Positions 1 to 64,000 of a stretch of 64,000 bases of DNA are shown in pieces (positions within the stretch are counted from its first letter, which is position 1; every line of letters begins with the position of its first letter). The stretch is taken from NCBI RefSeq assembly GCF_002563715.1, contig NZ_PDJJ01000001.1:2914001-2978000 (forward strand), given 5' to 3'. Both the position numbers and the translations under genes were made by a program. This stretch comes from Isoptericola jiangsuensis. GTDB lineage: Bacteria > Actinomycetota > Actinomycetes > Actinomycetales > Cellulomonadaceae. A model generated the notes under the pieces. That model saw only the letters and a program-made list of their open reading frames with translations. It was not told where the DNA came from and ran no database searches.

Positions 1-1
1 C

Positions 2-2041
<2,040 letters not shown>

Positions 2042-2126
2042 TCCTCGTGCGGGCCGGGGTGGGGGTGGGGTCCTCGGTCACGGCCACGAGCGCGACCCGA
2101 GCCGCGCGCACGACGGAGGCGGTGGG

Positions 2127-2209
2127 GACGAGGCGTGGGGCGCGGTCGTCAGACCGGAAGTGGAGGGCCCCCTGGGGCCCGTGAACGCGACCGCGCCCCA
2201 CGCCTCGTC
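2127..2209. terminator. Large inverted repeat between convergent glgB and the thioredoxin/TPR gene
   Basis: Perfect 22-bp arms lie at 2127-2148 and 2188-2209. The 39-nt spacer holds its own 7-bp hairpin (GGGCCCC CT GGGGCCC). The structure sits in the 223-bp gap between two convergent genes, so it probably ends transcription from both sides. There is no T tract, as is usual in high-GC actinobacteria. Confidence 0.6.
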
Positions 2210-2264
2210 ACCGCTGCCGGGCCAGGGCCCGGACCCGGACCCGGGACCGGAAGCGGCGAAGGGC

Positions 2265-3221
2265 TCAGTACAGGTACATCGCCAGGTGGCGGCGGGCCTT
2301 CGTCACGCGGGGGTCGGTGGCGCCGACGACCTCGAAGTACTCGACGAGGCGCGCGCGCAGCTTCTCCTTGGCGTCGGCGTCCGCGGCGGGGAGCAGGTCG
2401 AGGAGCCGCGCGAGGGCGTCCTCGACCTTGCCGCCGAGCATGTCCATGTCCGCGACGGCGAGCTGGGCGTCGGCGTCCTCGGGGGCGGACGCCGCGGCGG
2501 CGCGCACCTGGTGGAGGTCGGCGTCGCGGGTGCGCTGCATGAGGTGGACCTGGGCGAGGCCGGCGACGGCGTCGGTGTCCTTCGGGTCCTGCTTGAGGGC
2601 GCGCTCGTAGGCGGTGGCGGCGGCGTCGAGGTCGTCCCGCTCGATGGCGTCGTACGCCTCCTGGTGGAGCGGCGGCAGGGGCTCCGGCTCCGGCTCGGGG
2701 GCGGGTGCGTCGGTGTCCGGGACGCCGCCCTGGGCGGGGGCGCGGCCGGTGACGCCGTTCTGCTCGGCGGCGGCGAGGACCTGGTCGAGGACCTGGCGGA
2801 TCTGGTCCTCGGGGGCGGCGCCCGCGAAGAGGGGCAGCGGCTGGCCCTGGAGGACGGCGACGACGGTGGGCACGCCCTGGGCCTGGAAGGCGCCGGCGAT
2901 CTGGGGGGACGTCTGGACGTCGACGCGGCCGAGGAGGAACCTGCCGGCGTAGTCGTCGGCGAGGCGTCCGAGGAGGGTGCCGAGGTCGGCGTTGGCCTGG
3001 TCGGTGGGCATCCAGAGCAGGACGACGACGGGGTACCGGGTGGAGTCCTGGACGATCTGCTGGAAGTTCGCGTCGGTGACGTCGACGACGTACCCGCCGG
3101 CCGTCGGAGCTCCCCCGGGCTCTCCGGGGGGCGGCGCCTGGGGGCGGGTGAGCGCCGACAGGTCGACGGCGCCGCGGGTGCTGATGCCGGGCTCGGGCAT
3201 GGGGTTGCTCATGGGGCTCAT
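2265..3221 (-). CDS. Thioredoxin-fold protein with C-terminal TPR-like repeats (YbbN/CnoX type)
   Basis: The protein has 318 residues. Residues about 40-150 form a thioredoxin fold (VVVLLWMPTDQANADLGTLLGRLADDYAGRFLLGRVDVQTSPQIAGAFQAQGVPTV given here only in outline), but the usual CxxC is replaced by MPTDQ, so it is not a redox thioredoxin. The second half is helical and TPR-like (YERALKQDPKDTDAVAGLAQ). This layout is typical of YbbN/CnoX holdase co-chaperones, which protect proteins under stress; the role here is inferred. Three in-frame ATGs (3221, 3212, 3200) are possible starts. A hairpin at 3263-3292 separates it from the operon upstream. Confidence 0.85.
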   Translation of the reverse strand: MSPMSNPMPEPGISTRGAVDLSALTRPQAPPPGEPGGAPTAGGYVVDVTDANFQQIVQDSTRYPVVVLLWMPTDQANADLGTLLGRLADDYAGRFLLGRVDVQTSPQIAGAFQAQGVPTVVAVLQGQPLPLFAGAAPEDQIRQVLDQVLAAAEQNGVTGRAPAQGGVPDTDAPAPEPEPEPLPPLHQEAYDAIERDDLDAAATAYERALKQDPKDTDAVAGLAQVHLMQRTRDADLHQVRAAAASAPEDADAQLAVADMDMLGGKVEDALARLLDLLPAADADAKEKLRARLVEYFEVVGATDPRVTKARRHLAMYLY

Positions 3222-3262
3222 CCTACGGAGGCGTCGGGGCGGGTGGCCGCGGGGACGACGGA

Positions 3263-3292
3263 GCCCGGCACCGTCCGGGGACGGTGCCGGGC
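3263..3292 (-). terminator. Hairpin terminator after the lipoprotein operon
   Basis: Perfect 13-bp arms (GCCCGGCACCGTC and its complement) enclose a 4-nt loop. It lies 9 bp beyond the stop of the lipoprotein gene and before the thioredoxin/TPR gene, so it probably separates two transcription units. Confidence 0.7.
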
Positions 3293-3300
3293 CGGCGCGG

Positions 3301-4371
3301 TCACTTCTTGCGGTCGGTGTTCTTCTTGTCGGGGATGCTCGTGTCGGCGGCGACGGCCACGTGGGAGTAGCCGAGGGGGCGCATGAGCTCCTCGGACCCG
3401 GCGGGCGGCACGTAGAGGGCGACCTGGTCGGTGTACTCGACGTACAGCTCGTTGGTGGCGTCCTTGTCGCCGACGAGCGCCTTCTGGGTCTCGGTGAGGG
3501 GGTTGATCTCCCCGTCCTCCTCGACCTTGATGCGCACGTTGCCGTCGAGGGCGCCCATGACGACGGCGCCGCCGTCGGAGGTGCGCACGGCCACGAGGTC
3601 GCCCTGCGGGACGAACGTGAGGGCGTACTCGCCGTCGGCCTCGCCGAACCCGTCGTTCTCGCGGACGCTGCTGGCGTCGGCCTGGACGCGGGCGACGAGG
3701 TCCTGGCTGCCGGAGGGCAGCTCGAACGCGGCGGCGTTCTTGGAGTCGTCGGTGCCCTTGGTGACGAGGTCGGCGTACTGGGCGAGGGCGTCGGCGGGGG
3801 TGACGGCGAGGGAGTCGTCGTCGGGCGTGACGGCGTCCGACCCGATGAGCTCGGGGTCGGCGAAGTTGGGCATGGTGGTGCCGGGGATGAGCTGCACCCA
3901 GGCCCAGAGCCGGTAGTTGTCCCGCGCGGAGGCCTGCTGGTAGGCGACGAGGCGGTTGACCTCGAGGTCGGCCGTGGGCTCGGTGATGGTGTAGCTCACG
4001 CGGGGCCAGGTCTGCGTGGTGGGCAGGATGGAGCGCAGGACGTCGGTGGGGATGTCGGTGACGAGCGAGTCGTCCTTGCGCTCGGCGGCGACCTTGAGCT
4101 GGCTGCTGCGCACCTCGAGGGCCGGCCCGGTGACGCGGGCCTTGAGGAGCTTGGCGTCGCGTTCCTCGCTGGCCTCGGTCAGGACGGACGCGACGTCGGC
4201 GACGACGGCGTCCTCCTGCTCGACGGTCACCATGGGGCCGGTGAACGGCTCCTCGGCGGTGGGGGTGGGCACCTCCTGGGCGCAGCCGGCGAGGAGCGCG
4301 ACGGCGCCGGCGGCGCCGATCGCGACGGTGGCGGCTCGCCGACCGGCGGTGCGGCGGGTCGTGGCGGTCAT
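3301..4371 (-). CDS. Secreted lipoprotein of unknown function
   Basis: The protein has 356 residues. It starts with an arginine-rich n-region, a hydrophobic stretch and a lipobox (VALLAGC), so it is predicted to be lipidated at Cys29 or nearby and anchored outside the membrane. The body is acidic and soluble, with no catalytic motif I can recognise, and it ends in a lysine-rich tail (PDKKNTDRKK). Its ATG overlaps the stop of the upstream membrane protein gene (ATGA), so the two are co-translated and probably act together at the cell surface. The pairing with a two-helix membrane protein suggests an envelope role, but I do not assign a function. Confidence 0.8.
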   Translation of the reverse strand: MTATTRRTAGRRAATVAIGAAGAVALLAGCAQEVPTPTAEEPFTGPMVTVEQEDAVVADVASVLTEASEERDAKLLKARVTGPALEVRSSQLKVAAERKDDSLVTDIPTDVLRSILPTTQTWPRVSYTITEPTADLEVNRLVAYQQASARDNYRLWAWVQLIPGTTMPNFADPELIGSDAVTPDDDSLAVTPADALAQYADLVTKGTDDSKNAAAFELPSGSQDLVARVQADASSVRENDGFGEADGEYALTFVPQGDLVAVRTSDGGAVVMGALDGNVRIKVEEDGEINPLTETQKALVGDKDATNELYVEYTDQVALYVPPAGSEELMRPLGYSHVAVAADTSIPDKKNTDRKK

Positions 4372-5783
4372 CGGTTCCCCTCGTCGGTCGTGTCGTCGGT
4401 GCCGGTGTCGCGGTCGGCGGCGCCGGCGTCGAAGCCCCAGGTCTGGCGCCAGGCCGCGGACCGGCGGGACCGGTCGGTGGGCTCGGGCCGGCCGGGTGCC
4501 GCGCCGGGCGTGCCGTCCGGCGGGGGCGGGACGACGGGGGTCTGCCCGGTGAGGGCGCGCAGCGCACGTCCCATGCCGGTGCCGCCGGCCTGGCGGCGCT
4601 CCTCCTCCTGGAGGCGGAGCTCACGGCGGGTGAGGGGGCGGCCGTCGCGGAGGGCCGCCTGGGTGCCGGTGATGGGCTCGGGCTCGTCGACCGGGGACGC
4701 GGGGGCGGCGGGGACGGGCTCGTGCACGGCGGTGGCGGTGAGGTCGGCCTCCGGCTCGGCGGCGGGCGCGGGCCGCTGCCCGAGGCGGGAGCGGCGGGAG
4801 AACCGCCCGGCGACGGGCACCGGCGCGGTGCCGGAGCCCTCGCGCTCGTCGTCCGGGGTGCTCTCGGTTGCGGCGGGTTCGGCGTCGGGCTGCGCCGGGG
4901 CCGGGGCGGGCGCGGTGCCGGGCGCCGCGGCCGCGGGCCAGCCGGCGCCCGCGGCGGGCGACGTCCAGGGGCTGACGGGGCCGTCGCCCGCCGGGGACCC
5001 GGCCGACGCGGCGGACGCCGACGACGTCGGGGACTGCGCCGAGCGGGCGGAGCGGGCGGCTCGGCGCTGCCTGCGCCGTCCGACGACGAGCATGACGACG
5101 CCGACGAGGAGCAGGACGGCTCCGACGCCGACGGCGGGCCACAGCAGCGGCGTGGCGACGTCGCGCACCCAGGTGAGCCGGAGCGTCGGGGCGGTGACGG
5201 TGTCGGCCGCGGCCTCGTCCTGCGTGGCCTCGTCCGCGGCGGCGTCGCCCTCGCCCTCCTCGGCGGGCGCGGCGCCGGTGGCGGCCGCCATGACGACCCA
5301 GGGGCCGGGGCGGTCGCTCCAGCGCAGCGTGACCTCGCCGGGCTCGGTCTGCTCGCTGAGCCACAGGTCGGAGCCGCGGGGGTCGAGCAGGGCCGGTGCG
5401 GCCTCCTCGGCCTCGGCGTCGGCCGCCTCGTCACCCTCCTCGGGCGTCGCGGCGGCGACCTGCGTGGTCGACAGGGTCTCCCAGTCGGTCATGCCGGTGA
5501 CGCGCGTGTAGGCGTCCTCGCCGAGCCAGCCGAGGGCGTCGACGTCGCGGCCGACGACGAGGGTGACCTGCTGGCCGTCCGGCACCGAGGCGGTGACCGT
5601 GACGTCCGTGCCGACCATGCCCAGCACCCCCGGGTCGGTGACGACGACGGTGCCGTCACCCGCGGGGCGGGCTGTCGCGACCACCGTGTCCGACTCCTTG
5701 AGCACGGTCGCGGACGCGACCCCGAACGCGATGACGCCCAGTCCGAGGACGGCCAGGACGGCACCGAGAATGCGTTGCAGCAC
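4368..5783 (-). CDS. Membrane protein with extracytoplasmic domain, partner of the lipoprotein
   Basis: The protein has 471 residues and a GTG start preceded by GAAGGGA. Residues 1-27 form a membrane helix (ILGAVLAVLGLGVIAFGVASA). An outer domain of about 170 residues follows, then a second helix (WPAVGVGAVLLLVGVVMLVVG) and a basic RRRQRRAARS anchor. The rest is a long cytoplasmic tail rich in Pro, Ala and Glu, probably disordered. I recognise no enzyme motif. It is the first gene of a two-gene operon with the lipoprotein at 3301-4371. Function unknown. Confidence 0.8.
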   Translation of the reverse strand: MLQRILGAVLAVLGLGVIAFGVASATVLKESDTVVATARPAGDGTVVVTDPGVLGMVGTDVTVTASVPDGQQVTLVVGRDVDALGWLGEDAYTRVTGMTDWETLSTTQVAAATPEEGDEAADAEAEEAAPALLDPRGSDLWLSEQTEPGEVTLRWSDRPGPWVVMAAATGAAPAEEGEGDAAADEATQDEAAADTVTAPTLRLTWVRDVATPLLWPAVGVGAVLLLVGVVMLVVGRRRQRRAARSARSAQSPTSSASAASAGSPAGDGPVSPWTSPAAGAGWPAAAAPGTAPAPAPAQPDAEPAATESTPDDEREGSGTAPVPVAGRFSRRSRLGQRPAPAAEPEADLTATAVHEPVPAAPASPVDEPEPITGTQAALRDGRPLTRRELRLQEEERRQAGGTGMGRALRALTGQTPVVPPPPDGTPGAAPGRPEPTDRSRRSAAWRQTWGFDAGAADRDTGTDDTTDEGNR

Positions 5784-6074
5784 CGAGTTTCCCTTCGACG
5801 TGGACTTCTCAGGATAGGGACACCTGCGGGCGCACCCGCCCCTGGGGCCGGGAGCGCGGGATGGTTCACCAACCCTTCACGAGTCGGGTACCGATGGCCC
5901 CGAGCCTGGCACGACCGGCGCGGCGACGGCGAGGCCAGGCGGCGTCCGGCGCGTCGGGGCGCCGCGCAGGGGTCCCGGCGGCGTCCGTCGTGCGGCCCCG
6001 GGGTGCCGCCCGGGCTGCGCCCGCACTATCCTGGCCGGTGCCGAGGCGCACCCACGACGTACGGAGGTCTCCAC
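5784..6074. promoter_or_regulatory. Divergent promoter region
   Basis: This 291-bp gap separates the leftward membrane-protein gene from the rightward coiled-coil gene. A TATCCT -10-like hexamer occurs on the minus strand at 5811-5816, about 28 bp before the GTG at 5783. Another TATCCT occurs on the plus strand at 6027-6032, about 43 bp before the GTG at 6075. No convincing -35 was seen for either, and no other gene is evident in the gap. Confidence 0.4.
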
Positions 6075-7532
6075 GTGTCCGACGAGCGCACGCTCTTCCC
6101 GATCGCCATGCGCGGTTACGACCGCGCGGCGGTCGAGAACCAGATCGCCCGCCTGGAGCAGGCCCTGGAGGAGGCCCGACGCAACGTCGAGGCCACGGAC
6201 GGGCGTGCCATGCAGCTCTCGTCCGAGCTGGCCGAGGCGCACCGTCAGCTCCGCGAGAACGACAAGCCGTCGTACGCAGGCCTCGGCGCCCGCGCGGAGC
6301 GGCTGCTGCGGACGGCCGACGAGCAGGCCGCGGAGGTCCTCACCCAGGCGAACCAGCAGGCCGCCGACGTGATGGCCCGCGCGAAGCTGTCCGCCGGTCA
6401 GGTGCGCCAGCGCGCCGAGTCCGAGGCCTCCGAGCTGCTCGGCAGCGCCCGCCGCGAGGCGGAGGAGGTCCGCGCCACGACGTCGGCCGAGACGGAGGGG
6501 GTCCTGCAGGGCGCCCAGCGTCGCGCCGAGGAGCTCATCGGCTCCGCGGAGCGCGAGGCCGCGCTCATCACCAGCACCCTCGCCACCGAGGAGAGCGAGC
6601 GGCGCGCGAGCCTGGAGCGCGAGATCGGCACGCTGCGGTCCACCGCGGAGCGCGAGGTGACCGAGGCCCGCGTCGTCGCGGAGCGCGAGATCGCGCAGGC
6701 CCGCGCCGAGGCCGCCGCGGAGGCGGCGGCGCTGCGCGAGGAGGCCGACCGCGAGTCCACGGGGCTCATGGAGCGCACCCGCAACGAGGCGGCGCGGATC
6801 GTCGCGGACGCGAAGCACCAGGCCGCCGAGGCCGCCGCGGCCGTCACCGCCGAGCTGGAGCAGCTCCGCGAGCAGGCCCGCGCCACGCTGGCGGACGCCG
6901 ACCTGTCGGCCGCGCAGACCCGGGAGCTGGTCGAGGCCCAGGCCGCGGAGCGTCACGAGGTGGCCCGCGCCGAGACGGAGCGACTCGTGCAGGCGGCGGA
7001 GGAGCACGCCGCCGAGGCGGAGAAGCGCGTCGCGGTGGCGCTCGCGCAGGCCGACCAGGTCCGCAGCGAGTCCGACGCGTACGTCAAGGAGCTCCTCGCC
7101 GACGCCCGCCGCACCGCGGACCGCATCGTGTCCGAGGCACGGGCGTTCGCCGAGCAGACGGTGTCGGACGCGCGGGTCGAGGCGGACCAGAGCCGCACGA
7201 CGGCGCAGCGTCAGCTCGAGGACCTCACGCGCCGGCACGACTCCATCAACTCCTACCTGGAGGAGCTGCGCGGGCTGCTCGGCTCGGAGCAGGCCTCGGG
7301 TGCCGCGTCGTCCGTGCCGGCGGACGGCGTGCCTGTCGCCGAGGTCGAGGCCCCGCAGGCTCCGGCCGCGTCGTCGGCCTCGCCGGTCGCCCCTGCGCGC
7401 CCGGCCGGTCCCGCGCAGACCCCCGCCCAGGCGGCCCGTGCCGCGTCCACGCAGTCCGCGGAGGACGCGGCCGACGAGCCGGACGCCGACACCACGTCCG
7501 CCGACGAGGAGCCCGCGCCGACGAACGCCTGA
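6075..7532 (+). CDS. Long coiled-coil protein with DivIVA-like N-terminus
   Basis: The GTG at 6075 is chosen because GGAGG stands 9 bp before it and because the protein then begins with a DivIVA-like segment (FPIAMRGYDRAAVENQIARLEQAL). The protein has 485 residues. Residues about 20-410 are almost unbroken Ala/Glu/Arg heptads, a long coiled coil, and the last 75 residues are a Pro/Ala/Asp-rich tail. Such proteins in actinobacteria (DivIVA/Wag31, FilP, Scy type) act as polar or cytoskeletal scaffolds; that role is inferred. It stands alone, and its downstream terminator has been split by an insertion sequence. Confidence 0.75.
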   Translation: MSDERTLFPIAMRGYDRAAVENQIARLEQALEEARRNVEATDGRAMQLSSELAEAHRQLRENDKPSYAGLGARAERLLRTADEQAAEVLTQANQQAADVMARAKLSAGQVRQRAESEASELLGSARREAEEVRATTSAETEGVLQGAQRRAEELIGSAEREAALITSTLATEESERRASLEREIGTLRSTAEREVTEARVVAEREIAQARAEAAAEAAALREEADRESTGLMERTRNEAARIVADAKHQAAEAAAAVTAELEQLREQARATLADADLSAAQTRELVEAQAAERHEVARAETERLVQAAEEHAAEAEKRVAVALAQADQVRSESDAYVKELLADARRTADRIVSEARAFAEQTVSDARVEADQSRTTAQRQLEDLTRRHDSINSYLEELRGLLGSEQASGAASSVPADGVPVAEVEAPQAPAASSASPVAPARPAGPAQTPAQAARAASTQSAEDAADEPDADTTSADEEPAPTNA

Positions 7533-7594
7533 CGGCGCTCGCCCGACCGCACTCACGCACGACGGCCCGTCCTCGGTCTTCGGCGGTTTCCAGG

Positions 7595-7609
7595 GGTCCT
7601 CGCAACACC
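7595..7609. repeat. Left terminal inverted repeat of the IS30-family element
   Basis: GGTCCTCGCAACACC pairs with the right end (9023-9037) with one mismatch. It lies 8 bp beyond the transposase stop codon. Confidence 0.8.
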
Positions 7610-7616
7610 TGATGGT

Positions 7617-8996
7617 TTATGTGGCCGTCAGTAGACCACGCAGACGCTCGGCTGGGGTATCCCAGTCGAGCGTCTTGCGTGGTCGGCCGTTGAGTTCCTG
7701 GGCGACGTGTTCGAGGTCTTCGGGCCCGTAGGCCCGCAGGTCGGTGCCCTTGGGGAAGTACTGACGCAGCAGACCGTTGGTGTTCTCGTTCGATCCGCGC
7801 TGCCAGGGCGAGTGCGGGTCGCAGAAGTAGACCGGCACGTTCGTGGCAATCGTGAACTGGCGATGGGCGGCCATCTCGCTGCCCTGGTCCCAGGTCAGCG
7901 AGCCACGCAGGTGCGCGGGCAGGGTCCCGATCAGCGGGACCAGAACGTCGCGGACCTCCTCGGCGGTGTGTCCACCGGGCAGATGTCCGAGGAGCACGTA
8001 GCGGGTGGTGCGTTCCACCAGGGTCACGATCGCGGACTGCGAGGCGGTACCCACGATCAGGTCACCTTCCCAGTGGCCGGGCACGGCCCGGTCGGCGACC
8101 TCGGCCGGTCGTTCGGAGATCATCACCATCTCGTCGGCGAACCGGGGCGTGCGCTGCTCCGCGCTACGGCGCGGCTTGCGGCGGGTGCGTCCGGTGCGCA
8201 GCGCGGCCGCGACCTCACGACGCAGCCCGCCGCGGGCCTGGACGTAGAGCGCCTGGTAGATCGTCTCGGTACTCACCCGCATGCTCTCGTCGTTCGGATA
8301 CTCCTTGACCAGAGCGTGACAGATCTGTTCGGGCGACCACCGCACCGCGAGCTTGGCGGTCACGTACTGGCGCAGCGGACCATTCACGGCGAGCTTGGCC
8401 CGCTTGGGGCGCGCCCGAGACGCCACCCAGGACCGCTGGGCCGCATGGGGTCGGTAGACCCCGCCGGCCGACCGGGCGTCGATCTCGCGCTTGATCGTCG
8501 AGGCCGGGCGCCCCAGCGCCCGCCCGATCGCCCGCAACGAGGCGCCCTCACGGCGCAGGTCAGCGATCTGCTCCCGCTCCGCCAACGTCAAGAACCGTGG
8601 ATCCAGCTCGGCCTCCAGCGCAGCGAGCGAGGGCGTGATGGCCACTTCCACATGAGTCGTCACGCCCGTGGTGTAGTCCACCCGGCGACCATCCGGGTAG
8701 ATGCGAGCCCCGCGAGCCTTCCGTACCCCGGCGTCCCAGTCCAGCGCGGTACGCACGTTGACCCCGACCTGCTGCGCGGCCCGCCGCCGGGACATACCCG
8801 TGCGGCGAAGCTGTTCGTACTCGACCCTGCGCGGATGCGGGCCACGCCCACCCTGCCCCTCAGAACGCCGACCAGCCTTGCGCACCCACCCGGCAGCCGT
8901 ATGCCTGTTCACCCCGACCACGCGCGCCGCGATCGTCGCACTCGCTACCTCGTCGAAGACCTCGAAGAACCGCGCCCTGAGCTCTGGTGAAACCAC
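7617..8996 (-). CDS. IS30-family transposase
   Basis: The protein has 459 residues. An N-terminal homeodomain-like segment comes first, then a helix-turn-helix (IADLRREGASLRAIGRALGR) of the IS30 type. The DDE core follows: Asp in HWEGDLIVG, Asp in LTWDQGSEMAAH, and Glu in GSNENTNGLLRQYFPKGTDL, the hallmark of the family. All three acidic residues are present and there is no frameshift, so the enzyme may be active. It would cut and join the ends at 7595 and 9037. Family members often choose palindromic targets, which fits its position in a terminator. Confidence 0.95.
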   Translation of the reverse strand: MVSPELRARFFEVFDEVASATIAARVVGVNRHTAAGWVRKAGRRSEGQGGRGPHPRRVEYEQLRRTGMSRRRAAQQVGVNVRTALDWDAGVRKARGARIYPDGRRVDYTTGVTTHVEVAITPSLAALEAELDPRFLTLAEREQIADLRREGASLRAIGRALGRPASTIKREIDARSAGGVYRPHAAQRSWVASRARPKRAKLAVNGPLRQYVTAKLAVRWSPEQICHALVKEYPNDESMRVSTETIYQALYVQARGGLRREVAAALRTGRTRRKPRRSAEQRTPRFADEMVMISERPAEVADRAVPGHWEGDLIVGTASQSAIVTLVERTTRYVLLGHLPGGHTAEEVRDVLVPLIGTLPAHLRGSLTWDQGSEMAAHRQFTIATNVPVYFCDPHSPWQRGSNENTNGLLRQYFPKGTDLRAYGPEDLEHVAQELNGRPRKTLDWDTPAERLRGLLTAT

Positions 8997-9022
8997 GATC
9001 CCCGCAACCCCCTGAAATCCAG

Positions 9023-9037
9023 GGTGTTGCGGGGACC
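9023..9037. repeat. Right terminal inverted repeat of the IS30-family element
   Basis: GGTGTTGCGGGGACC is the inverted copy of the left end with one mismatch. It lies upstream of the transposase start. Confidence 0.8.
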
Positions 9038-9083
9038 GCTAGAACCGGCCCTTCCCGAGGACGGGCCGTCGTCGTACCGCGGC

Positions 9084-9884
9084 TCAGCGGCGGGTGGCGC
9101 GGGCGTGCAGCGCCGCGAGGGCCGCCGCCACCGCGGCGGGCTCCTCGACGGCGCTGAGGTGGCCGGCGTTCGGCACGACCGTCAGCGTCGCGTCCCGCGC
9201 GGCGGCCACCATGTGCTTCGCGTCCTGCACGGGGGTGATCTGATCCTCCGCACCCACCACGACGGCGACGGGACCGTCGAACTCCGCCAGGACGTGCGTG
9301 CGGTCCGGCCGCGCGGCCATCGCCCGCTGCGCCCACGCGATCCCGGACGGCGACTGCGACCGGATCCAGTGCTCCACCGTCGGGTAGAGGCTGCGCCGCT
9401 CCAGGTGGCTGGTGGGCCCCAGCACCTTGGCGGGCATGCCCATGACCGCGTCCAGGGTCTGGGAGTCCTCGACGGTCCGCGCGATCTGCAGCCGGTTGGT
9501 CCGCACCTCGTCGGGGTCGACGGTCGTCTTGGTGTCGAGCATCCCGATGCCGTGCACGAGGTCGGGATGGCGGTCGGCGAGGGCGAGGGCGACGTAGCCA
9601 CCCATCGACAGGCCGGCCACGACGACGTTCCCCTCACCGTGCGCGCGCAGCGTCGCGTGCACGGCGTCGGCGGCGGCGTCGAGGCTCGCCGCGACGCCCC
9701 CGAGGTCACTGTGCCCCTGCCCCGGCAGGTCGACGGCGAGGACGCGCAGCCCGTCCGGCAGGTGCGCGACCGTCGGCGCCCACATGCGATGGTCGAACGG
9801 GAAGGCGTGCAGCAGCAGCAGCGGCACGCCCACGCCGTCGCGCAGGACGTAGTCGGCCAGGGTCGGGGACGTCATCGTCATCAT
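9084..9884 (-). CDS. Alpha/beta-hydrolase
   Basis: The protein has about 266 residues with the fold signature of small esterases: LLLLHAFPFDHRMW for the oxyanion region, nucleophile elbow GLSMGGY, acidic residue in VVVGAEDQITP, and the catalytic His in PNAGHLSAVEEP. The substrate cannot be told from sequence. The ATG at 9884 overlaps the stop of the upstream hydrolase gene (ATGA); ATGs at 9881 and 9875 are alternatives, the last having better spacing from GAGAGG. The two hydrolases form an operon and probably share a role. Confidence 0.85.
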   Translation of the reverse strand: MMTMTSPTLADYVLRDGVGVPLLLLHAFPFDHRMWAPTVAHLPDGLRVLAVDLPGQGHSDLGGVAASLDAAADAVHATLRAHGEGNVVVAGLSMGGYVALALADRHPDLVHGIGMLDTKTTVDPDEVRTNRLQIARTVEDSQTLDAVMGMPAKVLGPTSHLERRSLYPTVEHWIRSQSPSGIAWAQRAMAARPDRTHVLAEFDGPVAVVVGAEDQITPVQDAKHMVAAARDATLTVVPNAGHLSAVEEPAAVAAALAALHARATRR

Positions 9885-10666
9885 CCTCTCGTCGGGACGG
9901 GTGGGACGTCCGACGGGGCCTGGGTGACCTCGCCGTCGTAGTGCGTGGGCAGGGGTGCGTGCCCGGGCAGCACGTGCGCGACGATCTCGTCGAGCACGCG
10001 GCGCACGGCCGGCTCCCCCACCCACAGGTGCTTGGCGCCGTCCACGCCGATCACCTCGGCCTGCGGGACCCGCGCGAACCGTTCGCGCGCCTCGGCGGGA
10101 CGCAGGTAGTCGTCGTGCTCGGGCACGAGGACCACGAGCGGCTTGCCGAACGCGGCCCACCGGTCGAGGTCCGCGTCGGTGGCCCGGTGCAGGGGCGGCG
10201 ACAGCAGGATCGCGCCCTCGATGCTCGGGTCGGCGCCGTGCTTGAGCACGAGCTCGGTGCCGAACGACCAGCCGACGAGCCACGGCCGGGGCAGCTCGCG
10301 GAACTCGGCGAGCTCCAGGGCGGCGGCGACGTCGAACCGTTCGGCCTCGCCGCCGTCGAACTCCCCCTCGGAGGTGCCGCGGGGCGACGACGTGCCGCGG
10401 GTGTTGAACCGCAGGACCGCGAGGTCGGCCAGCGCCGGGAGCCGCCACGCCGCCTTGCGGTACACGTGGGAGTCCATGTAGCCGCCGTGCGTGGGCAGCG
10501 GGTGGAACGTCAGCAGCGTCGCGACGGGGTCCCGGTCGGCCGGCAGGGCGAGCTCGCCGACGAGCGTGAGACCGTCGGCGGTGTGCAACTCGACGTCCTC
10601 CCTCCGCCCGGGCAGGACGGACAGGGAGCGGATCTGGTGGCCGGTGGCGGCGTCGTCGTTCATCAC
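9881..10666 (-). CDS. Alpha/beta-hydrolase (serine hydrolase of the dienelactone-hydrolase type)
   Basis: The protein has 261 residues. LLTFHPLPTHGGYMDSHVYRK begins the fold, LRFNTRGTSSPRG follows, and the nucleophile Ser is in VGWSFGTEL. The acid is in VLVPEHDDYLRP and the His in GAKHLW. The pattern resembles small cytoplasmic alpha/beta-hydrolases of actinobacteria with no proven substrate. It lies directly upstream of a second hydrolase gene with a 4-base overlap. Confidence 0.8.
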   Translation of the reverse strand: MMNDDAATGHQIRSLSVLPGRREDVELHTADGLTLVGELALPADRDPVATLLTFHPLPTHGGYMDSHVYRKAAWRLPALADLAVLRFNTRGTSSPRGTSEGEFDGGEAERFDVAAALELAEFRELPRPWLVGWSFGTELVLKHGADPSIEGAILLSPPLHRATDADLDRWAAFGKPLVVLVPEHDDYLRPAEARERFARVPQAEVIGVDGAKHLWVGEPAVRRVLDEIVAHVLPGHAPLPTHYDGEVTQAPSDVPPVPTRG

Positions 10667-10723
10667 CTCCAGCCTAGTTCGCGGCGCGTCTCCCGCCCGG
10701 TGGACGGGGCGTCCCGGCCGAGG

Positions 10724-11020
10724 TCAGCGCAGGCGTTCCCGCCGGTCGAAGCAGGAGGAGTGCCAGTGCCGGCGCGCCTCCAGCCCGGCGGCCTCCCCGC
10801 CGACGACGTCCCGCTGCCAGGCGACCACGTGGGGCGTGCCGGGCGGGATCTGCTGGTGGCACGCCGGGCAGGTGTAGGACTTGTCGCCCGTGACGCGCCG
10901 CACCGTCCACTGCCCGTCGCGGCCGTCGACGTGCCGCACTCCCCCGCGGGCCCGCTCGACGTCCAGCTCGGGGTGCTCGGCGCTCCACGGGCGCTTGCGG
11001 GAAGGTCGACGGTTCGGCAT
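10724..11020 (-). CDS. Small protein with CxxC zinc-like motif, function unknown
   Basis: The protein has 98 residues when begun at the ATG at 11020 (MPNRRPSRKRPW); an ATG three codons earlier is also open. A basic N-terminus is followed by YTCPACHQQIPPGTPHVVAW and a C-terminal HWHSSCF, so two or three cysteines and two histidines could bind zinc. Similar short proteins are common in actinobacteria and often carry vague ATP/GTP-binding labels; I see no P-loop. There is no clear ribosome binding site. It lies 57 bp before the hydrolase operon and diverges from the FKBP gene. Confidence 0.65.
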   Translation of the reverse strand: MPNRRPSRKRPWSAEHPELDVERARGGVRHVDGRDGQWTVRRVTGDKSYTCPACHQQIPPGTPHVVAWQRDVVGGEAAGLEARRHWHSSCFDRRERLR

Positions 11021-11139
11021 GCGCACCATTGTCGCGCGTCGGTCGTCCGGCCGCGGGCGCAGCCGGCGCACAGGTGCGACCGCTACAGTGTCCCGGGTTT
11101 GCTACCGCGACCGCACTGCTGCCGACCGAAGGGCCTCCC

Positions 11140-12120
11140 GTGAAGCTCCGCACCTCCGTCGCCCTCGCCGCGACGCTCGCCGCCACCCTCACCCTGTCCG
11201 CGTGCGCCGGGGAGAGCGACGGTTCGAGCGACGACGCGACGCCGTCGGCCTCGGCGTCGGCCGAGTCGTCCGCGTCGGCCGACGCGACGACCGCCCCGGA
11301 GCCGACGGCGGAGGACATCGCCGCGCTCGAGGCCGTCGAGGTCACCGGTGACGCCGGCTCCGAGCCGGAGCTCGTGTTCTCCGACCTCACCGTGTCCGTG
11401 CCGACCACCCGCAACGTCGACGCCGGTGACGGCACCGAGCTCGCCGACGGCATGAAGGTGACCATGCAGTACGTCGCCTACGACGCCACGGGCGAGCGCC
11501 TCGGCTCCACCTGGGAGACGGACGCCCCGCAGAGCTTCGTCCTGGGCGACCCCAGCTTCGACCTGCTCACCGAGCCGCTGACCGGCCAGAAGGTCGGCGC
11601 GCGCCTCCTCATCGCGAACCCCACCTACGACGCGGACAACAACCCGTCGACCGTGGTGAACCTCGTCGAGGTCGTCGACGCGTACGAGATCCCGTCGCGC
11701 GCCGAGGGCACGGCCGTGGAGCCCGCGGAGGGCCTGCCCACCGTCACCCTCGCCGACGACGGCGCCCCGTCGATCGAGATCCCCGAGGGCTACGAGGGCC
11801 CGTCCGAGCTCGTCGCGCAGACCCTCATCGAGGGCGAGGGCGAGAAGGTCACGGCCGAGCAGACCGTCACCGCGCACTACACGGGCTGGACGCTCGACGG
11901 CGAGGTCTTCGACTCGTCCTGGGAGCGCGGCGAGCCGTCGTCGTTCTCCCTCCAGGGCGTCATCGAGGGGTGGACCGAGGGCCTGGCCGGCAAGACCATC
12001 GGCAGCCAGGTGCTGCTCGTCATCCCGGCGGACCAGGCGTACGGCGCCGAGGAGAGCGCGGACAACGAGCTCGCCGGCCAGGACCTGGTCTTCGTCGTCG
12101 ACATCCTCGACGCCGACTGA
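11140..12120 (+). CDS. FKBP-type peptidyl-prolyl isomerase lipoprotein
   Basis: The GTG at 11140 is chosen because GAAGGG precedes it and the product then starts with a signal sequence ending in a lipobox (LTLSAC). The mature protein begins with a Ser/Ala/Asp-rich linker, then a degenerate FKBP-like region (VTMQYVAYDATGERLGSTWE), then a full FKBP domain (VTAHYTGWTLDGEVFDSSW, SLQGVIEGWTEGLAGK, AYGAEE). The family speeds proline isomerisation in proteins outside the membrane. Product length is 326 residues. A TACAGT -10-like hexamer at 11084-11089 may serve it, and a strong hairpin follows it. Confidence 0.9.
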   Translation: MKLRTSVALAATLAATLTLSACAGESDGSSDDATPSASASAESSASADATTAPEPTAEDIAALEAVEVTGDAGSEPELVFSDLTVSVPTTRNVDAGDGTELADGMKVTMQYVAYDATGERLGSTWETDAPQSFVLGDPSFDLLTEPLTGQKVGARLLIANPTYDADNNPSTVVNLVEVVDAYEIPSRAEGTAVEPAEGLPTVTLADDGAPSIEIPEGYEGPSELVAQTLIEGEGEKVTAEQTVTAHYTGWTLDGEVFDSSWERGEPSSFSLQGVIEGWTEGLAGKTIGSQVLLVIPADQAYGAEESADNELAGQDLVFVVDILDAD

Positions 12121-12130
12121 CCCCTCCCGC

Positions 12131-12190
12131 GAGTCAGCGCAGGATCCGCCGAGTCAGCGCGGGATCCCGCGAGTCGGCGCAGGTCACCTG
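12131..12190 (+). repeat. Three tandem 20-bp repeats
   Basis: Three units start at 12131, 12151 and 12171 with GAGTCAGCGC, GAGTCAGCGC and GAGTCGGCGC. The second halves (AGGATCCGCC, GGGATCCCGC, AGGTCACCTG) become more different. The array fills the space between the FKBP stop and its terminator hairpin. Function unknown. Confidence 0.7.
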
Positions 12191-12226
12191 AGCGGCCCCG
12201 CACCTCCCCGGAGGTGCGGGGCCGCT
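12191..12226 (+). terminator. Terminator of the FKBP gene
   Basis: Perfect 16-bp arms (AGCGGCCCCGCACCTC and its complement) enclose a CCCG loop, 71 bp after the FKBP stop and 44 bp before the phosphoribosyltransferase start. Confidence 0.8.
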
Positions 12227-12269
12227 CCGCGTCGCGACGGGGCGTCCGGCCGCCAGGTAGTTTTTGCCC

Positions 12270-12770
12270 ATGACGAGCGACACCGAACGCGAGATCCTCA
12301 CCTGGTCCGACTTCGGGGAGGCCTCGCGCCGCCTCGCCGAGCAGGTGGTGGCGGACGGGTTCCGGCCCGACGTCGTCGTCGCGATCGCGCGCGGCGGCCT
12401 CGTGCCCGGCGGTGCCATCGCCTACGCGCTCGGCACCAAGGGCGTCGGCACGATGAACATCGAGTTCTACACGGACATCGGCCGCACCCTCGACGACCCG
12501 CGCGTCCTGCCGCCCCTCATGGACACGTCCGACCTCACCGGGTCGCGTGTCCTCGTCGTCGACGACGTCGCCGACTCGGGCCGCACGCTGGAGCTCGTCA
12601 TGCGGATGCTCGACGGCCACGGCGCCGACGCCCGCGCCGCCGTCCTCTACACCAAGCCGCGCTCCGTGATCCGCCCCGAGTACTCGTGGCGGGAGACCGA
12701 CCGGTGGATCACGTTCCCGTGGTCCGCGGAGCCGCCCGTCGAGGGCGCGAACAGCGACGTCGTCGCCTGA
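12270..12770 (+). CDS. Purine-type phosphoribosyltransferase
   Basis: The protein has 166 residues. It shows VVAIARGGLVPGGAIAYALG near residue 35 and the PRPP-binding loop VLVVDDVADSGRTLEL near residue 95, the signature of type I phosphoribosyltransferases. Length and motifs suit the small xanthine/hypoxanthine-guanine group, which makes nucleotides from bases in salvage; the base used is not certain. The ATG at 12270 is close behind AGTTTTTGCCC with no ribosome binding site, so the mRNA may be leaderless; a TTG at 12264 is also in frame. It ends at a bidirectional terminator. Confidence 0.87.
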   Translation: MTSDTEREILTWSDFGEASRRLAEQVVADGFRPDVVVAIARGGLVPGGAIAYALGTKGVGTMNIEFYTDIGRTLDDPRVLPPLMDTSDLTGSRVLVVDDVADSGRTLELVMRMLDGHGADARAAVLYTKPRSVIRPEYSWRETDRWITFPWSAEPPVEGANSDVVA

Positions 12771-12789
12771 CGAGGCGGCTCCGGACGCA

Positions 12790-12828
12790 CGAACGGGCCC
12801 GCACGCTCCTGGCGTGCGGGCCCGTTCG
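12790..12828. terminator. Bidirectional terminator between the phosphoribosyltransferase and nrdF
   Basis: Perfect 17-bp arms (CGAACGGGCCCGCACGC and its complement) enclose a 5-nt loop between two convergent genes. Confidence 0.85.
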
Positions 12829-12839
12829 CGCGAGGCGGG

Positions 12840-13859
<1,020 letters not shown>

Positions 13860-13934
13860 CTACGAAACGAACGCTACGCCGTCGTGCGCCATCGGTTGTC
13901 GTGCTGGTGCCCGGACGACGAGCGGGGACCGGAA

Positions 13935-14017
13935 GGGATGCGGGCGCCGGTCGTGGCGGGCCTGGCGGGAGGCCGCGAGGCACGAGCGGCCGGATGGTCG
14001 ACCGGCGCCCGCATCCC
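13935..14017. repeat. Large inverted repeat between nrdE and nrdF
   Basis: Perfect 19-bp arms (13935-13953 and 13999-14017) enclose a 45-nt GC-rich spacer that can itself fold. It lies inside the 240-bp gap between nrdE and nrdF, which are read in the same direction, so it could be an attenuator, a processing site or a mobile palindrome. The rest of the gap shows nothing clear. Confidence 0.7.
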
Positions 14018-14061
14018 TGGAGAGTCGCCGCGGTGACAACCTGCTCGGTTGCCTGAGGCGA

Positions 14062-16257
14062 CTACAGCATGCAGCTGACGCAACCCTCCACTTCCGTGCC
14101 CTCCAGCGCGAGCTGACGGAGACGGATGTAGTAGAGCGTCTTGATGCCCTTGCGCCAGGCGTAGATCTGCGCCTTGTTCACGTCGCGGGTCGTGACGGTG
14201 TCCGGGAAGAACAGCGTGAGCGACAGGCCCTGGTCGACGTGCTGGGTGGCCGCCGCGTAGGTGTCGATGATCTTCTCGTAGCCGATCTCGTACGCGTCCT
14301 GGTAGTACTCCAGGTTGTCGTTCGTCATGAAGGGCGCCGGGTAGTACGCGCGCCCGAGCTTGCCCTCCTTGCGGATCTCGATCTTCGCGGCGACGGGGTG
14401 GATCGACGACGTGGAGTGGTTGATGTAGCTGATGGAACCGGTGGGCGGCACGGCCTGGAGGTTCTGGTTGTAGATGCCGTGCTCCATGACGGACGCCTTG
14501 AGCTCGCGCCAGTCGTCCTGCGTGGGGATGTGCACGCCGGCGTCGGCGAACAGGGCGGCGACGCGCTCGGTGGCGGGCTCCCAGACGCGGTCGGTGTACT
14601 TGTCGAAGTACTCGCCGGTCGCGTACGTGGAGGTGGCGAAGCTGCCGAAGGCGCGGCCGCGCTCCTTGGCGAGGCGGTTGGACGCCGCGATCGCGTGGTA
14701 GGCCACGGTGTAGAAGTAGATGTTGGTGAAGTCGACGCCCTCGTCGGAGCCGTAGTGGATCCGCTCGCGCGCGAGGTAGCCGTGCAGGTTCATCTGGCCG
14801 AGGCCGATGGCGTGACCGAGCTCGTTGGCGCGCTTGATGGACGGCACGGACTCGATGCTGGTCTGGTCGGACACGGCGGTGAGCGCGCGGATCGCGGTGT
14901 CGATGGTCCGGCCGAAGTCCGGGGAGTCCATCGTCTTGGCGATGTTGAGCGAGCCGAGGTTGCAGGAGATGTCCCGGCCGACGTGGTCGTAGGAGAGGTC
15001 CTCGTGGAACGTGGACGGCGTGGAGACCTGCAGGATCTCGGAGCACAGGTTCGAATGGGTGATGCGGCCCTCGATGGGGTTCGCGGCGTTCACCGTGTCC
15101 TCGAACATGACGTACGGGTACCCGGACTCGAACTGCAGCTCGGCGATCGTCTGGAAGAAGTCGCGGGCCTTGATCGTGGTCCTGCGGATCCGCTCGTCGG
15201 CGACGAGCTCGTCGTACTTCTCCGTGATGGAGATGTCGGCGAACGGCTTGCCGTAGATGCGCTCGACGTCGTACGGGCTGAAGAGGTGCATGTCGGCGTT
15301 CTTCTTCGCCAGCTCGAACGTGATGTCCGGGATGACGACGCCGAGGGAGAGGGTCTTGATGCGGATCTTCTCGTCCGCGTTCTCCCGCTTGGTGTCGAGG
15401 AACCGCATGATGTCGGGGTGGTGCGCGTGCAGGTAGACGGCGCCGGCGCCCTGGCGCGCCCCGAGCTGGTTGGCGTAGGAGAAGGAGTCCTCCAGCAGCT
15501 TCATCACGGGGATGACGCCGGACGACTGGTTCTCGATGTGCTTGATGGGCGCGCCGTGCTCGCGCACGTTGCTGAGCAGCAGGGCGACGCCGCCGCCGCG
15601 CTTGGAGAGCTGCAGCGCGGAGTTGATGCCGCGCGCGATGGACTCCATGTTGTCCTCGATGCGCAGCAGGAAGCAGGAGACGGGCTCGCCGCGCTGCGCC
15701 TTGCCGACGTTGAGGAAGGTGGGGGTGGCGGGCTGGAAGCGGCCGGCGATGACCTCGTCGACGATGTCGCGGGCCATCTGCTCGTCGCCGTCGGCCAGGC
15801 CGAGCGCGACCATGGAGACGCGGTCCTCGAAGCGCTCCAGGTACTTCTTGCCGTCGAACGACTTCAGCGTGTACGACGTGTAGTACTTGAACGCGCCGAG
15901 GAACGAGTCGAAGCGGAACCCGGCGGCGTAGGAGCGCTGGAACAGCTCCTTGATGAAGGCGCGCGAGTACTTCGCGAGGACGGTCGGGTCGTAGTACTTG
16001 TTCTCGACGAGGTGGTCGAGCTTGGCGTCGAGGGTGTCGAACTCGATCGTGTTCGGCAGGACGTGCTGCCGGAAGTACGCGGACGCCGCCTCGCGGTCCT
16101 TCTCGAACTGGATCTTGCCGTCCGGCCCGTAGAGGTTGAGCATCGCGTTGAGCGCGTGGTAGTCCATCTCCGCCTGCGGCAGGGCGACCTGCGCGGCGGC
16201 GTCGGACGTGGTGCTCACGCCGAGATCAGTGACTGTCGTTGCCAAAATCGTCCCCAT
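14062..16257 (-). CDS. nrdE: Ribonucleotide reductase class Ib, alpha subunit NrdE
   Basis: The protein has about 731 residues, close to the family norm. Visible signatures include HSNLCSEI with an active-site Cys, [20 protein letters not shown], and the C-terminal redox pair in EGCVSCML that is re-reduced by NrdH. It reduces ribonucleoside diphosphates to deoxyribonucleotides. The ATG at 16257 lies inside nrdI and gives a 43-bp overlap; an in-frame TTG four codons later (ahead of ATTVTDLG) is an alternative start. It belongs to the nrdHIE operon. Confidence 0.96.
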
Positions 16258-16646
16258 CCGTCTCGGACGCGCTGGGCGTCCTCGGTCGTGCCGAGCAGCT
16301 CGAAGGCGTACAGGTACGGGACCTGGCACTTCGCCGCGATGATGTCGCCGGCGATGCAGTACGCAGCGCCGAAGTTGGTGTTGCCCGCCGCGATGACGCC
16401 GCGGATCAACGACCGGTTGTGCGCGTCGCCCAGGAACCTGCGGACCTGGCGCGGCACGGCTCCGCCCTCGTTGCCGCCCCCGTAGGTGGGGACCATGAGC
16501 ACGTACGGTTCGTCGACCGTGAGGAAGCCGTCGGCCGGGCGCAGCGGGATGCGCCGCACCGGCACGCCCTGCTCGGCGAACCCGAGCTTCTGGACGAACC
16601 GGTGCGTGTTCTCCGAGACGCTGGAGAAGTACACGAGCGATGACAT
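16215..16646 (-). CDS. nrdI: Flavodoxin-like NrdI
   Basis: The protein has 143 residues and starts at the ATG after GGGGGAG. It shows [17 protein letters not shown], a flavin phosphate loop, and [21 protein letters not shown], as in NrdI flavodoxins. NrdI supplies oxidant for assembling the manganese tyrosyl-radical cofactor of NrdF. Its end overlaps the nrdE start by 43 bases, suggesting translational coupling. A hairpin lies between it and nrdH. Confidence 0.95.
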
Positions 16647-16678
16647 GTCGCTCTCCCCCGTTCGGAACGTACGTGGTG

Positions 16679-16713
16679 CCGGCCCGGTCGCGCGGTGGAC
16701 GCGACCGGGCCGG
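16679..16713 (-). ncRNA. Intergenic hairpin between nrdH and nrdI
   Basis: Perfect 14-bp arms (CCGGCCCGGTCGCG and its complement) enclose a 7-nt loop, filling most of the 73-bp gap between nrdH and nrdI. Since both genes must be expressed, it is probably a partial terminator or mRNA processing or stability element rather than a full stop. Confidence 0.5.
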
Positions 16714-16719
16714 AGCGTG

Positions 16720-16959
16720 TCAGGCCGAGACGGCCTGGGCGGCGACGGAGCTGATGCGGTCGGGACGGAAGCCCGACCAGTGCTCCTCGCCGGCGACGAC
16801 GACGGGCGCCTGGAGGTAACCGAGACCGCGGACCATCTCGAGCGCCTCGGCGTCCTGCGTGATGTCGACGACGGTGTACTCGACGCCCTTGCGGTCCAGG
16901 GCGCGGTAGGTCGCATCGCACTGCACGCACGCCGGCTTGCTGTAGACGGTGACGCTCAT
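16720..16959 (-). CDS. nrdH: Glutaredoxin-like NrdH
   Basis: The protein has 79 residues. It begins [21 protein letters not shown] with the CVQC redox pair at residues 11-14 and has the [11 protein letters not shown] end typical of NrdH. It passes electrons to NrdE. It is the first gene of the operon. Tandem NrdR boxes lie about 180-230 bp upstream, which leaves a long leader. Confidence 0.96.
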
Positions 16960-17140
16960 GTCGATCTCCCCCTCGTCCGCCGCCCGCCTGGCGGCCCGTG
17001 ATTTCTGTGTGTGGTGGGCGGTTCCCGGGCGGTCGACCGGGGTCCGCGGGACCCTGCGAAGGGCCCCCGACCAGGGACGACACCGGTGTAACTACGCCGA
17101 TGTGATGCTCTGCGGAGGCTGGGCCCCCGACGTGCTCCAA

Positions 17141-17187
17141 ACACTACACCTAGTGTTCGCCGCGCGCTCGCCCACGACATGTTGTGT
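17141..17187 (-). promoter_or_regulatory. Tandem NrdR boxes controlling nrdHIE
   Basis: Box 1 at 17141-17156 is ACACTACACCTAGTGT, a near-perfect palindrome that fits the NrdR consensus. Box 2 at 17172-17187 is CCACGACATGTTGTGT. Their starts are 31 bp apart, three helical turns, as is normal for NrdR. NrdR is an ATP/dATP-sensing repressor of ribonucleotide reductase genes. nrdR itself is not in the window. The 180-bp stretch between box 1 and nrdH has no gene. Confidence 0.85.
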
Positions 17188-17363
17188 TGCCAACGGTGTG
17201 ATTTCAGCCGTGTCATCCGGTCCTCGGAGGGCCCGACGACCCTTGGCGACACCTGTGGGACCCATGTTCCCAGCCGCCTCCGACAGCCCCGTCGTCCACC
17301 GCCGTCGTCCACCGGCGCGACCCGGCGGGGGCCCTGGCAGGGGGCCGCCGAGGGCCCGGCTTC

Positions 17364-17397
17364 CACACCTGTGGACGCCCGGTCGTCCACAGGTGTG
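17364..17397. repeat. Palindrome carrying two DnaA-box-like sequences
   Basis: Perfect 14-bp arms (CACACCTGTGGACG and its complement) enclose a 6-nt spacer. Each arm contains CGTCCACAG, close to the high-GC form of the DnaA box. Two further TCGTCCAC copies occur nearby at about 17293-17313. It lies in the 590-bp gap between the beta-glucosidase terminator and the nrd promoter; besides these elements I see nothing coding in that gap. Confidence 0.55.
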
Positions 17398-17483
17398 CAC
17401 GACGACCCCGAGCCCTCCGGGCGGGCCGGAGGGCCGCTCCCCCGACCCCGGCGCGGACCACGACCGGGCCTTTCTCACACGAC

Positions 17484-17518
17484 GACGCGCCCGGCGTGTC
17501 GGGCACGCCGGGCGCGTC
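17484..17518 (-). terminator. Terminator of the GH1 beta-glucosidase gene
   Basis: Perfect 15-bp arms (GACGCGCCCGGCGTG and its complement) enclose a 5-nt loop, 30 bp after the stop codon. Confidence 0.8.
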
Positions 17519-17548
17519 TGCGGCCACGGGCCGGACGGTCGGGACGGG

Positions 17549-19018
<1,470 letters not shown>

Positions 19019-19066
19019 CGGTGGTCTACCTCCTGGTGGTCGGTGCGACGGGTCGCACCCTGGGCG

Positions 19067-19080
19067 TGGGAGCGTTCCCA
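19067..19080 (-). promoter_or_regulatory. CebR-like operator upstream of the GH1 gene
   Basis: TGGGAGCGTTCCCA differs from the known CebR operator of streptomycetes (TGGGAGCGCTCCCA) at one base. It sits just downstream of a possible -10 (TACCAT on the minus strand, 19093-19098), where a repressor would block transcription. A 12-bp palindrome CGAATCGATTCG follows at 19081-19092. Confidence 0.75.
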
Positions 19081-19141
19081 CGAATCGATTCGATGGTACC
19101 TCGGGACGGGCGGTGGATCCACCGCCCCGCCGAGGCGGCGC

Positions 19142-19190
19142 GTCGTGGCCGTCCTCGCGCCCGGCACCCGGGCACGAGGACGACCACGAC
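19142..19190 (-). terminator. Terminator of the alpha-xylosidase gene
   Basis: Nested arms GTCGTGG and GTCCTCG pair with CGAGGAC and CCACGAC on the other side, with a GC-rich inner stem, just past the stop codon at 19196. Confidence 0.65.
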
Positions 19191-19195
19191 ACCCC

Positions 19196-21469
19196 TCACA
19201 GCACGAGCGTCACCGCGGCGCGACCCGAGGCCGCGGCCACCACGTCCCCGGCCCGCACGGACCAGTCGCCCGGCGCGTCGTCGGACGACACCACGACCTC
19301 GTCGCCGCGGCGCCGCACGTGGAAGCGCACCGGCTCGCCGCCGCCCCGGGCCGGGACCGCCGTCACGGCGTCGTAGCCGTCCGGGAGCTCGAAGAGCCGC
19401 AGCTCCACGCCGTCCGCCCACGCGTAGTCCGGGCGGTCCGTCCGCGCGCCGAGCGGCAGCACGGTGCCGGGCCGCACGTACAACGGCAGCGAGTCCGCCG
19501 CGTGCCGCTCGCGGACCCAGCGCGGACCGGTCACCTGCTCGCCCGTCAGCAGCGAAGTCCACGTCCCCGCGGGCACGTACACCTCGACGTCGCCCGCCGC
19601 CGTGAACACCGGCGCGACCAGCAGGGCCCCGCCCAGCATGTACTGGGTGTCGATGCCGAACGTCGAGCGGTCGTCGGGGAACTCCAGCGGCATCGGGCGC
19701 ATCAGCGGCACGCCCGCCCCGACGACCTCCTCGGCCGCCGCCCCCAGGTACGGCATGAGCCGCATCTTGAGGTGCGTGAACCGCCGGGCGACGTCGACCG
19801 CCTCCTCGTCGAACGCCCACGGCACCCGGTACGAGCTCGACCCGTGCAGCCGCGAGTGGCTGGACAGCAGGCCGAACGCCAGCCACCGCTTGAAGACGTC
19901 GGCGTCGGGCGTGCCCTCGAACCCACCGATGTCGTGGCTCCAGTAGCCGAAGCCGGACATGGCCAGGGACAGACCGCCGCGCAGCGTCTCCGCCATCGAG
20001 GAGAACTGGGAGTCGCAGTCGCCGCCCCAGTGCACCGGCATGGTCTGCCCGCCCGTCGTGGCGGCCCGGGCGAACAGCACCGCCTCGCCCTCGCCGCGAC
20101 GACGCCGCAGCAGGTCGAACACGGCCTCGTTGTAGGCCTGGGCGTAGTAGTTGTGCATCCGCTGCGGGTCCGAGCCGTCGAACCACACGACACCCTCGGT
20201 GGGCACCCGCTCCCCGAAGTCCGTCTTGAAGGAGTCGACGCCCTGGTCGAGCAGCCGCTCGAGGTGCGACAGGTACCAGGCGGTGGCCTCGGGGTTCGTG
20301 AAGTCGACCAGGCCCATGCCGGCCTGCCACAGGTCCCACTGCCAGGTGCCGCCGTCGGTGGTGCGCAGCAGGTAGCCCTTCGCGGCGCCCTCGGCGAACA
20401 GCGGGGAGCGCTGCGCGATGTACGGGTTGATCCAGACGCACACCTTCAGGCCGCGGTCGTGCAGCCGGGCCAGCATGCCCTCCGGGTCGGGGAACGTGCG
20501 CGGGTCCCACGTGAAGTCGCACCACTGGTACTCCCGCATCCAGAAGCAGTCGAAGTGGAAGACGCTCAGGGGCAGGTCCCGCTCGGCCATCCCGTCGATG
20601 AAGGCGTTGACGGTGGCCTCGTCGTAGTCGGTGGTGAACGACGTCGACAGCCACAGCCCGTACGACCAGTCCGGCACGCGCGGCGGACGCCCGGTGAGGG
20701 CGGTGTAGCGGGTGAGCACGTCCTTCGGGGTCGGGCCCGCGATGACGTGGTAGGTCAGCGTCTCGCCCGGCACGGAGAGCTGGACCCGGGAGTTCACCTC
20801 GGTGGCGACCTCGAGCGACACCTTCTCCGGGTGGTCGACGAGCACGCCGTAGCCGCGGCTGGTCACGTAGAACGGCACGTTCTTGTACGCCTGCTCGCTG
20901 GACGTGCCGCCGTCGGCGTTCCAGACGTCGACCTCCTGGCCGTTCTTCACGAACGGCCCGAACCGCTCCCCCAGCCCGTAGACGTGCTCGCCGGGCGCGA
21001 GCGCGAGCTGCTCGTGCACCCAGGAACCCCCGGCGTCCGCGGAGACCGCCGCGACCGACTTCGGCAGGGACGACGTGACGACCTGGCCGGCGTGCTCGAA
21101 GTCGACGCGCCAGGGACCGCCGCGGTGGACGCGGACGGAGAGCTCGCCGGTCTCCAGGACCCCGGCGGCCTCGTCGACCTTGACCACCGGCCGGAACCCC
21201 GGCTCGCGGTGCAGCGCGAAGTCGGGCCCGCGGTGCACCCCCCCGGCGTGGTGCTCGACGCGGACGGTGACGACGCCCGGCGCCGGGGAGGAGTAGGTCA
21301 GGGTGAGCATCGGCCGGTTGAGCGTGTCGCCGCGGTGGCGGATCGTCGCGGTGGGGGCGTACACGGTCATGGTGCCCGCCTCCTCGTCGACGCGGACGTC
21401 GTCCACCTCGACCGCGTAGAGCGGGTGCAGACCGGGCCGGGACAGCCAGTAGCCGTCGGTGAACTTCAT
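19196..21469 (-). CDS. yicI: GH31 alpha-xylosidase (YicI type)
   Basis: The protein has 757 residues. The nucleophile Asp417 lies in SFKTDFGERVPTEGVVWFDG, which is the YicI signature, and the acid/base Asp484 in HWGGDCDSQF; the numbering nearly equals that of E. coli YicI. Family members remove alpha-1,6-xylose from the non-reducing end of xyloglucan oligosaccharides. No signal peptide, so it works in the cytoplasm. GAAGGTG precedes the ATG. The promoter upstream carries a TCGAAGCGCTTCGA operator, tying it to the LacI regulator at 26667-27665. Confidence 0.93.
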   Translation of the reverse strand: MKFTDGYWLSRPGLHPLYAVEVDDVRVDEEAGTMTVYAPTATIRHRGDTLNRPMLTLTYSSPAPGVVTVRVEHHAGGVHRGPDFALHREPGFRPVVKVDEAAGVLETGELSVRVHRGGPWRVDFEHAGQVVTSSLPKSVAAVSADAGGSWVHEQLALAPGEHVYGLGERFGPFVKNGQEVDVWNADGGTSSEQAYKNVPFYVTSRGYGVLVDHPEKVSLEVATEVNSRVQLSVPGETLTYHVIAGPTPKDVLTRYTALTGRPPRVPDWSYGLWLSTSFTTDYDEATVNAFIDGMAERDLPLSVFHFDCFWMREYQWCDFTWDPRTFPDPEGMLARLHDRGLKVCVWINPYIAQRSPLFAEGAAKGYLLRTTDGGTWQWDLWQAGMGLVDFTNPEATAWYLSHLERLLDQGVDSFKTDFGERVPTEGVVWFDGSDPQRMHNYYAQAYNEAVFDLLRRRRGEGEAVLFARAATTGGQTMPVHWGGDCDSQFSSMAETLRGGLSLAMSGFGYWSHDIGGFEGTPDADVFKRWLAFGLLSSHSRLHGSSSYRVPWAFDEEAVDVARRFTHLKMRLMPYLGAAAEEVVGAGVPLMRPMPLEFPDDRSTFGIDTQYMLGGALLVAPVFTAAGDVEVYVPAGTWTSLLTGEQVTGPRWVRERHAADSLPLYVRPGTVLPLGARTDRPDYAWADGVELRLFELPDGYDAVTAVPARGGGEPVRFHVRRRGDEVVVSSDDAPGDWSVRAGDVVAAASGRAAVTLVL

Positions 21470-21570
21470 GGTGGGTCACCTTCTCGTCGGGTCCATCGTC
21501 CGGCGGGGTCCGCCCCTCCGCACTCCCGGCGGCCGGGGCCGGGTCGGCGGGTGGGCGTCGTCGACGTCGA

Positions 21571-21621
21571 TGTCGAAGCGCTTCGACAGCCGAGTATGTG
21601 CGGGCTCGCGGCTGTCGTCAA
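21571..21621 (-). promoter_or_regulatory. Promoter and LacI-type operator of the alpha-xylosidase gene
   Basis: On the minus strand TTGACG (21616-21621), a 17-bp spacer and CATACT (21593-21598) form a good promoter. The 18-bp perfect palindrome TGTCGAAGCGCTTCGACA (21571-21588) follows right behind the -10 and covers the expected start point. The same core occurs three more times in the window before related genes. Confidence 0.85.
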
Positions 21622-21691
21622 GAGGGGCGGGAGCGGCGGGACGACGCCGGTCGTACCGATTCGAGGCCGGGCCCGCCCGGGACGGCTCCCG

Positions 21692-23791
21692 TCACGGGTC
21701 GCGTGGGTCGAGGACGACGGCGCCGGACGGCGCCAGCACCACCTCACCGGCGACGACCTCCCCCGTCAGGAGGTCGACCGCGGCCCCGGGCACGGGGACC
21801 CGCGCCGCGGAACCGCCGTGGTTGAGCACGAACAGCAGGCCACCGCGACGCACCGCCTCCACGCCCGGCAGGTCGCCCAGCCCGGGCAGCACCCCCTCCA
21901 CCCCGGCGCGGTCGAGCGCCCGGCCGAGCACGCCGGCGAGCACCGCCTCCGGCAGCACGGCCCCCACGTACCAGGCCGCGCCGCCGCCCGCCGGGACGTG
22001 GCGCGTCACCGCGGGCGCACCCGCCAGGTGGCCCTCGGCGAACGTCGCCAGCACCTGCGCGCCGTCGGAGCGCAGCAGCTCGCCGAACGTGGTCGCACGC
22101 GGCGCGTCCGACGCCGCGGCCGCGGACGCCAGGTCCGCGCCCACCGCCAGGGCGACGCCGTCGTCGGGCAGCGGCACCCACTCCTCGCCGCTCACACCCA
22201 GCGTGTCGCGCAGCAGCACCGGGAACCTCCCGGGACGAACCTGCGCGTCGGCGTCCGCGACGCCGCTGAACGGGCCGACGACGAGGCTCGCCCCGCGCCG
22301 GACCGCCGCCTCGAGGCCCAGCGCGGCATCCTCGGTGAGCACGTACGACTGCGGCACCAGGACCACGTCGTAGCCCGTGAGGTCGGCGCCCGGCGGGGCG
22401 AGGTCGACCGCGACGCCCGCCGCCCACAGCGGCCGGTACCAGGCCCGCACCTGGTCGAGCACGCCGAGCCGGGCCGTGGGTCGGGCCTGCTCCTCGGCCG
22501 CCCACCACGACTCCCAGTCGAACAGCAGCACCACGCGCGCCTCGACGCGGCCACCCACCACGGGGCGCAGGCGCCGCAGGTCCGCCCCGAGGCGACGCAC
22601 GCCGGCATGGACCCGGGTGTCCGGGCCCGCGTGGGGCAGCATCGCGGAGTGGAACCGTTCGGCGCCGGCCCGCGACGCCCGCCACTGGAAGAAGCACACG
22701 CCGTCCGCGCCGCGGGCCACCGCCTGCAGCGACTCCAGCCGGGAGCGGTCGGGACTCTTGGTGAGGTTGTGCTCGCGCCAGCTCACCGCGGCGGTCGCCT
22801 GCTCCATGAGCACCCACGGGTCGCCCCCGCCGAGCGACCGGACGAGGTCCTGCACCAGCGCGGAGTCGGCCGGGGCGTGCGGGTCGCCGGGGTCGGGGTA
22901 CTGGTCGTCGGCGACGACGTCGAGGTCGCCCGCCCACGACCAGTAGTCGACCAGGGGGAAGAACCCCATGAAGTTCGTCGTCACGGGGACGTCGGGGTCG
23001 GCCGCCCGGATCACGTCGCGCTGCTCGCGGTAGAGGTCGAGCAGCAGGTCCGAGGAGTAGCGCCGGAAGTCGAGGGCCTGCGTCGGGTTGACGTGGTAGA
23101 CCATGCGTCGCGGCGGCAGGATCTCGTCGAACGAGCCGTAGGCCTGCGACCAGAACGTGGTGCCCCACGCCTCGTTGAGCCGCTCCAGGGTCCCGTAGCG
23201 GGTACGCAGCCAGTCGCGGAACCGCGCGGCGGACTCGTCGCCGTGGCACACCTGGCCGAACTCGTTGCCGACATGCCACATCCGCACCGCCGGGTGCCCG
23301 GCGTACCGGGCGACCAGGTCGCGGGTGATCGCGAGCGCGTGGTCCCGGTACACCTGGGACGCCGGGGAGAAGTGGTTGCGCGACCCGGCCACCAGCCGGA
23401 CGCCGTCGACGTCGACGGGCAGGGTCTCGGGGTACCGGTGCCCGAGCCAGGCGGGCGGCGACGCCGTCGGGGTGGCGAGGTCGACGGCGACCCCGGCGGC
23501 GTGCAGGACGTCGAGGACCTCGTCGAGCCACGCGAAGTCGCGCACGCCGGGGCTCGGCTCGTAACGGGCCCACGAGAACACGCCGACCGTGACGAGGTTG
23601 ACCCCGGCCTCGCGCATGAGCCGGGCGTCCTCGCGCCAGACGTCGGGACCCCACTGCTCGGGGTTGTAGTCGCCGCCGTGGAGCAGGCCGAGGTCGTCGG
23701 TCAGCGCGGCGAAGCGCCCTGCTCCGGCGGGGCGGGCGGACGTCGCCGTCCCGCCGGTCCTGCTCGCCGTCGTCCGCTCCGTGCTCGGCAC
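21692..23791 (-). CDS. GH42 beta-galactosidase
   Basis: The GTG at 23791 is chosen because GAGGAGG precedes it by 5 bp. The product has 699 residues with GGDYNPEQWG at the start, the acid/base Glu177 in GNEFG and the nucleophile Glu330 in WVLMEQ, all normal for GH42. No signal peptide. GH42 enzymes release terminal beta-galactose from oligosaccharides. It is divergent from the GH95 gene with a shared TCGAAGCGCTTCGA operator, so in this setting its likely substrate is the galactosyl side chain of xyloglucan oligosaccharides. The substrate is inferred. Confidence 0.93.
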   Translation of the reverse strand: MPSTERTTASRTGGTATSARPAGAGRFAALTDDLGLLHGGDYNPEQWGPDVWREDARLMREAGVNLVTVGVFSWARYEPSPGVRDFAWLDEVLDVLHAAGVAVDLATPTASPPAWLGHRYPETLPVDVDGVRLVAGSRNHFSPASQVYRDHALAITRDLVARYAGHPAVRMWHVGNEFGQVCHGDESAARFRDWLRTRYGTLERLNEAWGTTFWSQAYGSFDEILPPRRMVYHVNPTQALDFRRYSSDLLLDLYREQRDVIRAADPDVPVTTNFMGFFPLVDYWSWAGDLDVVADDQYPDPGDPHAPADSALVQDLVRSLGGGDPWVLMEQATAAVSWREHNLTKSPDRSRLESLQAVARGADGVCFFQWRASRAGAERFHSAMLPHAGPDTRVHAGVRRLGADLRRLRPVVGGRVEARVVLLFDWESWWAAEEQARPTARLGVLDQVRAWYRPLWAAGVAVDLAPPGADLTGYDVVLVPQSYVLTEDAALGLEAAVRRGASLVVGPFSGVADADAQVRPGRFPVLLRDTLGVSGEEWVPLPDDGVALAVGADLASAAAASDAPRATTFGELLRSDGAQVLATFAEGHLAGAPAVTRHVPAGGGAAWYVGAVLPEAVLAGVLGRALDRAGVEGVLPGLGDLPGVEAVRRGGLLFVLNHGGSAARVPVPGAAVDLLTGEVVAGEVVLAPSGAVVLDPRDP

Positions 23792-23826
23792 CGTCGCCTC
23801 CTCGCGTCGTCGCCGCGACACCGCTG

Positions 23827-23854
23827 TCGAAGCGCTTCGAGCGCACGCTAGCCT
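23827..23854. promoter_or_regulatory. Shared divergent promoter and LacI-type operator (GH42 and GH95 genes)
   Basis: TCGAAGCGCTTCGA lies at 23827-23840. On the plus strand TAGCCT (23849-23854) is a -10 that would start transcription at or next to the ATG at 23861, a leaderless mRNA. On the minus strand TAGCGT (23845-23850) is a -10, with TGGACA (23869-23874) as the -35 at 18 bp. One operator therefore serves both directions. Confidence 0.8.
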
Positions 23855-23860
23855 GGGCCG

Positions 23861-26656
23861 ATGCCGGGTGTCCAGCGTCGCCACCAGCCCCGTCCCGCCT
23901 CCCCGGGCAGCGCCCGCGGCCCTGCCGCGCCGACCGCCCCCGCCGTGCCCCCCGAGGCCCCGCCACGCGCCGAGGCCGGGCCGACGACGGACCCGCACCC
24001 GCCGGCCGACGGCCCCGACGACCTGCACCGGCTCTGGTACGACGCCCCCGCCACGACCTGGCTCGAGGCCCTGCCCGTCGGCAACGGCCACCGTGCCGCG
24101 ATGTGCGCGGGCCGCCCCGGCACCGAGCACCTGTGGCTCAACGACGGCACCGCCTGGTCCGGGCGCCCCGACCCCGACCCCCTCGCGGGCGTCCGGGCCC
24201 GCGGGCCCGAGCACCTCGCCGCGGTACGGCGCGCCCTCGACGACGGCGACGTCCGCGAGGCCGAGCGCCTGCTCGCCGCGATGCAGTCCCCCTGGTCGCA
24301 GGCGTACCTCCCGCTCGCGGAGGCCGACGTCGCCGTCACGGCCGCCGACCCGCCCGGCGACGACGACGCGCAGGAGGCCGGCGATGACGGCGCGCGGGCG
24401 CCCGGAGCGTCCGGCGCCGGGGAGCGCGGCGCCGCGGTGCGTGAGCTCGACCTGCGCACCGGGGTCGCCACGCACCGCTGGTGGACGCCCGCGACCGGCG
24501 GCGTCGTCCAGGAGACCTGGGCCGACGCGACCGGCGGCGCGCTCGTCCACACCGTGCGCGCGGAGCGACCCGTGCGCGTCACCGTGCGGGTGGAGAGCCT
24601 GCTGCGCACGTCGGGCTCCCCCGACCCCGCGCTCACGCCGGACGCCTCCGGCGACCTCGCGCACGTCGTGGACCTGCCCGTCGACGTCCCGCCGGGGCAC
24701 GCGCCGGGCGGGAGCGTCGTCCGCTACGCCGACGACGGCCGCCACGGCGTCGTCGTGGTGCGGGCGGTCGGGGACGCCGGGGCCGACGTCACCGGCGGCA
24801 TGCTGCGCACCGGTGCGGCCACCACCCACGTCCTGCTCGTCGCGACCGCGACGACCGACCCGCCCGGCGACCCGGTCGGACCCGTCGCCGAGCGCCTCGC
24901 GGCCCAGCTCGACCCGCGCCCGGCACGGGTCGGCACGGACGCCGGGGCGGAGCCCGGGGCACGTGCCGGGGCCGTCCGCGAGCGCCTGCGCGCCGCCCAC
25001 GTGGCGGCGCACCGGGAGCTGTACGACCGGGTGCGGCTGGTGCTGCCGTCGGCGGAGGGCGCCGCCGACCTGCCGACGGACCGGCGGGTCACGGCGGCGG
25101 AGCACCGCCCGGACCCGGGGCTGGCGGCGCTGGTGTTCCACCACGGGCGCTACCTGCTGCTGTCGTCGTCGCGGCCGGGCGGGCTGCCGGCGACGTTGCA
25201 GGGGCTGTGGAACCCGTGGCTGCCGGGCCCGTGGAGCAGCGCGTACACGCTGAACATCAACCTGCAGATGGTCTACTGGGCGGCCGAGCCGACGGGGCTG
25301 GCGGAGTGTCACGAGCCGTTGCTGGCGTTCGTGCGGCGTCTCGCGCGGGGGCCGGGGGCGCGGGTGGCGGCGGACCTGTACGGGGTGCGCGGCTGGACGG
25401 CGCACCACAACGCGGACGCGTGGGGGCACGCGGCGCCGGTGGGTGCGGGCGAGGGCGACGCGTCGTGGGCGGCGTGGGCGTCGGCGGGCTGGTGGCTGGT
25501 GCAGCACCTGGTGGAGCACCACCGGTTCGCGGCGGACCGGGAGGCGGCGGACGCGGTGCTGCGGGAGTCGTGGGACGTGCTGCGCGGGGCGGCGCTGTTC
25601 GCCCTCGACTGGGCGCGGCCCGCCGCGTCCGCTCCGCGAGGTGGCACCTCCGGTCGTGGGGTCGTGCCCCCGGGGTACGACCTCTTGGCTGCAGGTACGA
25701 CCTCGCGGGCGACGGCGCGGCTGAGCCCGTCGACGTCCCCGGAGAACACGTTCGTCGCGCCGGACGGGGCGCCTGCGGCGGTGACGGCGGACGCGACGAT
25801 GGACGTGGCGCTGGTGCGCTCGCTGGCGGCCGCGTGCGGGGAGGTCGCGGCGCTGCTGGGCGGGGACGAGGCCGCCGAGCCGTGGGTGGACGAGCTGGCG
25901 ACCCTTGCGGCGGCGCTGCCGGAGCATCGCGTGGGGCCGCGGGGCGAGCTGCTGGAGTGGGGGGCGGAGCTGCCGGAGGCGCAGCCGGAGCACCGGCACC
26001 TGTCGCACCTGGTGGGGCTGTTCCCGCTGGGCGTGCTGGGTCCCGCGACGACGCCGGACCTGGCGACGGCGGCGGGGCGGACCCTGGAGCTGCGGGGCCG
26101 GGAGTCGACGGGCTGGTCGCTGGCGTGGCGGGTGGCGCTGTGGGCGCGGCTCGGGCGGGGCGACCGGGCGCACGAGCAGGTGCGCCTCGCGCTGCGCCCG
26201 GCCGTGGAGGGTGCGGGGCACCGGGGCGGGCTGTACCCGAACCTGTTCAGCGCGCACCCGCCGTTCCAGCTGGACGGGAGCTGCGGGCTGACCGCGGGCG
26301 TGGCCGAGCTGCTGCTGCAGTCCCACCGCGGCTCGCGCGACGTGCCGCACCTGGACGTGCTGCCGGCGCTCCCGGTGGCCTGGCCGGACGGCGAGGTGAC
26401 CGGCCTGCGGGCCCGGGGCGGGCTCCGGGTGGACCTGGCATGGCGGGCCGGGACGCCGGTGCGGGTGGTGCTGCACGCGCCGCGGGGGCGCGACGTGACG
26501 GTGACCCTGGGAAGTTCGCCCGGCCGACCCGCGCCTCCGGGGCCGCTGACGGTCCCGGCCGGGGCTATGTTGACCCTCGACCCCATCAGCCTGACCGACC
26601 CGGCCGACCGGGGCCGCACGGACGCGGCCCCGGGCTCGGCGGTCGCCGCCCCGTGA
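23861..26656 (+). CDS. GH95 alpha-L-fucosidase-type enzyme
   Basis: The protein has 931 residues. A Pro/Ala-rich N-terminal 55 residues is not a signal peptide. The N-terminal beta domain then begins (LWYDAPATTWLEALPVGNG), and the (alpha/alpha)6 barrel contains YTLNINLQMVYW with the paired Asn residues, GWTAHHNADAW, and LSPSTSPENTF with the candidate acid Glu. GH95 enzymes remove alpha-1,2-linked fucose or L-galactose, for example from xyloglucan. About 27 residues inside the barrel (near residue 600) come from a repeat-like insertion. Ten bp separate its stop from the LacI gene, so the two form an operon. The start fits a leaderless transcript. Confidence 0.9.
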   Translation: MPGVQRRHQPRPASPGSARGPAAPTAPAVPPEAPPRAEAGPTTDPHPPADGPDDLHRLWYDAPATTWLEALPVGNGHRAAMCAGRPGTEHLWLNDGTAWSGRPDPDPLAGVRARGPEHLAAVRRALDDGDVREAERLLAAMQSPWSQAYLPLAEADVAVTAADPPGDDDAQEAGDDGARAPGASGAGERGAAVRELDLRTGVATHRWWTPATGGVVQETWADATGGALVHTVRAERPVRVTVRVESLLRTSGSPDPALTPDASGDLAHVVDLPVDVPPGHAPGGSVVRYADDGRHGVVVVRAVGDAGADVTGGMLRTGAATTHVLLVATATTDPPGDPVGPVAERLAAQLDPRPARVGTDAGAEPGARAGAVRERLRAAHVAAHRELYDRVRLVLPSAEGAADLPTDRRVTAAEHRPDPGLAALVFHHGRYLLLSSSRPGGLPATLQGLWNPWLPGPWSSAYTLNINLQMVYWAAEPTGLAECHEPLLAFVRRLARGPGARVAADLYGVRGWTAHHNADAWGHAAPVGAGEGDASWAAWASAGWWLVQHLVEHHRFAADREAADAVLRESWDVLRGAALFALDWARPAASAPRGGTSGRGVVPPGYDLLAAGTTSRATARLSPSTSPENTFVAPDGAPAAVTADATMDVALVRSLAAACGEVAALLGGDEAAEPWVDELATLAAALPEHRVGPRGELLEWGAELPEAQPEHRHLSHLVGLFPLGVLGPATTPDLATAAGRTLELRGRESTGWSLAWRVALWARLGRGDRAHEQVRLALRPAVEGAGHRGGLYPNLFSAHPPFQLDGSCGLTAGVAELLLQSHRGSRDVPHLDVLPALPVAWPDGEVTGLRARGGLRVDLAWRAGTPVRVVLHAPRGRDVTVTLGSSPGRPAPPGPLTVPAGAMLTLDPISLTDPADRGRTDAAPGSAVAAP
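25638..25704 (+). repeat. Palindromic repeat inserted in frame in the GH95 gene
   Basis: GAGGTGGCACCTC (25638-25650) is self-complementary. GTCGTGCCCC and GGGGTACGAC (25661-25681) form a hairpin with one mismatch. GGTACGACCTC occurs twice, at 25674-25684 and 25694-25704. The block encodes a Gly/Pro-rich stretch (RGGTSGRGVVPPGYDLLAAG) just before the conserved SPSTSPEN motif, where family members usually have a short loop. Confidence 0.6.
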
Positions 26657-26666
26657 GGAGCTGACC

Positions 26667-27665
26667 GTGCCCACCATCGAGGACGTCGCGAAGGCGGCCG
26701 GAGTCTCGGCGTCGACGGTCTCCTACGTCCTGTCCGGCAAGCGCTCGATCTCGGGCCCGACGCGCAAGCGGGTCGAGCAGGCCATCGCGGACCTGGGCTA
26801 CCGGCCCCACGCCGGGGCGCGCGCGCTGGCGTCGAGCCGCACGAACGTCATCGGGCTCATGGTGCCGTTGCGTGCGGGGGTCGACGTGTCGGTGGTGATG
26901 CAGTTCGTCACCGGCGTGGTCACGCGGGCGCGCGGCGCGGACCACGACGTGCTGCTGCTGACGCAGGACGACACGGGCGGCCTGGAGCGGGTGGCGGCGG
27001 GGTCGATGGTGGACGCGATCATCGTCATGGACGTGGAGGCCGACGACCCCCGCGTGCCGGTGCTGCGGGGGTTGCGGCAGCCGACGGTGCTCATCGGGCT
27101 GCCGCACGACCCGGCGGGCCTGAGCTGCGTGGACCTGGACTTCGAGGCGGCGGGGCGGCTCGCGGCGGGCCACCTGGCGGACGCGGGCCACCGGGAGGTC
27201 GCGCTGGTCGGTCCGCCGCCGGCGGTGCTGGCGCGGCACACGAGCTACGCGGACCGGGTGATCCGGGGCTGGTCGGCGACGTGCTCGGCGCGCGGTGTGG
27301 CGGGCGTGGTGGAGGCGTGCGAGACGACGCCGGACGGCGCGCGCCGGGCGGTGGACGCGGTGCTGGAGCGGGCTCCGGGCACGACGGGGTTCTTCGTGCA
27401 CAACGAGCAGGCGCTGCCCCACGTGCTGGGCCGGCTCGCGGAGCGGGGGCTGGCCTCGGCGGCGGGCGCTCCGGTGGTGGCCCTGTGCCCGACGGCGGTG
27501 GCGACGGCGCAGGCGGTGCCGCTGACGAGCATCGACATCCCGGGCGAGGTGATCGGCGGGGTCGCCGTCGACATGGTGCTGGCGGGGCTGGACGGGGAGC
27601 GGCCGGCGGAGACCCGTCTGCTGGCGCCGGTCCTGGTCGAGCGCGGGGGCGCGACGACGCCCTGA
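26667..27665 (+). CDS. LacI-family transcriptional regulator of the xyloglucan-type regulon
   Basis: The protein has 332 residues. The N-terminal helix-turn-helix TIEDVAKAAGVSASTVSYVLSG and hinge YRPHAGARALAS are typical LacI; the rest is a periplasmic-binding-protein-like sensor domain. The GTG follows GAGGAGCTGACC. It is co-transcribed with the GH95 gene, whose promoter holds a TCGAAGCGCTTCGA operator, so it is likely to repress itself and the three other units with that site. The inducer is unknown, presumably an oligosaccharide. Assigning the operator to this protein is inference from position. Confidence 0.9.
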   Translation: MPTIEDVAKAAGVSASTVSYVLSGKRSISGPTRKRVEQAIADLGYRPHAGARALASSRTNVIGLMVPLRAGVDVSVVMQFVTGVVTRARGADHDVLLLTQDDTGGLERVAAGSMVDAIIVMDVEADDPRVPVLRGLRQPTVLIGLPHDPAGLSCVDLDFEAAGRLAAGHLADAGHREVALVGPPPAVLARHTSYADRVIRGWSATCSARGVAGVVEACETTPDGARRAVDAVLERAPGTTGFFVHNEQALPHVLGRLAERGLASAAGAPVVALCPTAVATAQAVPLTSIDIPGEVIGGVAVDMVLAGLDGERPAETRLLAPVLVERGGATTP

Positions 27666-27684
27666 CGGCGCACCTCCGGCTGCC

Positions 27685-27721
27685 ACGGCCGCCGTCCGGG
27701 ACGTTCCCGGACGGCGGCCGT
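27685..27721 (+). terminator. Terminator of the GH95-lacI operon
   Basis: Perfect 17-bp arms (ACGGCCGCCGTCCGGGA and its complement) enclose a CGT loop, 20 bp after the LacI stop. Confidence 0.85.
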
Positions 27722-27793
27722 CGTGCGTCCGCCCGGGGGCCGGAGGGTCCCGGGATGCGGTCGACCCATTGCGCGGCGGCCCTCGTCGGTGAT

Positions 27794-27814
27794 ATCAATT
27801 CGAAGCGCTTCGAC
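27794..27814 (+). promoter_or_regulatory. Promoter -10 and LacI-type operator of the ABC importer operon
   Basis: TCGAAGCGCTTCGA (27801-27814) follows one base behind a possible -10, TATCAA (27794-27799). The spacing of -10 to operator matches the other members of the set. The importer GTG is 41 bp downstream. Confidence 0.8.
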
Positions 27815-27854
27815 AATGTTCGTCGTCGCGCCGACCATCACGAGGGAGTGACAG

Positions 27855-28892
27855 GTGAGTCTCACGCAGGGAACCCCGGCGGCCACGGGCGCGCCCGCCG
27901 CGACGCAGGCCGCGGCGACCCCGCTGCCCGTCGCCGGACGCGGCACGCCGTCCCGGCGTCCCGGGGGGCGACGCCGCGGCGGGCGCCCGTCGAGCGCCCG
28001 GTCGTCCAAGACGATGTTCCTGCTCGTCGCGCCGTTCCTCGTCCTGGTGTTCCTCTTCTCGTACCTGCCGCTGGCGGGCTGGGCCACGGCGTTCTACGAC
28101 TACAAGCCGGCGCTCGGGCTCGCGGGCAGCGAGTTCGTGGGGCTCCAGTGGTTCGAGATGCTCGTCTCCTCGCCGGTGCAGCTCCAGCAGATCGGGCAGG
28201 TGCTGACCAACACGCTGGCCATGAGCTTCCTCGGGTTCGCCACGTCGCTGCTGCCGGTGTTCTTCGCGATGCTGCTCAACGAGATCCGCGCCCCCTGGTT
28301 CCGCAACGCGGTGCAGACCCTGACGACCCTGCCGAACTTCATCTCGTGGGTGCTGGTCTACCTCATCGCCTTCTCGCTGTTCTCCAGCACGGGCCTCGTG
28401 AACTCGGTGCTCGGCGACTGGGGCCTCATCACCGCGCCGCTCAAGTTCCTCGACACCGACCAGCACGTCTGGCTGACGATGCTGCTCTGGAGCCTGTGGA
28501 AGGGCCTGGGGTGGGGCGCGATCATGTACCTCGCCGCCATCACGTCGATCGACCCGGCGCTGTACGAGTCCGCCCGGATCGACGGGGCCAACCGCTTCCA
28601 GCTCATGCGGTACATCACGTTCCCCCAGCTCATGCCGACGTACGTCGTCCTGCTGGTGCTGTCCATCGCCAACATGCTCAACAACGGGATGGAGCAGTAC
28701 TACGTGTTCCAGAACGCGTTCAACAAGGAGTACATCCAGGTGCTGGACCTGTACGTCTACAACATCGGCATCACGGGCAACAGCCTGTCGATGGCCACCG
28801 CGCTGGGGATGCTCAAGTCCCTGATCTCCGTCCTGCTGCTGGTCGCCGCGAACGCCGTCGCCAAGCGCGCCCGCGGCACCTCGATCATCTGA
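27855..28892 (+). CDS. Carbohydrate ABC importer permease (LplB type)
   Basis: The protein has 345 residues with about six membrane helices after a basic cytoplasmic N-terminus of about 50 residues. The EAA-type loop that contacts the ATPase is visible (LYESARIDGANRFQLMRYITFPQL). Length and motifs match the LplB group of polysaccharide or oligosaccharide permeases. The GTG start is preceded by GGGAGTGACAG. It is first in an operon with a second permease and a solute-binding protein and has the TCGAAGCGCTTCGA operator upstream. No ATPase gene follows. Confidence 0.9.
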   Translation: MSLTQGTPAATGAPAATQAAATPLPVAGRGTPSRRPGGRRRGGRPSSARSSKTMFLLVAPFLVLVFLFSYLPLAGWATAFYDYKPALGLAGSEFVGLQWFEMLVSSPVQLQQIGQVLTNTLAMSFLGFATSLLPVFFAMLLNEIRAPWFRNAVQTLTTLPNFISWVLVYLIAFSLFSSTGLVNSVLGDWGLITAPLKFLDTDQHVWLTMLLWSLWKGLGWGAIMYLAAITSIDPALYESARIDGANRFQLMRYITFPQLMPTYVVLLVLSIANMLNNGMEQYYVFQNAFNKEYIQVLDLYVYNIGITGNSLSMATALGMLKSLISVLLLVAANAVAKRARGTSII

Positions 28893-28907
28893 GCCCGGAG
28901 GACGACG

Positions 28908-29897
28908 ATGACGACGCCCACCACGCCCCGCCCGGCCCCCGCGGCCGACGCCGGCACGACCCCGCCGACCCCCGCCCGGCGGCGGCGCCGGTCCCCCAGC
29001 GAGCAGCGCTCCCGCGGGGACGTCCCGTTCGCGATCCTCAACTACGGCGGCTTCCTGCTGTTCGCGCTGCTGTGCGCCTACCCGTTCTACTACCTGATCA
29101 TCAACTCGATCAGCGCGAACGACGTCAGCGCGCTCGGCGACGTCCGGCTGCTGCCGCAGGGCCTGCACCTGTCGAACTACCAGCAGATCCTGGCGCTGGA
29201 CGGCCTGACGAACGCGGCCGTGGTGTCGGTGGCCCGCACCGTGATCGGCACGGCGGCCACGGTCCTCGCCTCGGCGTTCCTCGGCTTCATGTTCACCCAG
29301 GAGCGCATGTGGAAGCGCTCCCTGTGGTACCGGCTGACCGTCTTCACGATGTACTTCAGCGCCGGTCTCATCCCGCTGTACATCACCATGCAGACCCTCG
29401 GGCTGACCAACTCGTTCTGGGTGTACGTCATCCCCGCGATCGTGCAGCCGTTCAACATCATCCTCGTCAAGACGTACGTCGAGGCCATGCCGCGTTCCCT
29501 GCAGGAGGCCGCGGAGATCGACGGCGCCGGCACGTTCCGGACGTTCTGGCGGATCGTCCTGCCGAACATGACGCCCATCCTGGCGACCGTGGCGATCTTC
29601 ACCGCCGTGGCCCAGTGGAACTCGTTCCAGGACACGCTGCTCTACGTCACCGACCAGAAGCTCTACTCGCTGCAGTACCTGCTCTACACGTACACGAACC
29701 AGGCGAGCAGCCTCGCGCAGGCCGCGCAGAACGCCCAGGGCAACCTCGGCTCCATCGTGTCGGCCGCGACCTCGCAGACGCCGACGTCGATCCGGATGAC
29801 CGTCGCCGTCCTGGTCGTGCTGCCGATCATCTTCGTCTACCCGATGTTCCAGCGGTATTTCGTCAAGGGCATCATGCTCGGCGCGGTCAAGGGCTGA
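28908..29897 (+). CDS. Carbohydrate ABC importer permease (LplC/YtcP type)
   Basis: The protein has 329 residues with six predicted helices. The EAA loop is in LQEAAEIDGAGTFRTFWRIVLP, and it ends with the FVKGIMLGAVKG sequence typical of LplC-type permeases. It pairs with the permease before it to form the membrane channel. The gap is 15 bp with GGAGG before the ATG. Confidence 0.92.
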   Translation: MTTPTTPRPAPAADAGTTPPTPARRRRRSPSEQRSRGDVPFAILNYGGFLLFALLCAYPFYYLIINSISANDVSALGDVRLLPQGLHLSNYQQILALDGLTNAAVVSVARTVIGTAATVLASAFLGFMFTQERMWKRSLWYRLTVFTMYFSAGLIPLYITMQTLGLTNSFWVYVIPAIVQPFNIILVKTYVEAMPRSLQEAAEIDGAGTFRTFWRIVLPNMTPILATVAIFTAVAQWNSFQDTLLYVTDQKLYSLQYLLYTYTNQASSLAQAAQNAQGNLGSIVSAATSQTPTSIRMTVAVLVVLPIIFVYPMFQRYFVKGIMLGAVKG

Positions 29898-29926
29898 CCG
29901 TGCTCCATCGAACACGAAGGGGTGTC

Positions 29927-31684
29927 ATGAATTCCAGGAAGGCTGCGGCCGTGATCGCCGTGCCGCTGCTCGGGGCGCTGTCCCTGACCGCGTGCACGGG
30001 CCCGGGGACCACCGAGGAGGCGGGCGGACCGGTCAGCATCGACCAGGACTGGTCGCAGGCCGAACCGCTGACGATCGACGTCTTCGACGGGCTCGCCAAC
30101 TACATGGGCACGCAGAGCGGCTGGTTCGGCAAGGTCGTCAAGGACAAGTTCAACCTGGAGCTCAACGTCATCGCGCCCAACGTGGCGGGCGGCGGCGACA
30201 CGCTCTACAACACCCGCGTCGCCGGCGGCGACCTCGGCGACCTCGTCGTGGTCGACAAGGGCGAGAAGCTCGACGAGCTCGTCGAGGGCGGCCTCGTGCT
30301 GGACGCCTCGCCGTACGTCGACTCGATGACGAACCTCGCGCCGTTCGACGCGGCGCTCGACCACCTCAACGAGGGCAAGGACGGCGTCTACGGGTTCCCG
30401 ACGGCGGTGTCGAGCATCAGCCCGACCGAGTCGTCCGAGGGCCTGGAGCCCACGTTCGGGCCCTACCTGCGCTGGGACCTGTACGCCGAGGCCGGCTACC
30501 CCGAGATCGGGACGCTCGAGGACCTGCTGCCCGTCCTGGCGGACATGCAGGAGGCCCACCCGGAGGCCGACAACGGCCAGAAGGCGTACGCGGTCTCCCT
30601 GTTCAAGGACTGGGACGGCAACATGATGGTGATGGGCAAGCAGCCCACCACCCTGTACGGGTACGACGAGATCGGCTTCGTGCTCGCCAAGGCCGACGGC
30701 TCCGACTACCAGAGCATCGTCGACCCGGACTCCGAGTACGTCCGCGCCCTGCGGTTCTACCACGAGGCCAACCAGCTCGGCCTCGTCGACCCGGAGTCGA
30801 CCACGCAGAACTACGACACCATGTTCTCCAAGTACCAGAACGGGCAGGTGCTGCTGTCCTGGTGGCCGTGGCTCGGCCAGTCGGCGTACAACACTGACGA
30901 GAACATGGCCGACGGCAAGGGCTTCGAGCTCGTCCCGATGGCGGACCAGCAGATCTTCTCCTACGGCGCGGAGGTCTACGGCGGCAAGCAGGTGCTCGCC
31001 ATCGGCGCCGGCGCGGAGGACCCCGCCCGCCTCGCGGCGTTCATCGACTGGCTGTACTCCCCCGAGGGGGTCACCATGAACGGCTCGCAGACCGGCGCGT
31101 CCGCGGGCCCGCAGGACCTCACGTGGGAGGTCGGCGAGAACGGCGAGCCGGCGCTCACCGAGTTCGGCGAGCAGGTGTTCCTCGGCGGCGGCGCGGACGT
31201 CCCCGCCGAGTGGGGCGGCGGCGCGTACACCGACGGCGTGTCCACCCTCAACGTGCAGACCGTGCTGCCGAAGGACGTCGACCCGAGCACCGGGTTCCCG
31301 TACAACTACACGTTCTGGCCGAGCTACCAGGACAAGGTCGCGAACCCGCTGACCGAGGACTGGAGCGAGCGGATGGGCGGCGCGGCCTCGACCATGGAGT
31401 ACCTCCAGGCGAACGACCAGCTGCTCGTGGCCCCCGGGTCGAGCTTCACCGCCCCGGCCGACACCAGCGAGATCGAGACGATCCGCAGCCAGGTCAAGGC
31501 CAGCATCGTCGAGCACTCGTGGAAGATGGTGTTCGCGAAGGACGACGCCGAGTTCGACGCGCTGCTGGCCTCCATGAAGGAGACCGCGGAGGGCCTCGGC
31601 TACCAGACCGTGCTCGACTTCGACATGGCGAACGCCGAGGCGCAGAACGACGCCCGGGAGGCCGTGGCCAACGAGTTCGGGTGA
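29927..31684 (+). CDS. Oligosaccharide-binding lipoprotein of the importer
   Basis: The product has 585 residues and begins with a signal and lipobox (LGALSLTAC), so it is anchored outside the membrane. The size is that of the large binding proteins that go with LplB/LplC permeases and carry long oligosaccharides. AAGGGGTG precedes the ATG. It lies third in the operon, followed by a terminator at 31722-31755. The ligand is inferred from the regulon to be a xyloglucan oligosaccharide. Confidence 0.9.
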   Translation: MNSRKAAAVIAVPLLGALSLTACTGPGTTEEAGGPVSIDQDWSQAEPLTIDVFDGLANYMGTQSGWFGKVVKDKFNLELNVIAPNVAGGGDTLYNTRVAGGDLGDLVVVDKGEKLDELVEGGLVLDASPYVDSMTNLAPFDAALDHLNEGKDGVYGFPTAVSSISPTESSEGLEPTFGPYLRWDLYAEAGYPEIGTLEDLLPVLADMQEAHPEADNGQKAYAVSLFKDWDGNMMVMGKQPTTLYGYDEIGFVLAKADGSDYQSIVDPDSEYVRALRFYHEANQLGLVDPESTTQNYDTMFSKYQNGQVLLSWWPWLGQSAYNTDENMADGKGFELVPMADQQIFSYGAEVYGGKQVLAIGAGAEDPARLAAFIDWLYSPEGVTMNGSQTGASAGPQDLTWEVGENGEPALTEFGEQVFLGGGADVPAEWGGGAYTDGVSTLNVQTVLPKDVDPSTGFPYNYTFWPSYQDKVANPLTEDWSERMGGAASTMEYLQANDQLLVAPGSSFTAPADTSEIETIRSQVKASIVEHSWKMVFAKDDAEFDALLASMKETAEGLGYQTVLDFDMANAEAQNDAREAVANEFG

Positions 31685-31721
31685 CCTGACCCGGCCCCTG
31701 CCCGGGCAGGCGCCCGGACGG

Positions 31722-31755
31722 CGAAGGGCCCGGACCGTACGGTCCGGGCCCTTCG
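31722..31755. terminator. Bidirectional terminator between importer operon and GH43 gene
   Basis: A perfect 34-bp palindrome has arms of 17 bp (CGAAGGGCCCGGACCGT and its complement). It lies between convergent genes, 38 bp after one stop and 10 bp after the other. Confidence 0.85.
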
Positions 31756-31765
31756 TCCTGCCGGC

Positions 31766-34660
31766 TCAGGCGTCGGTCGCCTGCCAGGGACCGTTGCGCG
31801 ATCCCGGCTCCTGGTTGCGGGTCCACCACCTGGCCCGGTAGGTGACGCCGTCGTGCCGGACCACGTCACCGGTGTCGAAGACGCGCGACGGCGTCCACCG
31901 GTCCACCCCGTCGGCGTCCGTGGCGATCTCCTGCCACGACCCCCACACGCCGGTGCCCGGCTCGTCGCGGGTCCACCAGCCGGCCCGCCACAGGGAGCCG
32001 TCGTGGGTGACCTCGTCGCCGGTGTCGTAGGTGGCTCCCCGCTCCCAGGCGTCCGCCGCGGCGTACACCTGGACCTCGACGAGCCCCGCGGCCCAGCTCG
32101 CGTCGTTGCCGTTGTGGTCGTTGACCACCTGCTCCACCGCGACCCGGACGTGGCGCCACGCGCCGGCGAGCTCGTCGGACGTGAACCCGACCGTGGTGTT
32201 GTCGAGCCGGGACGCGACCCGTTCCCACGTCACGCCGTCGACGCTGCCCAGCACCGTGTACCGGGCGTACGTCTCCGAGCCGTTCCAGCTGCGCCACGCC
32301 AGGTCGACGCGGTCGAGCGGCAGCACCTCGCCGAGGTCGACCTGCCAGGTGAACGGCACCCCGGTCGGCTGGAAGTAGTTCGTCGAGTCGCCGCTGCGGT
32401 TGAGGTTGGTCACCACCCCGTCGACCGCCGCGGACGCCGGACGTCCCGCGACGGCGGCGGACGACGTCGCCTCGCGGCCCTCGGACACGAGCGGCGTCGT
32501 CGGTGCCGACACGGCACCCGTGGTGGTGTCGAGCGACCACGTGGGCCGGAAGTCCAGCGTGATCCCGTCGTCGTCGACCTCCAGGGGCAGCCACACGTAC
32601 GTGGAGCGGCCCAGCGTGCCCGCGTCCCACCGGTCACCCATGTACACGTGCTCGGTGCCGCCGTCGGCGCGCGTCACCGACATGATGTTCGTCGGCTGGC
32701 TGTAGTACGTCGTGTTGTTCCCGACCGGCTCCAGGTCCGACCAGGCGTCGGGGTCCGTGATGTCGGTGGTGGAGGCGACGTACGCCTGGTTGGGGTACCA
32801 GCCGGACTGGCCGGACGTGATCATGACGAACCGGTCGCCGATCTTCGCCACCGCGGGCGCCTCGCGGCGCTCGCCCTCGAACAGCGGGTACGACGCCTCC
32901 CAGTCGACGCCCGTGTAGTCGTCGGTGAGGGGGTAGAGCCGCATGCTCAGGTGGTCCTGCGACCCGACCAGGTAGCCCTGGCCGGTGTCCGGGTCGGTGA
33001 AGACGGTGAAGTCGCGCGAGCCGTAGCCCCACCGCTCGTCGTCCCCGGTGTAGGTCGGGTCCGCCTCCTCGGTGTGCACCGAGCCGGCTCCGGGCCGGAA
33101 GTGGTCGAGGAACGTGTAGTCCCCGTCCACGGTGCTGCTGGTGGCGACCACCAGGTGCGAGGCGGCGTAGCTGTCCGCCGTCTCCCAGTGGCCCCAGAGG
33201 ACGAACGTGTCCGTAGCATCGTTGTACAGCAGCTTGGGCCGCTCGACCTTGCAGTCCGCGAGCTCCGGGTGGGACGCGGGCGTCAGGATGTCCTTGACGT
33301 ACTCCCAGTTCACGAGGTCCTGCGAGCGGTAGAGGCTCACCCCGAGGAACGACGCGGCGTCGTGCGACTTGTTCTCGCCGACCCAGTAGTACCAGCCGTC
33401 CTTCTCGAGGAACCCGCCGCCGTGCGCCTGGATCGGGTTCCCGTCGGTGTCGTACCAGGTGCGCCCGACCGGCACGGTGTCGTAGCCGTCGGCCGGGACC
33501 GGCTCGATGTCGAGCACGGACCGGGCGACCGGGCTCGCGACGCCCTCGTCGACGGCGACGGCCCGCACCGTGGCGGACGTCGCCAGGGTGAACGGCCCGG
33601 TGTACCGGGTGCCGTGCGCGACCGTGGGGACGGTGCCGTCGGTGGTGTACCGGACGGTCGCACCCTCGGGGGCCGTGATCGACACCTCCTGGGCCGCGGG
33701 GTACAGCCCGCTGCCCGGCGTGATCGTCGGCGCCTCGACCACGAACGGCGTCGTGTCCACGGCGACCTCGCCGGCGGCGACCGCCAGCCAGGAGACCACG
33801 GGCGCCTCGGTGCCGCCCGCGATCTCGACGCGCACCTGCGCCGTGCCGGCCTGCGCCAGCTCGACCGTGCCCGACGCGACCGCGTTCCGCGCGGTGGCCG
33901 AGGCGTTCGACACCGTGACCGACGGCGCCACGACGGTCGCCGTGCCGTCCGGCGCCACCACCGAGACCTTCATCTGGCGCGGCCCGGACCACCACTCCTC
34001 GAACCCGAGGGTCACGGTGTGCGTGCCCGCGTCCAGCGGGAGGCGGTACACGATCGGCCGGGACGTGCCCGCCCGTCCGCGCGCCCACCAGCCGGTGGCG
34101 TCCTTGTCGGCCACGTCCCCGGAGCGGGCGCCCACGTCGGCGTCGCCCTCGTTGACGTACCCCCACGCGTCGGGCGCCGTGGACCGCCGGTCGGCGGCGT
34201 CGTTGCGCAGGTCCGCCACCGCGGCGACGGCAGCGTACGGCGGCGTGCTCGCCGCCGGACCCGAGTCCACGAAGTACTCCACGGACCCGGGCACGACCTC
34301 GACCGCGGCCGACACCGCCAGTCCGGCGGCATCGCCCGCCACGGCGTACGTCGCGTACGTGCGGTCGAACCGGAGGTCGGCGACCTGCCAGTCCACCGGC
34401 ACGGTCCGCGTGCCGCCGGAGGCGGTGCCCACCTCGACCTGCGCGGGCAGGTCCGGCACGGTGCCGGAGGTGGTCGCCACCGACACCGCCTCCGCGAGCG
34501 CCACCGGGGTGTCGTCGGCCGCGGTCGCGGCGCCCGCCCCGGCGGTGATCCCGCCCGCCACGAGGGCGGCGACGAGCGCCGCCCCCGTGACGGACCGGGC
34601 GTGCGTGACGGGCCGGGCGTGCGGGCCCGCGACGACGCGGCCCGTCCTGGTCGGGCTCAC
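31766..34660 (-). CDS. Secreted multidomain GH43 enzyme (exo-beta-1,3-galactanase-like)
   Basis: The product has 964 residues and a signal peptide of about 45 residues. After it come an Ig-like region, a carbohydrate-binding-like region, a chitobiase C-terminal-like repeat (TITPGSGLYPAAQEVSITAP), then the GH43 barrel starting WYDTDGNPIQAHGGGFLEKD. The IQAHGGG motif resembles GH43 subfamily 24, exo-beta-1,3-galactanases. An F5/8-type discoidin domain and two CBM5/12-type modules (residues about 870-964) follow. The GTG overlaps the stop of the GH30 gene (GTGA). It is last in the operon. Substrate is inferred from motif and neighbours. Confidence 0.85.
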   Translation of the reverse strand: MSPTRTGRVVAGPHARPVTHARSVTGAALVAALVAGGITAGAGAATAADDTPVALAEAVSVATTSGTVPDLPAQVEVGTASGGTRTVPVDWQVADLRFDRTYATYAVAGDAAGLAVSAAVEVVPGSVEYFVDSGPAASTPPYAAVAAVADLRNDAADRRSTAPDAWGYVNEGDADVGARSGDVADKDATGWWARGRAGTSRPIVYRLPLDAGTHTVTLGFEEWWSGPRQMKVSVVAPDGTATVVAPSVTVSNASATARNAVASGTVELAQAGTAQVRVEIAGGTEAPVVSWLAVAAGEVAVDTTPFVVEAPTITPGSGLYPAAQEVSITAPEGATVRYTTDGTVPTVAHGTRYTGPFTLATSATVRAVAVDEGVASPVARSVLDIEPVPADGYDTVPVGRTWYDTDGNPIQAHGGGFLEKDGWYYWVGENKSHDAASFLGVSLYRSQDLVNWEYVKDILTPASHPELADCKVERPKLLYNDATDTFVLWGHWETADSYAASHLVVATSSTVDGDYTFLDHFRPGAGSVHTEEADPTYTGDDERWGYGSRDFTVFTDPDTGQGYLVGSQDHLSMRLYPLTDDYTGVDWEASYPLFEGERREAPAVAKIGDRFVMITSGQSGWYPNQAYVASTTDITDPDAWSDLEPVGNNTTYYSQPTNIMSVTRADGGTEHVYMGDRWDAGTLGRSTYVWLPLEVDDDGITLDFRPTWSLDTTTGAVSAPTTPLVSEGREATSSAAVAGRPASAAVDGVVTNLNRSGDSTNYFQPTGVPFTWQVDLGEVLPLDRVDLAWRSWNGSETYARYTVLGSVDGVTWERVASRLDNTTVGFTSDELAGAWRHVRVAVEQVVNDHNGNDASWAAGLVEVQVYAAADAWERGATYDTGDEVTHDGSLWRAGWWTRDEPGTGVWGSWQEIATDADGVDRWTPSRVFDTGDVVRHDGVTYRARWWTRNQEPGSRNGPWQATDA

Positions 34661-37600
34661 GGCTTCTTCCCCTTGCCGGGGGTCGCCTGCGGCTCGTCCG
34701 CGGGCTGCCAGGGTCCGTTCGCGGCTCCGGGCTCCTGGTTCCGCGTCCACCACTGCGCGCGGTAGGTCACGCCGTCGTGCACGGCGAGGTCGCCGGCGAC
34801 GAAGACGCGGGACGGGGTCCACAGGGCGGTGCCGTCCGCGGCGCGCACGGTCTCCTGCCAGGAGCCCCACACGCTCGCGCCCGGCGTCTCGCGGGTCCAC
34901 CACTGGGCGGTCCAGTACGCGTCGTCGTGGAAGACGGCGTCCCCGCCGGTGTAGGTCGCGCCGGCGTCCCAGGCGGGCTCGGCCTCACCGGGCACCTTCG
35001 CCATGACCCCGATCTCGGACACCACGAGGTGCGTGTTGTCGCGGGCGGTCATGACGACGCGCACGGCGTCGGCACGGACGTCCGCGGGGACGTCGACGAC
35101 GGGCGCCGTGCTGCCGCCCGGTACGTCGACGGGCTCGCCGACGGCCTGCCAGGTGCCGCCGGTGCGGGCCTCGACCCGGATGCTGCGCGGCCAGCTCTCC
35201 GCGGAGCCGTCGCGCCAGAACCGCGTCACGACGCGGGTGAGGTCGCGGGCGGCGGGCAGGGTGACCGTCAGGGTGTCGGTGGTGTTCTTGGTGCCGGAGC
35301 GCCAGTTGGACCAGCCCTTGTCGGTGAGGTCGCCGTTGATCACGCGCTGCGCGGGGTAGCCGGGCTCGGTGTACGACGCGGTCGCGGTGGTGCCGTCGGT
35401 CAGGGCGGCGTTGGCCTCCCCCGGCTCGGTCACCAGGACGCGGACGGTCGCGGGCAGGGTGCGCCCGGAGCCGGCGTCGGCGGTGCCGGTGACCTCGACG
35501 ACGCCGACCTCGGCGACCGCGGCGGCGGTGACGTCCTGCCAGGTGACGGGGCGCTCCACGGCGACCCCGCCGTCGGTGACGGCGGTGACGGTGGCGGGGA
35601 GCTGCGGCAGGCCGCCGACGTAGGTCGTGGCGGTCGCGCGGCGGGTCGAGACGAGGACGTCGACGACGACGGTCGCGGTGGCGTCCACGGTGGTGCCGGC
35701 GGGGGTGGTCACGGTGCCGGGCACCTCGACGGTGCCGGGCGCGGCCCACGCGTCGTCACCGGGGACGTCCCAGGTGACGGGCAGCTCGCCGCGGCCGTCG
35801 CGCAGGACCGTGGTGACGGTCGCGGGCAGCTCGGGCGCGGTGCCGGGCGTGGTGAACACGTCCACCGGCTCGGTGCCGAGCACGGTCTCGTCGAGCAGGC
35901 GCCAGCGCTGGTTGTCGCCGGAGTTGGCGAGGTACGTGCCGACGGGCGAGCCGTCGGCCGTGGCCTGGCCGCCGACCTCCAGCAGGGTGCCCGACGACGC
36001 GTTGACCAGCGTGTACGTCCCGTCGCCGGTGGTGGACAGGATCCAGCGCGCGGTCGCGGGGGTGTCCGCCGGGTCGGCGGGGGCCGCGACGGTAGTGGCG
36101 GACGTGTCGGCGGTGACGGCGAGCAGCGCGCCGGTGCCGACGTTCGTCAGCGTGTACCGGCCGCGGTGCGTGCCCGAGCCCTCGGGGGCACCGAGGTCCT
36201 GGAGCGTCCACAGCTGGTCGGCGTCGGCCGCGTCGGTCTCGATGCGCACCCCGGCGCCCGACGGTGCGAGCGAGCGGCCCGACTGCACGCCGTCCACGCG
36301 GTAGACGTGACCGTCCTGGGCGAGCGGCGCGTCGTCCGCGACACCGGAGACGCCGTCGACGACGAACGTCGTCACGGACTCGGCGGGCACGACGAGCGTC
36401 GCCGCGGGGCCGTCGGCACCGTCGGTCACGGCCACCGGGTCACCCTCGACGAGGTAGCCGGCGGTGGACGTCACCACGGGCGTCACCGTGGCGCCCGGCG
36501 CCACGTCGGCGAACCCGGCGAGGTCCAGCGTCACCGCACGGTCGGCGGTCGAGGAGTTGACGTGCACGACGGTCGCGCCGGAGCCGTCGGCCTTCACCGC
36601 GGCGGTGCTGCTCGTGTCGTCGACCCCGATCAGCCGGTCGCCCGGGGTGATGTGGTGCGTGAAGTTCTGGGTCGCCCAGTACTTCGTGTTCGTGTAGATC
36701 GGGCACGTGGCGAGGGTGTCCTCGGCGGTGCAGTCGAACGGGATCTGGATCTCGCCCCAGTTCATGCCGTCCGCGCTCTCGCCGCCGGGCGCCATGTTGT
36801 CGTAGTCCTCGACGGGCTGCCAGAACACCCAGGCGCTCGGCTCGAGCTCGCGCAGGTCGTCGACGATGTGCTGGGCGCTGCCCAGCCCCGACTCCATGGT
36901 CTCGAAGTCCTGCCCGGTGGAGCTCCAGTTGCCGCCCACCTCGCTCATCCAGAGCGGCTTGTCCGCGCCCTTGGCGATGTCGCGCACCGTGGTGCGCTGC
37001 CCCGTGCCGTACGTGTGCACGTTGAGCTGGGACACCTGGTCGCGCACCGCGCCCGACCACGCGTTCCAGTTCGTCGCGAACCGGCCCGGGTTGGTCTCGT
37101 CCATCGCGGAGATCACCGCGTCGGTCGACGCGCCGTCGAGCGCGTCCGCGAGCGCGGGGATCACCCGCTGCTGGAGGCCGGGCCCCATGTGGGCGCCCTC
37201 CTGGCGGCCCCCGGTGGGGTTGCCGTCCGCGCCGAGCTGGGTGCCCCAGTAGTTGGTGTTCGGCTCGTTGAACGGATCGATGGTGTCGACCTCGATGCCG
37301 TGCGCGTCCTCCAGGCGCTCGGTGACGCCCACCAGGTAGTCCGCGAAGTCCTGGACGCTGCCCGGCTCGAGCTGGTCGGCGTTCGCGTCGAACCCGCCCG
37401 ACACGTAGCCGCTGACCGTCATGAACCAGGGCGGGGAGTTGGAGAACGTCTCCCAGTGCGTCACGTCGTCCTTGATGCGGTCGACCCACCAGCGCTGGGT
37501 GGCGTCGGCGTCCGGGTCCCAGTCGTCCTCGTCGTCGGCGTCCCACCAGTCGACGTCGGTGCGGGTGGTGCCCTCGGGCGCCTTCCACCAGCCGTCCACG

Positions 37601-37974
37601 GCGCCACCGGCGCGCAGGTAGTCCGGGACGTCGGGCGCGTTGCCGCCGCCGATGTTGTACCGCGCGATGTTGAGGTTGAGGCCCTCGTCGCCGAACACCA
37701 TGTCGGCGAGCCTCTCGCGGACCTCGTCCGGGTAGTCGCCGGTCGCGTTCGCGAACCAGACGAGGCTGGTCCCCCAGCCCTCGAACGGTTCGCCCGCGTA
37801 CGACGGGTCGGGCCGCACGGTGACGGCCGACGTCGCCGCCGCGACGGCGGCCCCGGCGTCGGCAGGGGCGGGTGCGGCCTGGGCCGCCGGGACCAGCGCG
37901 GTCGCGAGCAGCGCCCCCGCGGTGCCGGCGACCACGCCGCGGCGTGCTCGGTGTGTCCTTCTCGTCGTGCTCAT
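34657..37974 (-). CDS. Secreted multidomain GH30 enzyme (endo-beta-1,6-galactanase-like)
   Basis: The product has 1105 residues. A signal peptide (cut near AQA-APA, residue 33) precedes a GH30 barrel with the acid/base Glu in DPFNEPNTNYWG and the nucleophile Glu in LWMSEVGG. The barrel resembles GH30 subfamily 5 enzymes that cut beta-1,6-galactan. Next come a ricin-type trefoil (QW-like repeats: LWTLQDLG, ARWILST, QRWRLLDE), two Ig-like repeats, a discoidin-type domain and two CBM5/12-type modules. GAGAGGA precedes the ATG. The binding modules keep it on plant wall material. The galactanase call is inference. Confidence 0.87.
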   Translation of the reverse strand: MSTTRRTHRARRGVVAGTAGALLATALVPAAQAAPAPADAGAAVAAATSAVTVRPDPSYAGEPFEGWGTSLVWFANATGDYPDEVRERLADMVFGDEGLNLNIARYNIGGGNAPDVPDYLRAGGAVDGWWKAPEGTTRTDVDWWDADDEDDWDPDADATQRWWVDRIKDDVTHWETFSNSPPWFMTVSGYVSGGFDANADQLEPGSVQDFADYLVGVTERLEDAHGIEVDTIDPFNEPNTNYWGTQLGADGNPTGGRQEGAHMGPGLQQRVIPALADALDGASTDAVISAMDETNPGRFATNWNAWSGAVRDQVSQLNVHTYGTGQRTTVRDIAKGADKPLWMSEVGGNWSSTGQDFETMESGLGSAQHIVDDLRELEPSAWVFWQPVEDYDNMAPGGESADGMNWGEIQIPFDCTAEDTLATCPIYTNTKYWATQNFTHHITPGDRLIGVDDTSSTAAVKADGSGATVVHVNSSTADRAVTLDLAGFADVAPGATVTPVVTSTAGYLVEGDPVAVTDGADGPAATLVVPAESVTTFVVDGVSGVADDAPLAQDGHVYRVDGVQSGRSLAPSGAGVRIETDAADADQLWTLQDLGAPEGSGTHRGRYTLTNVGTGALLAVTADTSATTVAAPADPADTPATARWILSTTGDGTYTLVNASSGTLLEVGGQATADGSPVGTYLANSGDNQRWRLLDETVLGTEPVDVFTTPGTAPELPATVTTVLRDGRGELPVTWDVPGDDAWAAPGTVEVPGTVTTPAGTTVDATATVVVDVLVSTRRATATTYVGGLPQLPATVTAVTDGGVAVERPVTWQDVTAAAVAEVGVVEVTGTADAGSGRTLPATVRVLVTEPGEANAALTDGTTATASYTEPGYPAQRVINGDLTDKGWSNWRSGTKNTTDTLTVTLPAARDLTRVVTRFWRDGSAESWPRSIRVEARTGGTWQAVGEPVDVPGGSTAPVVDVPADVRADAVRVVMTARDNTHLVVSEIGVMAKVPGEAEPAWDAGATYTGGDAVFHDDAYWTAQWWTRETPGASVWGSWQETVRAADGTALWTPSRVFVAGDLAVHDGVTYRAQWWTRNQEPGAANGPWQPADEPQATPGKGKKP

Positions 37975-38084
37975 CGGTGAGCGTCCTCTCGCCTCGGTGC
38001 GATGGGTGGACCAACGGGTGCTGCCGGGCAGCGGGCACGGCCGCGGCGCGGTCGTGCGAGTCGTGCGGGTCGTGCGGGTGGAAC

Positions 38085-38117
38085 CCGGTGCCGGCCCGGG
38101 AGGTGGGCCGGCACCGG
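38085..38117 (-). terminator. Hairpin after the GH35 gene
   Basis: Perfect 13-bp arms (CCGGTGCCGGCCC and its complement) enclose a 7-nt loop, directly after the GH35 stop and 110 bp before the GH30 start. It may be a partial terminator inside the operon. Three 9-bp repeats (GTCGTGCGA/G) lie beside it at 38051-38077. Confidence 0.6.
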
Positions 38118-38120
38118 AGA

Positions 38121-39905
38121 TCAGGCCTCGGTCGGTCCGAGGTCGGGGGCGGCGACGAACCGGGCGCGGGCACGGGCCGCGCCGTGCAGCTCGAGCACCA
38201 CGAGCTCGTTGGCGCCGTCGCGCAGGAACGGGCCGGGGACGTAGAGCGTGCGCGTCGGGGACTGGGCCGAGTAGCGGCCGAGCAGCTCGCCGTTGACCCA
38301 CGCCAGGCCGCGCGTCCAGCCGTCGAGCCGCAGCAGGTGGTCGGTGCCCGCGACGCCCGGGAACTCGCCGCGGTGGAACGACGGGCCGGCCAACGGCGCG
38401 TCGGCACCGCCGGGCGCGGCACCGAAGGCGTCGGCGAGCAGCGCGGGTGCGTCCGCGAGCCGCAGCGGCCTCGCCTCCCAGTCGGTGAGCTCGCGGCGTG
38501 CGGTGCGGACCGCCCCGACGAGGCCCTTGGGCTCGCCGATGCGGGCGCCGTAGTTCACGCGGCCGCGGTCCTCGACCAGCAGGGTCAGGGTGCCGGCGCG
38601 CCGCGGCAGCGGCACCGAGCCCGTGTGGCTCGTGCGGTCCAGCACGCCCACGGGCTCCCCGTCGAGCGCGACCAGCGCCCGGTCGCGGATCTCGTCGACC
38701 ACCACCACCGCGTCGTCCGCCTCGACCGACGTGCGGTAGAGGGTGAAGCCGGACCACTGCCGCAGCGCGTCCGCGGTCGGGGGCAGCCCGGTGGTGCGGG
38801 TGACCGCCCCGCCGAGCAGGTGCTCGACGTCGGCCAGCGCCACCCGGTCGGGCAGGACGACGTCCAGCTCCGGCGCGGGCACCGGCTCGGCCGGGTCCTC
38901 GTCGGGCACGGGAGCGTGCTTGCCGATGACGGCCTTGAGGGCGCGGTACTTGGCCGTGGGCGCGCCGTGCTCGGACAGGGGTGCGTCGTAGTCGTACGAC
39001 GTCGTGATGGGCAGGTAGGTGCCCTTGTCGTTCGCGCCGTTGGTCAGCCCCAGGTTGGTGCCGCCGTGGAACATGTACAGGTTGACCGACGCGCCGGCCC
39101 CGAGCAGGTCGTCGAGGTCGTGGGCGGTCGCCTCGGGCGTCGTGGTGTGGTGGACCAGGCCCCAGGAGTCGAACCAGCCGTCCCAGAACTCCATGCACAT
39201 GAGCGGTCCGGTGGGCTGGTGCCGTCGCAGGACGGCCAGGCGCTCCAGGGAGCGGGACCCGAAGTTCGCCGTCTTGTGCAGCTCCGGCAGGCCGCCGCGG
39301 GACAGGTGCTCGTCGTCGGCCTGGTCGCTGGTGAACAGGGGCACGTCGATCCCCTGCGCGCGGGTGAGCGCGACGAGCTCGCGCAGGTAGCGCGCCCGCT
39401 CCTCGTCGGGCACGCCCGGGTAGGCGCCGTACTCGTTCTCCACCTGCACCATGAGCACCGGGCCGCCGCGCGTCACCTGACGCTCGGCCACGACGGGCAG
39501 GACCTGGGCGTAGTACGTGCCGATCGCGTCCAGGAACCGCGCGTCGTGGCGCCGCACGCCCGCCGCGCCGTCGGCGAACAGCCACGCGGGCAGGCCGCCG
39601 TTGTCCCACTCGGCGCAGATGTACGGGCCGGGACGCACGATGGCGTGCAGGCCCTCCGCGGCGACGAGGTCGAGGAACCGGCCGAGGTCGTGGCGACCGT
39701 CGAGGTGGAACGTGCCCGGGTCCGGCGCGTGGAAGTTCCACGCCACGTACGTCTCGATGGTGTTGAGCCCCATGAGGCGCGCCTTACGGAGGCGGTCCGC
39801 CCACTGGTCCGGGTGCACCCGGAAGTAGTGCAGGGCCCCGCTGACGAGCTGGACGGGGTGGTCGTCGAGGAGGAAGTCCTTCTCGCCGATCTCGAACGTG
39901 GGCAT
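38121..39905 (-). CDS. GH35 beta-galactosidase, cytoplasmic
   Basis: The protein has 594 residues. It shows WNFHAPDPGTFHLDG, ICAEWDNGGLPAWL, the acid/base Glu158 in VENEYG and the nucleophile Glu239 in MCMEFWDGWFD, all standard for GH35. No signal peptide is seen, so it acts inside the cell. Its place between an importer and two secreted galactan-degrading enzymes suggests that it hydrolyses imported galacto-oligosaccharides. Confidence 0.95.
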   Translation of the reverse strand: MPTFEIGEKDFLLDDHPVQLVSGALHYFRVHPDQWADRLRKARLMGLNTIETYVAWNFHAPDPGTFHLDGRHDLGRFLDLVAAEGLHAIVRPGPYICAEWDNGGLPAWLFADGAAGVRRHDARFLDAIGTYYAQVLPVVAERQVTRGGPVLMVQVENEYGAYPGVPDEERARYLRELVALTRAQGIDVPLFTSDQADDEHLSRGGLPELHKTANFGSRSLERLAVLRRHQPTGPLMCMEFWDGWFDSWGLVHHTTTPEATAHDLDDLLGAGASVNLYMFHGGTNLGLTNGANDKGTYLPITTSYDYDAPLSEHGAPTAKYRALKAVIGKHAPVPDEDPAEPVPAPELDVVLPDRVALADVEHLLGGAVTRTTGLPPTADALRQWSGFTLYRTSVEADDAVVVVDEIRDRALVALDGEPVGVLDRTSHTGSVPLPRRAGTLTLLVEDRGRVNYGARIGEPKGLVGAVRTARRELTDWEARPLRLADAPALLADAFGAAPGGADAPLAGPSFHRGEFPGVAGTDHLLRLDGWTRGLAWVNGELLGRYSAQSPTRTLYVPGPFLRDGANELVVLELHGAARARARFVAAPDLGPTEA

Positions 39906-40012
39906 CGGGGTGAACCTCTCGGACAGGCAGGGTCGAGGGACGGTCGCCGGACGGGGCCGGCGCCGGCGGTGGTGCGGGCGCGGTGGTGCGCGGCGGCGGC
40001 CGCGCGGTGATG

Positions 40013-40049
40013 CCGGGCGGGGCGGCCGGGTCCCGGCCGCCCCGCCCGG
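40013..40049 (-). terminator. Strong hairpin after the solute-binding protein gene
   Basis: Perfect 18-bp arms around a single T (in practice a 3-5 nt loop), just past the stop at 40054 and 108 bp before the GH35 start. It probably lowers, rather than stops, reading into the hydrolase genes; such a hairpin after a binding protein gene is common. Confidence 0.7.
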
Positions 40050-40053
40050 GGCG

Positions 40054-41388
40054 TCACTCGGAGACGGTGAAGCCCTGGTCGTTGCCGTACGCCACCGACT
40101 GCTGCTGCCATGCGGCCAGCCCGTCGGTCAGCGTCGTGCCGGACACGTAGGCCTGGCCGACGGTGTCGTTGAAGATCGAGTTCGCGTACACCTGGAACGG
40201 CAGGTACTGCCAGCCCTCGACGACGTTCGCCGCGGAGTCCGCGAGGACCTCGTTGACCTGCTGGCCGCCGAAGTACTCGAACTCCTTGCCGCGGAACTCG
40301 TCGGACTCGAGCTCGGCGGTCGTCGCGGGGAACGCGCCGCCGTCGACGCGGGTCTGGACGCCGTCGCCGGCGGTCGCGTACTCGACGAACGCGTAGGCGA
40401 GCTCGGCGTTCGCGCTCGCGGCGGGGACGGCGAGCGAGGAGCCGCCGTTCTCGGCGGTGGCGTGCTGGCCGGCCTCCCACTGGGGCATCTCGGCGACGCG
40501 CCACTTGCCGGCACCGGCGGGGACGCCCGACTCGAGGTTGGCGGGCATCCAGGCGCCGATGGTCAGGGTGGCGATGCTGCCGTCGCCGAGGCCCTGGTAC
40601 CACTCGTCGCTCCAGGAGCTGACGGGGGCGAGGAGCTCCTCGTCGACGAGCTGCTGCCAGACCTCGGTGAACGTCGAGGTGCCCTCGTCGCCCGCGAAGT
40701 CGATGGTGACGTCGGTGCCGTCGACCGTGTAGGGCTGGCCGCCGGCCTGCCAGATCATGCTGGTGGTGAACCCGGCGTCGCCGGTGTCGTTGGCGATGTA
40801 CGCCTTCGGGTCGGCCTCGTGGATGGCGCGGGCGGCCTCGAGGTACTCGTCCCAGGTGGTGGGGACGTCCACACCGACCTCGGTGAAGACCTCCTCGTTG
40901 TAGAACAGCGCCATGGGGCCGGAGTCCATCGGCAGGCCGTAGATGCCGTCGCCGCTGCGGACGGAGCCCCACGGGCCGGTGGTGAACGTGCCGTCGAGGG
41001 CGCTCGCGCCGAGGTCGGACAGGTCCGCGAGGGACTCGGAGATCGCGAACTGCGGGACCGCGTAGTACTCGACCTGCGCGACGTCGGGCACGCCGTCGCC
41101 GGCGGCGATCGCGTTCTGCAGCGCGGTGTACTGGTCGTTGCCGGTCCCGACGTTCTCGAGGTTCACGGTGACGTTCGGGTAGGCGGCCTCGAAGTCGGTG
41201 ACGACGTCCTCCAGCGTGGGCTCCCAGGCCCACACGGTGATCTCGCCGCCGGTCTCCAGCACGGAGGCGGTGTCGACGGCCTCGCCGCCGGTGCCGCCGT
41301 CGTCGGTGGAGCTGCACGCGGTGAGCGCGAGGGCGAGGGTGCCCACGAGGGCGGTGCCGCGGATCAGGCGGCGGGGTCGAGCGGTCAT
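40054..41388 (-). CDS. Extracellular sugar-binding lipoprotein (second importer)
   Basis: The product has 444 residues. A signal and lipobox (LALALTAC) come first, and the rest is a family 1 solute-binding fold (EITVWAWEPTLEDVVTDFEA, IYGLPMDSGPMALFYNEEVF). The ATG at 41388 follows GAGGA by six bases. It binds sugars outside the membrane and hands them to the two permeases encoded upstream. The ligand is not known from sequence, but galacto-oligosaccharide is likely from the neighbours. Confidence 0.92.
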   Translation of the reverse strand: MTARPRRLIRGTALVGTLALALTACSSTDDGGTGGEAVDTASVLETGGEITVWAWEPTLEDVVTDFEAAYPNVTVNLENVGTGNDQYTALQNAIAAGDGVPDVAQVEYYAVPQFAISESLADLSDLGASALDGTFTTGPWGSVRSGDGIYGLPMDSGPMALFYNEEVFTEVGVDVPTTWDEYLEAARAIHEADPKAYIANDTGDAGFTTSMIWQAGGQPYTVDGTDVTIDFAGDEGTSTFTEVWQQLVDEELLAPVSSWSDEWYQGLGDGSIATLTIGAWMPANLESGVPAGAGKWRVAEMPQWEAGQHATAENGGSSLAVPAASANAELAYAFVEYATAGDGVQTRVDGGAFPATTAELESDEFRGKEFEYFGGQQVNEVLADSAANVVEGWQYLPFQVYANSIFNDTVGQAYVSGTTLTDGLAAWQQQSVAYGNDQGFTVSE

Positions 41389-41506
41389 GACTGTCCTCAC
41401 TTCGTTGTTCGGTACGGGGTGGGCGGGTGGTGGGGCGTGCGACGGCCGGTGGGCGCCGTGGCCCCGGGGGTCGGTGCGGTGCGGGGGTGCCGGTGGTGCC
41501 GGGCGG

Positions 41507-42463
41507 TCACTCCTTGACGCTCCCGGCGGCCAGGCCGGACTGCCAGAAGCGCTGGAGGAACAGGAACGCGACGACCAGCGGCAGGATGGTCAGGAGCGCG
41601 CCGGTGATGACGAGGTTGAAGATCGCCTCGCCGCCCGCGGTGGCGGCCTGCGCGTTCCACGCGTTGAGGCCGAGCGTGAGCGGGTACCAGGACGAGTCGC
41701 GCAGCATGATCAGGGGCAGGAAGTAGTTGTTCCAGGTCGCGACCGTGGTGAACAGCAGCACGGTGACGATGCCGGGGGCGAGCAGCGGCAGGCTGACGCG
41801 GAAGAAGGTGCGGAACTCGCCGGCGCCGTCGATGCGGGCCGCCTCGAGGAGCTCGCCGGGGATCGCCTCGGCCGCGAAGGTCCACATGAGGTAGAGCCCG
41901 AACGGGGAGATGAGGGACGGCACGATGACGGCCCACGGCGTGTTCGTCAGGCCCATCTGGCTGAACATGAGGAACGTGGGCACGGCGAGCGCGGTGCCGG
42001 GCACCGCGACGGCGCCGATGACGACGGCGAACACGCCGCGCTTGCCGGGGAAGTCGAACTTGGCGAGCGCGTACCCGCCGAGGACGGCGAGGAACGTGGC
42101 GCCGCCGGCACCGAGGACGACGTACAGCACGGTGTTGACGAACCACCGCACGAACACGCCGTCGTCGTAGGCGAGCGTGGCCTGGACGTTGTCCCACAGG
42201 GCGAACGAGTCGCCGAACCACAGGCCGAAGGACGAGAAGAGGTCGGCCTGCGTCTTGGTGGCGTTGATCAGCAGCCACACGAGCGGGACGAGCGCGTAGA
42301 CGAGCACGAGGGTCGTCAGGACGGTGAGCAGCGGGCTCTTGCGGCCGCGGCCGCCGGTGCCGGGGCGCGGGGTGCGCAGGCGCGGGCCGGGGCGGCGGGT
42401 GCTCGGGGCGGGGGTCACGGTGGGAGCGGCGGCGGACGCCGGGACGGGTGCGGGCACGGTCAT
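41507..42463 (-). CDS. Sugar ABC importer permease (MalG type)
   Basis: The protein has 318 residues, with a Pro-rich cytoplasmic N-terminus and six helices. The EAA loop is in LLEAARIDGAGEFRTFFRVSLP. The ATG overlaps the stop of the first permease (ATGA), so the two are co-translated. Confidence 0.93.
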   Translation of the reverse strand: MTVPAPVPASAAAPTVTPAPSTRRPGPRLRTPRPGTGGRGRKSPLLTVLTTLVLVYALVPLVWLLINATKTQADLFSSFGLWFGDSFALWDNVQATLAYDDGVFVRWFVNTVLYVVLGAGGATFLAVLGGYALAKFDFPGKRGVFAVVIGAVAVPGTALAVPTFLMFSQMGLTNTPWAVIVPSLISPFGLYLMWTFAAEAIPGELLEAARIDGAGEFRTFFRVSLPLLAPGIVTVLLFTTVATWNNYFLPLIMLRDSSWYPLTLGLNAWNAQAATAGGEAIFNLVITGALLTILPLVVAFLFLQRFWQSGLAAGSVKE

Positions 42464-43380
42464 GCCTCCTTGCGCATGCCGCGCAGCTGCACCACGTAGG
42501 CGACCACCATGGTGATCAGGCCCATGATGATGGCGACGGTCGCGGAGTAGTTGTACTGCTGGCCGGAGAACGACAGCGAGTAGGCGTACAGGTTCGGGGT
42601 GAAGGACGTCGTGATCGCGTTCGGCGCGAGGCTCTGGAGGATGCTGGGCTCGTTGAAGAGCTGGAAGCTGCCGATGATCGAGAAGATCGTCGCGATGACC
42701 AGCGCCCCGCGGATGGCGGGCAGCTTGATGGCCGTGATGACGCGCCACTGCCCGGCACCGTCGATCTCCGCGGCCTCGTACAGGGAGTGCGGCACGACGC
42801 GCAGCGCGGAGTAGAAGATCAGCATGTTGTAGCCGACGAACTCCCAGGTGACGATGTTGCCGATGGAGGCCAGCACGAGGTCGGGCGACAGCGGGTTCGG
42901 CAGGCTGGTGCCGAGCAGGTCGTTGAGGTTGCCGACCAGCCCGAACCGGGTGCCGTACATGAAGCCCCACATGAGCGTGGCCACGACGGCGGGCACCGCG
43001 TAGGGCATGAAGATCGAGATGCGGAAGAAGCTCGTGCCGTAGAGGCGGCCGCTGTCGAGGGCGAGCGCCACGAGCAGGGCGATGCCGAGCATGATCGGCA
43101 CCTGGACGACGAGGAACAGGCCGACGCGGGCGACGCCGTCCCAGAACTGCGGGTCGCCGAGGGCGCGGGCGTAGTTGTCGAGGCCCACGAACTGCGTGCC
43201 GCCGACCATCTGGGTGCGGAACACCGACAGGTACAGCGAGTACGCGATGGGGGCGAGGAACACGAGGGTGAACACGGCCATGAAGGGGCCGACGAACATC
43301 CATCCCGTCCACCGCCGTCTGCCGGCGCGGTGGGCGACGGGGTTCGTGCTCGCCGTCGTCGGCGGAGACGTCGTCGTCAT
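42460..43380 (-). CDS. Sugar ABC importer permease (MalF type)
   Basis: The protein has 306 residues and six helices. The EAA loop is in LYEAAEIDGAGQWRVITAIKLP. The ATG at 43380 follows GGAAGAAG. It is the first gene of the leftward operon that continues with the second permease, binding protein, GH35, GH30 and GH43. Two LacI-type operators lie directly upstream. Confidence 0.93.
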   Translation of the reverse strand: MTTTSPPTTASTNPVAHRAGRRRWTGWMFVGPFMAVFTLVFLAPIAYSLYLSVFRTQMVGGTQFVGLDNYARALGDPQFWDGVARVGLFLVVQVPIMLGIALLVALALDSGRLYGTSFFRISIFMPYAVPAVVATLMWGFMYGTRFGLVGNLNDLLGTSLPNPLSPDLVLASIGNIVTWEFVGYNMLIFYSALRVVPHSLYEAAEIDGAGQWRVITAIKLPAIRGALVIATIFSIIGSFQLFNEPSILQSLAPNAITTSFTPNLYAYSLSFSGQQYNYSATVAIIMGLITMVVAYVVQLRGMRKEA

Positions 43381-43403
43381 CACTTCTTCCTTGGGCTGAC
43401 TGG

Positions 43404-43419
43404 ATGTTGACGTGAACAT
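43404..43419. promoter_or_regulatory. LacI-type operator 1, galactan operon
   Basis: ATGTTGACGTGAACAT is a near-palindrome (mismatch at one position per half), 24 bp before the first permease. Its centre is 34 bp from that of operator 2. Confidence 0.75.
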
Positions 43420-43437
43420 CGCAGCCGTGGCGTATCG

Positions 43438-43453
43438 ATGTTTACGTAAACAT
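43438..43453. promoter_or_regulatory. LacI-type operator 2, galactan operon
   Basis: ATGTTTACGTAAACAT is a perfect 16-bp palindrome between the permease gene and the divergent LacI gene. A possible -10 for the LacI gene (TAGGCT, 43458-43463) lies immediately after it, so the regulator probably controls itself as well as the operon. Confidence 0.85.
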
Positions 43454-43540
43454 GGACTAGGCTCATCGTGCATCGCCCCCGGCGAGCCGTCAAGTCACGG
43501 TCTGGTGACGACGCCCGCGGACCATCGAAGAGGAGAGCAC

Positions 43541-44647
43541 GTGAGCGACCCGGGACCGCGCCCCAGCGGCGCGTCGACCGACACCGCCCCGGCGGACGAG
43601 CCGACCACGGCCGCACGCCGCGGACGCCCCGCCGGACGCGTCCAGCGCGTCTCCATGGCCGACGTCGCCCAGCTCGCCGGGGTCTCCTCGCAGACCGTGT
43701 CCCGCGTCGCCAACGGCCACCCCAGCGTCGTGGAGACCACCCGCCGGCAGGTCCTCGACGCCATGCGACAGCTCGGCTACCGGCCCAACAGCGCCGCCCG
43801 CGCGCTGCGCTCCGGCCGGTTCCGCACGATCGGCGTCATCCTCTTCACGCTGTCCACCACCGGCAACGTGCGCACCCTCGAGGCCATCGCGACCTCCGCC
43901 GCCGCCGAGGGGTACGCCATCACCGTCATCCCCGTCGAGGCCCCCACCCAGGACGGCGTCAACGGCGCGTTCACCCGCCTCGGCGAGCTCGCCGTCGACG
44001 CCGTCATCCTGCTCATGGAGGTCCACCTCCTCGACGCCGCCAGCGTGTCCCTGCCCACCGACGTGCCCGTCGTCGTCGCCGACTCCGACGCCGGCGACCG
44101 CTACCCCGTGGTCGACACCGACCAGGCCGCCGGGTCCCGCGTCGCCGTGGAGCACCTGCTCGGGCTCGGCCACGAGACGGTCGTGCACCTCGCCGGACCC
44201 GTCGGGTCGTACGCCGGGCAGCGCCGCGAGGACGCCTGGCGCCAGGCGCTGCTCGACGCCGGACGCACCGTGCCACCCGTGCGCCGCGGCGACTGGTCCG
44301 CGGCCTCCGGCTACGAGGTCGGGCTCGAGATCGCCCGGACCGACGCGACCGCCGTGTTCGCCGCGAACGACCAGATGGCGCTCGGCCTGCTGCGGGCCCT
44401 CGCGGAGAGCGGCCGCCGCGTCCCGGCCGACGTCAGCGTCGTCGGGTTCGACGACGTCCCCGACGCCGTCGCGTTCCTGCCGCCCCTGACCACCGTCCAC
44501 CAGGACTTCGCGGAGGTCGGGCGGCGCCTCGTCACCGGGGTGCTGCGCCAGCTCGCCGAGCACACGACACCGCACGGCACCACGCTGGTGCCGACGCGGC
44601 TCGTCGAGCGCGCGAGCACCGCGCCCGCACCCGGCCGGACCACCTGA
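43541..44647 (+). CDS. LacI-family regulator of the galactan operon
   Basis: The GTG at 43541 is chosen because AGGAGAG precedes it. The product has 368 residues: a basic Ala/Pro-rich arm of about 35 residues, then the helix-turn-helix VSMADVAQLAGVSSQTVSRVANG, hinge YRPNSAARALRSG and a sensor domain ending FDDVPDAVAFLPPLTTV. It is divergent from the importer operon with two matching operators between. The inducing sugar is unknown. Confidence 0.92.
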   Translation: MSDPGPRPSGASTDTAPADEPTTAARRGRPAGRVQRVSMADVAQLAGVSSQTVSRVANGHPSVVETTRRQVLDAMRQLGYRPNSAARALRSGRFRTIGVILFTLSTTGNVRTLEAIATSAAAEGYAITVIPVEAPTQDGVNGAFTRLGELAVDAVILLMEVHLLDAASVSLPTDVPVVVADSDAGDRYPVVDTDQAAGSRVAVEHLLGLGHETVVHLAGPVGSYAGQRREDAWRQALLDAGRTVPPVRRGDWSAASGYEVGLEIARTDATAVFAANDQMALGLLRALAESGRRVPADVSVVGFDDVPDAVAFLPPLTTVHQDFAEVGRRLVTGVLRQLAEHTTPHGTTLVPTRLVERASTAPAPGRTT

Positions 44648-44651
44648 CCGC

Positions 44652-44677
44652 CCCCGCTCACTCCCCCGAGTGCGGGG
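44652..44677. terminator. Small hairpin at the convergent ends of the LacI and DUF624 genes
   Basis: CCCCG and CACTC pair with GAGTG and CGGGG across a 4-nt loop with one bulged T. It overlaps the DUF624 stop codon. It is the only candidate terminator in the 10-bp gap. Confidence 0.45.
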
Positions 44678-45305
44678 AGACGGGCTCGAGCTCCGACGGG
44701 TCGGCCCGGCGCCGCCGGAACACCCCGTGCAGCAGCAGGGCCAGCAGGTAGGCGCCGAACGACAGGCCGATCGTCGCCGCGAGGAACCCCGTCACCGGCA
44801 CGAGGTAGACGACGCACGCGCCGGTCACGGGTAGCAGCACCAGCCCGAGCGTGCGCGCCGGCTCGACCAGCGGCAGCAGCAGCGCGTTGCGCAGGCACCG
44901 GCGCAGCGGCGCGTCGAACCACGCGACCAGCGCGAACCCGTACAGCGTCGCGGCGAACCCGAAGGTCGCGGCGAGGACCGACAGCGCCCCCGCCACGGCC
45001 GTGAGCAGACCGCCCAGGTTGAGCCAGAACACGGCGCTGAACACCAGCATCAGCGTCGGCACGCCCAGGGCCAGCAGCACCCCGGTGCCCCGCCACAGGT
45101 TCGTCCGCAGCGCCCGCAGGTAGCCGCGCACGAGGTCGCCGCGCTCCTCGTCGGCATACCGCAGGGTCACCTCGAGCAGGGCGCTCGTCGCGGCCCCGAC
45201 CGTCACGACGGGCAGGCAGGTCACCAGGTACAGCACGTTGAGCACCACGAACAGCACGAACGTGGAGATCCCCTGGACCTGGCGCCCGTCGGGGTCGATC
45301 CTCAC
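44658..45305 (-). CDS. DUF624 (YesL-like) membrane protein
   Basis: The protein has 215 residues with about five membrane helices (TFVLFVVLNVLYLVTCLPVVTVGAATSALL is the first pair). The GTG overlaps the stop of the GH3 gene (GTGA). DUF624 proteins commonly sit beside polysaccharide-degrading enzymes and LplB-type importers, but their function is not known. It would share the GH3 promoter and its TCGAAGCGCTTCGA operator. Confidence 0.85.
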   Translation of the reverse strand: MRIDPDGRQVQGISTFVLFVVLNVLYLVTCLPVVTVGAATSALLEVTLRYADEERGDLVRGYLRALRTNLWRGTGVLLALGVPTLMLVFSAVFWLNLGGLLTAVAGALSVLAATFGFAATLYGFALVAWFDAPLRRCLRNALLLPLVEPARTLGLVLLPVTGACVVYLVPVTGFLAATIGLSFGAYLLALLLHGVFRRRRADPSELEPVSPHSGE

Positions 45306-47815
45306 CGCGCGTCCCCGACGGCGAGGACGGTGCGCACGGGCAGGTCGACGCTGGAGGGCCCGGCAGCGACGACGTACTCCCCCGGCTGCACCCGCAGCGC
45401 GCCGTCCAGCATCCCCGGCCCGTCCGCGTGCCACACCGCCAGGCGGGTGACGTCGACCGGCACGTCGACCACGGCCTCCGTCCCCGGCTCCAGCCGGACG
45501 CGCCGGTAGCCCAGCAGCAGCCGGACCGGTGTCGGCACGGCGACGTCGGCGCACCCGAGCGAGTACACCTGGACCAGCTCCTCGACGGCCCGCGACCCCG
45601 CGTTGGCCACGCGCACCCGCACCGTGACGACTCCCGGGGACGCCGGGTCCGCGGGGTGCAGCGGCGGGTGGTCGCGGGTCGGGGCCGGTGCGGCGACGGC
45701 GTCCGCCGACACCTCGACCCCGGCGTAGCGCACCGCGCCGTAGGTCAGGCCGTGCCCGAACGCGAAGGCCGGCACCCCCGTGGCATCCGCCGGCAGGTGC
45801 CGGTAGGTGACCTGCTGGCGGCGGGTGTCGTAGTCGAACAGGTCGCCCGCCTGCTCGGGGCGTGCGGGCCACGTCTGCGCCAGCCGGCCCGTGGGCTCGA
45901 CGGCCCCCGTGAGGACGTCGACGAGCCCGTGGCCGAGCTCCTGGCCGCCGTGGCTGCTCCACACCACCGTCGCGGCGTCCGCCACGCCCGGGCCGAGCAC
46001 GTACGGGTAGCTCGACACCAGGGTGAGCACCGCCCGCGGGTTGGCCTCGACCGCGGCACGCCACGTCCCGACCTCCGCCTCCGGGAGGAACAGGTGCGGG
46101 CGGTCCTGCGTCTCGCGGCCGCCCAGGTGCGGGTCGTTGCCGACCGCGACGAGCACCGTGTCGCAGCGCCCCGCGACCTCGGCCACCCGGGCCGCGCCCG
46201 ACTCGAGCGTCCGCACGACGAACCGCTCCGCCTCCGCCAGGGTGCGCGCCTCGGCGCACACCGCGCCCGTCCCGCGCTGGACCCGCACCCAGCGGCCCGA
46301 GCCCAGGTGCAGCAGCGACCACGAGCCGTCCGCGTGGACGTGGCGGCGGAAGCTCTCCTGCACCTCCCAGCCGCCCACCCTCGCGGCGTCGGCGCGCATC
46401 GGCCACGCTCCGCCGGTGAGCAGCCCGCCCGAGGCCTGCGACCGCAGCGTGAGCACGCCGTCGCCGCGGTCCGCCACCTCGAACCGGCACTCCTTGCCCG
46501 CCACCGCTCCGTCCGCGACGACCCGCTCCCCCGCGTCCGACACCGCCACGTACCGGCCGTCGGTCGTCCGCAGCGCCACGACGTCCGCGCCCGAGGCGAC
46601 CTCGACCCGGTCCGCGCCCCACCGTTCCCGCACGGCGTCCGCGAGCGTCACCACGTAGGGCGGCGTGCCCGAGTACCAGTCGGTGAGCACCGCGTCCGCC
46701 AGCGGACCGACCACCGCGACCGACCCCGTGGGGGTCAGCGGGAGCACGTGGTCGTCGTCGCGCAGCACCACCACACCCTTGGCCGCGGCCTCGCGGGCGA
46801 GCTCCCGGTGCGCGGGCAGGTCGAGGTCGTCGGCGCCGATCCCCGCGTACGGGTCCGCGCCGGGCCCGTCCAGCTCGCCGGTGCGGATCCGCAGCTCCAG
46901 CAGGCGCAGCACGGCGGCGTCCACGTCGTCGTCGGTGAGCAGGCCGCGCTCCAGCGCCTCGGTGACCCGGGCGATCGTGAGGTGGGAGGCCGCGTCGTCG
47001 TCGGTGAACGAGTCCACGCCCGCCCGCAGCATCGCGGCGGCACCGCCGGCCCGGTCGGCGGCGGCCCGCTGGAGGGTGACGAGGAACGTGGGGGCCGCGG
47101 CGTCCGAGACGACGGCGACCGACCGGTCCGTCCAGGACCGCAGCTCGGCCAGCAGCTCGTCCTGGAGGTGCGCGGGGACGCCGTTGACCCGGTTGTAGGC
47201 GGGCATGACCGCGGCGACGGCACCGGAGGCGACGGGCTCGCGGAACGCCGCCAGCTCCTCCTCGTGCAGGGTCCGCGGCGGGAGGTCCGACGACGTCGAG
47301 GAGCGGTCGGTCTCGTTGTTGTAGGCGAGGAAGTGCTTGAGGGTCGGCGCGGTCTTCCACACGCGCTCGTCCTCGCCCCGCAGGCCGCGGCAGTACGCCG
47401 CCCCGAGGTGACCGGTGAGGTGCGGGTCCTCGGAGTACCCCTCCTCGTTGCGTCCCCAGGCGGGATGGCGCAGCGTGTTGACGACCGGCGCCCACACGTT
47501 GAGGCTGACCGTCGGGTCGGCGGCGTGCTTGGCCCGCACCTCGGTGGCCACCGCGTCGCCGACGCGGCGCAGCAGGTCGGGGTCCCAGGCGGCCGCGAGG
47601 CCGACGGGCTGCGGGAACACCGTGGCGGTGCCGAGCCAGGCGACGCCGTGGAGGACCTCGCACCCGGTGTGGAACCGCGCCAGCCCGAGCCGGTCGACGG
47701 CGGGCATCCGCTGGTGCAGCATCGCCACCCGTTCGGCACGGGTCAGGCGGTCGAGCAGGTCCCGGGCTCGCGCGGGGGCGGGCAGCAGGTGGTCACGGAA
47801 GGCCGGCACGTCCAT
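45302..47815 (-). CDS. GH3 glycoside hydrolase with a beta-trefoil-like insertion
   Basis: The protein has 837 residues and no signal peptide. The GH3 barrel contains KHFLAYNNETDR (residues 160-171) and the nucleophile Asp238 in VVSDAAA. The second domain is interrupted at residues about 410-540 by a block resembling fascin-type trefoils (ALRTTDGRYVAVSDAG, LRSQASGGLLTGG, GRWVRVQRGTG). This is where many GH3 enzymes carry PA14. A C-terminal fibronectin-III-like domain ends it. Specificity is not clear: beta-glucosidase or beta-xylosidase are both possible. Control by the shared operator suggests action on xyloglucan-derived oligosaccharide. Confidence 0.9.
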   Translation of the reverse strand: MDVPAFRDHLLPAPARARDLLDRLTRAERVAMLHQRMPAVDRLGLARFHTGCEVLHGVAWLGTATVFPQPVGLAAAWDPDLLRRVGDAVATEVRAKHAADPTVSLNVWAPVVNTLRHPAWGRNEEGYSEDPHLTGHLGAAYCRGLRGEDERVWKTAPTLKHFLAYNNETDRSSTSSDLPPRTLHEEELAAFREPVASGAVAAVMPAYNRVNGVPAHLQDELLAELRSWTDRSVAVVSDAAAPTFLVTLQRAAADRAGGAAAMLRAGVDSFTDDDAASHLTIARVTEALERGLLTDDDVDAAVLRLLELRIRTGELDGPGADPYAGIGADDLDLPAHRELAREAAAKGVVVLRDDDHVLPLTPTGSVAVVGPLADAVLTDWYSGTPPYVVTLADAVRERWGADRVEVASGADVVALRTTDGRYVAVSDAGERVVADGAVAGKECRFEVADRGDGVLTLRSQASGGLLTGGAWPMRADAARVGGWEVQESFRRHVHADGSWSLLHLGSGRWVRVQRGTGAVCAEARTLAEAERFVVRTLESGAARVAEVAGRCDTVLVAVGNDPHLGGRETQDRPHLFLPEAEVGTWRAAVEANPRAVLTLVSSYPYVLGPGVADAATVVWSSHGGQELGHGLVDVLTGAVEPTGRLAQTWPARPEQAGDLFDYDTRRQQVTYRHLPADATGVPAFAFGHGLTYGAVRYAGVEVSADAVAAPAPTRDHPPLHPADPASPGVVTVRVRVANAGSRAVEELVQVYSLGCADVAVPTPVRLLLGYRRVRLEPGTEAVVDVPVDVTRLAVWHADGPGMLDGALRVQPGEYVVAAGPSSVDLPVRTVLAVGDAR

Positions 47816-47862
47816 GGGTCTCCTTCGGGCCGCGACGGTGCGGCAAGACGGGGCGCCCGATG

Positions 47863-47884
47863 TCGAAGCGCTTCGACCACGCTA
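47863..47884 (-). promoter_or_regulatory. Promoter and LacI-type operator of the GH3-DUF624 operon
   Basis: TCGAAGCGCTTCGA (47863-47876) is located 2 bp behind a -10 (TAGCGT on the minus strand, 47879-47884). TTGCCC (47903-47908) is a possible -35 at 18 bp. The arrangement nearly repeats that of the GH42 promoter. Confidence 0.82.
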
Positions 47885-47962
47885 GCGACCCCTCCCCCTC
47901 CCGGGCAACCGCCCCGCACGTCCCGCGCCGCCCGAGCACCGCCGCCGTGGTGCCGTGCGGGC

Positions 47963-49228
47963 TCAGACGACCTCGGCCCCCGCGCGCAGTACGCGCTGCA
48001 CCACCAGGTCCGCGTCCGTCACCACGACGTCCGCCCGGCGTCCGGCCAGCAGGCCACCCACGTCCGTCAGCCCCAGCACGCCCGCCGGCACCCACGACGC
48101 GCACCGCACCGCGTCCACCAGGTCCACGCCCGCCGCGACCGTCGCCCGCACCACGTCCAGGAGGTGCGACGTACCGCCCGCGATCGGGCCGCCCTCCGGG
48201 TGCGTCGGGTCGGTGACGCGGGCCACGCCGTCCTGCACGGACACCGCCATCGGGCCCAGGTCGTACGCGCCGTCCGCCATCCCCGCGGCCGCCATCGCGT
48301 CCGTCACCAGCATCACCTGGTCGGCGCCGACGGTCCGGATCACGCTGCGCACGACCGCCGGGTCCAGGTGGACCTCGTCGCCCACCAGCTCGACCACCAG
48401 GTCGCCCCGCGCCGCCGCCGCCAGGCACGCCGCCACCGGACCGCCGTCGCGGTGGTGCAGCGGCCGCATCGCGTTGAACAGGTGGGTCGCCGTCATGCGC
48501 AGGTCCGGCGCCGACTCCGCCAGCCCGGTCACGACCTCGCGCACGAAGTCCTCGGCGACCTGCGTCGTCGCGTCCGTGTGACCCAGCGACGGCACCACGC
48601 CGGCCTGCACCAGCGCCGCGGCGACCCCGCCGGGGCCCGCGACGCCGTCGACGTCCGGGGCGACGGTCATCGTGCGCAGGTGGCCGCGGCCCGCCTCCAC
48701 CAGGCGGCGCACGAGCGCCACGTCGCCGGTCTGGAGCAGCTCGGGGTCGTGCGCGCCGCGCCGGACCGGCGACAGGAACGGCCCCTCGGCGTGGATGCCC
48801 TCGATCTCCCCGGCGTCGGCGAGGTCGGCGAGCAGCGCCGTGCGCTCCAGCAGCGTGTCCGCGTCGGCCGTCACGAGGGAGGCCAGCATCGTCGTCGTGC
48901 CGTGCCGCCGGTGCTCCAGGACGGCCGTCATCACGGCCTCGCGCGTCGTCGCGTCGGGGAACCCGGCACCGCCGCCGCCGTGGTCGTGCAGGTCCACCAG
49001 GCCGGGCAGGACCAGGGTGCCGGGCACGGGCTCCGCGGCCGCCGCCACGACGTCGCCCAGGCCGGCGGCCACGGCGTCCTGCAGGGGCCCCACCCAGACG
49101 ATGCGGTCGTCGGCGACGACGACGGCCGCGTCGGGCACGACGGCGTCGGGGACGACGACGTCACCACGGACGGCGAACACCTCGGGGGCAGCAGGGGTTC
49201 CGGTGCGGTCGGCGGGCTCGACGGTCAT
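47963..49228 (-). CDS. nagA: N-acetylglucosamine-6-phosphate deacetylase
   Basis: The protein has 421 residues. Metal and catalytic motifs are HDHGGGGAG, HAEGPFLSPVRRGAHDP, the His in SLGHTDA, THLFNAMRPLHHRDGGP, and the catalytic Asp in LVTDAMAAAG. NagA removes acetate from GlcNAc-6-phosphate, feeding amino sugar use and wall recycling. It stands alone here; nagB is not in the window. The ATG at 49228 is preferred over an in-frame ATG at 49246. No TCGAAGCGCTTCGA site lies upstream of it. Confidence 0.92.
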   Translation of the reverse strand: MTVEPADRTGTPAAPEVFAVRGDVVVPDAVVPDAAVVVADDRIVWVGPLQDAVAAGLGDVVAAAAEPVPGTLVLPGLVDLHDHGGGGAGFPDATTREAVMTAVLEHRRHGTTTMLASLVTADADTLLERTALLADLADAGEIEGIHAEGPFLSPVRRGAHDPELLQTGDVALVRRLVEAGRGHLRTMTVAPDVDGVAGPGGVAAALVQAGVVPSLGHTDATTQVAEDFVREVVTGLAESAPDLRMTATHLFNAMRPLHHRDGGPVAACLAAAARGDLVVELVGDEVHLDPAVVRSVIRTVGADQVMLVTDAMAAAGMADGAYDLGPMAVSVQDGVARVTDPTHPEGGPIAGGTSHLLDVVRATVAAGVDLVDAVRCASWVPAGVLGLTDVGGLLAGRRADVVVTDADLVVQRVLRAGAEVV

Positions 49229-49279
49229 GCTCCCATCCTGCACCACCGCGAGGACGTTTGGTAACTGCCCTGCCTAAAC

Positions 49280-49975
49280 CTAGAAGAGGCGGGAGTCCAC
49301 GTCGTCGACGCCCCGCATGGCGTCGTAGTCCAGGGTCACGCACGTGATGCCGCGGTCCGTCGCCAGCACCCTCGCCTGCGGCTTGATCTCCTGCGCGGCG
49401 AACACGCCCCGCACGGGGGCCAGCAGCGGGTCCCGGTTCAGCAGGTCGAGGTACCGCGTCAGCTGCTCGACGCCGTCGATCTCCCCCCGGCGCTTGATCT
49501 CCACGGCCACCGCGGAGCCCGCGGCGTCGCGCGCCAGGATGTCCACCGGGCCGATCGCCGTCATGTACTCGCGCCGGACCAGGGTGTGCCCCGAGCCCAG
49601 CAGCTCGATCTGCGCGGCCAGGAGCTCCTGCAGGTGCGCCTCCACCCCGTCCTTGATCAGGCCGGGGTCGACGCCGAGGTCGTGCGCCGAGTCGTGCTCC
49701 ACCTCGTGCAGCTCGATCTCGAGGCGGTCGTCCGACTTCTGGTGCTGAACCGTCCACACCTCGGTGACGCCCCGCCCGACCGCGTCGGCGTCGGGCTCGC
49801 GCACCGCCAGCGTGCAGGGCGGGCTCATCCAGTTCAGCGGCTTGTACGAGCCGCCGTCGGAGTGCAGCAGCACGCTGCCGTCCGCCTTGACGACCAGCAG
49901 GCGGGTCGCGAGCGGGAGATGAGCGGTGAGCCGGCCCGTGTACCGGGCCGAGCAGCGGGCGACGACGAGCCGCAC
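49280..49975 (-). CDS. nucS: Endonuclease NucS (mismatch repair)
   Basis: The protein has 231 residues. The C-terminal nuclease core is visible ([18 protein letters not shown] with the catalytic Asp, [20 protein letters not shown] with Glu-x-Lys). The N-terminal DNA-binding part has [10 protein letters not shown]. In actinobacteria, which lack MutS/MutL, NucS cuts mismatched DNA and keeps mutation rates low. It is downstream of atpC and the DUF2550 gene, the usual actinobacterial order. Confidence 0.96.
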
Positions 49976-50006
49976 GGGAGATCCCTCCAGGTCGTTCGGT
50001 CGGTGC

Positions 50007-50426
50007 TCAGACCACCAGGTCGCGGCGCCCCGGGGGCGCGGCCTCCAGCCACGACGCGAGTCCCGCGTACGCGCCGGACGACATCGTGAGCTCGAAGTCC
50101 ACGCCGTCGTACCGGCAGCGCACGAGGTACTGGTCCACCTGGCCGGCCTGGTCCAGCGGCGTGCGGCCCGTGATCGTGAGGCGGTCCCGGTACCAGGTCC
50201 GCGCGGGGCGCGGCGACAGCGACCAGCACCGCCACCACTCGATCCGCCCCACGGCGTAGTGGGCGATGCCCACGGACCAGGACGCGTGCGGCGCGCTGCC
50301 CGGACGGGCGCTGCAGGGGAACGAGCCCACCCGCCGCGAGAGCGTGCGCAGGCGCGACGCCCCCAGGGCGCCGACCAGGAGCACCGCGAGGAGGACCGCG
50401 CCGATCAGACCCAGCACGTACCCCAC
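50007..50426 (-). CDS. DUF2550 membrane-anchored protein
   Basis: The protein has 139 residues with one N-terminal membrane helix ([18 protein letters not shown]) and a small soluble domain ([23 protein letters not shown]). Proteins of this family are found after atpC in actinobacteria; function unknown. The GTG at 50426 has TGAGGT nine bases before it; the GTG three codons on is an alternative. Confidence 0.85.
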
Positions 50427-50436
50427 CGCGGATACC

Positions 50437-50718
50437 TCAGGCGTGGGTGACCTCGGAGGTCTCGTCGATCCCGTCGACGACGATCGTGACGACGTCGCTG
50501 TCGACGGACACGAACCCTCCGGAGACGTGCGCCTCGACCGCGACCTGACCCGGCGCGGTGGAGACCTTGACGGTGCCGGCACGCAGCACCGCGAGCAGCG
50601 GCGTGTGGCCGGCGAGGATGCCGATCTGACCGTCGGCGGACGGTGCGCTGACCTCGCGCGCCGCGCCGGACCAGACCTTGCGGTCGGCCGCGACGAGGTC
50701 GACGTTCAGCTCTGCCAT
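50437..50718 (-). CDS. atpC: ATP synthase epsilon subunit
   Basis: The protein has 93 residues, the short actinobacterial form that lacks most of the C-terminal helices. LNVDLVAADRKVWSGAAREVSAPSADGQIGILAGHTPLLA is characteristic (shown here by its key parts only: VWSGAA and GQIGILAGHTPLLA). It is the last gene of the atp operon and couples rotation to the c-ring. A strong hairpin separates it from atpD. Confidence 0.96.
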   Translation of the reverse strand: MAELNVDLVAADRKVWSGAAREVSAPSADGQIGILAGHTPLLAVLRAGTVKVSTAPGQVAVEAHVSGGFVSVDSDVVTIVVDGIDETSEVTHA

Positions 50719-50753
50719 GTCGGGCTCCAGGGTTCTTCAGTCGAGGATGGTGC

Positions 50754-50789
50754 GTCGTCCTGCCGGCCGGTTCCGGCCGGCAGGACGAC
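50754..50789 (-). ncRNA. Hairpin between atpD and atpC
   Basis: Perfect 17-bp arms around TT (realistic loop 4 nt with 16 pairs). The 95-bp gap otherwise holds no gene. It may act as a partial terminator or mRNA stabiliser that sets the epsilon:beta ratio. Confidence 0.65.
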
Positions 50790-50813
50790 GCGTGGCGTGC
50801 TCGGGAGCGAGGC

Positions 50814-53256
<2,443 letters not shown>

Positions 53257-53260
53257 ACGA

Positions 53261-54889
<1,629 letters not shown>

Positions 54890-54967
54890 TGCTCTTCTCC
54901 TGTCGTGGCCGCAGGTGCGACCTAACGTTCATCTGCGCCGACCGGTGGCCGGCTGGGCGTCGAATGT

Positions 54968-55779
54968 TCAGCCGGCCAGCCGGCGACGGGCGTCGGCCAG
55001 GCGGGACAGCACGGTGGAGTCGACGACGTCCGCGCCGACCTGGATGCGCAGGCCGCCCACGACGGTCGGGTCGACCGTCACGTTCAGCTGCACGGGGCGC
55101 CCGTAGGAACGCTCGAGGATCGCCCCGAGCCGCTCCTCCTGAGCCTGGGTGAGGACGGTGGCGCTCGCCACCGAGGCCACCAGGCGGTGCCGGCGCTCGG
55201 CCGCGACGTCGCCGAACCACGTCAGCGTCGCGACGTAGCGGCGCCCCCGCAGTGCGGCGGTCGCGCGTCGGGCGAGCACCAGCGTGACCGGGTCGACCTT
55301 GCCGGCGAGCAGCGTCTCGACCAGGGCGGTCCGACGCTCCGCCGAGGCGGTCGTGTCGGACAGCGCCTGACGGGCGTCGCGCTGCCCGACGAGGCCGCGG
55401 GTGAGGCGGAAGAGCTCGTCCTCCACCGTCTCCAGCGCGTCCCGGGACTGCGCCCCGGCGAGCACGGCGTCCAGGCCGAGCCGCTCCACGGCGTCGACCA
55501 GGTCCGTGTCGGCGGCCCAGCGGGAGCGCACGACACCGGCGACCAGGTCCACGACGCGCTCGTCGAAGCCCTGGAGGACACCGGCCACCAGTCGGGCCTT
55601 GTCCTCGCCGTCGCGGGAGGGGTCCGCGAGCGAGCGGCGCAGCGCGCCGGACCCGTCGAGCGCGTCCACGACGACGAACAGCTGTTCGCCCAGCGTGACG
55701 GACTCGGCTCCCGCAGACCGCAGCACCGGCTCGAACCGCTCCTGGGCGGCCGCCAGCGATGCTCCGCTCGTGCCTCGCA

Positions 55780-55780
<1 letters not shown>
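54968..55780 (-). CDS. atpH: ATP synthase delta subunit
   Basis: The protein has 270 residues, the long actinobacterial form. The C-terminal part matches the OSCP fold (VLTQAQEERLGAILERSYGR, VDPTVVGGLRIQVGADVVD). It links F1 to the b stalk. Its ATG shares one base with the atpF stop. Confidence 0.95.
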
Positions 55781-57552
<1,772 letters not shown>

Positions 57553-57602
57553 CTCACGTGAGTGGGTACGCCGTCGGACCTGGTCGTCATGGATTCGCGG
57601 AC

Positions 57603-57608
57603 AGCCTA
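57603..57608 (-). promoter_or_regulatory. Possible -10 of the atp operon
   Basis: TAGGCT on the minus strand lies 50 bp before the GTG of atpB. No clear -35 was seen. The 223-bp gap to the AtpI-like gene holds no other feature that I can support. Confidence 0.35.
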
Positions 57609-57775
57609 CCGGATGTCGGGCGATGCTCCGAGCCCGTCCCGGCCTGCCCGGGCCGGAATCTGGCCCCTTGTGAACAACAGCACTTTCCTCGCACAGCGGG
57701 TGCCGGGCGCCGGTGAGGTCCGGCGGCCCGGGCGGCCGCGCGACACGCCCGGCCCGCCGCCGCGCGACACGCCCG

Positions 57776-58252
57776 TCAGGGCTGCACGTACGGCATCCGG
57801 CTGTCCCGGACCGCCTGGTAGTCCAGCAGCGCGGAACCGATCGCGCCGACCGCCAGGACGACGAACAGCACGTACGGGTCGTAGAAGTCGGCGCCGCGCA
57901 GCACGACGAGCACGACGAGCAGCACGACGATCTTCGCCATCCACGTGCCCATCACCAGGCCGGCCATCACCGTCGGCGACTTCCCGACGGAGCGCTGCAT
58001 CGACCAGATGGTGGTCGCGCAGAAGAACGCGGCCAGGCCCGCCCCGACGAGGGCGCCCCACAGGCCCGCGGTGCCGGCCACCAGGAGCCCGACGGCCCCG
58101 CCGACGACGACGAGCGCACCGACGAGCAGCAGGGTCGAGCGCATGGCGCGGCGCAGCATCGCCCGCTCGTGCGTCTGGACCTCGTCGTGCGTGCGGCCGG
58201 TGGGCTCGGTGGGCTCGTCGGGCTGCGACGGCACCGCGGTGGGGTCGGTCAT
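57776..58252 (-). CDS. AtpI-like membrane protein
   Basis: The protein has 158 residues with about four membrane helices after a Pro/Glu-rich start. Its place before atpB and its size suit the poorly conserved AtpI (ATP synthase protein I) of actinobacteria, which may help c-ring assembly. Sequence match alone would not prove this. It is 10 bp after the WecA-type gene. Confidence 0.7.
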   Translation of the reverse strand: MTDPTAVPSQPDEPTEPTGRTHDEVQTHERAMLRRAMRSTLLLVGALVVVGGAVGLLVAGTAGLWGALVGAGLAAFFCATTIWSMQRSVGKSPTVMAGLVMGTWMAKIVVLLVVLVVLRGADFYDPYVLFVVLAVGAIGSALLDYQAVRDSRMPYVQP

Positions 58253-58262
58253 CGTCCGGCTC

Positions 58263-59480
58263 CTAGTCGTGGGAGGAAGAGGTGGAGGACGTCGCGGCCG
58301 TCGGCGCCGTCGCGGCGGCCGCCGCGGGCGTCGGGGCGGCAGCGGCCGGGAGGGTACCCGACGCGACGTCGTCGTCGAGGAAGCGGCCGCGTGTCCGCAG
58401 CGGCCCGAGCGTCAGCACGAGCGCGACCACGACCGCGACGACCAGCCAGGTGAGGACCACCTGCCAGCGCCAGCGGACCAGCGCCGCGGCGCCGAACGCG
58501 AACACGGCCGTCCACACGTACAGGATCAGCACCGCGCGGCGGTGGCTGTGCCCGAGCGCGAGCATCCGGTGGTGCAGGTGCATGCGGTCCGGCGCCATCG
58601 GCGACTTGCCGGCCGCCAGGCGCCGCACCACCGCCATCGTCATGTCGAGCAGCGGCAGCAGCACGACGGCGAGCGGCAGCAGGAGCGGGATGAACAGCGG
58701 GGCGCGCTGCGCGCCGCTCACCGCGTCCGTCACCGTGGCGTCGATCTGCCCCGTCACGGAGATCGCCGCCCCCGCGAACACCAGGCCCAGCACCATCGAC
58801 CCGGAGTCGCCCATGAAGATGTGCGACGGATGGAAGTTGTGCGGCAGGAAGCCCAGGCAGACACCCACCAGGATCGCCGTCACCATCGTGGCCAGGCTCG
58901 AGAAGTCCGTCGGGCTGGCCTGCTGGGTCAGCGAGTACGTGTAGAGGAAGAACGCCGTGCCGCCGATCGCGACGATGCCCGCGGCCAGCCCGTCCAGGCC
59001 GTCCACGAAGTTCACGGCGTTCATCGCCACGACGACCACCAGGACCGTCACGAACAGCGACAGCCGCGCGGACGGGATCGCCAGGCCGACCGGCGTCGGC
59101 AGCGACGTCAGCTGGACCTGGTTGATCGCCATGAACCCGCCCGCGAGGATCTGCCCCGCCAGCTTCGTCATCCAGTCGAGGTCCCAGACGTCGTCGGCCC
59201 AGCCGAGCAGGCACACGATGACGGCGCCGCCCACGATCCCCAGGACCTGCGGCTCGTCGAACACGGGCCCGAGGAACGGCATCTGCGAGGCCAGCAGGAC
59301 GGCGACGACGAGGCCGAGCAGCATCGCCAGGCCCCCGAGCCGCGGCGTCGGCAGCACGTGCACGTCGCGGGCGCGCACCGCCGAGATCGCGTTCGTGCGG
59401 CGGGCCACCCACCGGGCGCCGGGGGTGGCGAGGTACGTCACCGCGGCGGCGACGAGCATGAGGAGCAGATAGGCCCTCAC
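58263..59480 (-). CDS. Polyprenyl-phosphate N-acetylhexosamine-1-phosphate transferase (WecA/TagO type)
   Basis: The protein has 405 residues with about ten helices. The catalytic loops are LLGWADDVWDLDWMTKLAGQ, AVNFVDGLDGLAAG and DRMHLHHRML. The family loads GlcNAc-1-phosphate onto decaprenyl phosphate, the first step of arabinogalactan or teichoic acid-like polymer synthesis. The C-terminal 40 residues are an Ala/Thr/Ser-rich tail. The GTG overlaps the tsaC stop. Confidence 0.92.
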   Translation of the reverse strand: MRAYLLLMLVAAAVTYLATPGARWVARRTNAISAVRARDVHVLPTPRLGGLAMLLGLVVAVLLASQMPFLGPVFDEPQVLGIVGGAVIVCLLGWADDVWDLDWMTKLAGQILAGGFMAINQVQLTSLPTPVGLAIPSARLSLFVTVLVVVVAMNAVNFVDGLDGLAAGIVAIGGTAFFLYTYSLTQQASPTDFSSLATMVTAILVGVCLGFLPHNFHPSHIFMGDSGSMVLGLVFAGAAISVTGQIDATVTDAVSGAQRAPLFIPLLLPLAVVLLPLLDMTMAVVRRLAAGKSPMAPDRMHLHHRMLALGHSHRRAVLILYVWTAVFAFGAAALVRWRWQVVLTWLVVAVVVALVLTLGPLRTRGRFLDDDVASGTLPAAAAPTPAAAAATAPTAATSSTSSSHD

Positions 59481-60136
59481 CCGGCAGGCTCCTCGTCGGC
59501 GCCGAGCACGGGGGCGACCTCGCGCAGCGCCTCCAGGGAGATCGCGCCCGCCCGGACGACGCGCAGGTGCTCCCCGGTCGCGTCGACGATGGTGGAGGCC
59601 ACTCCCCCGGGCGCGGTGCCGCCGTCGAGGTAGCACGCGACGGCGTCGCCGAGCTGCTCGACGGCCTCGGCGGCCTCGACGGCCGCCGGGCTGCCCGTCC
59701 GGTTCGCGCTGGACACCGCCATCGGGCCGGTGCGGCGCAGCAGCGCCAGCGCGGCCGGGTGGTCCGGCATGCGCAGCGCGACCGTGCCGTGGGTCTCCCC
59801 CAGGTCCCAGTGCAGGGACGGCTGGGAGCGCAGGATGATGGTGAAGCCGCCGGGCCAGAACGCCTCGACCAGCGCGCGCGCCGCGTCGGGCACCTCGGTG
59901 GCCAGGCCGTCGAGGGTGCGCACGTCCGGGACGAGCACCGGCGGCGGCATCTGCCGGCCCCGGCCCTTCGCGGCCAGGAGCGCGGCGACGGCGTCCGCGT
60001 CGAAGGCGTCGGCCCCGATGCCGTAGACGGTGTCGGTGGGGAGGACCACCAGCCCGCCGCGGGAGATCGTGTTGACCGCCTCGTCGAGGGCCGGGCCCCA
60101 GGTGTTCGGATCGGTGGCGTCGTGCAGGCTGCTCAC
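59477..60136 (-). CDS. L-threonylcarbamoyladenylate synthase (TsaC/Sua5 family)
   Basis: The protein has 219 residues. GGLVVLPTDTVYGIGADAFD, KGRGRQMPPPVLV and SSANRTGSPA are family motifs. The enzyme makes threonylcarbamoyl-AMP for t6A in tRNAs that read ANN codons. The GTG overlaps the stop of prmC (GTGA). Confidence 0.93.
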   Translation of the reverse strand: MSSLHDATDPNTWGPALDEAVNTISRGGLVVLPTDTVYGIGADAFDADAVAALLAAKGRGRQMPPPVLVPDVRTLDGLATEVPDAARALVEAFWPGGFTIILRSQPSLHWDLGETHGTVALRMPDHPAALALLRRTGPMAVSSANRTGSPAAVEAAEAVEQLGDAVACYLDGGTAPGGVASTIVDATGEHLRVVRAGAISLEALREVAPVLGADEEPAG

Positions 60137-61080
60137 ACGCCGCAGTCTTTCACGTCGCGGGACACGTCGGGATCACCCGGCGTGCCCGTGGTCGTCCCGG
60201 ACGCGCCGGGAGCACGCGCCACGACCATCCGGTCCCGACCCGTGAGGTCGGTCCGGGTCATGGCGTCGACCAGTCCGGCGTCCTGCACGGTCCGGCGGGC
60301 GGCCGCCGCCTGGACCTCGGCGTGCTCCATGACGAACAGCCCGCCCGGGCGCAGCAGGCGCGTCGCGGCGGCGGCGATCCCGCGCGGGACCTCCAGCCCG
60401 TCGGGCCCCAGGCCGTAGAGCGCGACGGCGGGGTCGTGGTGCGCCACCTCCGGGTCCTGCGGGACGGCGTCGGAGGGGACGTAGGGCGGGTTCGACACGA
60501 CGACGTCGACGGTCCCGTCGAGGTCCGCCAGCGCCGTGCGCGCGTCCCCCCGCACCAGCGCGACGGCGTCGCCGTGCGCCGCGACGTTCCGGGACGCCCA
60601 CGCGTGCGCCGTCGCGTCGAGCTCGACGGCGTGGACCCGGGCGCCCGGGACCTCGGTGGCCACGGCGAGCGCGATCGCCGCGCTGCCGGTGCACAGGTCG
60701 ACGACGACGGCGGTGCCGCGCGCGGCGACGACGGCCGCCGCCTCGTCGACCGCGACCTGGGCCACCTGCTCGGTCTCGGGCCGCGGGACGAACACGCCCG
60801 GTCCGACCGCGAGCTCCAGGTGCCGGAACGGTGCGGCACCGGTGAGGTGCTGGAGGGGCTCGCGCGAGGAGCGACGCGCGACGAGCGCGGTGAAGGCCGC
60901 GGCGTCGGCGGCACCCACCGGCACGGAGTCGAGGATCGCGCGGTGCCGCACCTCGGCCCGCGGCACGCCCAGGACGTGGGCGAGCAGCAGCTCGGCGTCG
61001 GGACGCGGCGACGGCACGCCCGCCGCGGCCAGCACGGCCGTCGCGTCCCGGAGCAGCACGGAGGGTCGGGCGTCGCCCAC
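60133..61080 (-). CDS. prmC: Release factor glutamine methyltransferase
   Basis: The protein has 315 residues. The substrate-binding NPPY is in VVSNPPYVPSD and the AdoMet-binding motif is VVDLCTGSAAIALA. It methylates the GGQ glutamine of release factors. It directly follows prfA, its substrate gene, with one base between. The last 35 residues (GTTTGTPGDPDVSRD) are an unusual tail. Confidence 0.95.
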   Translation of the reverse strand: MGDARPSVLLRDATAVLAAAGVPSPRPDAELLLAHVLGVPRAEVRHRAILDSVPVGAADAAAFTALVARRSSREPLQHLTGAAPFRHLELAVGPGVFVPRPETEQVAQVAVDEAAAVVAARGTAVVVDLCTGSAAIALAVATEVPGARVHAVELDATAHAWASRNVAAHGDAVALVRGDARTALADLDGTVDVVVSNPPYVPSDAVPQDPEVAHHDPAVALYGLGPDGLEVPRGIAAAATRLLRPGGLFVMEHAEVQAAAARRTVQDAGLVDAMTRTDLTGRDRMVVARAPGASGTTTGTPGDPDVSRDVKDCGV

Positions 61081-61081
61081 G

Positions 61082-62173
61082 TCAGGCCTCGCCCGCGGCG
61101 GCCAGGCGGGCCGCCTCGTCGGCGTCGATCGCGGACTGCACGACGGGGTCGAGGTCGCCCGCGAGCACCTGGTCGAGGTTGTACGCCTTGTACCCGGTGC
61201 GGTGGTCCGCGACGCGGTTCTCCGGGAAGTTGTAGGTGCGGATCCGCTCGCTGCGGTCGACCGTGCGCACCTGCGATCGGCGCACGTCCGCGGCGGCCGC
61301 CGCGGCGGCCTCCTGCCGTGCCGCCAGGAGCCGGGCGCGCAGGACGCGCATCGCCTGCTCCTTGTTCTGGAGCTGCGACTTCTCGTTCTGCATCGACACG
61401 ACGATGCCGGTGGGCAGGTGGGTGATGCGCACCGCCGAGTCGGTCGTGTTGACGGACTGGCCGCCCGGGCCCGAGGACCGGTAGACGTCGATCCGCAGGT
61501 CGTTCTGGTCGATCTCGACCTCGCCCGGGTCGTCGACCTCGGGCAGCACGAGCACGCCCGCGGCGGAGGTGTGGATGCGGCCCTGCGACTCCGTGACGGG
61601 GACGCGCTGCACCCGGTGCACCCCGCCCTCGTACTTGAGGCGGGCCCACACGCCGTCGCCCGGGTCGTCGAGGCTGCCGCGCGTCTTCACGGCCACCTGG
61701 ACGTCCTTGTACCCGCCGAGCTCGGTGGCGTTCGCCTCCAGGACCTGCGTCGCCCAGCCGCGCCGCTCGGCGTAGCGCAGGTACATGCGCAGCAGGTCGC
61801 CGGCGAACAGGGCCGACTCGTCGCCGCCCTCGCCCGCCTTGATCTCCAGGATGACGTCGCGCCCGTCGTCGGGGTCGCGCGGGACCAGCACCCGGCGCAG
61901 GTGCTCCGCGGCCGCGGCCGCGGCGTCGCGCAGCCCGGGCAGCTCGGCCGCGAACGCCTCGTCCTCCGCCGCGAGCTCGGCCGCCGCGACGGCGTCGTCC
62001 TGCGCCGCCTCCCAGGTCCGGTAGGCCCCGACGACGCGGTTCAGCTCGGCGTACCGACGCCCGAGCGTGCGGGCCCGGCCCGCGTCGGCGTGCACGGACG
62101 GGTCGGCCAGCGCCCGCTCGATCTCGGCGTGCTCGGCGAGCAGCGGCCGTGCCACCGCGAAGTCCTCGGTCAC
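61082..62173 (-). CDS. prfA: Peptide chain release factor 1
   Basis: The protein has 363 residues. The GGQ motif is in [20 protein letters not shown], and [12 protein letters not shown] is present. It ends translation at UAA and UAG. The start is the GTG at 62173. It is the first gene of the prfA-prmC-tsaC-wecA-atpI run, all closely spaced or overlapping. Confidence 0.97.
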
Positions 62174-62273
62174 GTCTTCAGGCTCCCTGGGTCGCTCGGC
62201 GGTCGGGGCGCCCGGCCGGTGCCGCCGTCGGCGACACCCTGGTCGCGCTCCGCCCGTGGGGTGCAGACACGAC

Positions 62274-62334
62274 AGCGCCGGCGGTCCGGCGTCCGACTGC
62301 CCCTGGAGAGGTTGTCGGGCGGACCACCGGCGCT
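62274..62334 (-). terminator. Terminator of rpmE
   Basis: The arms 62274-62288 and 62320-62334 pair over 15 bp with one mismatch, 10 bp after the rpmE stop. The rest of the 171-bp rpmE-prfA gap must hold the prfA promoter, but I see no clear one. Confidence 0.7.
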
Positions 62335-62344
62335 GCCGGGGGTG

Positions 62345-62557
62345 CTACTTGGACTTCTTGCCGTAGCGGGCCTCGAAGCGGGCCACGCGGCCACCGGTGT
62401 CGAGGATCTTCTGCTTGCCCGTGTAGAACGGGTGGCAGGCGCTGCAGACGTCGGCGCTGATCTTGCCCGACTTCTCGGTGCTGCGGGTCACGAAGGTGCT
62501 GCCGCAGGTGCAGGTGACCTCGGTGAGGACGTACTCGGGGTGGATACCGGACTTCAT
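62345..62557 (-). CDS. rpmE: Ribosomal protein L31, zinc-binding form
   Basis: The protein has 70 residues. CTCGS and [13 protein letters not shown] supply the Cys ligands, so this is the zinc-containing type. AAGGAGCATC precedes the ATG. Confidence 0.97.
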
Positions 62558-62649
62558 GATGCTCCTTGGGGTGATGCCCCCGGGTCGCCTCGCAGGACCG
62601 CGAGCCGTGAACCGGAAGGCCGACGAACCATTGTGCCAGAACGCCCGGC

Positions 62650-62670
62650 CGCGCGGAACGATTCCGCGCG
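62650..62670 (-). terminator. Terminator of rho
   Basis: A 9-bp stem (CGCGCGGAA and its complement) with a CGA loop, 20 bp after the rho stop. Outer CCGGCC/GGCCGG bases may extend it. Confidence 0.7.
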
Positions 62671-62690
62671 ACCGGCCGCTGTGACGTGGA

Positions 62691-63998
62691 TCAGATCGTC
62701 TCGCCGGGACGGTCGGTCGTCAGACCGGCCGGCGTCGTCTTCTGGACCTGCAGCAGGAACTCGACGTTCGTGCGGGTGTCCTTGAGCTTGCCGAGCAGCA
62801 GCTCGATCGCCTGCTGCTGGTCGAGGGCACCCATGACACGGCGGAGCTTGTACACGATCCCCAGCTCGTCCTTCGACATGAGGATCTCCTCGCGGCGGGT
62901 GCCGGACCCGTTGACGTCCACCGCCGGGAAGATCCGCTTGTCGGCGAGGTTGCGGGACAGGCGCAGCTCCATGTTGCCGGTGCCCTTGAACTCCTCGAAG
63001 ATCACCTCGTCCATCTTCGAGCCCGTCTCGACGAGCGCGGAGCCGAGGATGGTCAGCGAGCCGCCGTTCTCGATGTTGCGCGCGGCACCGAAGAAGCGCT
63101 TCGGCGGGTACAGAGCCGCGGCGTCGACACCACCGGACAGGATGCGACCCGAGGCCGGCGCGGCCAGGTTGTAGGCGCGCGACAGGCGGGTGATCGAGTC
63201 CAGGAGCACGACGACGTCCTGCCCGAGCTCGACGAGACGCTTCGCGCGCTCGATCGCGAGCTCGGCGACGACCGTGTGGTCCGACGCGGGGCGGTCGAAC
63301 GTCGAGGCGATGACCTCGCCCTTGACCGTCCGCTCCATGTCGGTGACCTCTTCGGGCCGCTCGTCGACCAGGACAACCATGAGGTGGACCTCGGGGTTGT
63401 TCTGCGTGATCGCGTTCGCGATCTGCTGCATGATGATCGTCTTGCCGGCCTTGGGGGGCGCGACGATGAGGCCGCGCTGGCCCTTGCCGATCGGCGCGAC
63501 GATGTCGATGACGCGCGGCGTCAGACGGGTCGCCTCGGGGTTCTCCAGGCGGAGCCGCTCCTGCGGGTACAGCGGCGTCAGCTTGGTGAACTCGGGACGC
63601 TCGCGCGACTCCTCCGGCGACATGCCGTTGACCGTGTCCAGGCGGACCAGCGCCGCGAACTTGCTGCGCGGGTTCTTCGGCGAGCCGCCCGTGGGCGGCT
63701 CCTCGCCCTCGCGCGGCTGCCGGATCGCCCCGACGACGGCGTCGCCGCGGCGCATGCCGGCCTTCTTGACCTGGTTCATCGACACGTAGACGTCGTTGGC
63801 GCCCGGCAGGTAGCCGCTGGTGCGCACGAACGCGTAGTTGTCGTGGATGTCGAGGATGCCGGCGACCGGGATGAGGACGTCGTCCTCGCGGACCTCGACC
63901 TCCTCCGGACCGATGTCCGGACCGCCCGGGCGTCCGCCGCGGTTGCGCTTGCGGTCGCGGCCGCGGTCGCGACCCCGGCGGCGGCGCGAGCGGTCGCC
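62691..63998 (-). CDS. rho: Transcription termination factor Rho (5' part outside window)
   Basis: The frame is open to the right edge, so the start is missing and about 435 residues are seen. The visible part begins with the basic stretch [18 protein letters not shown], part of the actinobacterial N-terminal insert. Then follow the RNA-binding region ([18 protein letters not shown]), the P-loop [13 protein letters not shown] and [16 protein letters not shown]. Rho is the RNA helicase that ends transcription. Confidence 0.97.
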
Positions 63999-64000
63999 GT

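Follow-up and report, generated by a model that had tools for sequence, protein, structure and literature searches.

The 64-kb stretch of DNA analysed here, from the soil actinobacterium Isoptericola jiangsuensis (the window, at its full length) carries a short palindrome upstream of several carbohydrate genes, which raises the question of whether these genes form one regulon, which substrate it would serve and which protein would read the repeated site. The preliminary description of this DNA had proposed a four-site LacI regulon joining a complete set of xyloglucan-oligosaccharide enzymes. The comparisons presented below suggest that the 14-bp palindrome TCGAAGCGCTTCGA very probably serves as the operator through which the LacI-family protein encoded directly behind the GH95 gene represses a regulon for the use of xyloglucan, a sugar polymer of plant cell walls.

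Operator copies in the window and in the genome

Four exact copies of TCGAAGCGCTTCGA were found in the window (Table 1), the third starting at 27800 and not at 27801 as first given, and the first enclosed by the 18-bp form TGTCGAAGCGCTTCGACA that had been pointed out around it, located at 21571-21588. The window scan returned no further copy at up to two mismatches, and four copies were reached in 0 of 100 shuffles of the window. Amongst 630 palindromes with identical half-site letters, TCGAAGCGCTTCGA had four copies in the window and the next-ranked one had none. The whole genome (4.04 Mb) holds a fifth exact copy at C1:679581, 2.3 Mb away, so that "four-site" no longer describes the regulon; all five exact sites precede carbohydrate genes, against a zero-order expectation of 0.008 exact copies per genome. 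One-mismatch copies numbered zero in the genome, and the reversed control pattern gave three within one mismatch.

The shorter and looser forms of the site are less discriminating. The core GAAGCGCTTC has ten genome copies, six at regulon promoters and four within open frames, and its reversed control also has ten, indicating that core frequency alone is not enriched; two-mismatch copies total 32 versus 25 for the reversed control, an excess that is not clear. The form of the operator, an even palindrome with a central CG lying at promoters, fits the LacI-family rule, although LacI-family motifs are mostly 16-22 nt long in the available part of PMC4052901 and the 14-bp core here is shorter. 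The matches listed in a literature search for the operator carry the 10-mer only, and the one in PMC5332605 is, in the accessible text, a CebR variant site.

Table 1. Operators and genes of the window units
Feature	Positions	Strand	Context or basis of assignment
O1	21573..21586		Before GH31-GH1; on the minus strand, -10 CATACT 21593-21598 and -35 TTGACG 21616-21621; spacing 6 bp
O2	23827..23840		Common to divergent GH42 and GH95-lacI; GH42 -10 TAGCGT, minus strand, 23845-23850; spacing 4 bp
O3	27800..27813		Before importer; -10 TATCAA 27793-27798, -35 TTGCGC 27769-27774; spacing 1 bp
O4	47863..47876		Before GH3-DUF624; on the minus strand, -10 TAGCGT 47879-47884 and -35 TTGCCC 47903-47908; spacing 2 bp
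GH1 beta-glucosidase	17549..19192	-	Directly downstream of GH31, same direction; TIGR03356 587.2 bits vs 478.5
GH31 alpha-xylosidase, YicI type	19196..21469	-	1217.8 bits vs cut-off 606, alpha-xylosidase equivalog
GH42 beta-galactosidase	21692..23791	-	Profile match
GH95 (alpha-L-fucosidase or alpha-L-galactosidase)	23861..26656	+	Pfam family certain
LacI-family regulator	26667..27665	+	Directly behind GH95
ABC importer permease 1	27855..28892	+	BPD_transp_1
ABC importer permease 2	28908..29897	+	BPD_transp_1
Importer solute-binding protein, probable lipoprotein	29927..31684	+	Signal with lipobox by eye
DUF624 protein	44658..45305	-	Overlaps GH3 stop
GH3 enzyme	45302..47815	-	GH3 N, GH3 C and Fn3-like domains

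Promoter layout

At four window promoters (GH31, GH42, importer and GH3) the operator starts 1-6 bp past a -10-like hexamer, each of which has a -35-like hexamer 17-18 bp above it. The same spacing had been claimed for each site, and it fails on the GH95 side of O2, where no promoter-like pair lies upstream of the operator on the plus strand and the score (6.0) is below the shuffled mean. By our own scoring, the promoter score over 17 sites was 8.44 on the gene side versus 6.91 on the opposite side and 7.03 in shuffles, with promoter-like hexamers near shuffle level at GH74, at GH3/SBPb and at some further sites.

The weak plus-strand score at O2 had led us to suspect a wrong GH95 start, an idea that was dropped when a layout of operator-N5 or N8-TAGCCT-N6-ATG was found in six of the nine GH95 upstreams read (the window, L080, L103, L091, L089 and L100; the layout is absent from L083, L099 and L085). 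Since these six share it, the ATG at 23861 was retained. The GH95 -10 hexamer TAGCCT (23849-23854, plus strand) overlaps that of GH42, and the GH95-lacI transcript is probably leaderless, with its ATG 6 nt past the -10.

Genes of the window units

Pfam bore out the gene families named in the preliminary description, and the equivalog score upholds GH31 as an alpha-xylosidase; the GH1 beta-glucosidase, whose likely start by eye is near 19018, had been omitted from the list of controlled genes. The N-termini, read by eye, agree with the claim that the enzymes lack signal peptides. Of the PDB matches of the GH95 protein, 8zbv, 7znz and 2eab are named fucosidases, and the names of 2rdy and 4ufc are silent on specificity. 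The best PDB matches of the GH3 protein are beta-xylosidases as well as beta-glucosidases, and it was assigned by family only. The solute-binding protein had no match in Pfam, NCBIfam or PDB, and several further window ORFs that were scanned yielded no family, being wrong frames or unknown.

Within the interval 21571-47884, positions 31766-44647 form a unit apart, which has a LacI of its own and zero operator copies. Amongst the ORFs scanned in 17.5-47.9 kb, the regulators are two LacI proteins, and no two-component system of the XygS/XygR type was found.

Secreted endo-enzymes outside the window

The fifth exact site precedes a secreted GH5-CBM_X2-CBM46 protein with Cel5B (4v2x) as its top PDB match, which by its sequence is an endoglucanase of the xyloglucan-cutting type. 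The accessible portion of PMC4817029 describes BlCel5B and BhCel5B (GH5_4 with CBM46) as cutting beta-glucan besides xyloglucan. A GH74 gene of this genome, whose PDB matches are named xyloglucanases, was first taken as siteless, but its upstream reads TCGAAGCGCTTCAC, a two-mismatch copy of the operator, and the same site is present in G003. Because neither two-mismatch copies nor the 10-bp core clearly exceed their controls, what supports this site is where it lies, that its core is intact and that G003 has it too. The GH74 gene is probably a seventh unit of the regulon. The GH6 and GH48 cellulase genes of the same genome carry a different motif, CTAAACGNTTC, and the GH74 gene carries both this cellulase motif and the two-mismatch operator. 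Co-regulation of a secreted endo-xyloglucanase is thus predicted for GH5 through an exact operator and for GH74 through a two-mismatch one.

Both the fifth site and the GH5 homologue or GH74 found behind the operator in relatives speak for the xyloglucan assignment made earlier. The "complete set" of enzymes holds only when the genes outside the window are counted, and not for the window alone.

Conservation in relatives

The operator ranges through the Cellulomonadaceae (in the GTDB sense) and into the Nocardiopsidaceae, Microbacteriaceae and Demequinaceae. The exact site is present in 107 of 221 family genomes versus, by our own count of the table, 6 of 221 for the reversed control. The search of related genomes for the palindrome, which had been suggested as a check, placed 32 of 33 sites in the genus, and 42 of 44 sampled sites (40 regions) in other genera, at most 350 bp upstream of a gene belonging to the regulon set; one and two sites, respectively, had no fitting gene start. 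In the other-genus sample, GH74 was the label met most often next to the operator (10 of 44 sites) and GH5 accounted for five; relatives have the operator before a GH5-CBM46 homologue, before a GH74 gene of xyloglucanase type, or before both. In G010, only a C-terminal portion of a GH5-like gene follows the site on the GH5 side. The other-genus sample covered every listed site of G019-G062 plus one region out of three in G063; G063:C4 and G063:C6, the sites listed for G066-G105 and any unlisted site fell outside it.

Starting from the regulator, of the 32 loci counted that have a LacI relative (L039-L070), 27 carry the exact operator and one carries the best other permuted palindrome; the seven weakest of 39 loci, which have zero exact operators, were left out. 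These counts and the site counts above are not independent, since loci recur between the sets: seven of them (L039-L044 and L046) belong to genus genomes already counted, and four more (L047, L048, L050 and L052) come up again among the other-genus regions.

The LacI regulator and its lineages

The window LacI combines a helix-turn-helix (PF00356, 65.5 bits, cut-off 27) with a periplasmic-binding-like sensor (PF13377, 67.2 bits, cut-off 26.5), and its gene, lying directly behind GH95, is probably itself under O2. Its recognition helix VSASTVSYVLSGKR is found in only one of the 28 LacI-type HTH matches of the genome and is common to the LacIs of site-bearing regions in relatives. Two other LacIs of this genome, L165 and L168, share TVSY of the helix but not STVSY...SGKR, and the window LacI is the sole G000 match at E 1e-40.

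Amongst 18 genomes of the genus, the lineage of the window LacI (lineage A) and the exact site are each present in 13, and both together in 12; G014 has a lineage-A LacI (56%) and lacks the exact site, and G015 has the site with a LacI of lineage B only. Although only 31-44% identical to the window LacI, lineages B and C adjoin the same operator, so that the binding protein cannot be told from the operator alone. A fourth lineage, which branches within A-C, has the helix STASY instead of STVSY, with a different palindrome nearby in three of seven loci. The site-linked LacIs do not form a single clade: a first tree grouped them, but without the 39-41% genus paralogues and with L104, which has no exact site, and when seven paralogues were added the paralogue lineage fell inside them (four duplicates were dropped from the LacI trees). 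A tblastn search of plasmids with the LacI gave 35-52% identity in the five records listed, and one further record fell in the 60-80% band.

Alternative readings and proposed model

The operator could be real and yet be bound mainly by one of the 27 other LacIs of this genome, the neighbouring LacI acting elsewhere. The number of candidates, the partly shared helix of L165 and L168, and the divergent lineages B and C beside the same operator in relatives would all allow this. The full STVSY-LSGKR helix occurs in no other LacI of the genome, however, and this finding, the uniqueness of the window LacI at E 1e-40, the placement of lacI after GH95 behind an operator and the occurrence of lineage A in 12 of 13 site-bearing genus genomes make such a binder very unlikely. 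A palindrome repeated by chance or for structural reasons, without regulatory role, is a practically negligible prospect: the three sites without a fitting gene start could be read that way, against the expectation per genome, the promoter position conserved across genera and the frequency of the exact site over its reversed control in the family.

A further reading is that the regulon serves a broader diet of beta-glucan and cello-oligosaccharides, with xyloglucan as one part and the GH5-CBM46 enzyme acting mainly on mixed-linkage glucan. It is in line with the beta-glucan activity of BlCel5B and BhCel5B and with the generic nature of GH1 and GH3, but we consider it unlikely in view of the prevalence of GH74 beside the operator in other genera and the different motif at the GH6 and GH48 genes. 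We know of no obvious role for a YicI-type alpha-xylosidase, GH95 or GH74 on mixed-linkage glucan, which also counts against it.

In the model that we infer for a xyloglucan regulon under the window LacI, this protein would, without inducer, occupy five exact operators and thereby the core promoters of six transcription units: GH31-GH1; GH42 and GH95-lacI, both served by O2; the importer; GH3-DUF624; and the remote GH5-CBM_X2-CBM46. The secreted GH5 and GH74 enzymes would cut plant xyloglucan outside the cell, the importer would take up the oligosaccharides, and an oligosaccharide fragment would probably release LacI. In the cytoplasm, the fragments would be trimmed in alternating rounds, losing fucose (or L-galactose) to GH95, galactose to GH42, xylose to GH31 and glucose to GH1/GH3.

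Comparison with known systems

The comparisons that follow draw on excerpts of the cited papers; xyloglucan loci are also known from Cellvibrio japonicus, Xanthomonas and Bacteroides ovatus (PMC4285296, PMC8245568, PMC4967831). LacI control of a xyloglucan locus was already predicted in Thermotoga maritima, where the LacI-family GloR is predicted to control the xyloglucan-oligosaccharide cluster gloR<>gloEFGKL-cel74-fucAI (PMC3750489), and the regulon proposed here adds a member. The two are alike in predicted LacI-family control, candidate importer, Cel74-type gene and putative fucosidase, and the CelR site adjoining the GloR site in the glo locus is paralleled by the operator and cellulase-type motif at our GH74 gene. 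Likened by description, glo is one local cluster, whereas six or seven units lie here at three genome places, with GH31, GH42, GH95, GH1, GH3 and GH5.

The CebR/CelR cellulose regulons of actinobacteria similarly place secreted enzymes, an importer and intracellular glucosidases under a LacI-family repressor, which reads the 14-bp palindrome TGGGAGCGCTCCCA with central AGCGCT (PMC5332605, PMC3377646). All five exact sites differ from it by two changes per half-site, and the targets here are for xyloglucan; within this genome, too, GH6 and GH48 carry CTAAACGNTTC, unlike the xyloglucan set with TCGAAGCGCTTCGA. In Ruminiclostridium cellulolyticum, xyloglucan catabolism involves Ccel_2451-2455 and a divergent importer cluster (PMC4780118, PMC8576529), with signal-less cytoplasmic GH31, GH3 and GH42, extracellular xyloglucanases and an ABC importer that lacks a neighbouring ATPase gene, as here; control there is by the two-component activator XygS/XygR and not by a LacI-type protein with a 14-bp operator, and the present regulon additionally includes GH95 and GH1. 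The alpha-xyloside cluster axuABC-xylS of Caldicellulosiruptor bescii (PMC8579813) resembles it in a CUT1-type importer and a cytoplasmic alpha-xylosidase and differs by its AraC-family regulators. In these excerpts the two Firmicutes systems are thus of two-component and AraC type, versus LacI here. The Gram-negative systems of Cellvibrio japonicus, Xanthomonas and Bacteroides ovatus follow the same enzyme logic, alpha-xylosidase plus backbone-cutting enzymes, with outer-membrane uptake and other regulators.

Altogether, actinobacterial xyloglucan use gains a concrete candidate regulator and operator, and the operator lets genes of unknown function be assigned, such as the importer lipoprotein, the DUF624 gene and the importers of relatives. 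We see about an even chance that the operator, and not the proteins, is the conserved unit, one 14-bp word marking xyloglucan genes while three LacI lineages read it and the enzymes behind it vary (GH5_4-CBM46 type, GH74 type, or both). If so, the GH74 gene with both motifs would read out two diets, and the family would offer a case of an operator that stays in place while the lineage of its regulator and the enzymes downstream change.

Operator copies in the window and the genome

The preliminary description had placed four copies of the palindrome TCGAAGCGCTTCGA in the 64-kb window, and a word search recovered all four as exact matches, with no further copies there at up to two mismatches. 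Four copies were matched by none of 100 dinucleotide shuffles, and amongst the 630 palindromes of the same seven half-site letters the runner-up had none. The whole genome (G000), a single contig (C1) of 4,041,252 bases that contains the window, holds five exact copies, against 0.008 expected under a zero-order model. It has no one-mismatch copies, and the operator pattern reversed, searched alike as a chance baseline, occurs three times within one mismatch. The core GAAGCGCTTC and its reversal each occur 10 times in the genome. Six of the GAAGCGCTTC cores lie at the five exact copies and the candidate site upstream of GH74, and the remaining four all lie within open frames; three of the latter were read, two of them resembling ribosomal protein pieces by eye, and the fourth is at window 63093, inside ORF 62691-63827.

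Genes and promoters of the proposed regulon

Pfam and NCBIfam searches agreed with the gene families named in the preliminary description, and its inventory needed one addition, a GH1 gene that it had missed. The best PDB matches of the GH3 protein were beta-xylosidases and beta-glucosidases, with isoprimeverose-producing enzymes ranking lower. No ATPase gene for the importer was seen among the scanned ORFs, and likewise none lies near the importer in the R. cellulolyticum cluster, as given in excerpts of PMC4780118. An amidohydrolase gene (PF01979; window 47963-49246) adjoins the regulon GH3 or LacI gene in many relatives' loci too.

Features of the proposed regulon, the adjoining unit and the second motif (window positions unless marked C1; promoter-like layouts on the gene strand)
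Feature	Position	Match or remark	Promoter-like layout
GH1 beta-glucosidase	17549-19192	next after GH31, same direction	
GH31 alpha-xylosidase equivalog	19196-21469	1218 bits vs cut-off 606; PDB match YicI	TTGACG-17-CATACT-6-operator
GH42	21692-23791	family profile	TGGACA-18-TAGCGT-4-operator
GH95	23861-26656	family profile	
LacI	26667-27665	family profile	
Two importer permeases	27855-29897	family profile	TTGCGC-18-TATCAA-1-operator
Probable lipoprotein	29927-31684	without family match	
Solute-binding protein of adjoining unit	40054-41400		
Second LacI	about 43643-44647	opposite strand to rest of unit	
DUF624	44658-45305	family profile	
GH3	45302-47815	family profile	TTGCCC-18-TAGCGT-2-operator
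GH5			TTGACA-17-GAGCAT-8-operator
CTAAACGNTTC sites (L179-L183)	C1:1455163, 1461224, 1465048, 1916800, 3323828		

The regulon had been drawn as one interval, 21571-47884. Its operator-bearing units stand, and the part at 31766-44647 is a distinct unit with its own LacI and no copy of TCGAAGCGCTTCGA in the window search. This unit encodes GH43, GH30 and GH35 proteins and an importer; its GH43 and GH30 proteins carry CBM5/12, Big_4, ricin-type and F5/8 domains, and it looks like a unit for type II arabinogalactan use.

The operator had also been said to follow a -10-like hexamer by 1 to 6 bp, which holds for GH31, GH42, the importer and GH3 and fails in the GH95 direction, where the order, unlike the other promoters, is operator, 8 nt, TAGCCT, 6 nt, ATG (window 23841-23861). 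TAGCCT-6 nt-ATG, 5 or 8 nt past the operator, is common to six of the nine GH95 upstreams read (window, L080, L089, L091, L100 and L103), four of which carry the weaker word TCGAAGCGTTTCAA. The divergent GH42 and GH95 -10 elements of the window overlap at GCTAGC. From this layout, the GH95 mRNA is probably leaderless, with the operator covering the -35 region. Under a promoter score of our own scheme, the 33 genus sites averaged 8.86 versus 7.03 (sd 0.95) for shuffled upstreams, and at the 17 sites with one-sided targets the score was 8.44 towards the gene and 6.91 in the opposite direction; scores were about shuffle level at GH74, GH3|SBPb and a few others. The operator-promoter layouts would fit repression.

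Distant sites

The fifth exact site (C1:679581, L001:9582) lies immediately upstream of a gene for a GH5-CBM_X2-CBM46 protein, which has a signal peptide by eye and 4v2x as its top PDB match, named in a published corrigendum as Bacillus halodurans Cel5B. Enzymes of this architecture cut both xyloglucan and beta-glucan (PMC4817029, in part). The single GH74-type protein of the genome (C1:1452296-1455037; 78% identity to that of G008) has upstream of its gene TCGAAGCGCTTCAC, a variant whose two mismatches both fall at the outer edge of one half-site; G003 keeps this word at the same place. Because two-mismatch words show no clear enrichment (with exact copies counted, 32 versus 25 in the reversed control), TCGAAGCGCTTCAC is likely, and not proven, to be an operator.

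Another LacI-type motif, CTAAACGNTTC, occurs five times in the genome (reversed control, none), and the sites probably form a cellulase regulon. Four neighbour GH74, GH6, GH48 and CBM2-GH6 genes and the fifth a peptidase M3 gene; a LacI gene lies near these sites at 1462110. Both motifs stand upstream of the GH74 gene. A similar motif is on record for C. flavigena (PMC3377646, in part).

Conservation of operator and targets

A search of related genomes, proposed in the preliminary description, found the exact site in 13 of 18 genus genomes and the reversed control in none. A LacI match at E 1e-40 was present in 17 of the 18, a LacI of the window lineage, A (at least 56% identity), in 13, and exact site and lineage A together in 12; G014 has lineage A without the exact site, and in G015 the site adjoins a LacI of 34% identity. 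Every one of the 33 genus sites outside G000 was inspected, and at 32 of them a gene of the putative xyloglucan set starts within 350 bp downstream. At the exception, L094:5997 in G010, the site is followed by no more of a GH5-like gene than its C-terminal, carbohydrate-binding portion and is probably a decayed copy. GH5 homologues follow the operator in G000, G003, G004, G005 and G011, and GH74 homologues do so in G007, G008, G009 and G012; a Pfam check covered the domains of the G000 GH5 and of the GH74 proteins from G007, G008 and G009. A gene for the importer binding protein SBPa follows 6 of the 33 sites, in several loci as the first of a permease-permease-GH31 operon; in G000 an SBPa search at E 1e-20, run without a positive control, came back empty.

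Across the family, the exact site occurs in 107 of 221 genomes versus 6 of 221 for the reversed control, the latter counted from the table. Loci of the genus that carry the site supplied the GH74 and SBP queries, and the gene set was thus partly learned there; other genera had no part in choosing it. In a sample of 40 regions with 44 sites, drawn from those listed outside the genus, 42 sites had a set gene within 350 bp downstream (GH74 10, LacI 9, SBPa 6, GH5 5, LacI|SBPa 4, GH3 3, SBP2 2, and GH42, GH3|SBPb and GH42|LacI 1 each), falling to 31 without the LacI-only and SBP2 labels. SBPa genes lie past LacI in six regions (L106, L109, L110, L112, L115, L125), GH3 lies a little beyond the limit in L129, and GH5 and GH74 are both operator-linked in G042, G053, G057 and G062. 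At L141:4001 an exact site precedes a TatA-like gene (by eye) with no glycan gene, by chance or as control of protein export. L145 carries two exact operators, at 4001 and 4025, in the interval that separates lacI from a solute-binding-protein gene; their spacing is 24 bp.

The candidate regulator

The helix VSASTVSYVLSGKR is confined to the window LacI amongst 28 LacI-type HTH matches in G000; two others, L165 and L168, have TVSY alone in common with it. STVSY is present in all 31 compared LacI rows from site-bearing regions (one row a duplicate), spanning lineages A, B (31-36% identical) and C (40-44%), and in some loci, e.g., L056, lacI lies kilobases from the site. Seven genus paralogues (39-41% identical; L032 to L038) have STASY instead and group with lineage C at a modest support of 85 in a quick tree. 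In three of the seven (L032, L033 and L036), the perfect palindrome TGTGAGCGCTCACA comes right after the paralogue gene, near position 2567, a pattern consistent with helix and operator having changed together.

Relation to known systems

LacI repressors that act at 14-bp palindromes have precedents in CebR/CelR (PMC5332605, PMC3377646), and import followed by cytoplasmic trimming is likewise a known route of xyloglucan catabolism (PMC4780118). The Thermotoga maritima locus of GloR has a CelR site alongside and contains cel74 and fucAI (PMC3750489, in part). Titles and abstract openings of the open literature, with subscription papers and regulon databases outside this scope, yielded neither TCGAAGCGCTTCGA nor an actinobacterial LacI-xyloglucan case among the matches listed. 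LacI control of a xyloglucan locus was already predicted for GloR (PMC3750489, in part), and what appears to be new here, within that scope, is this operator and the actinobacterial case.
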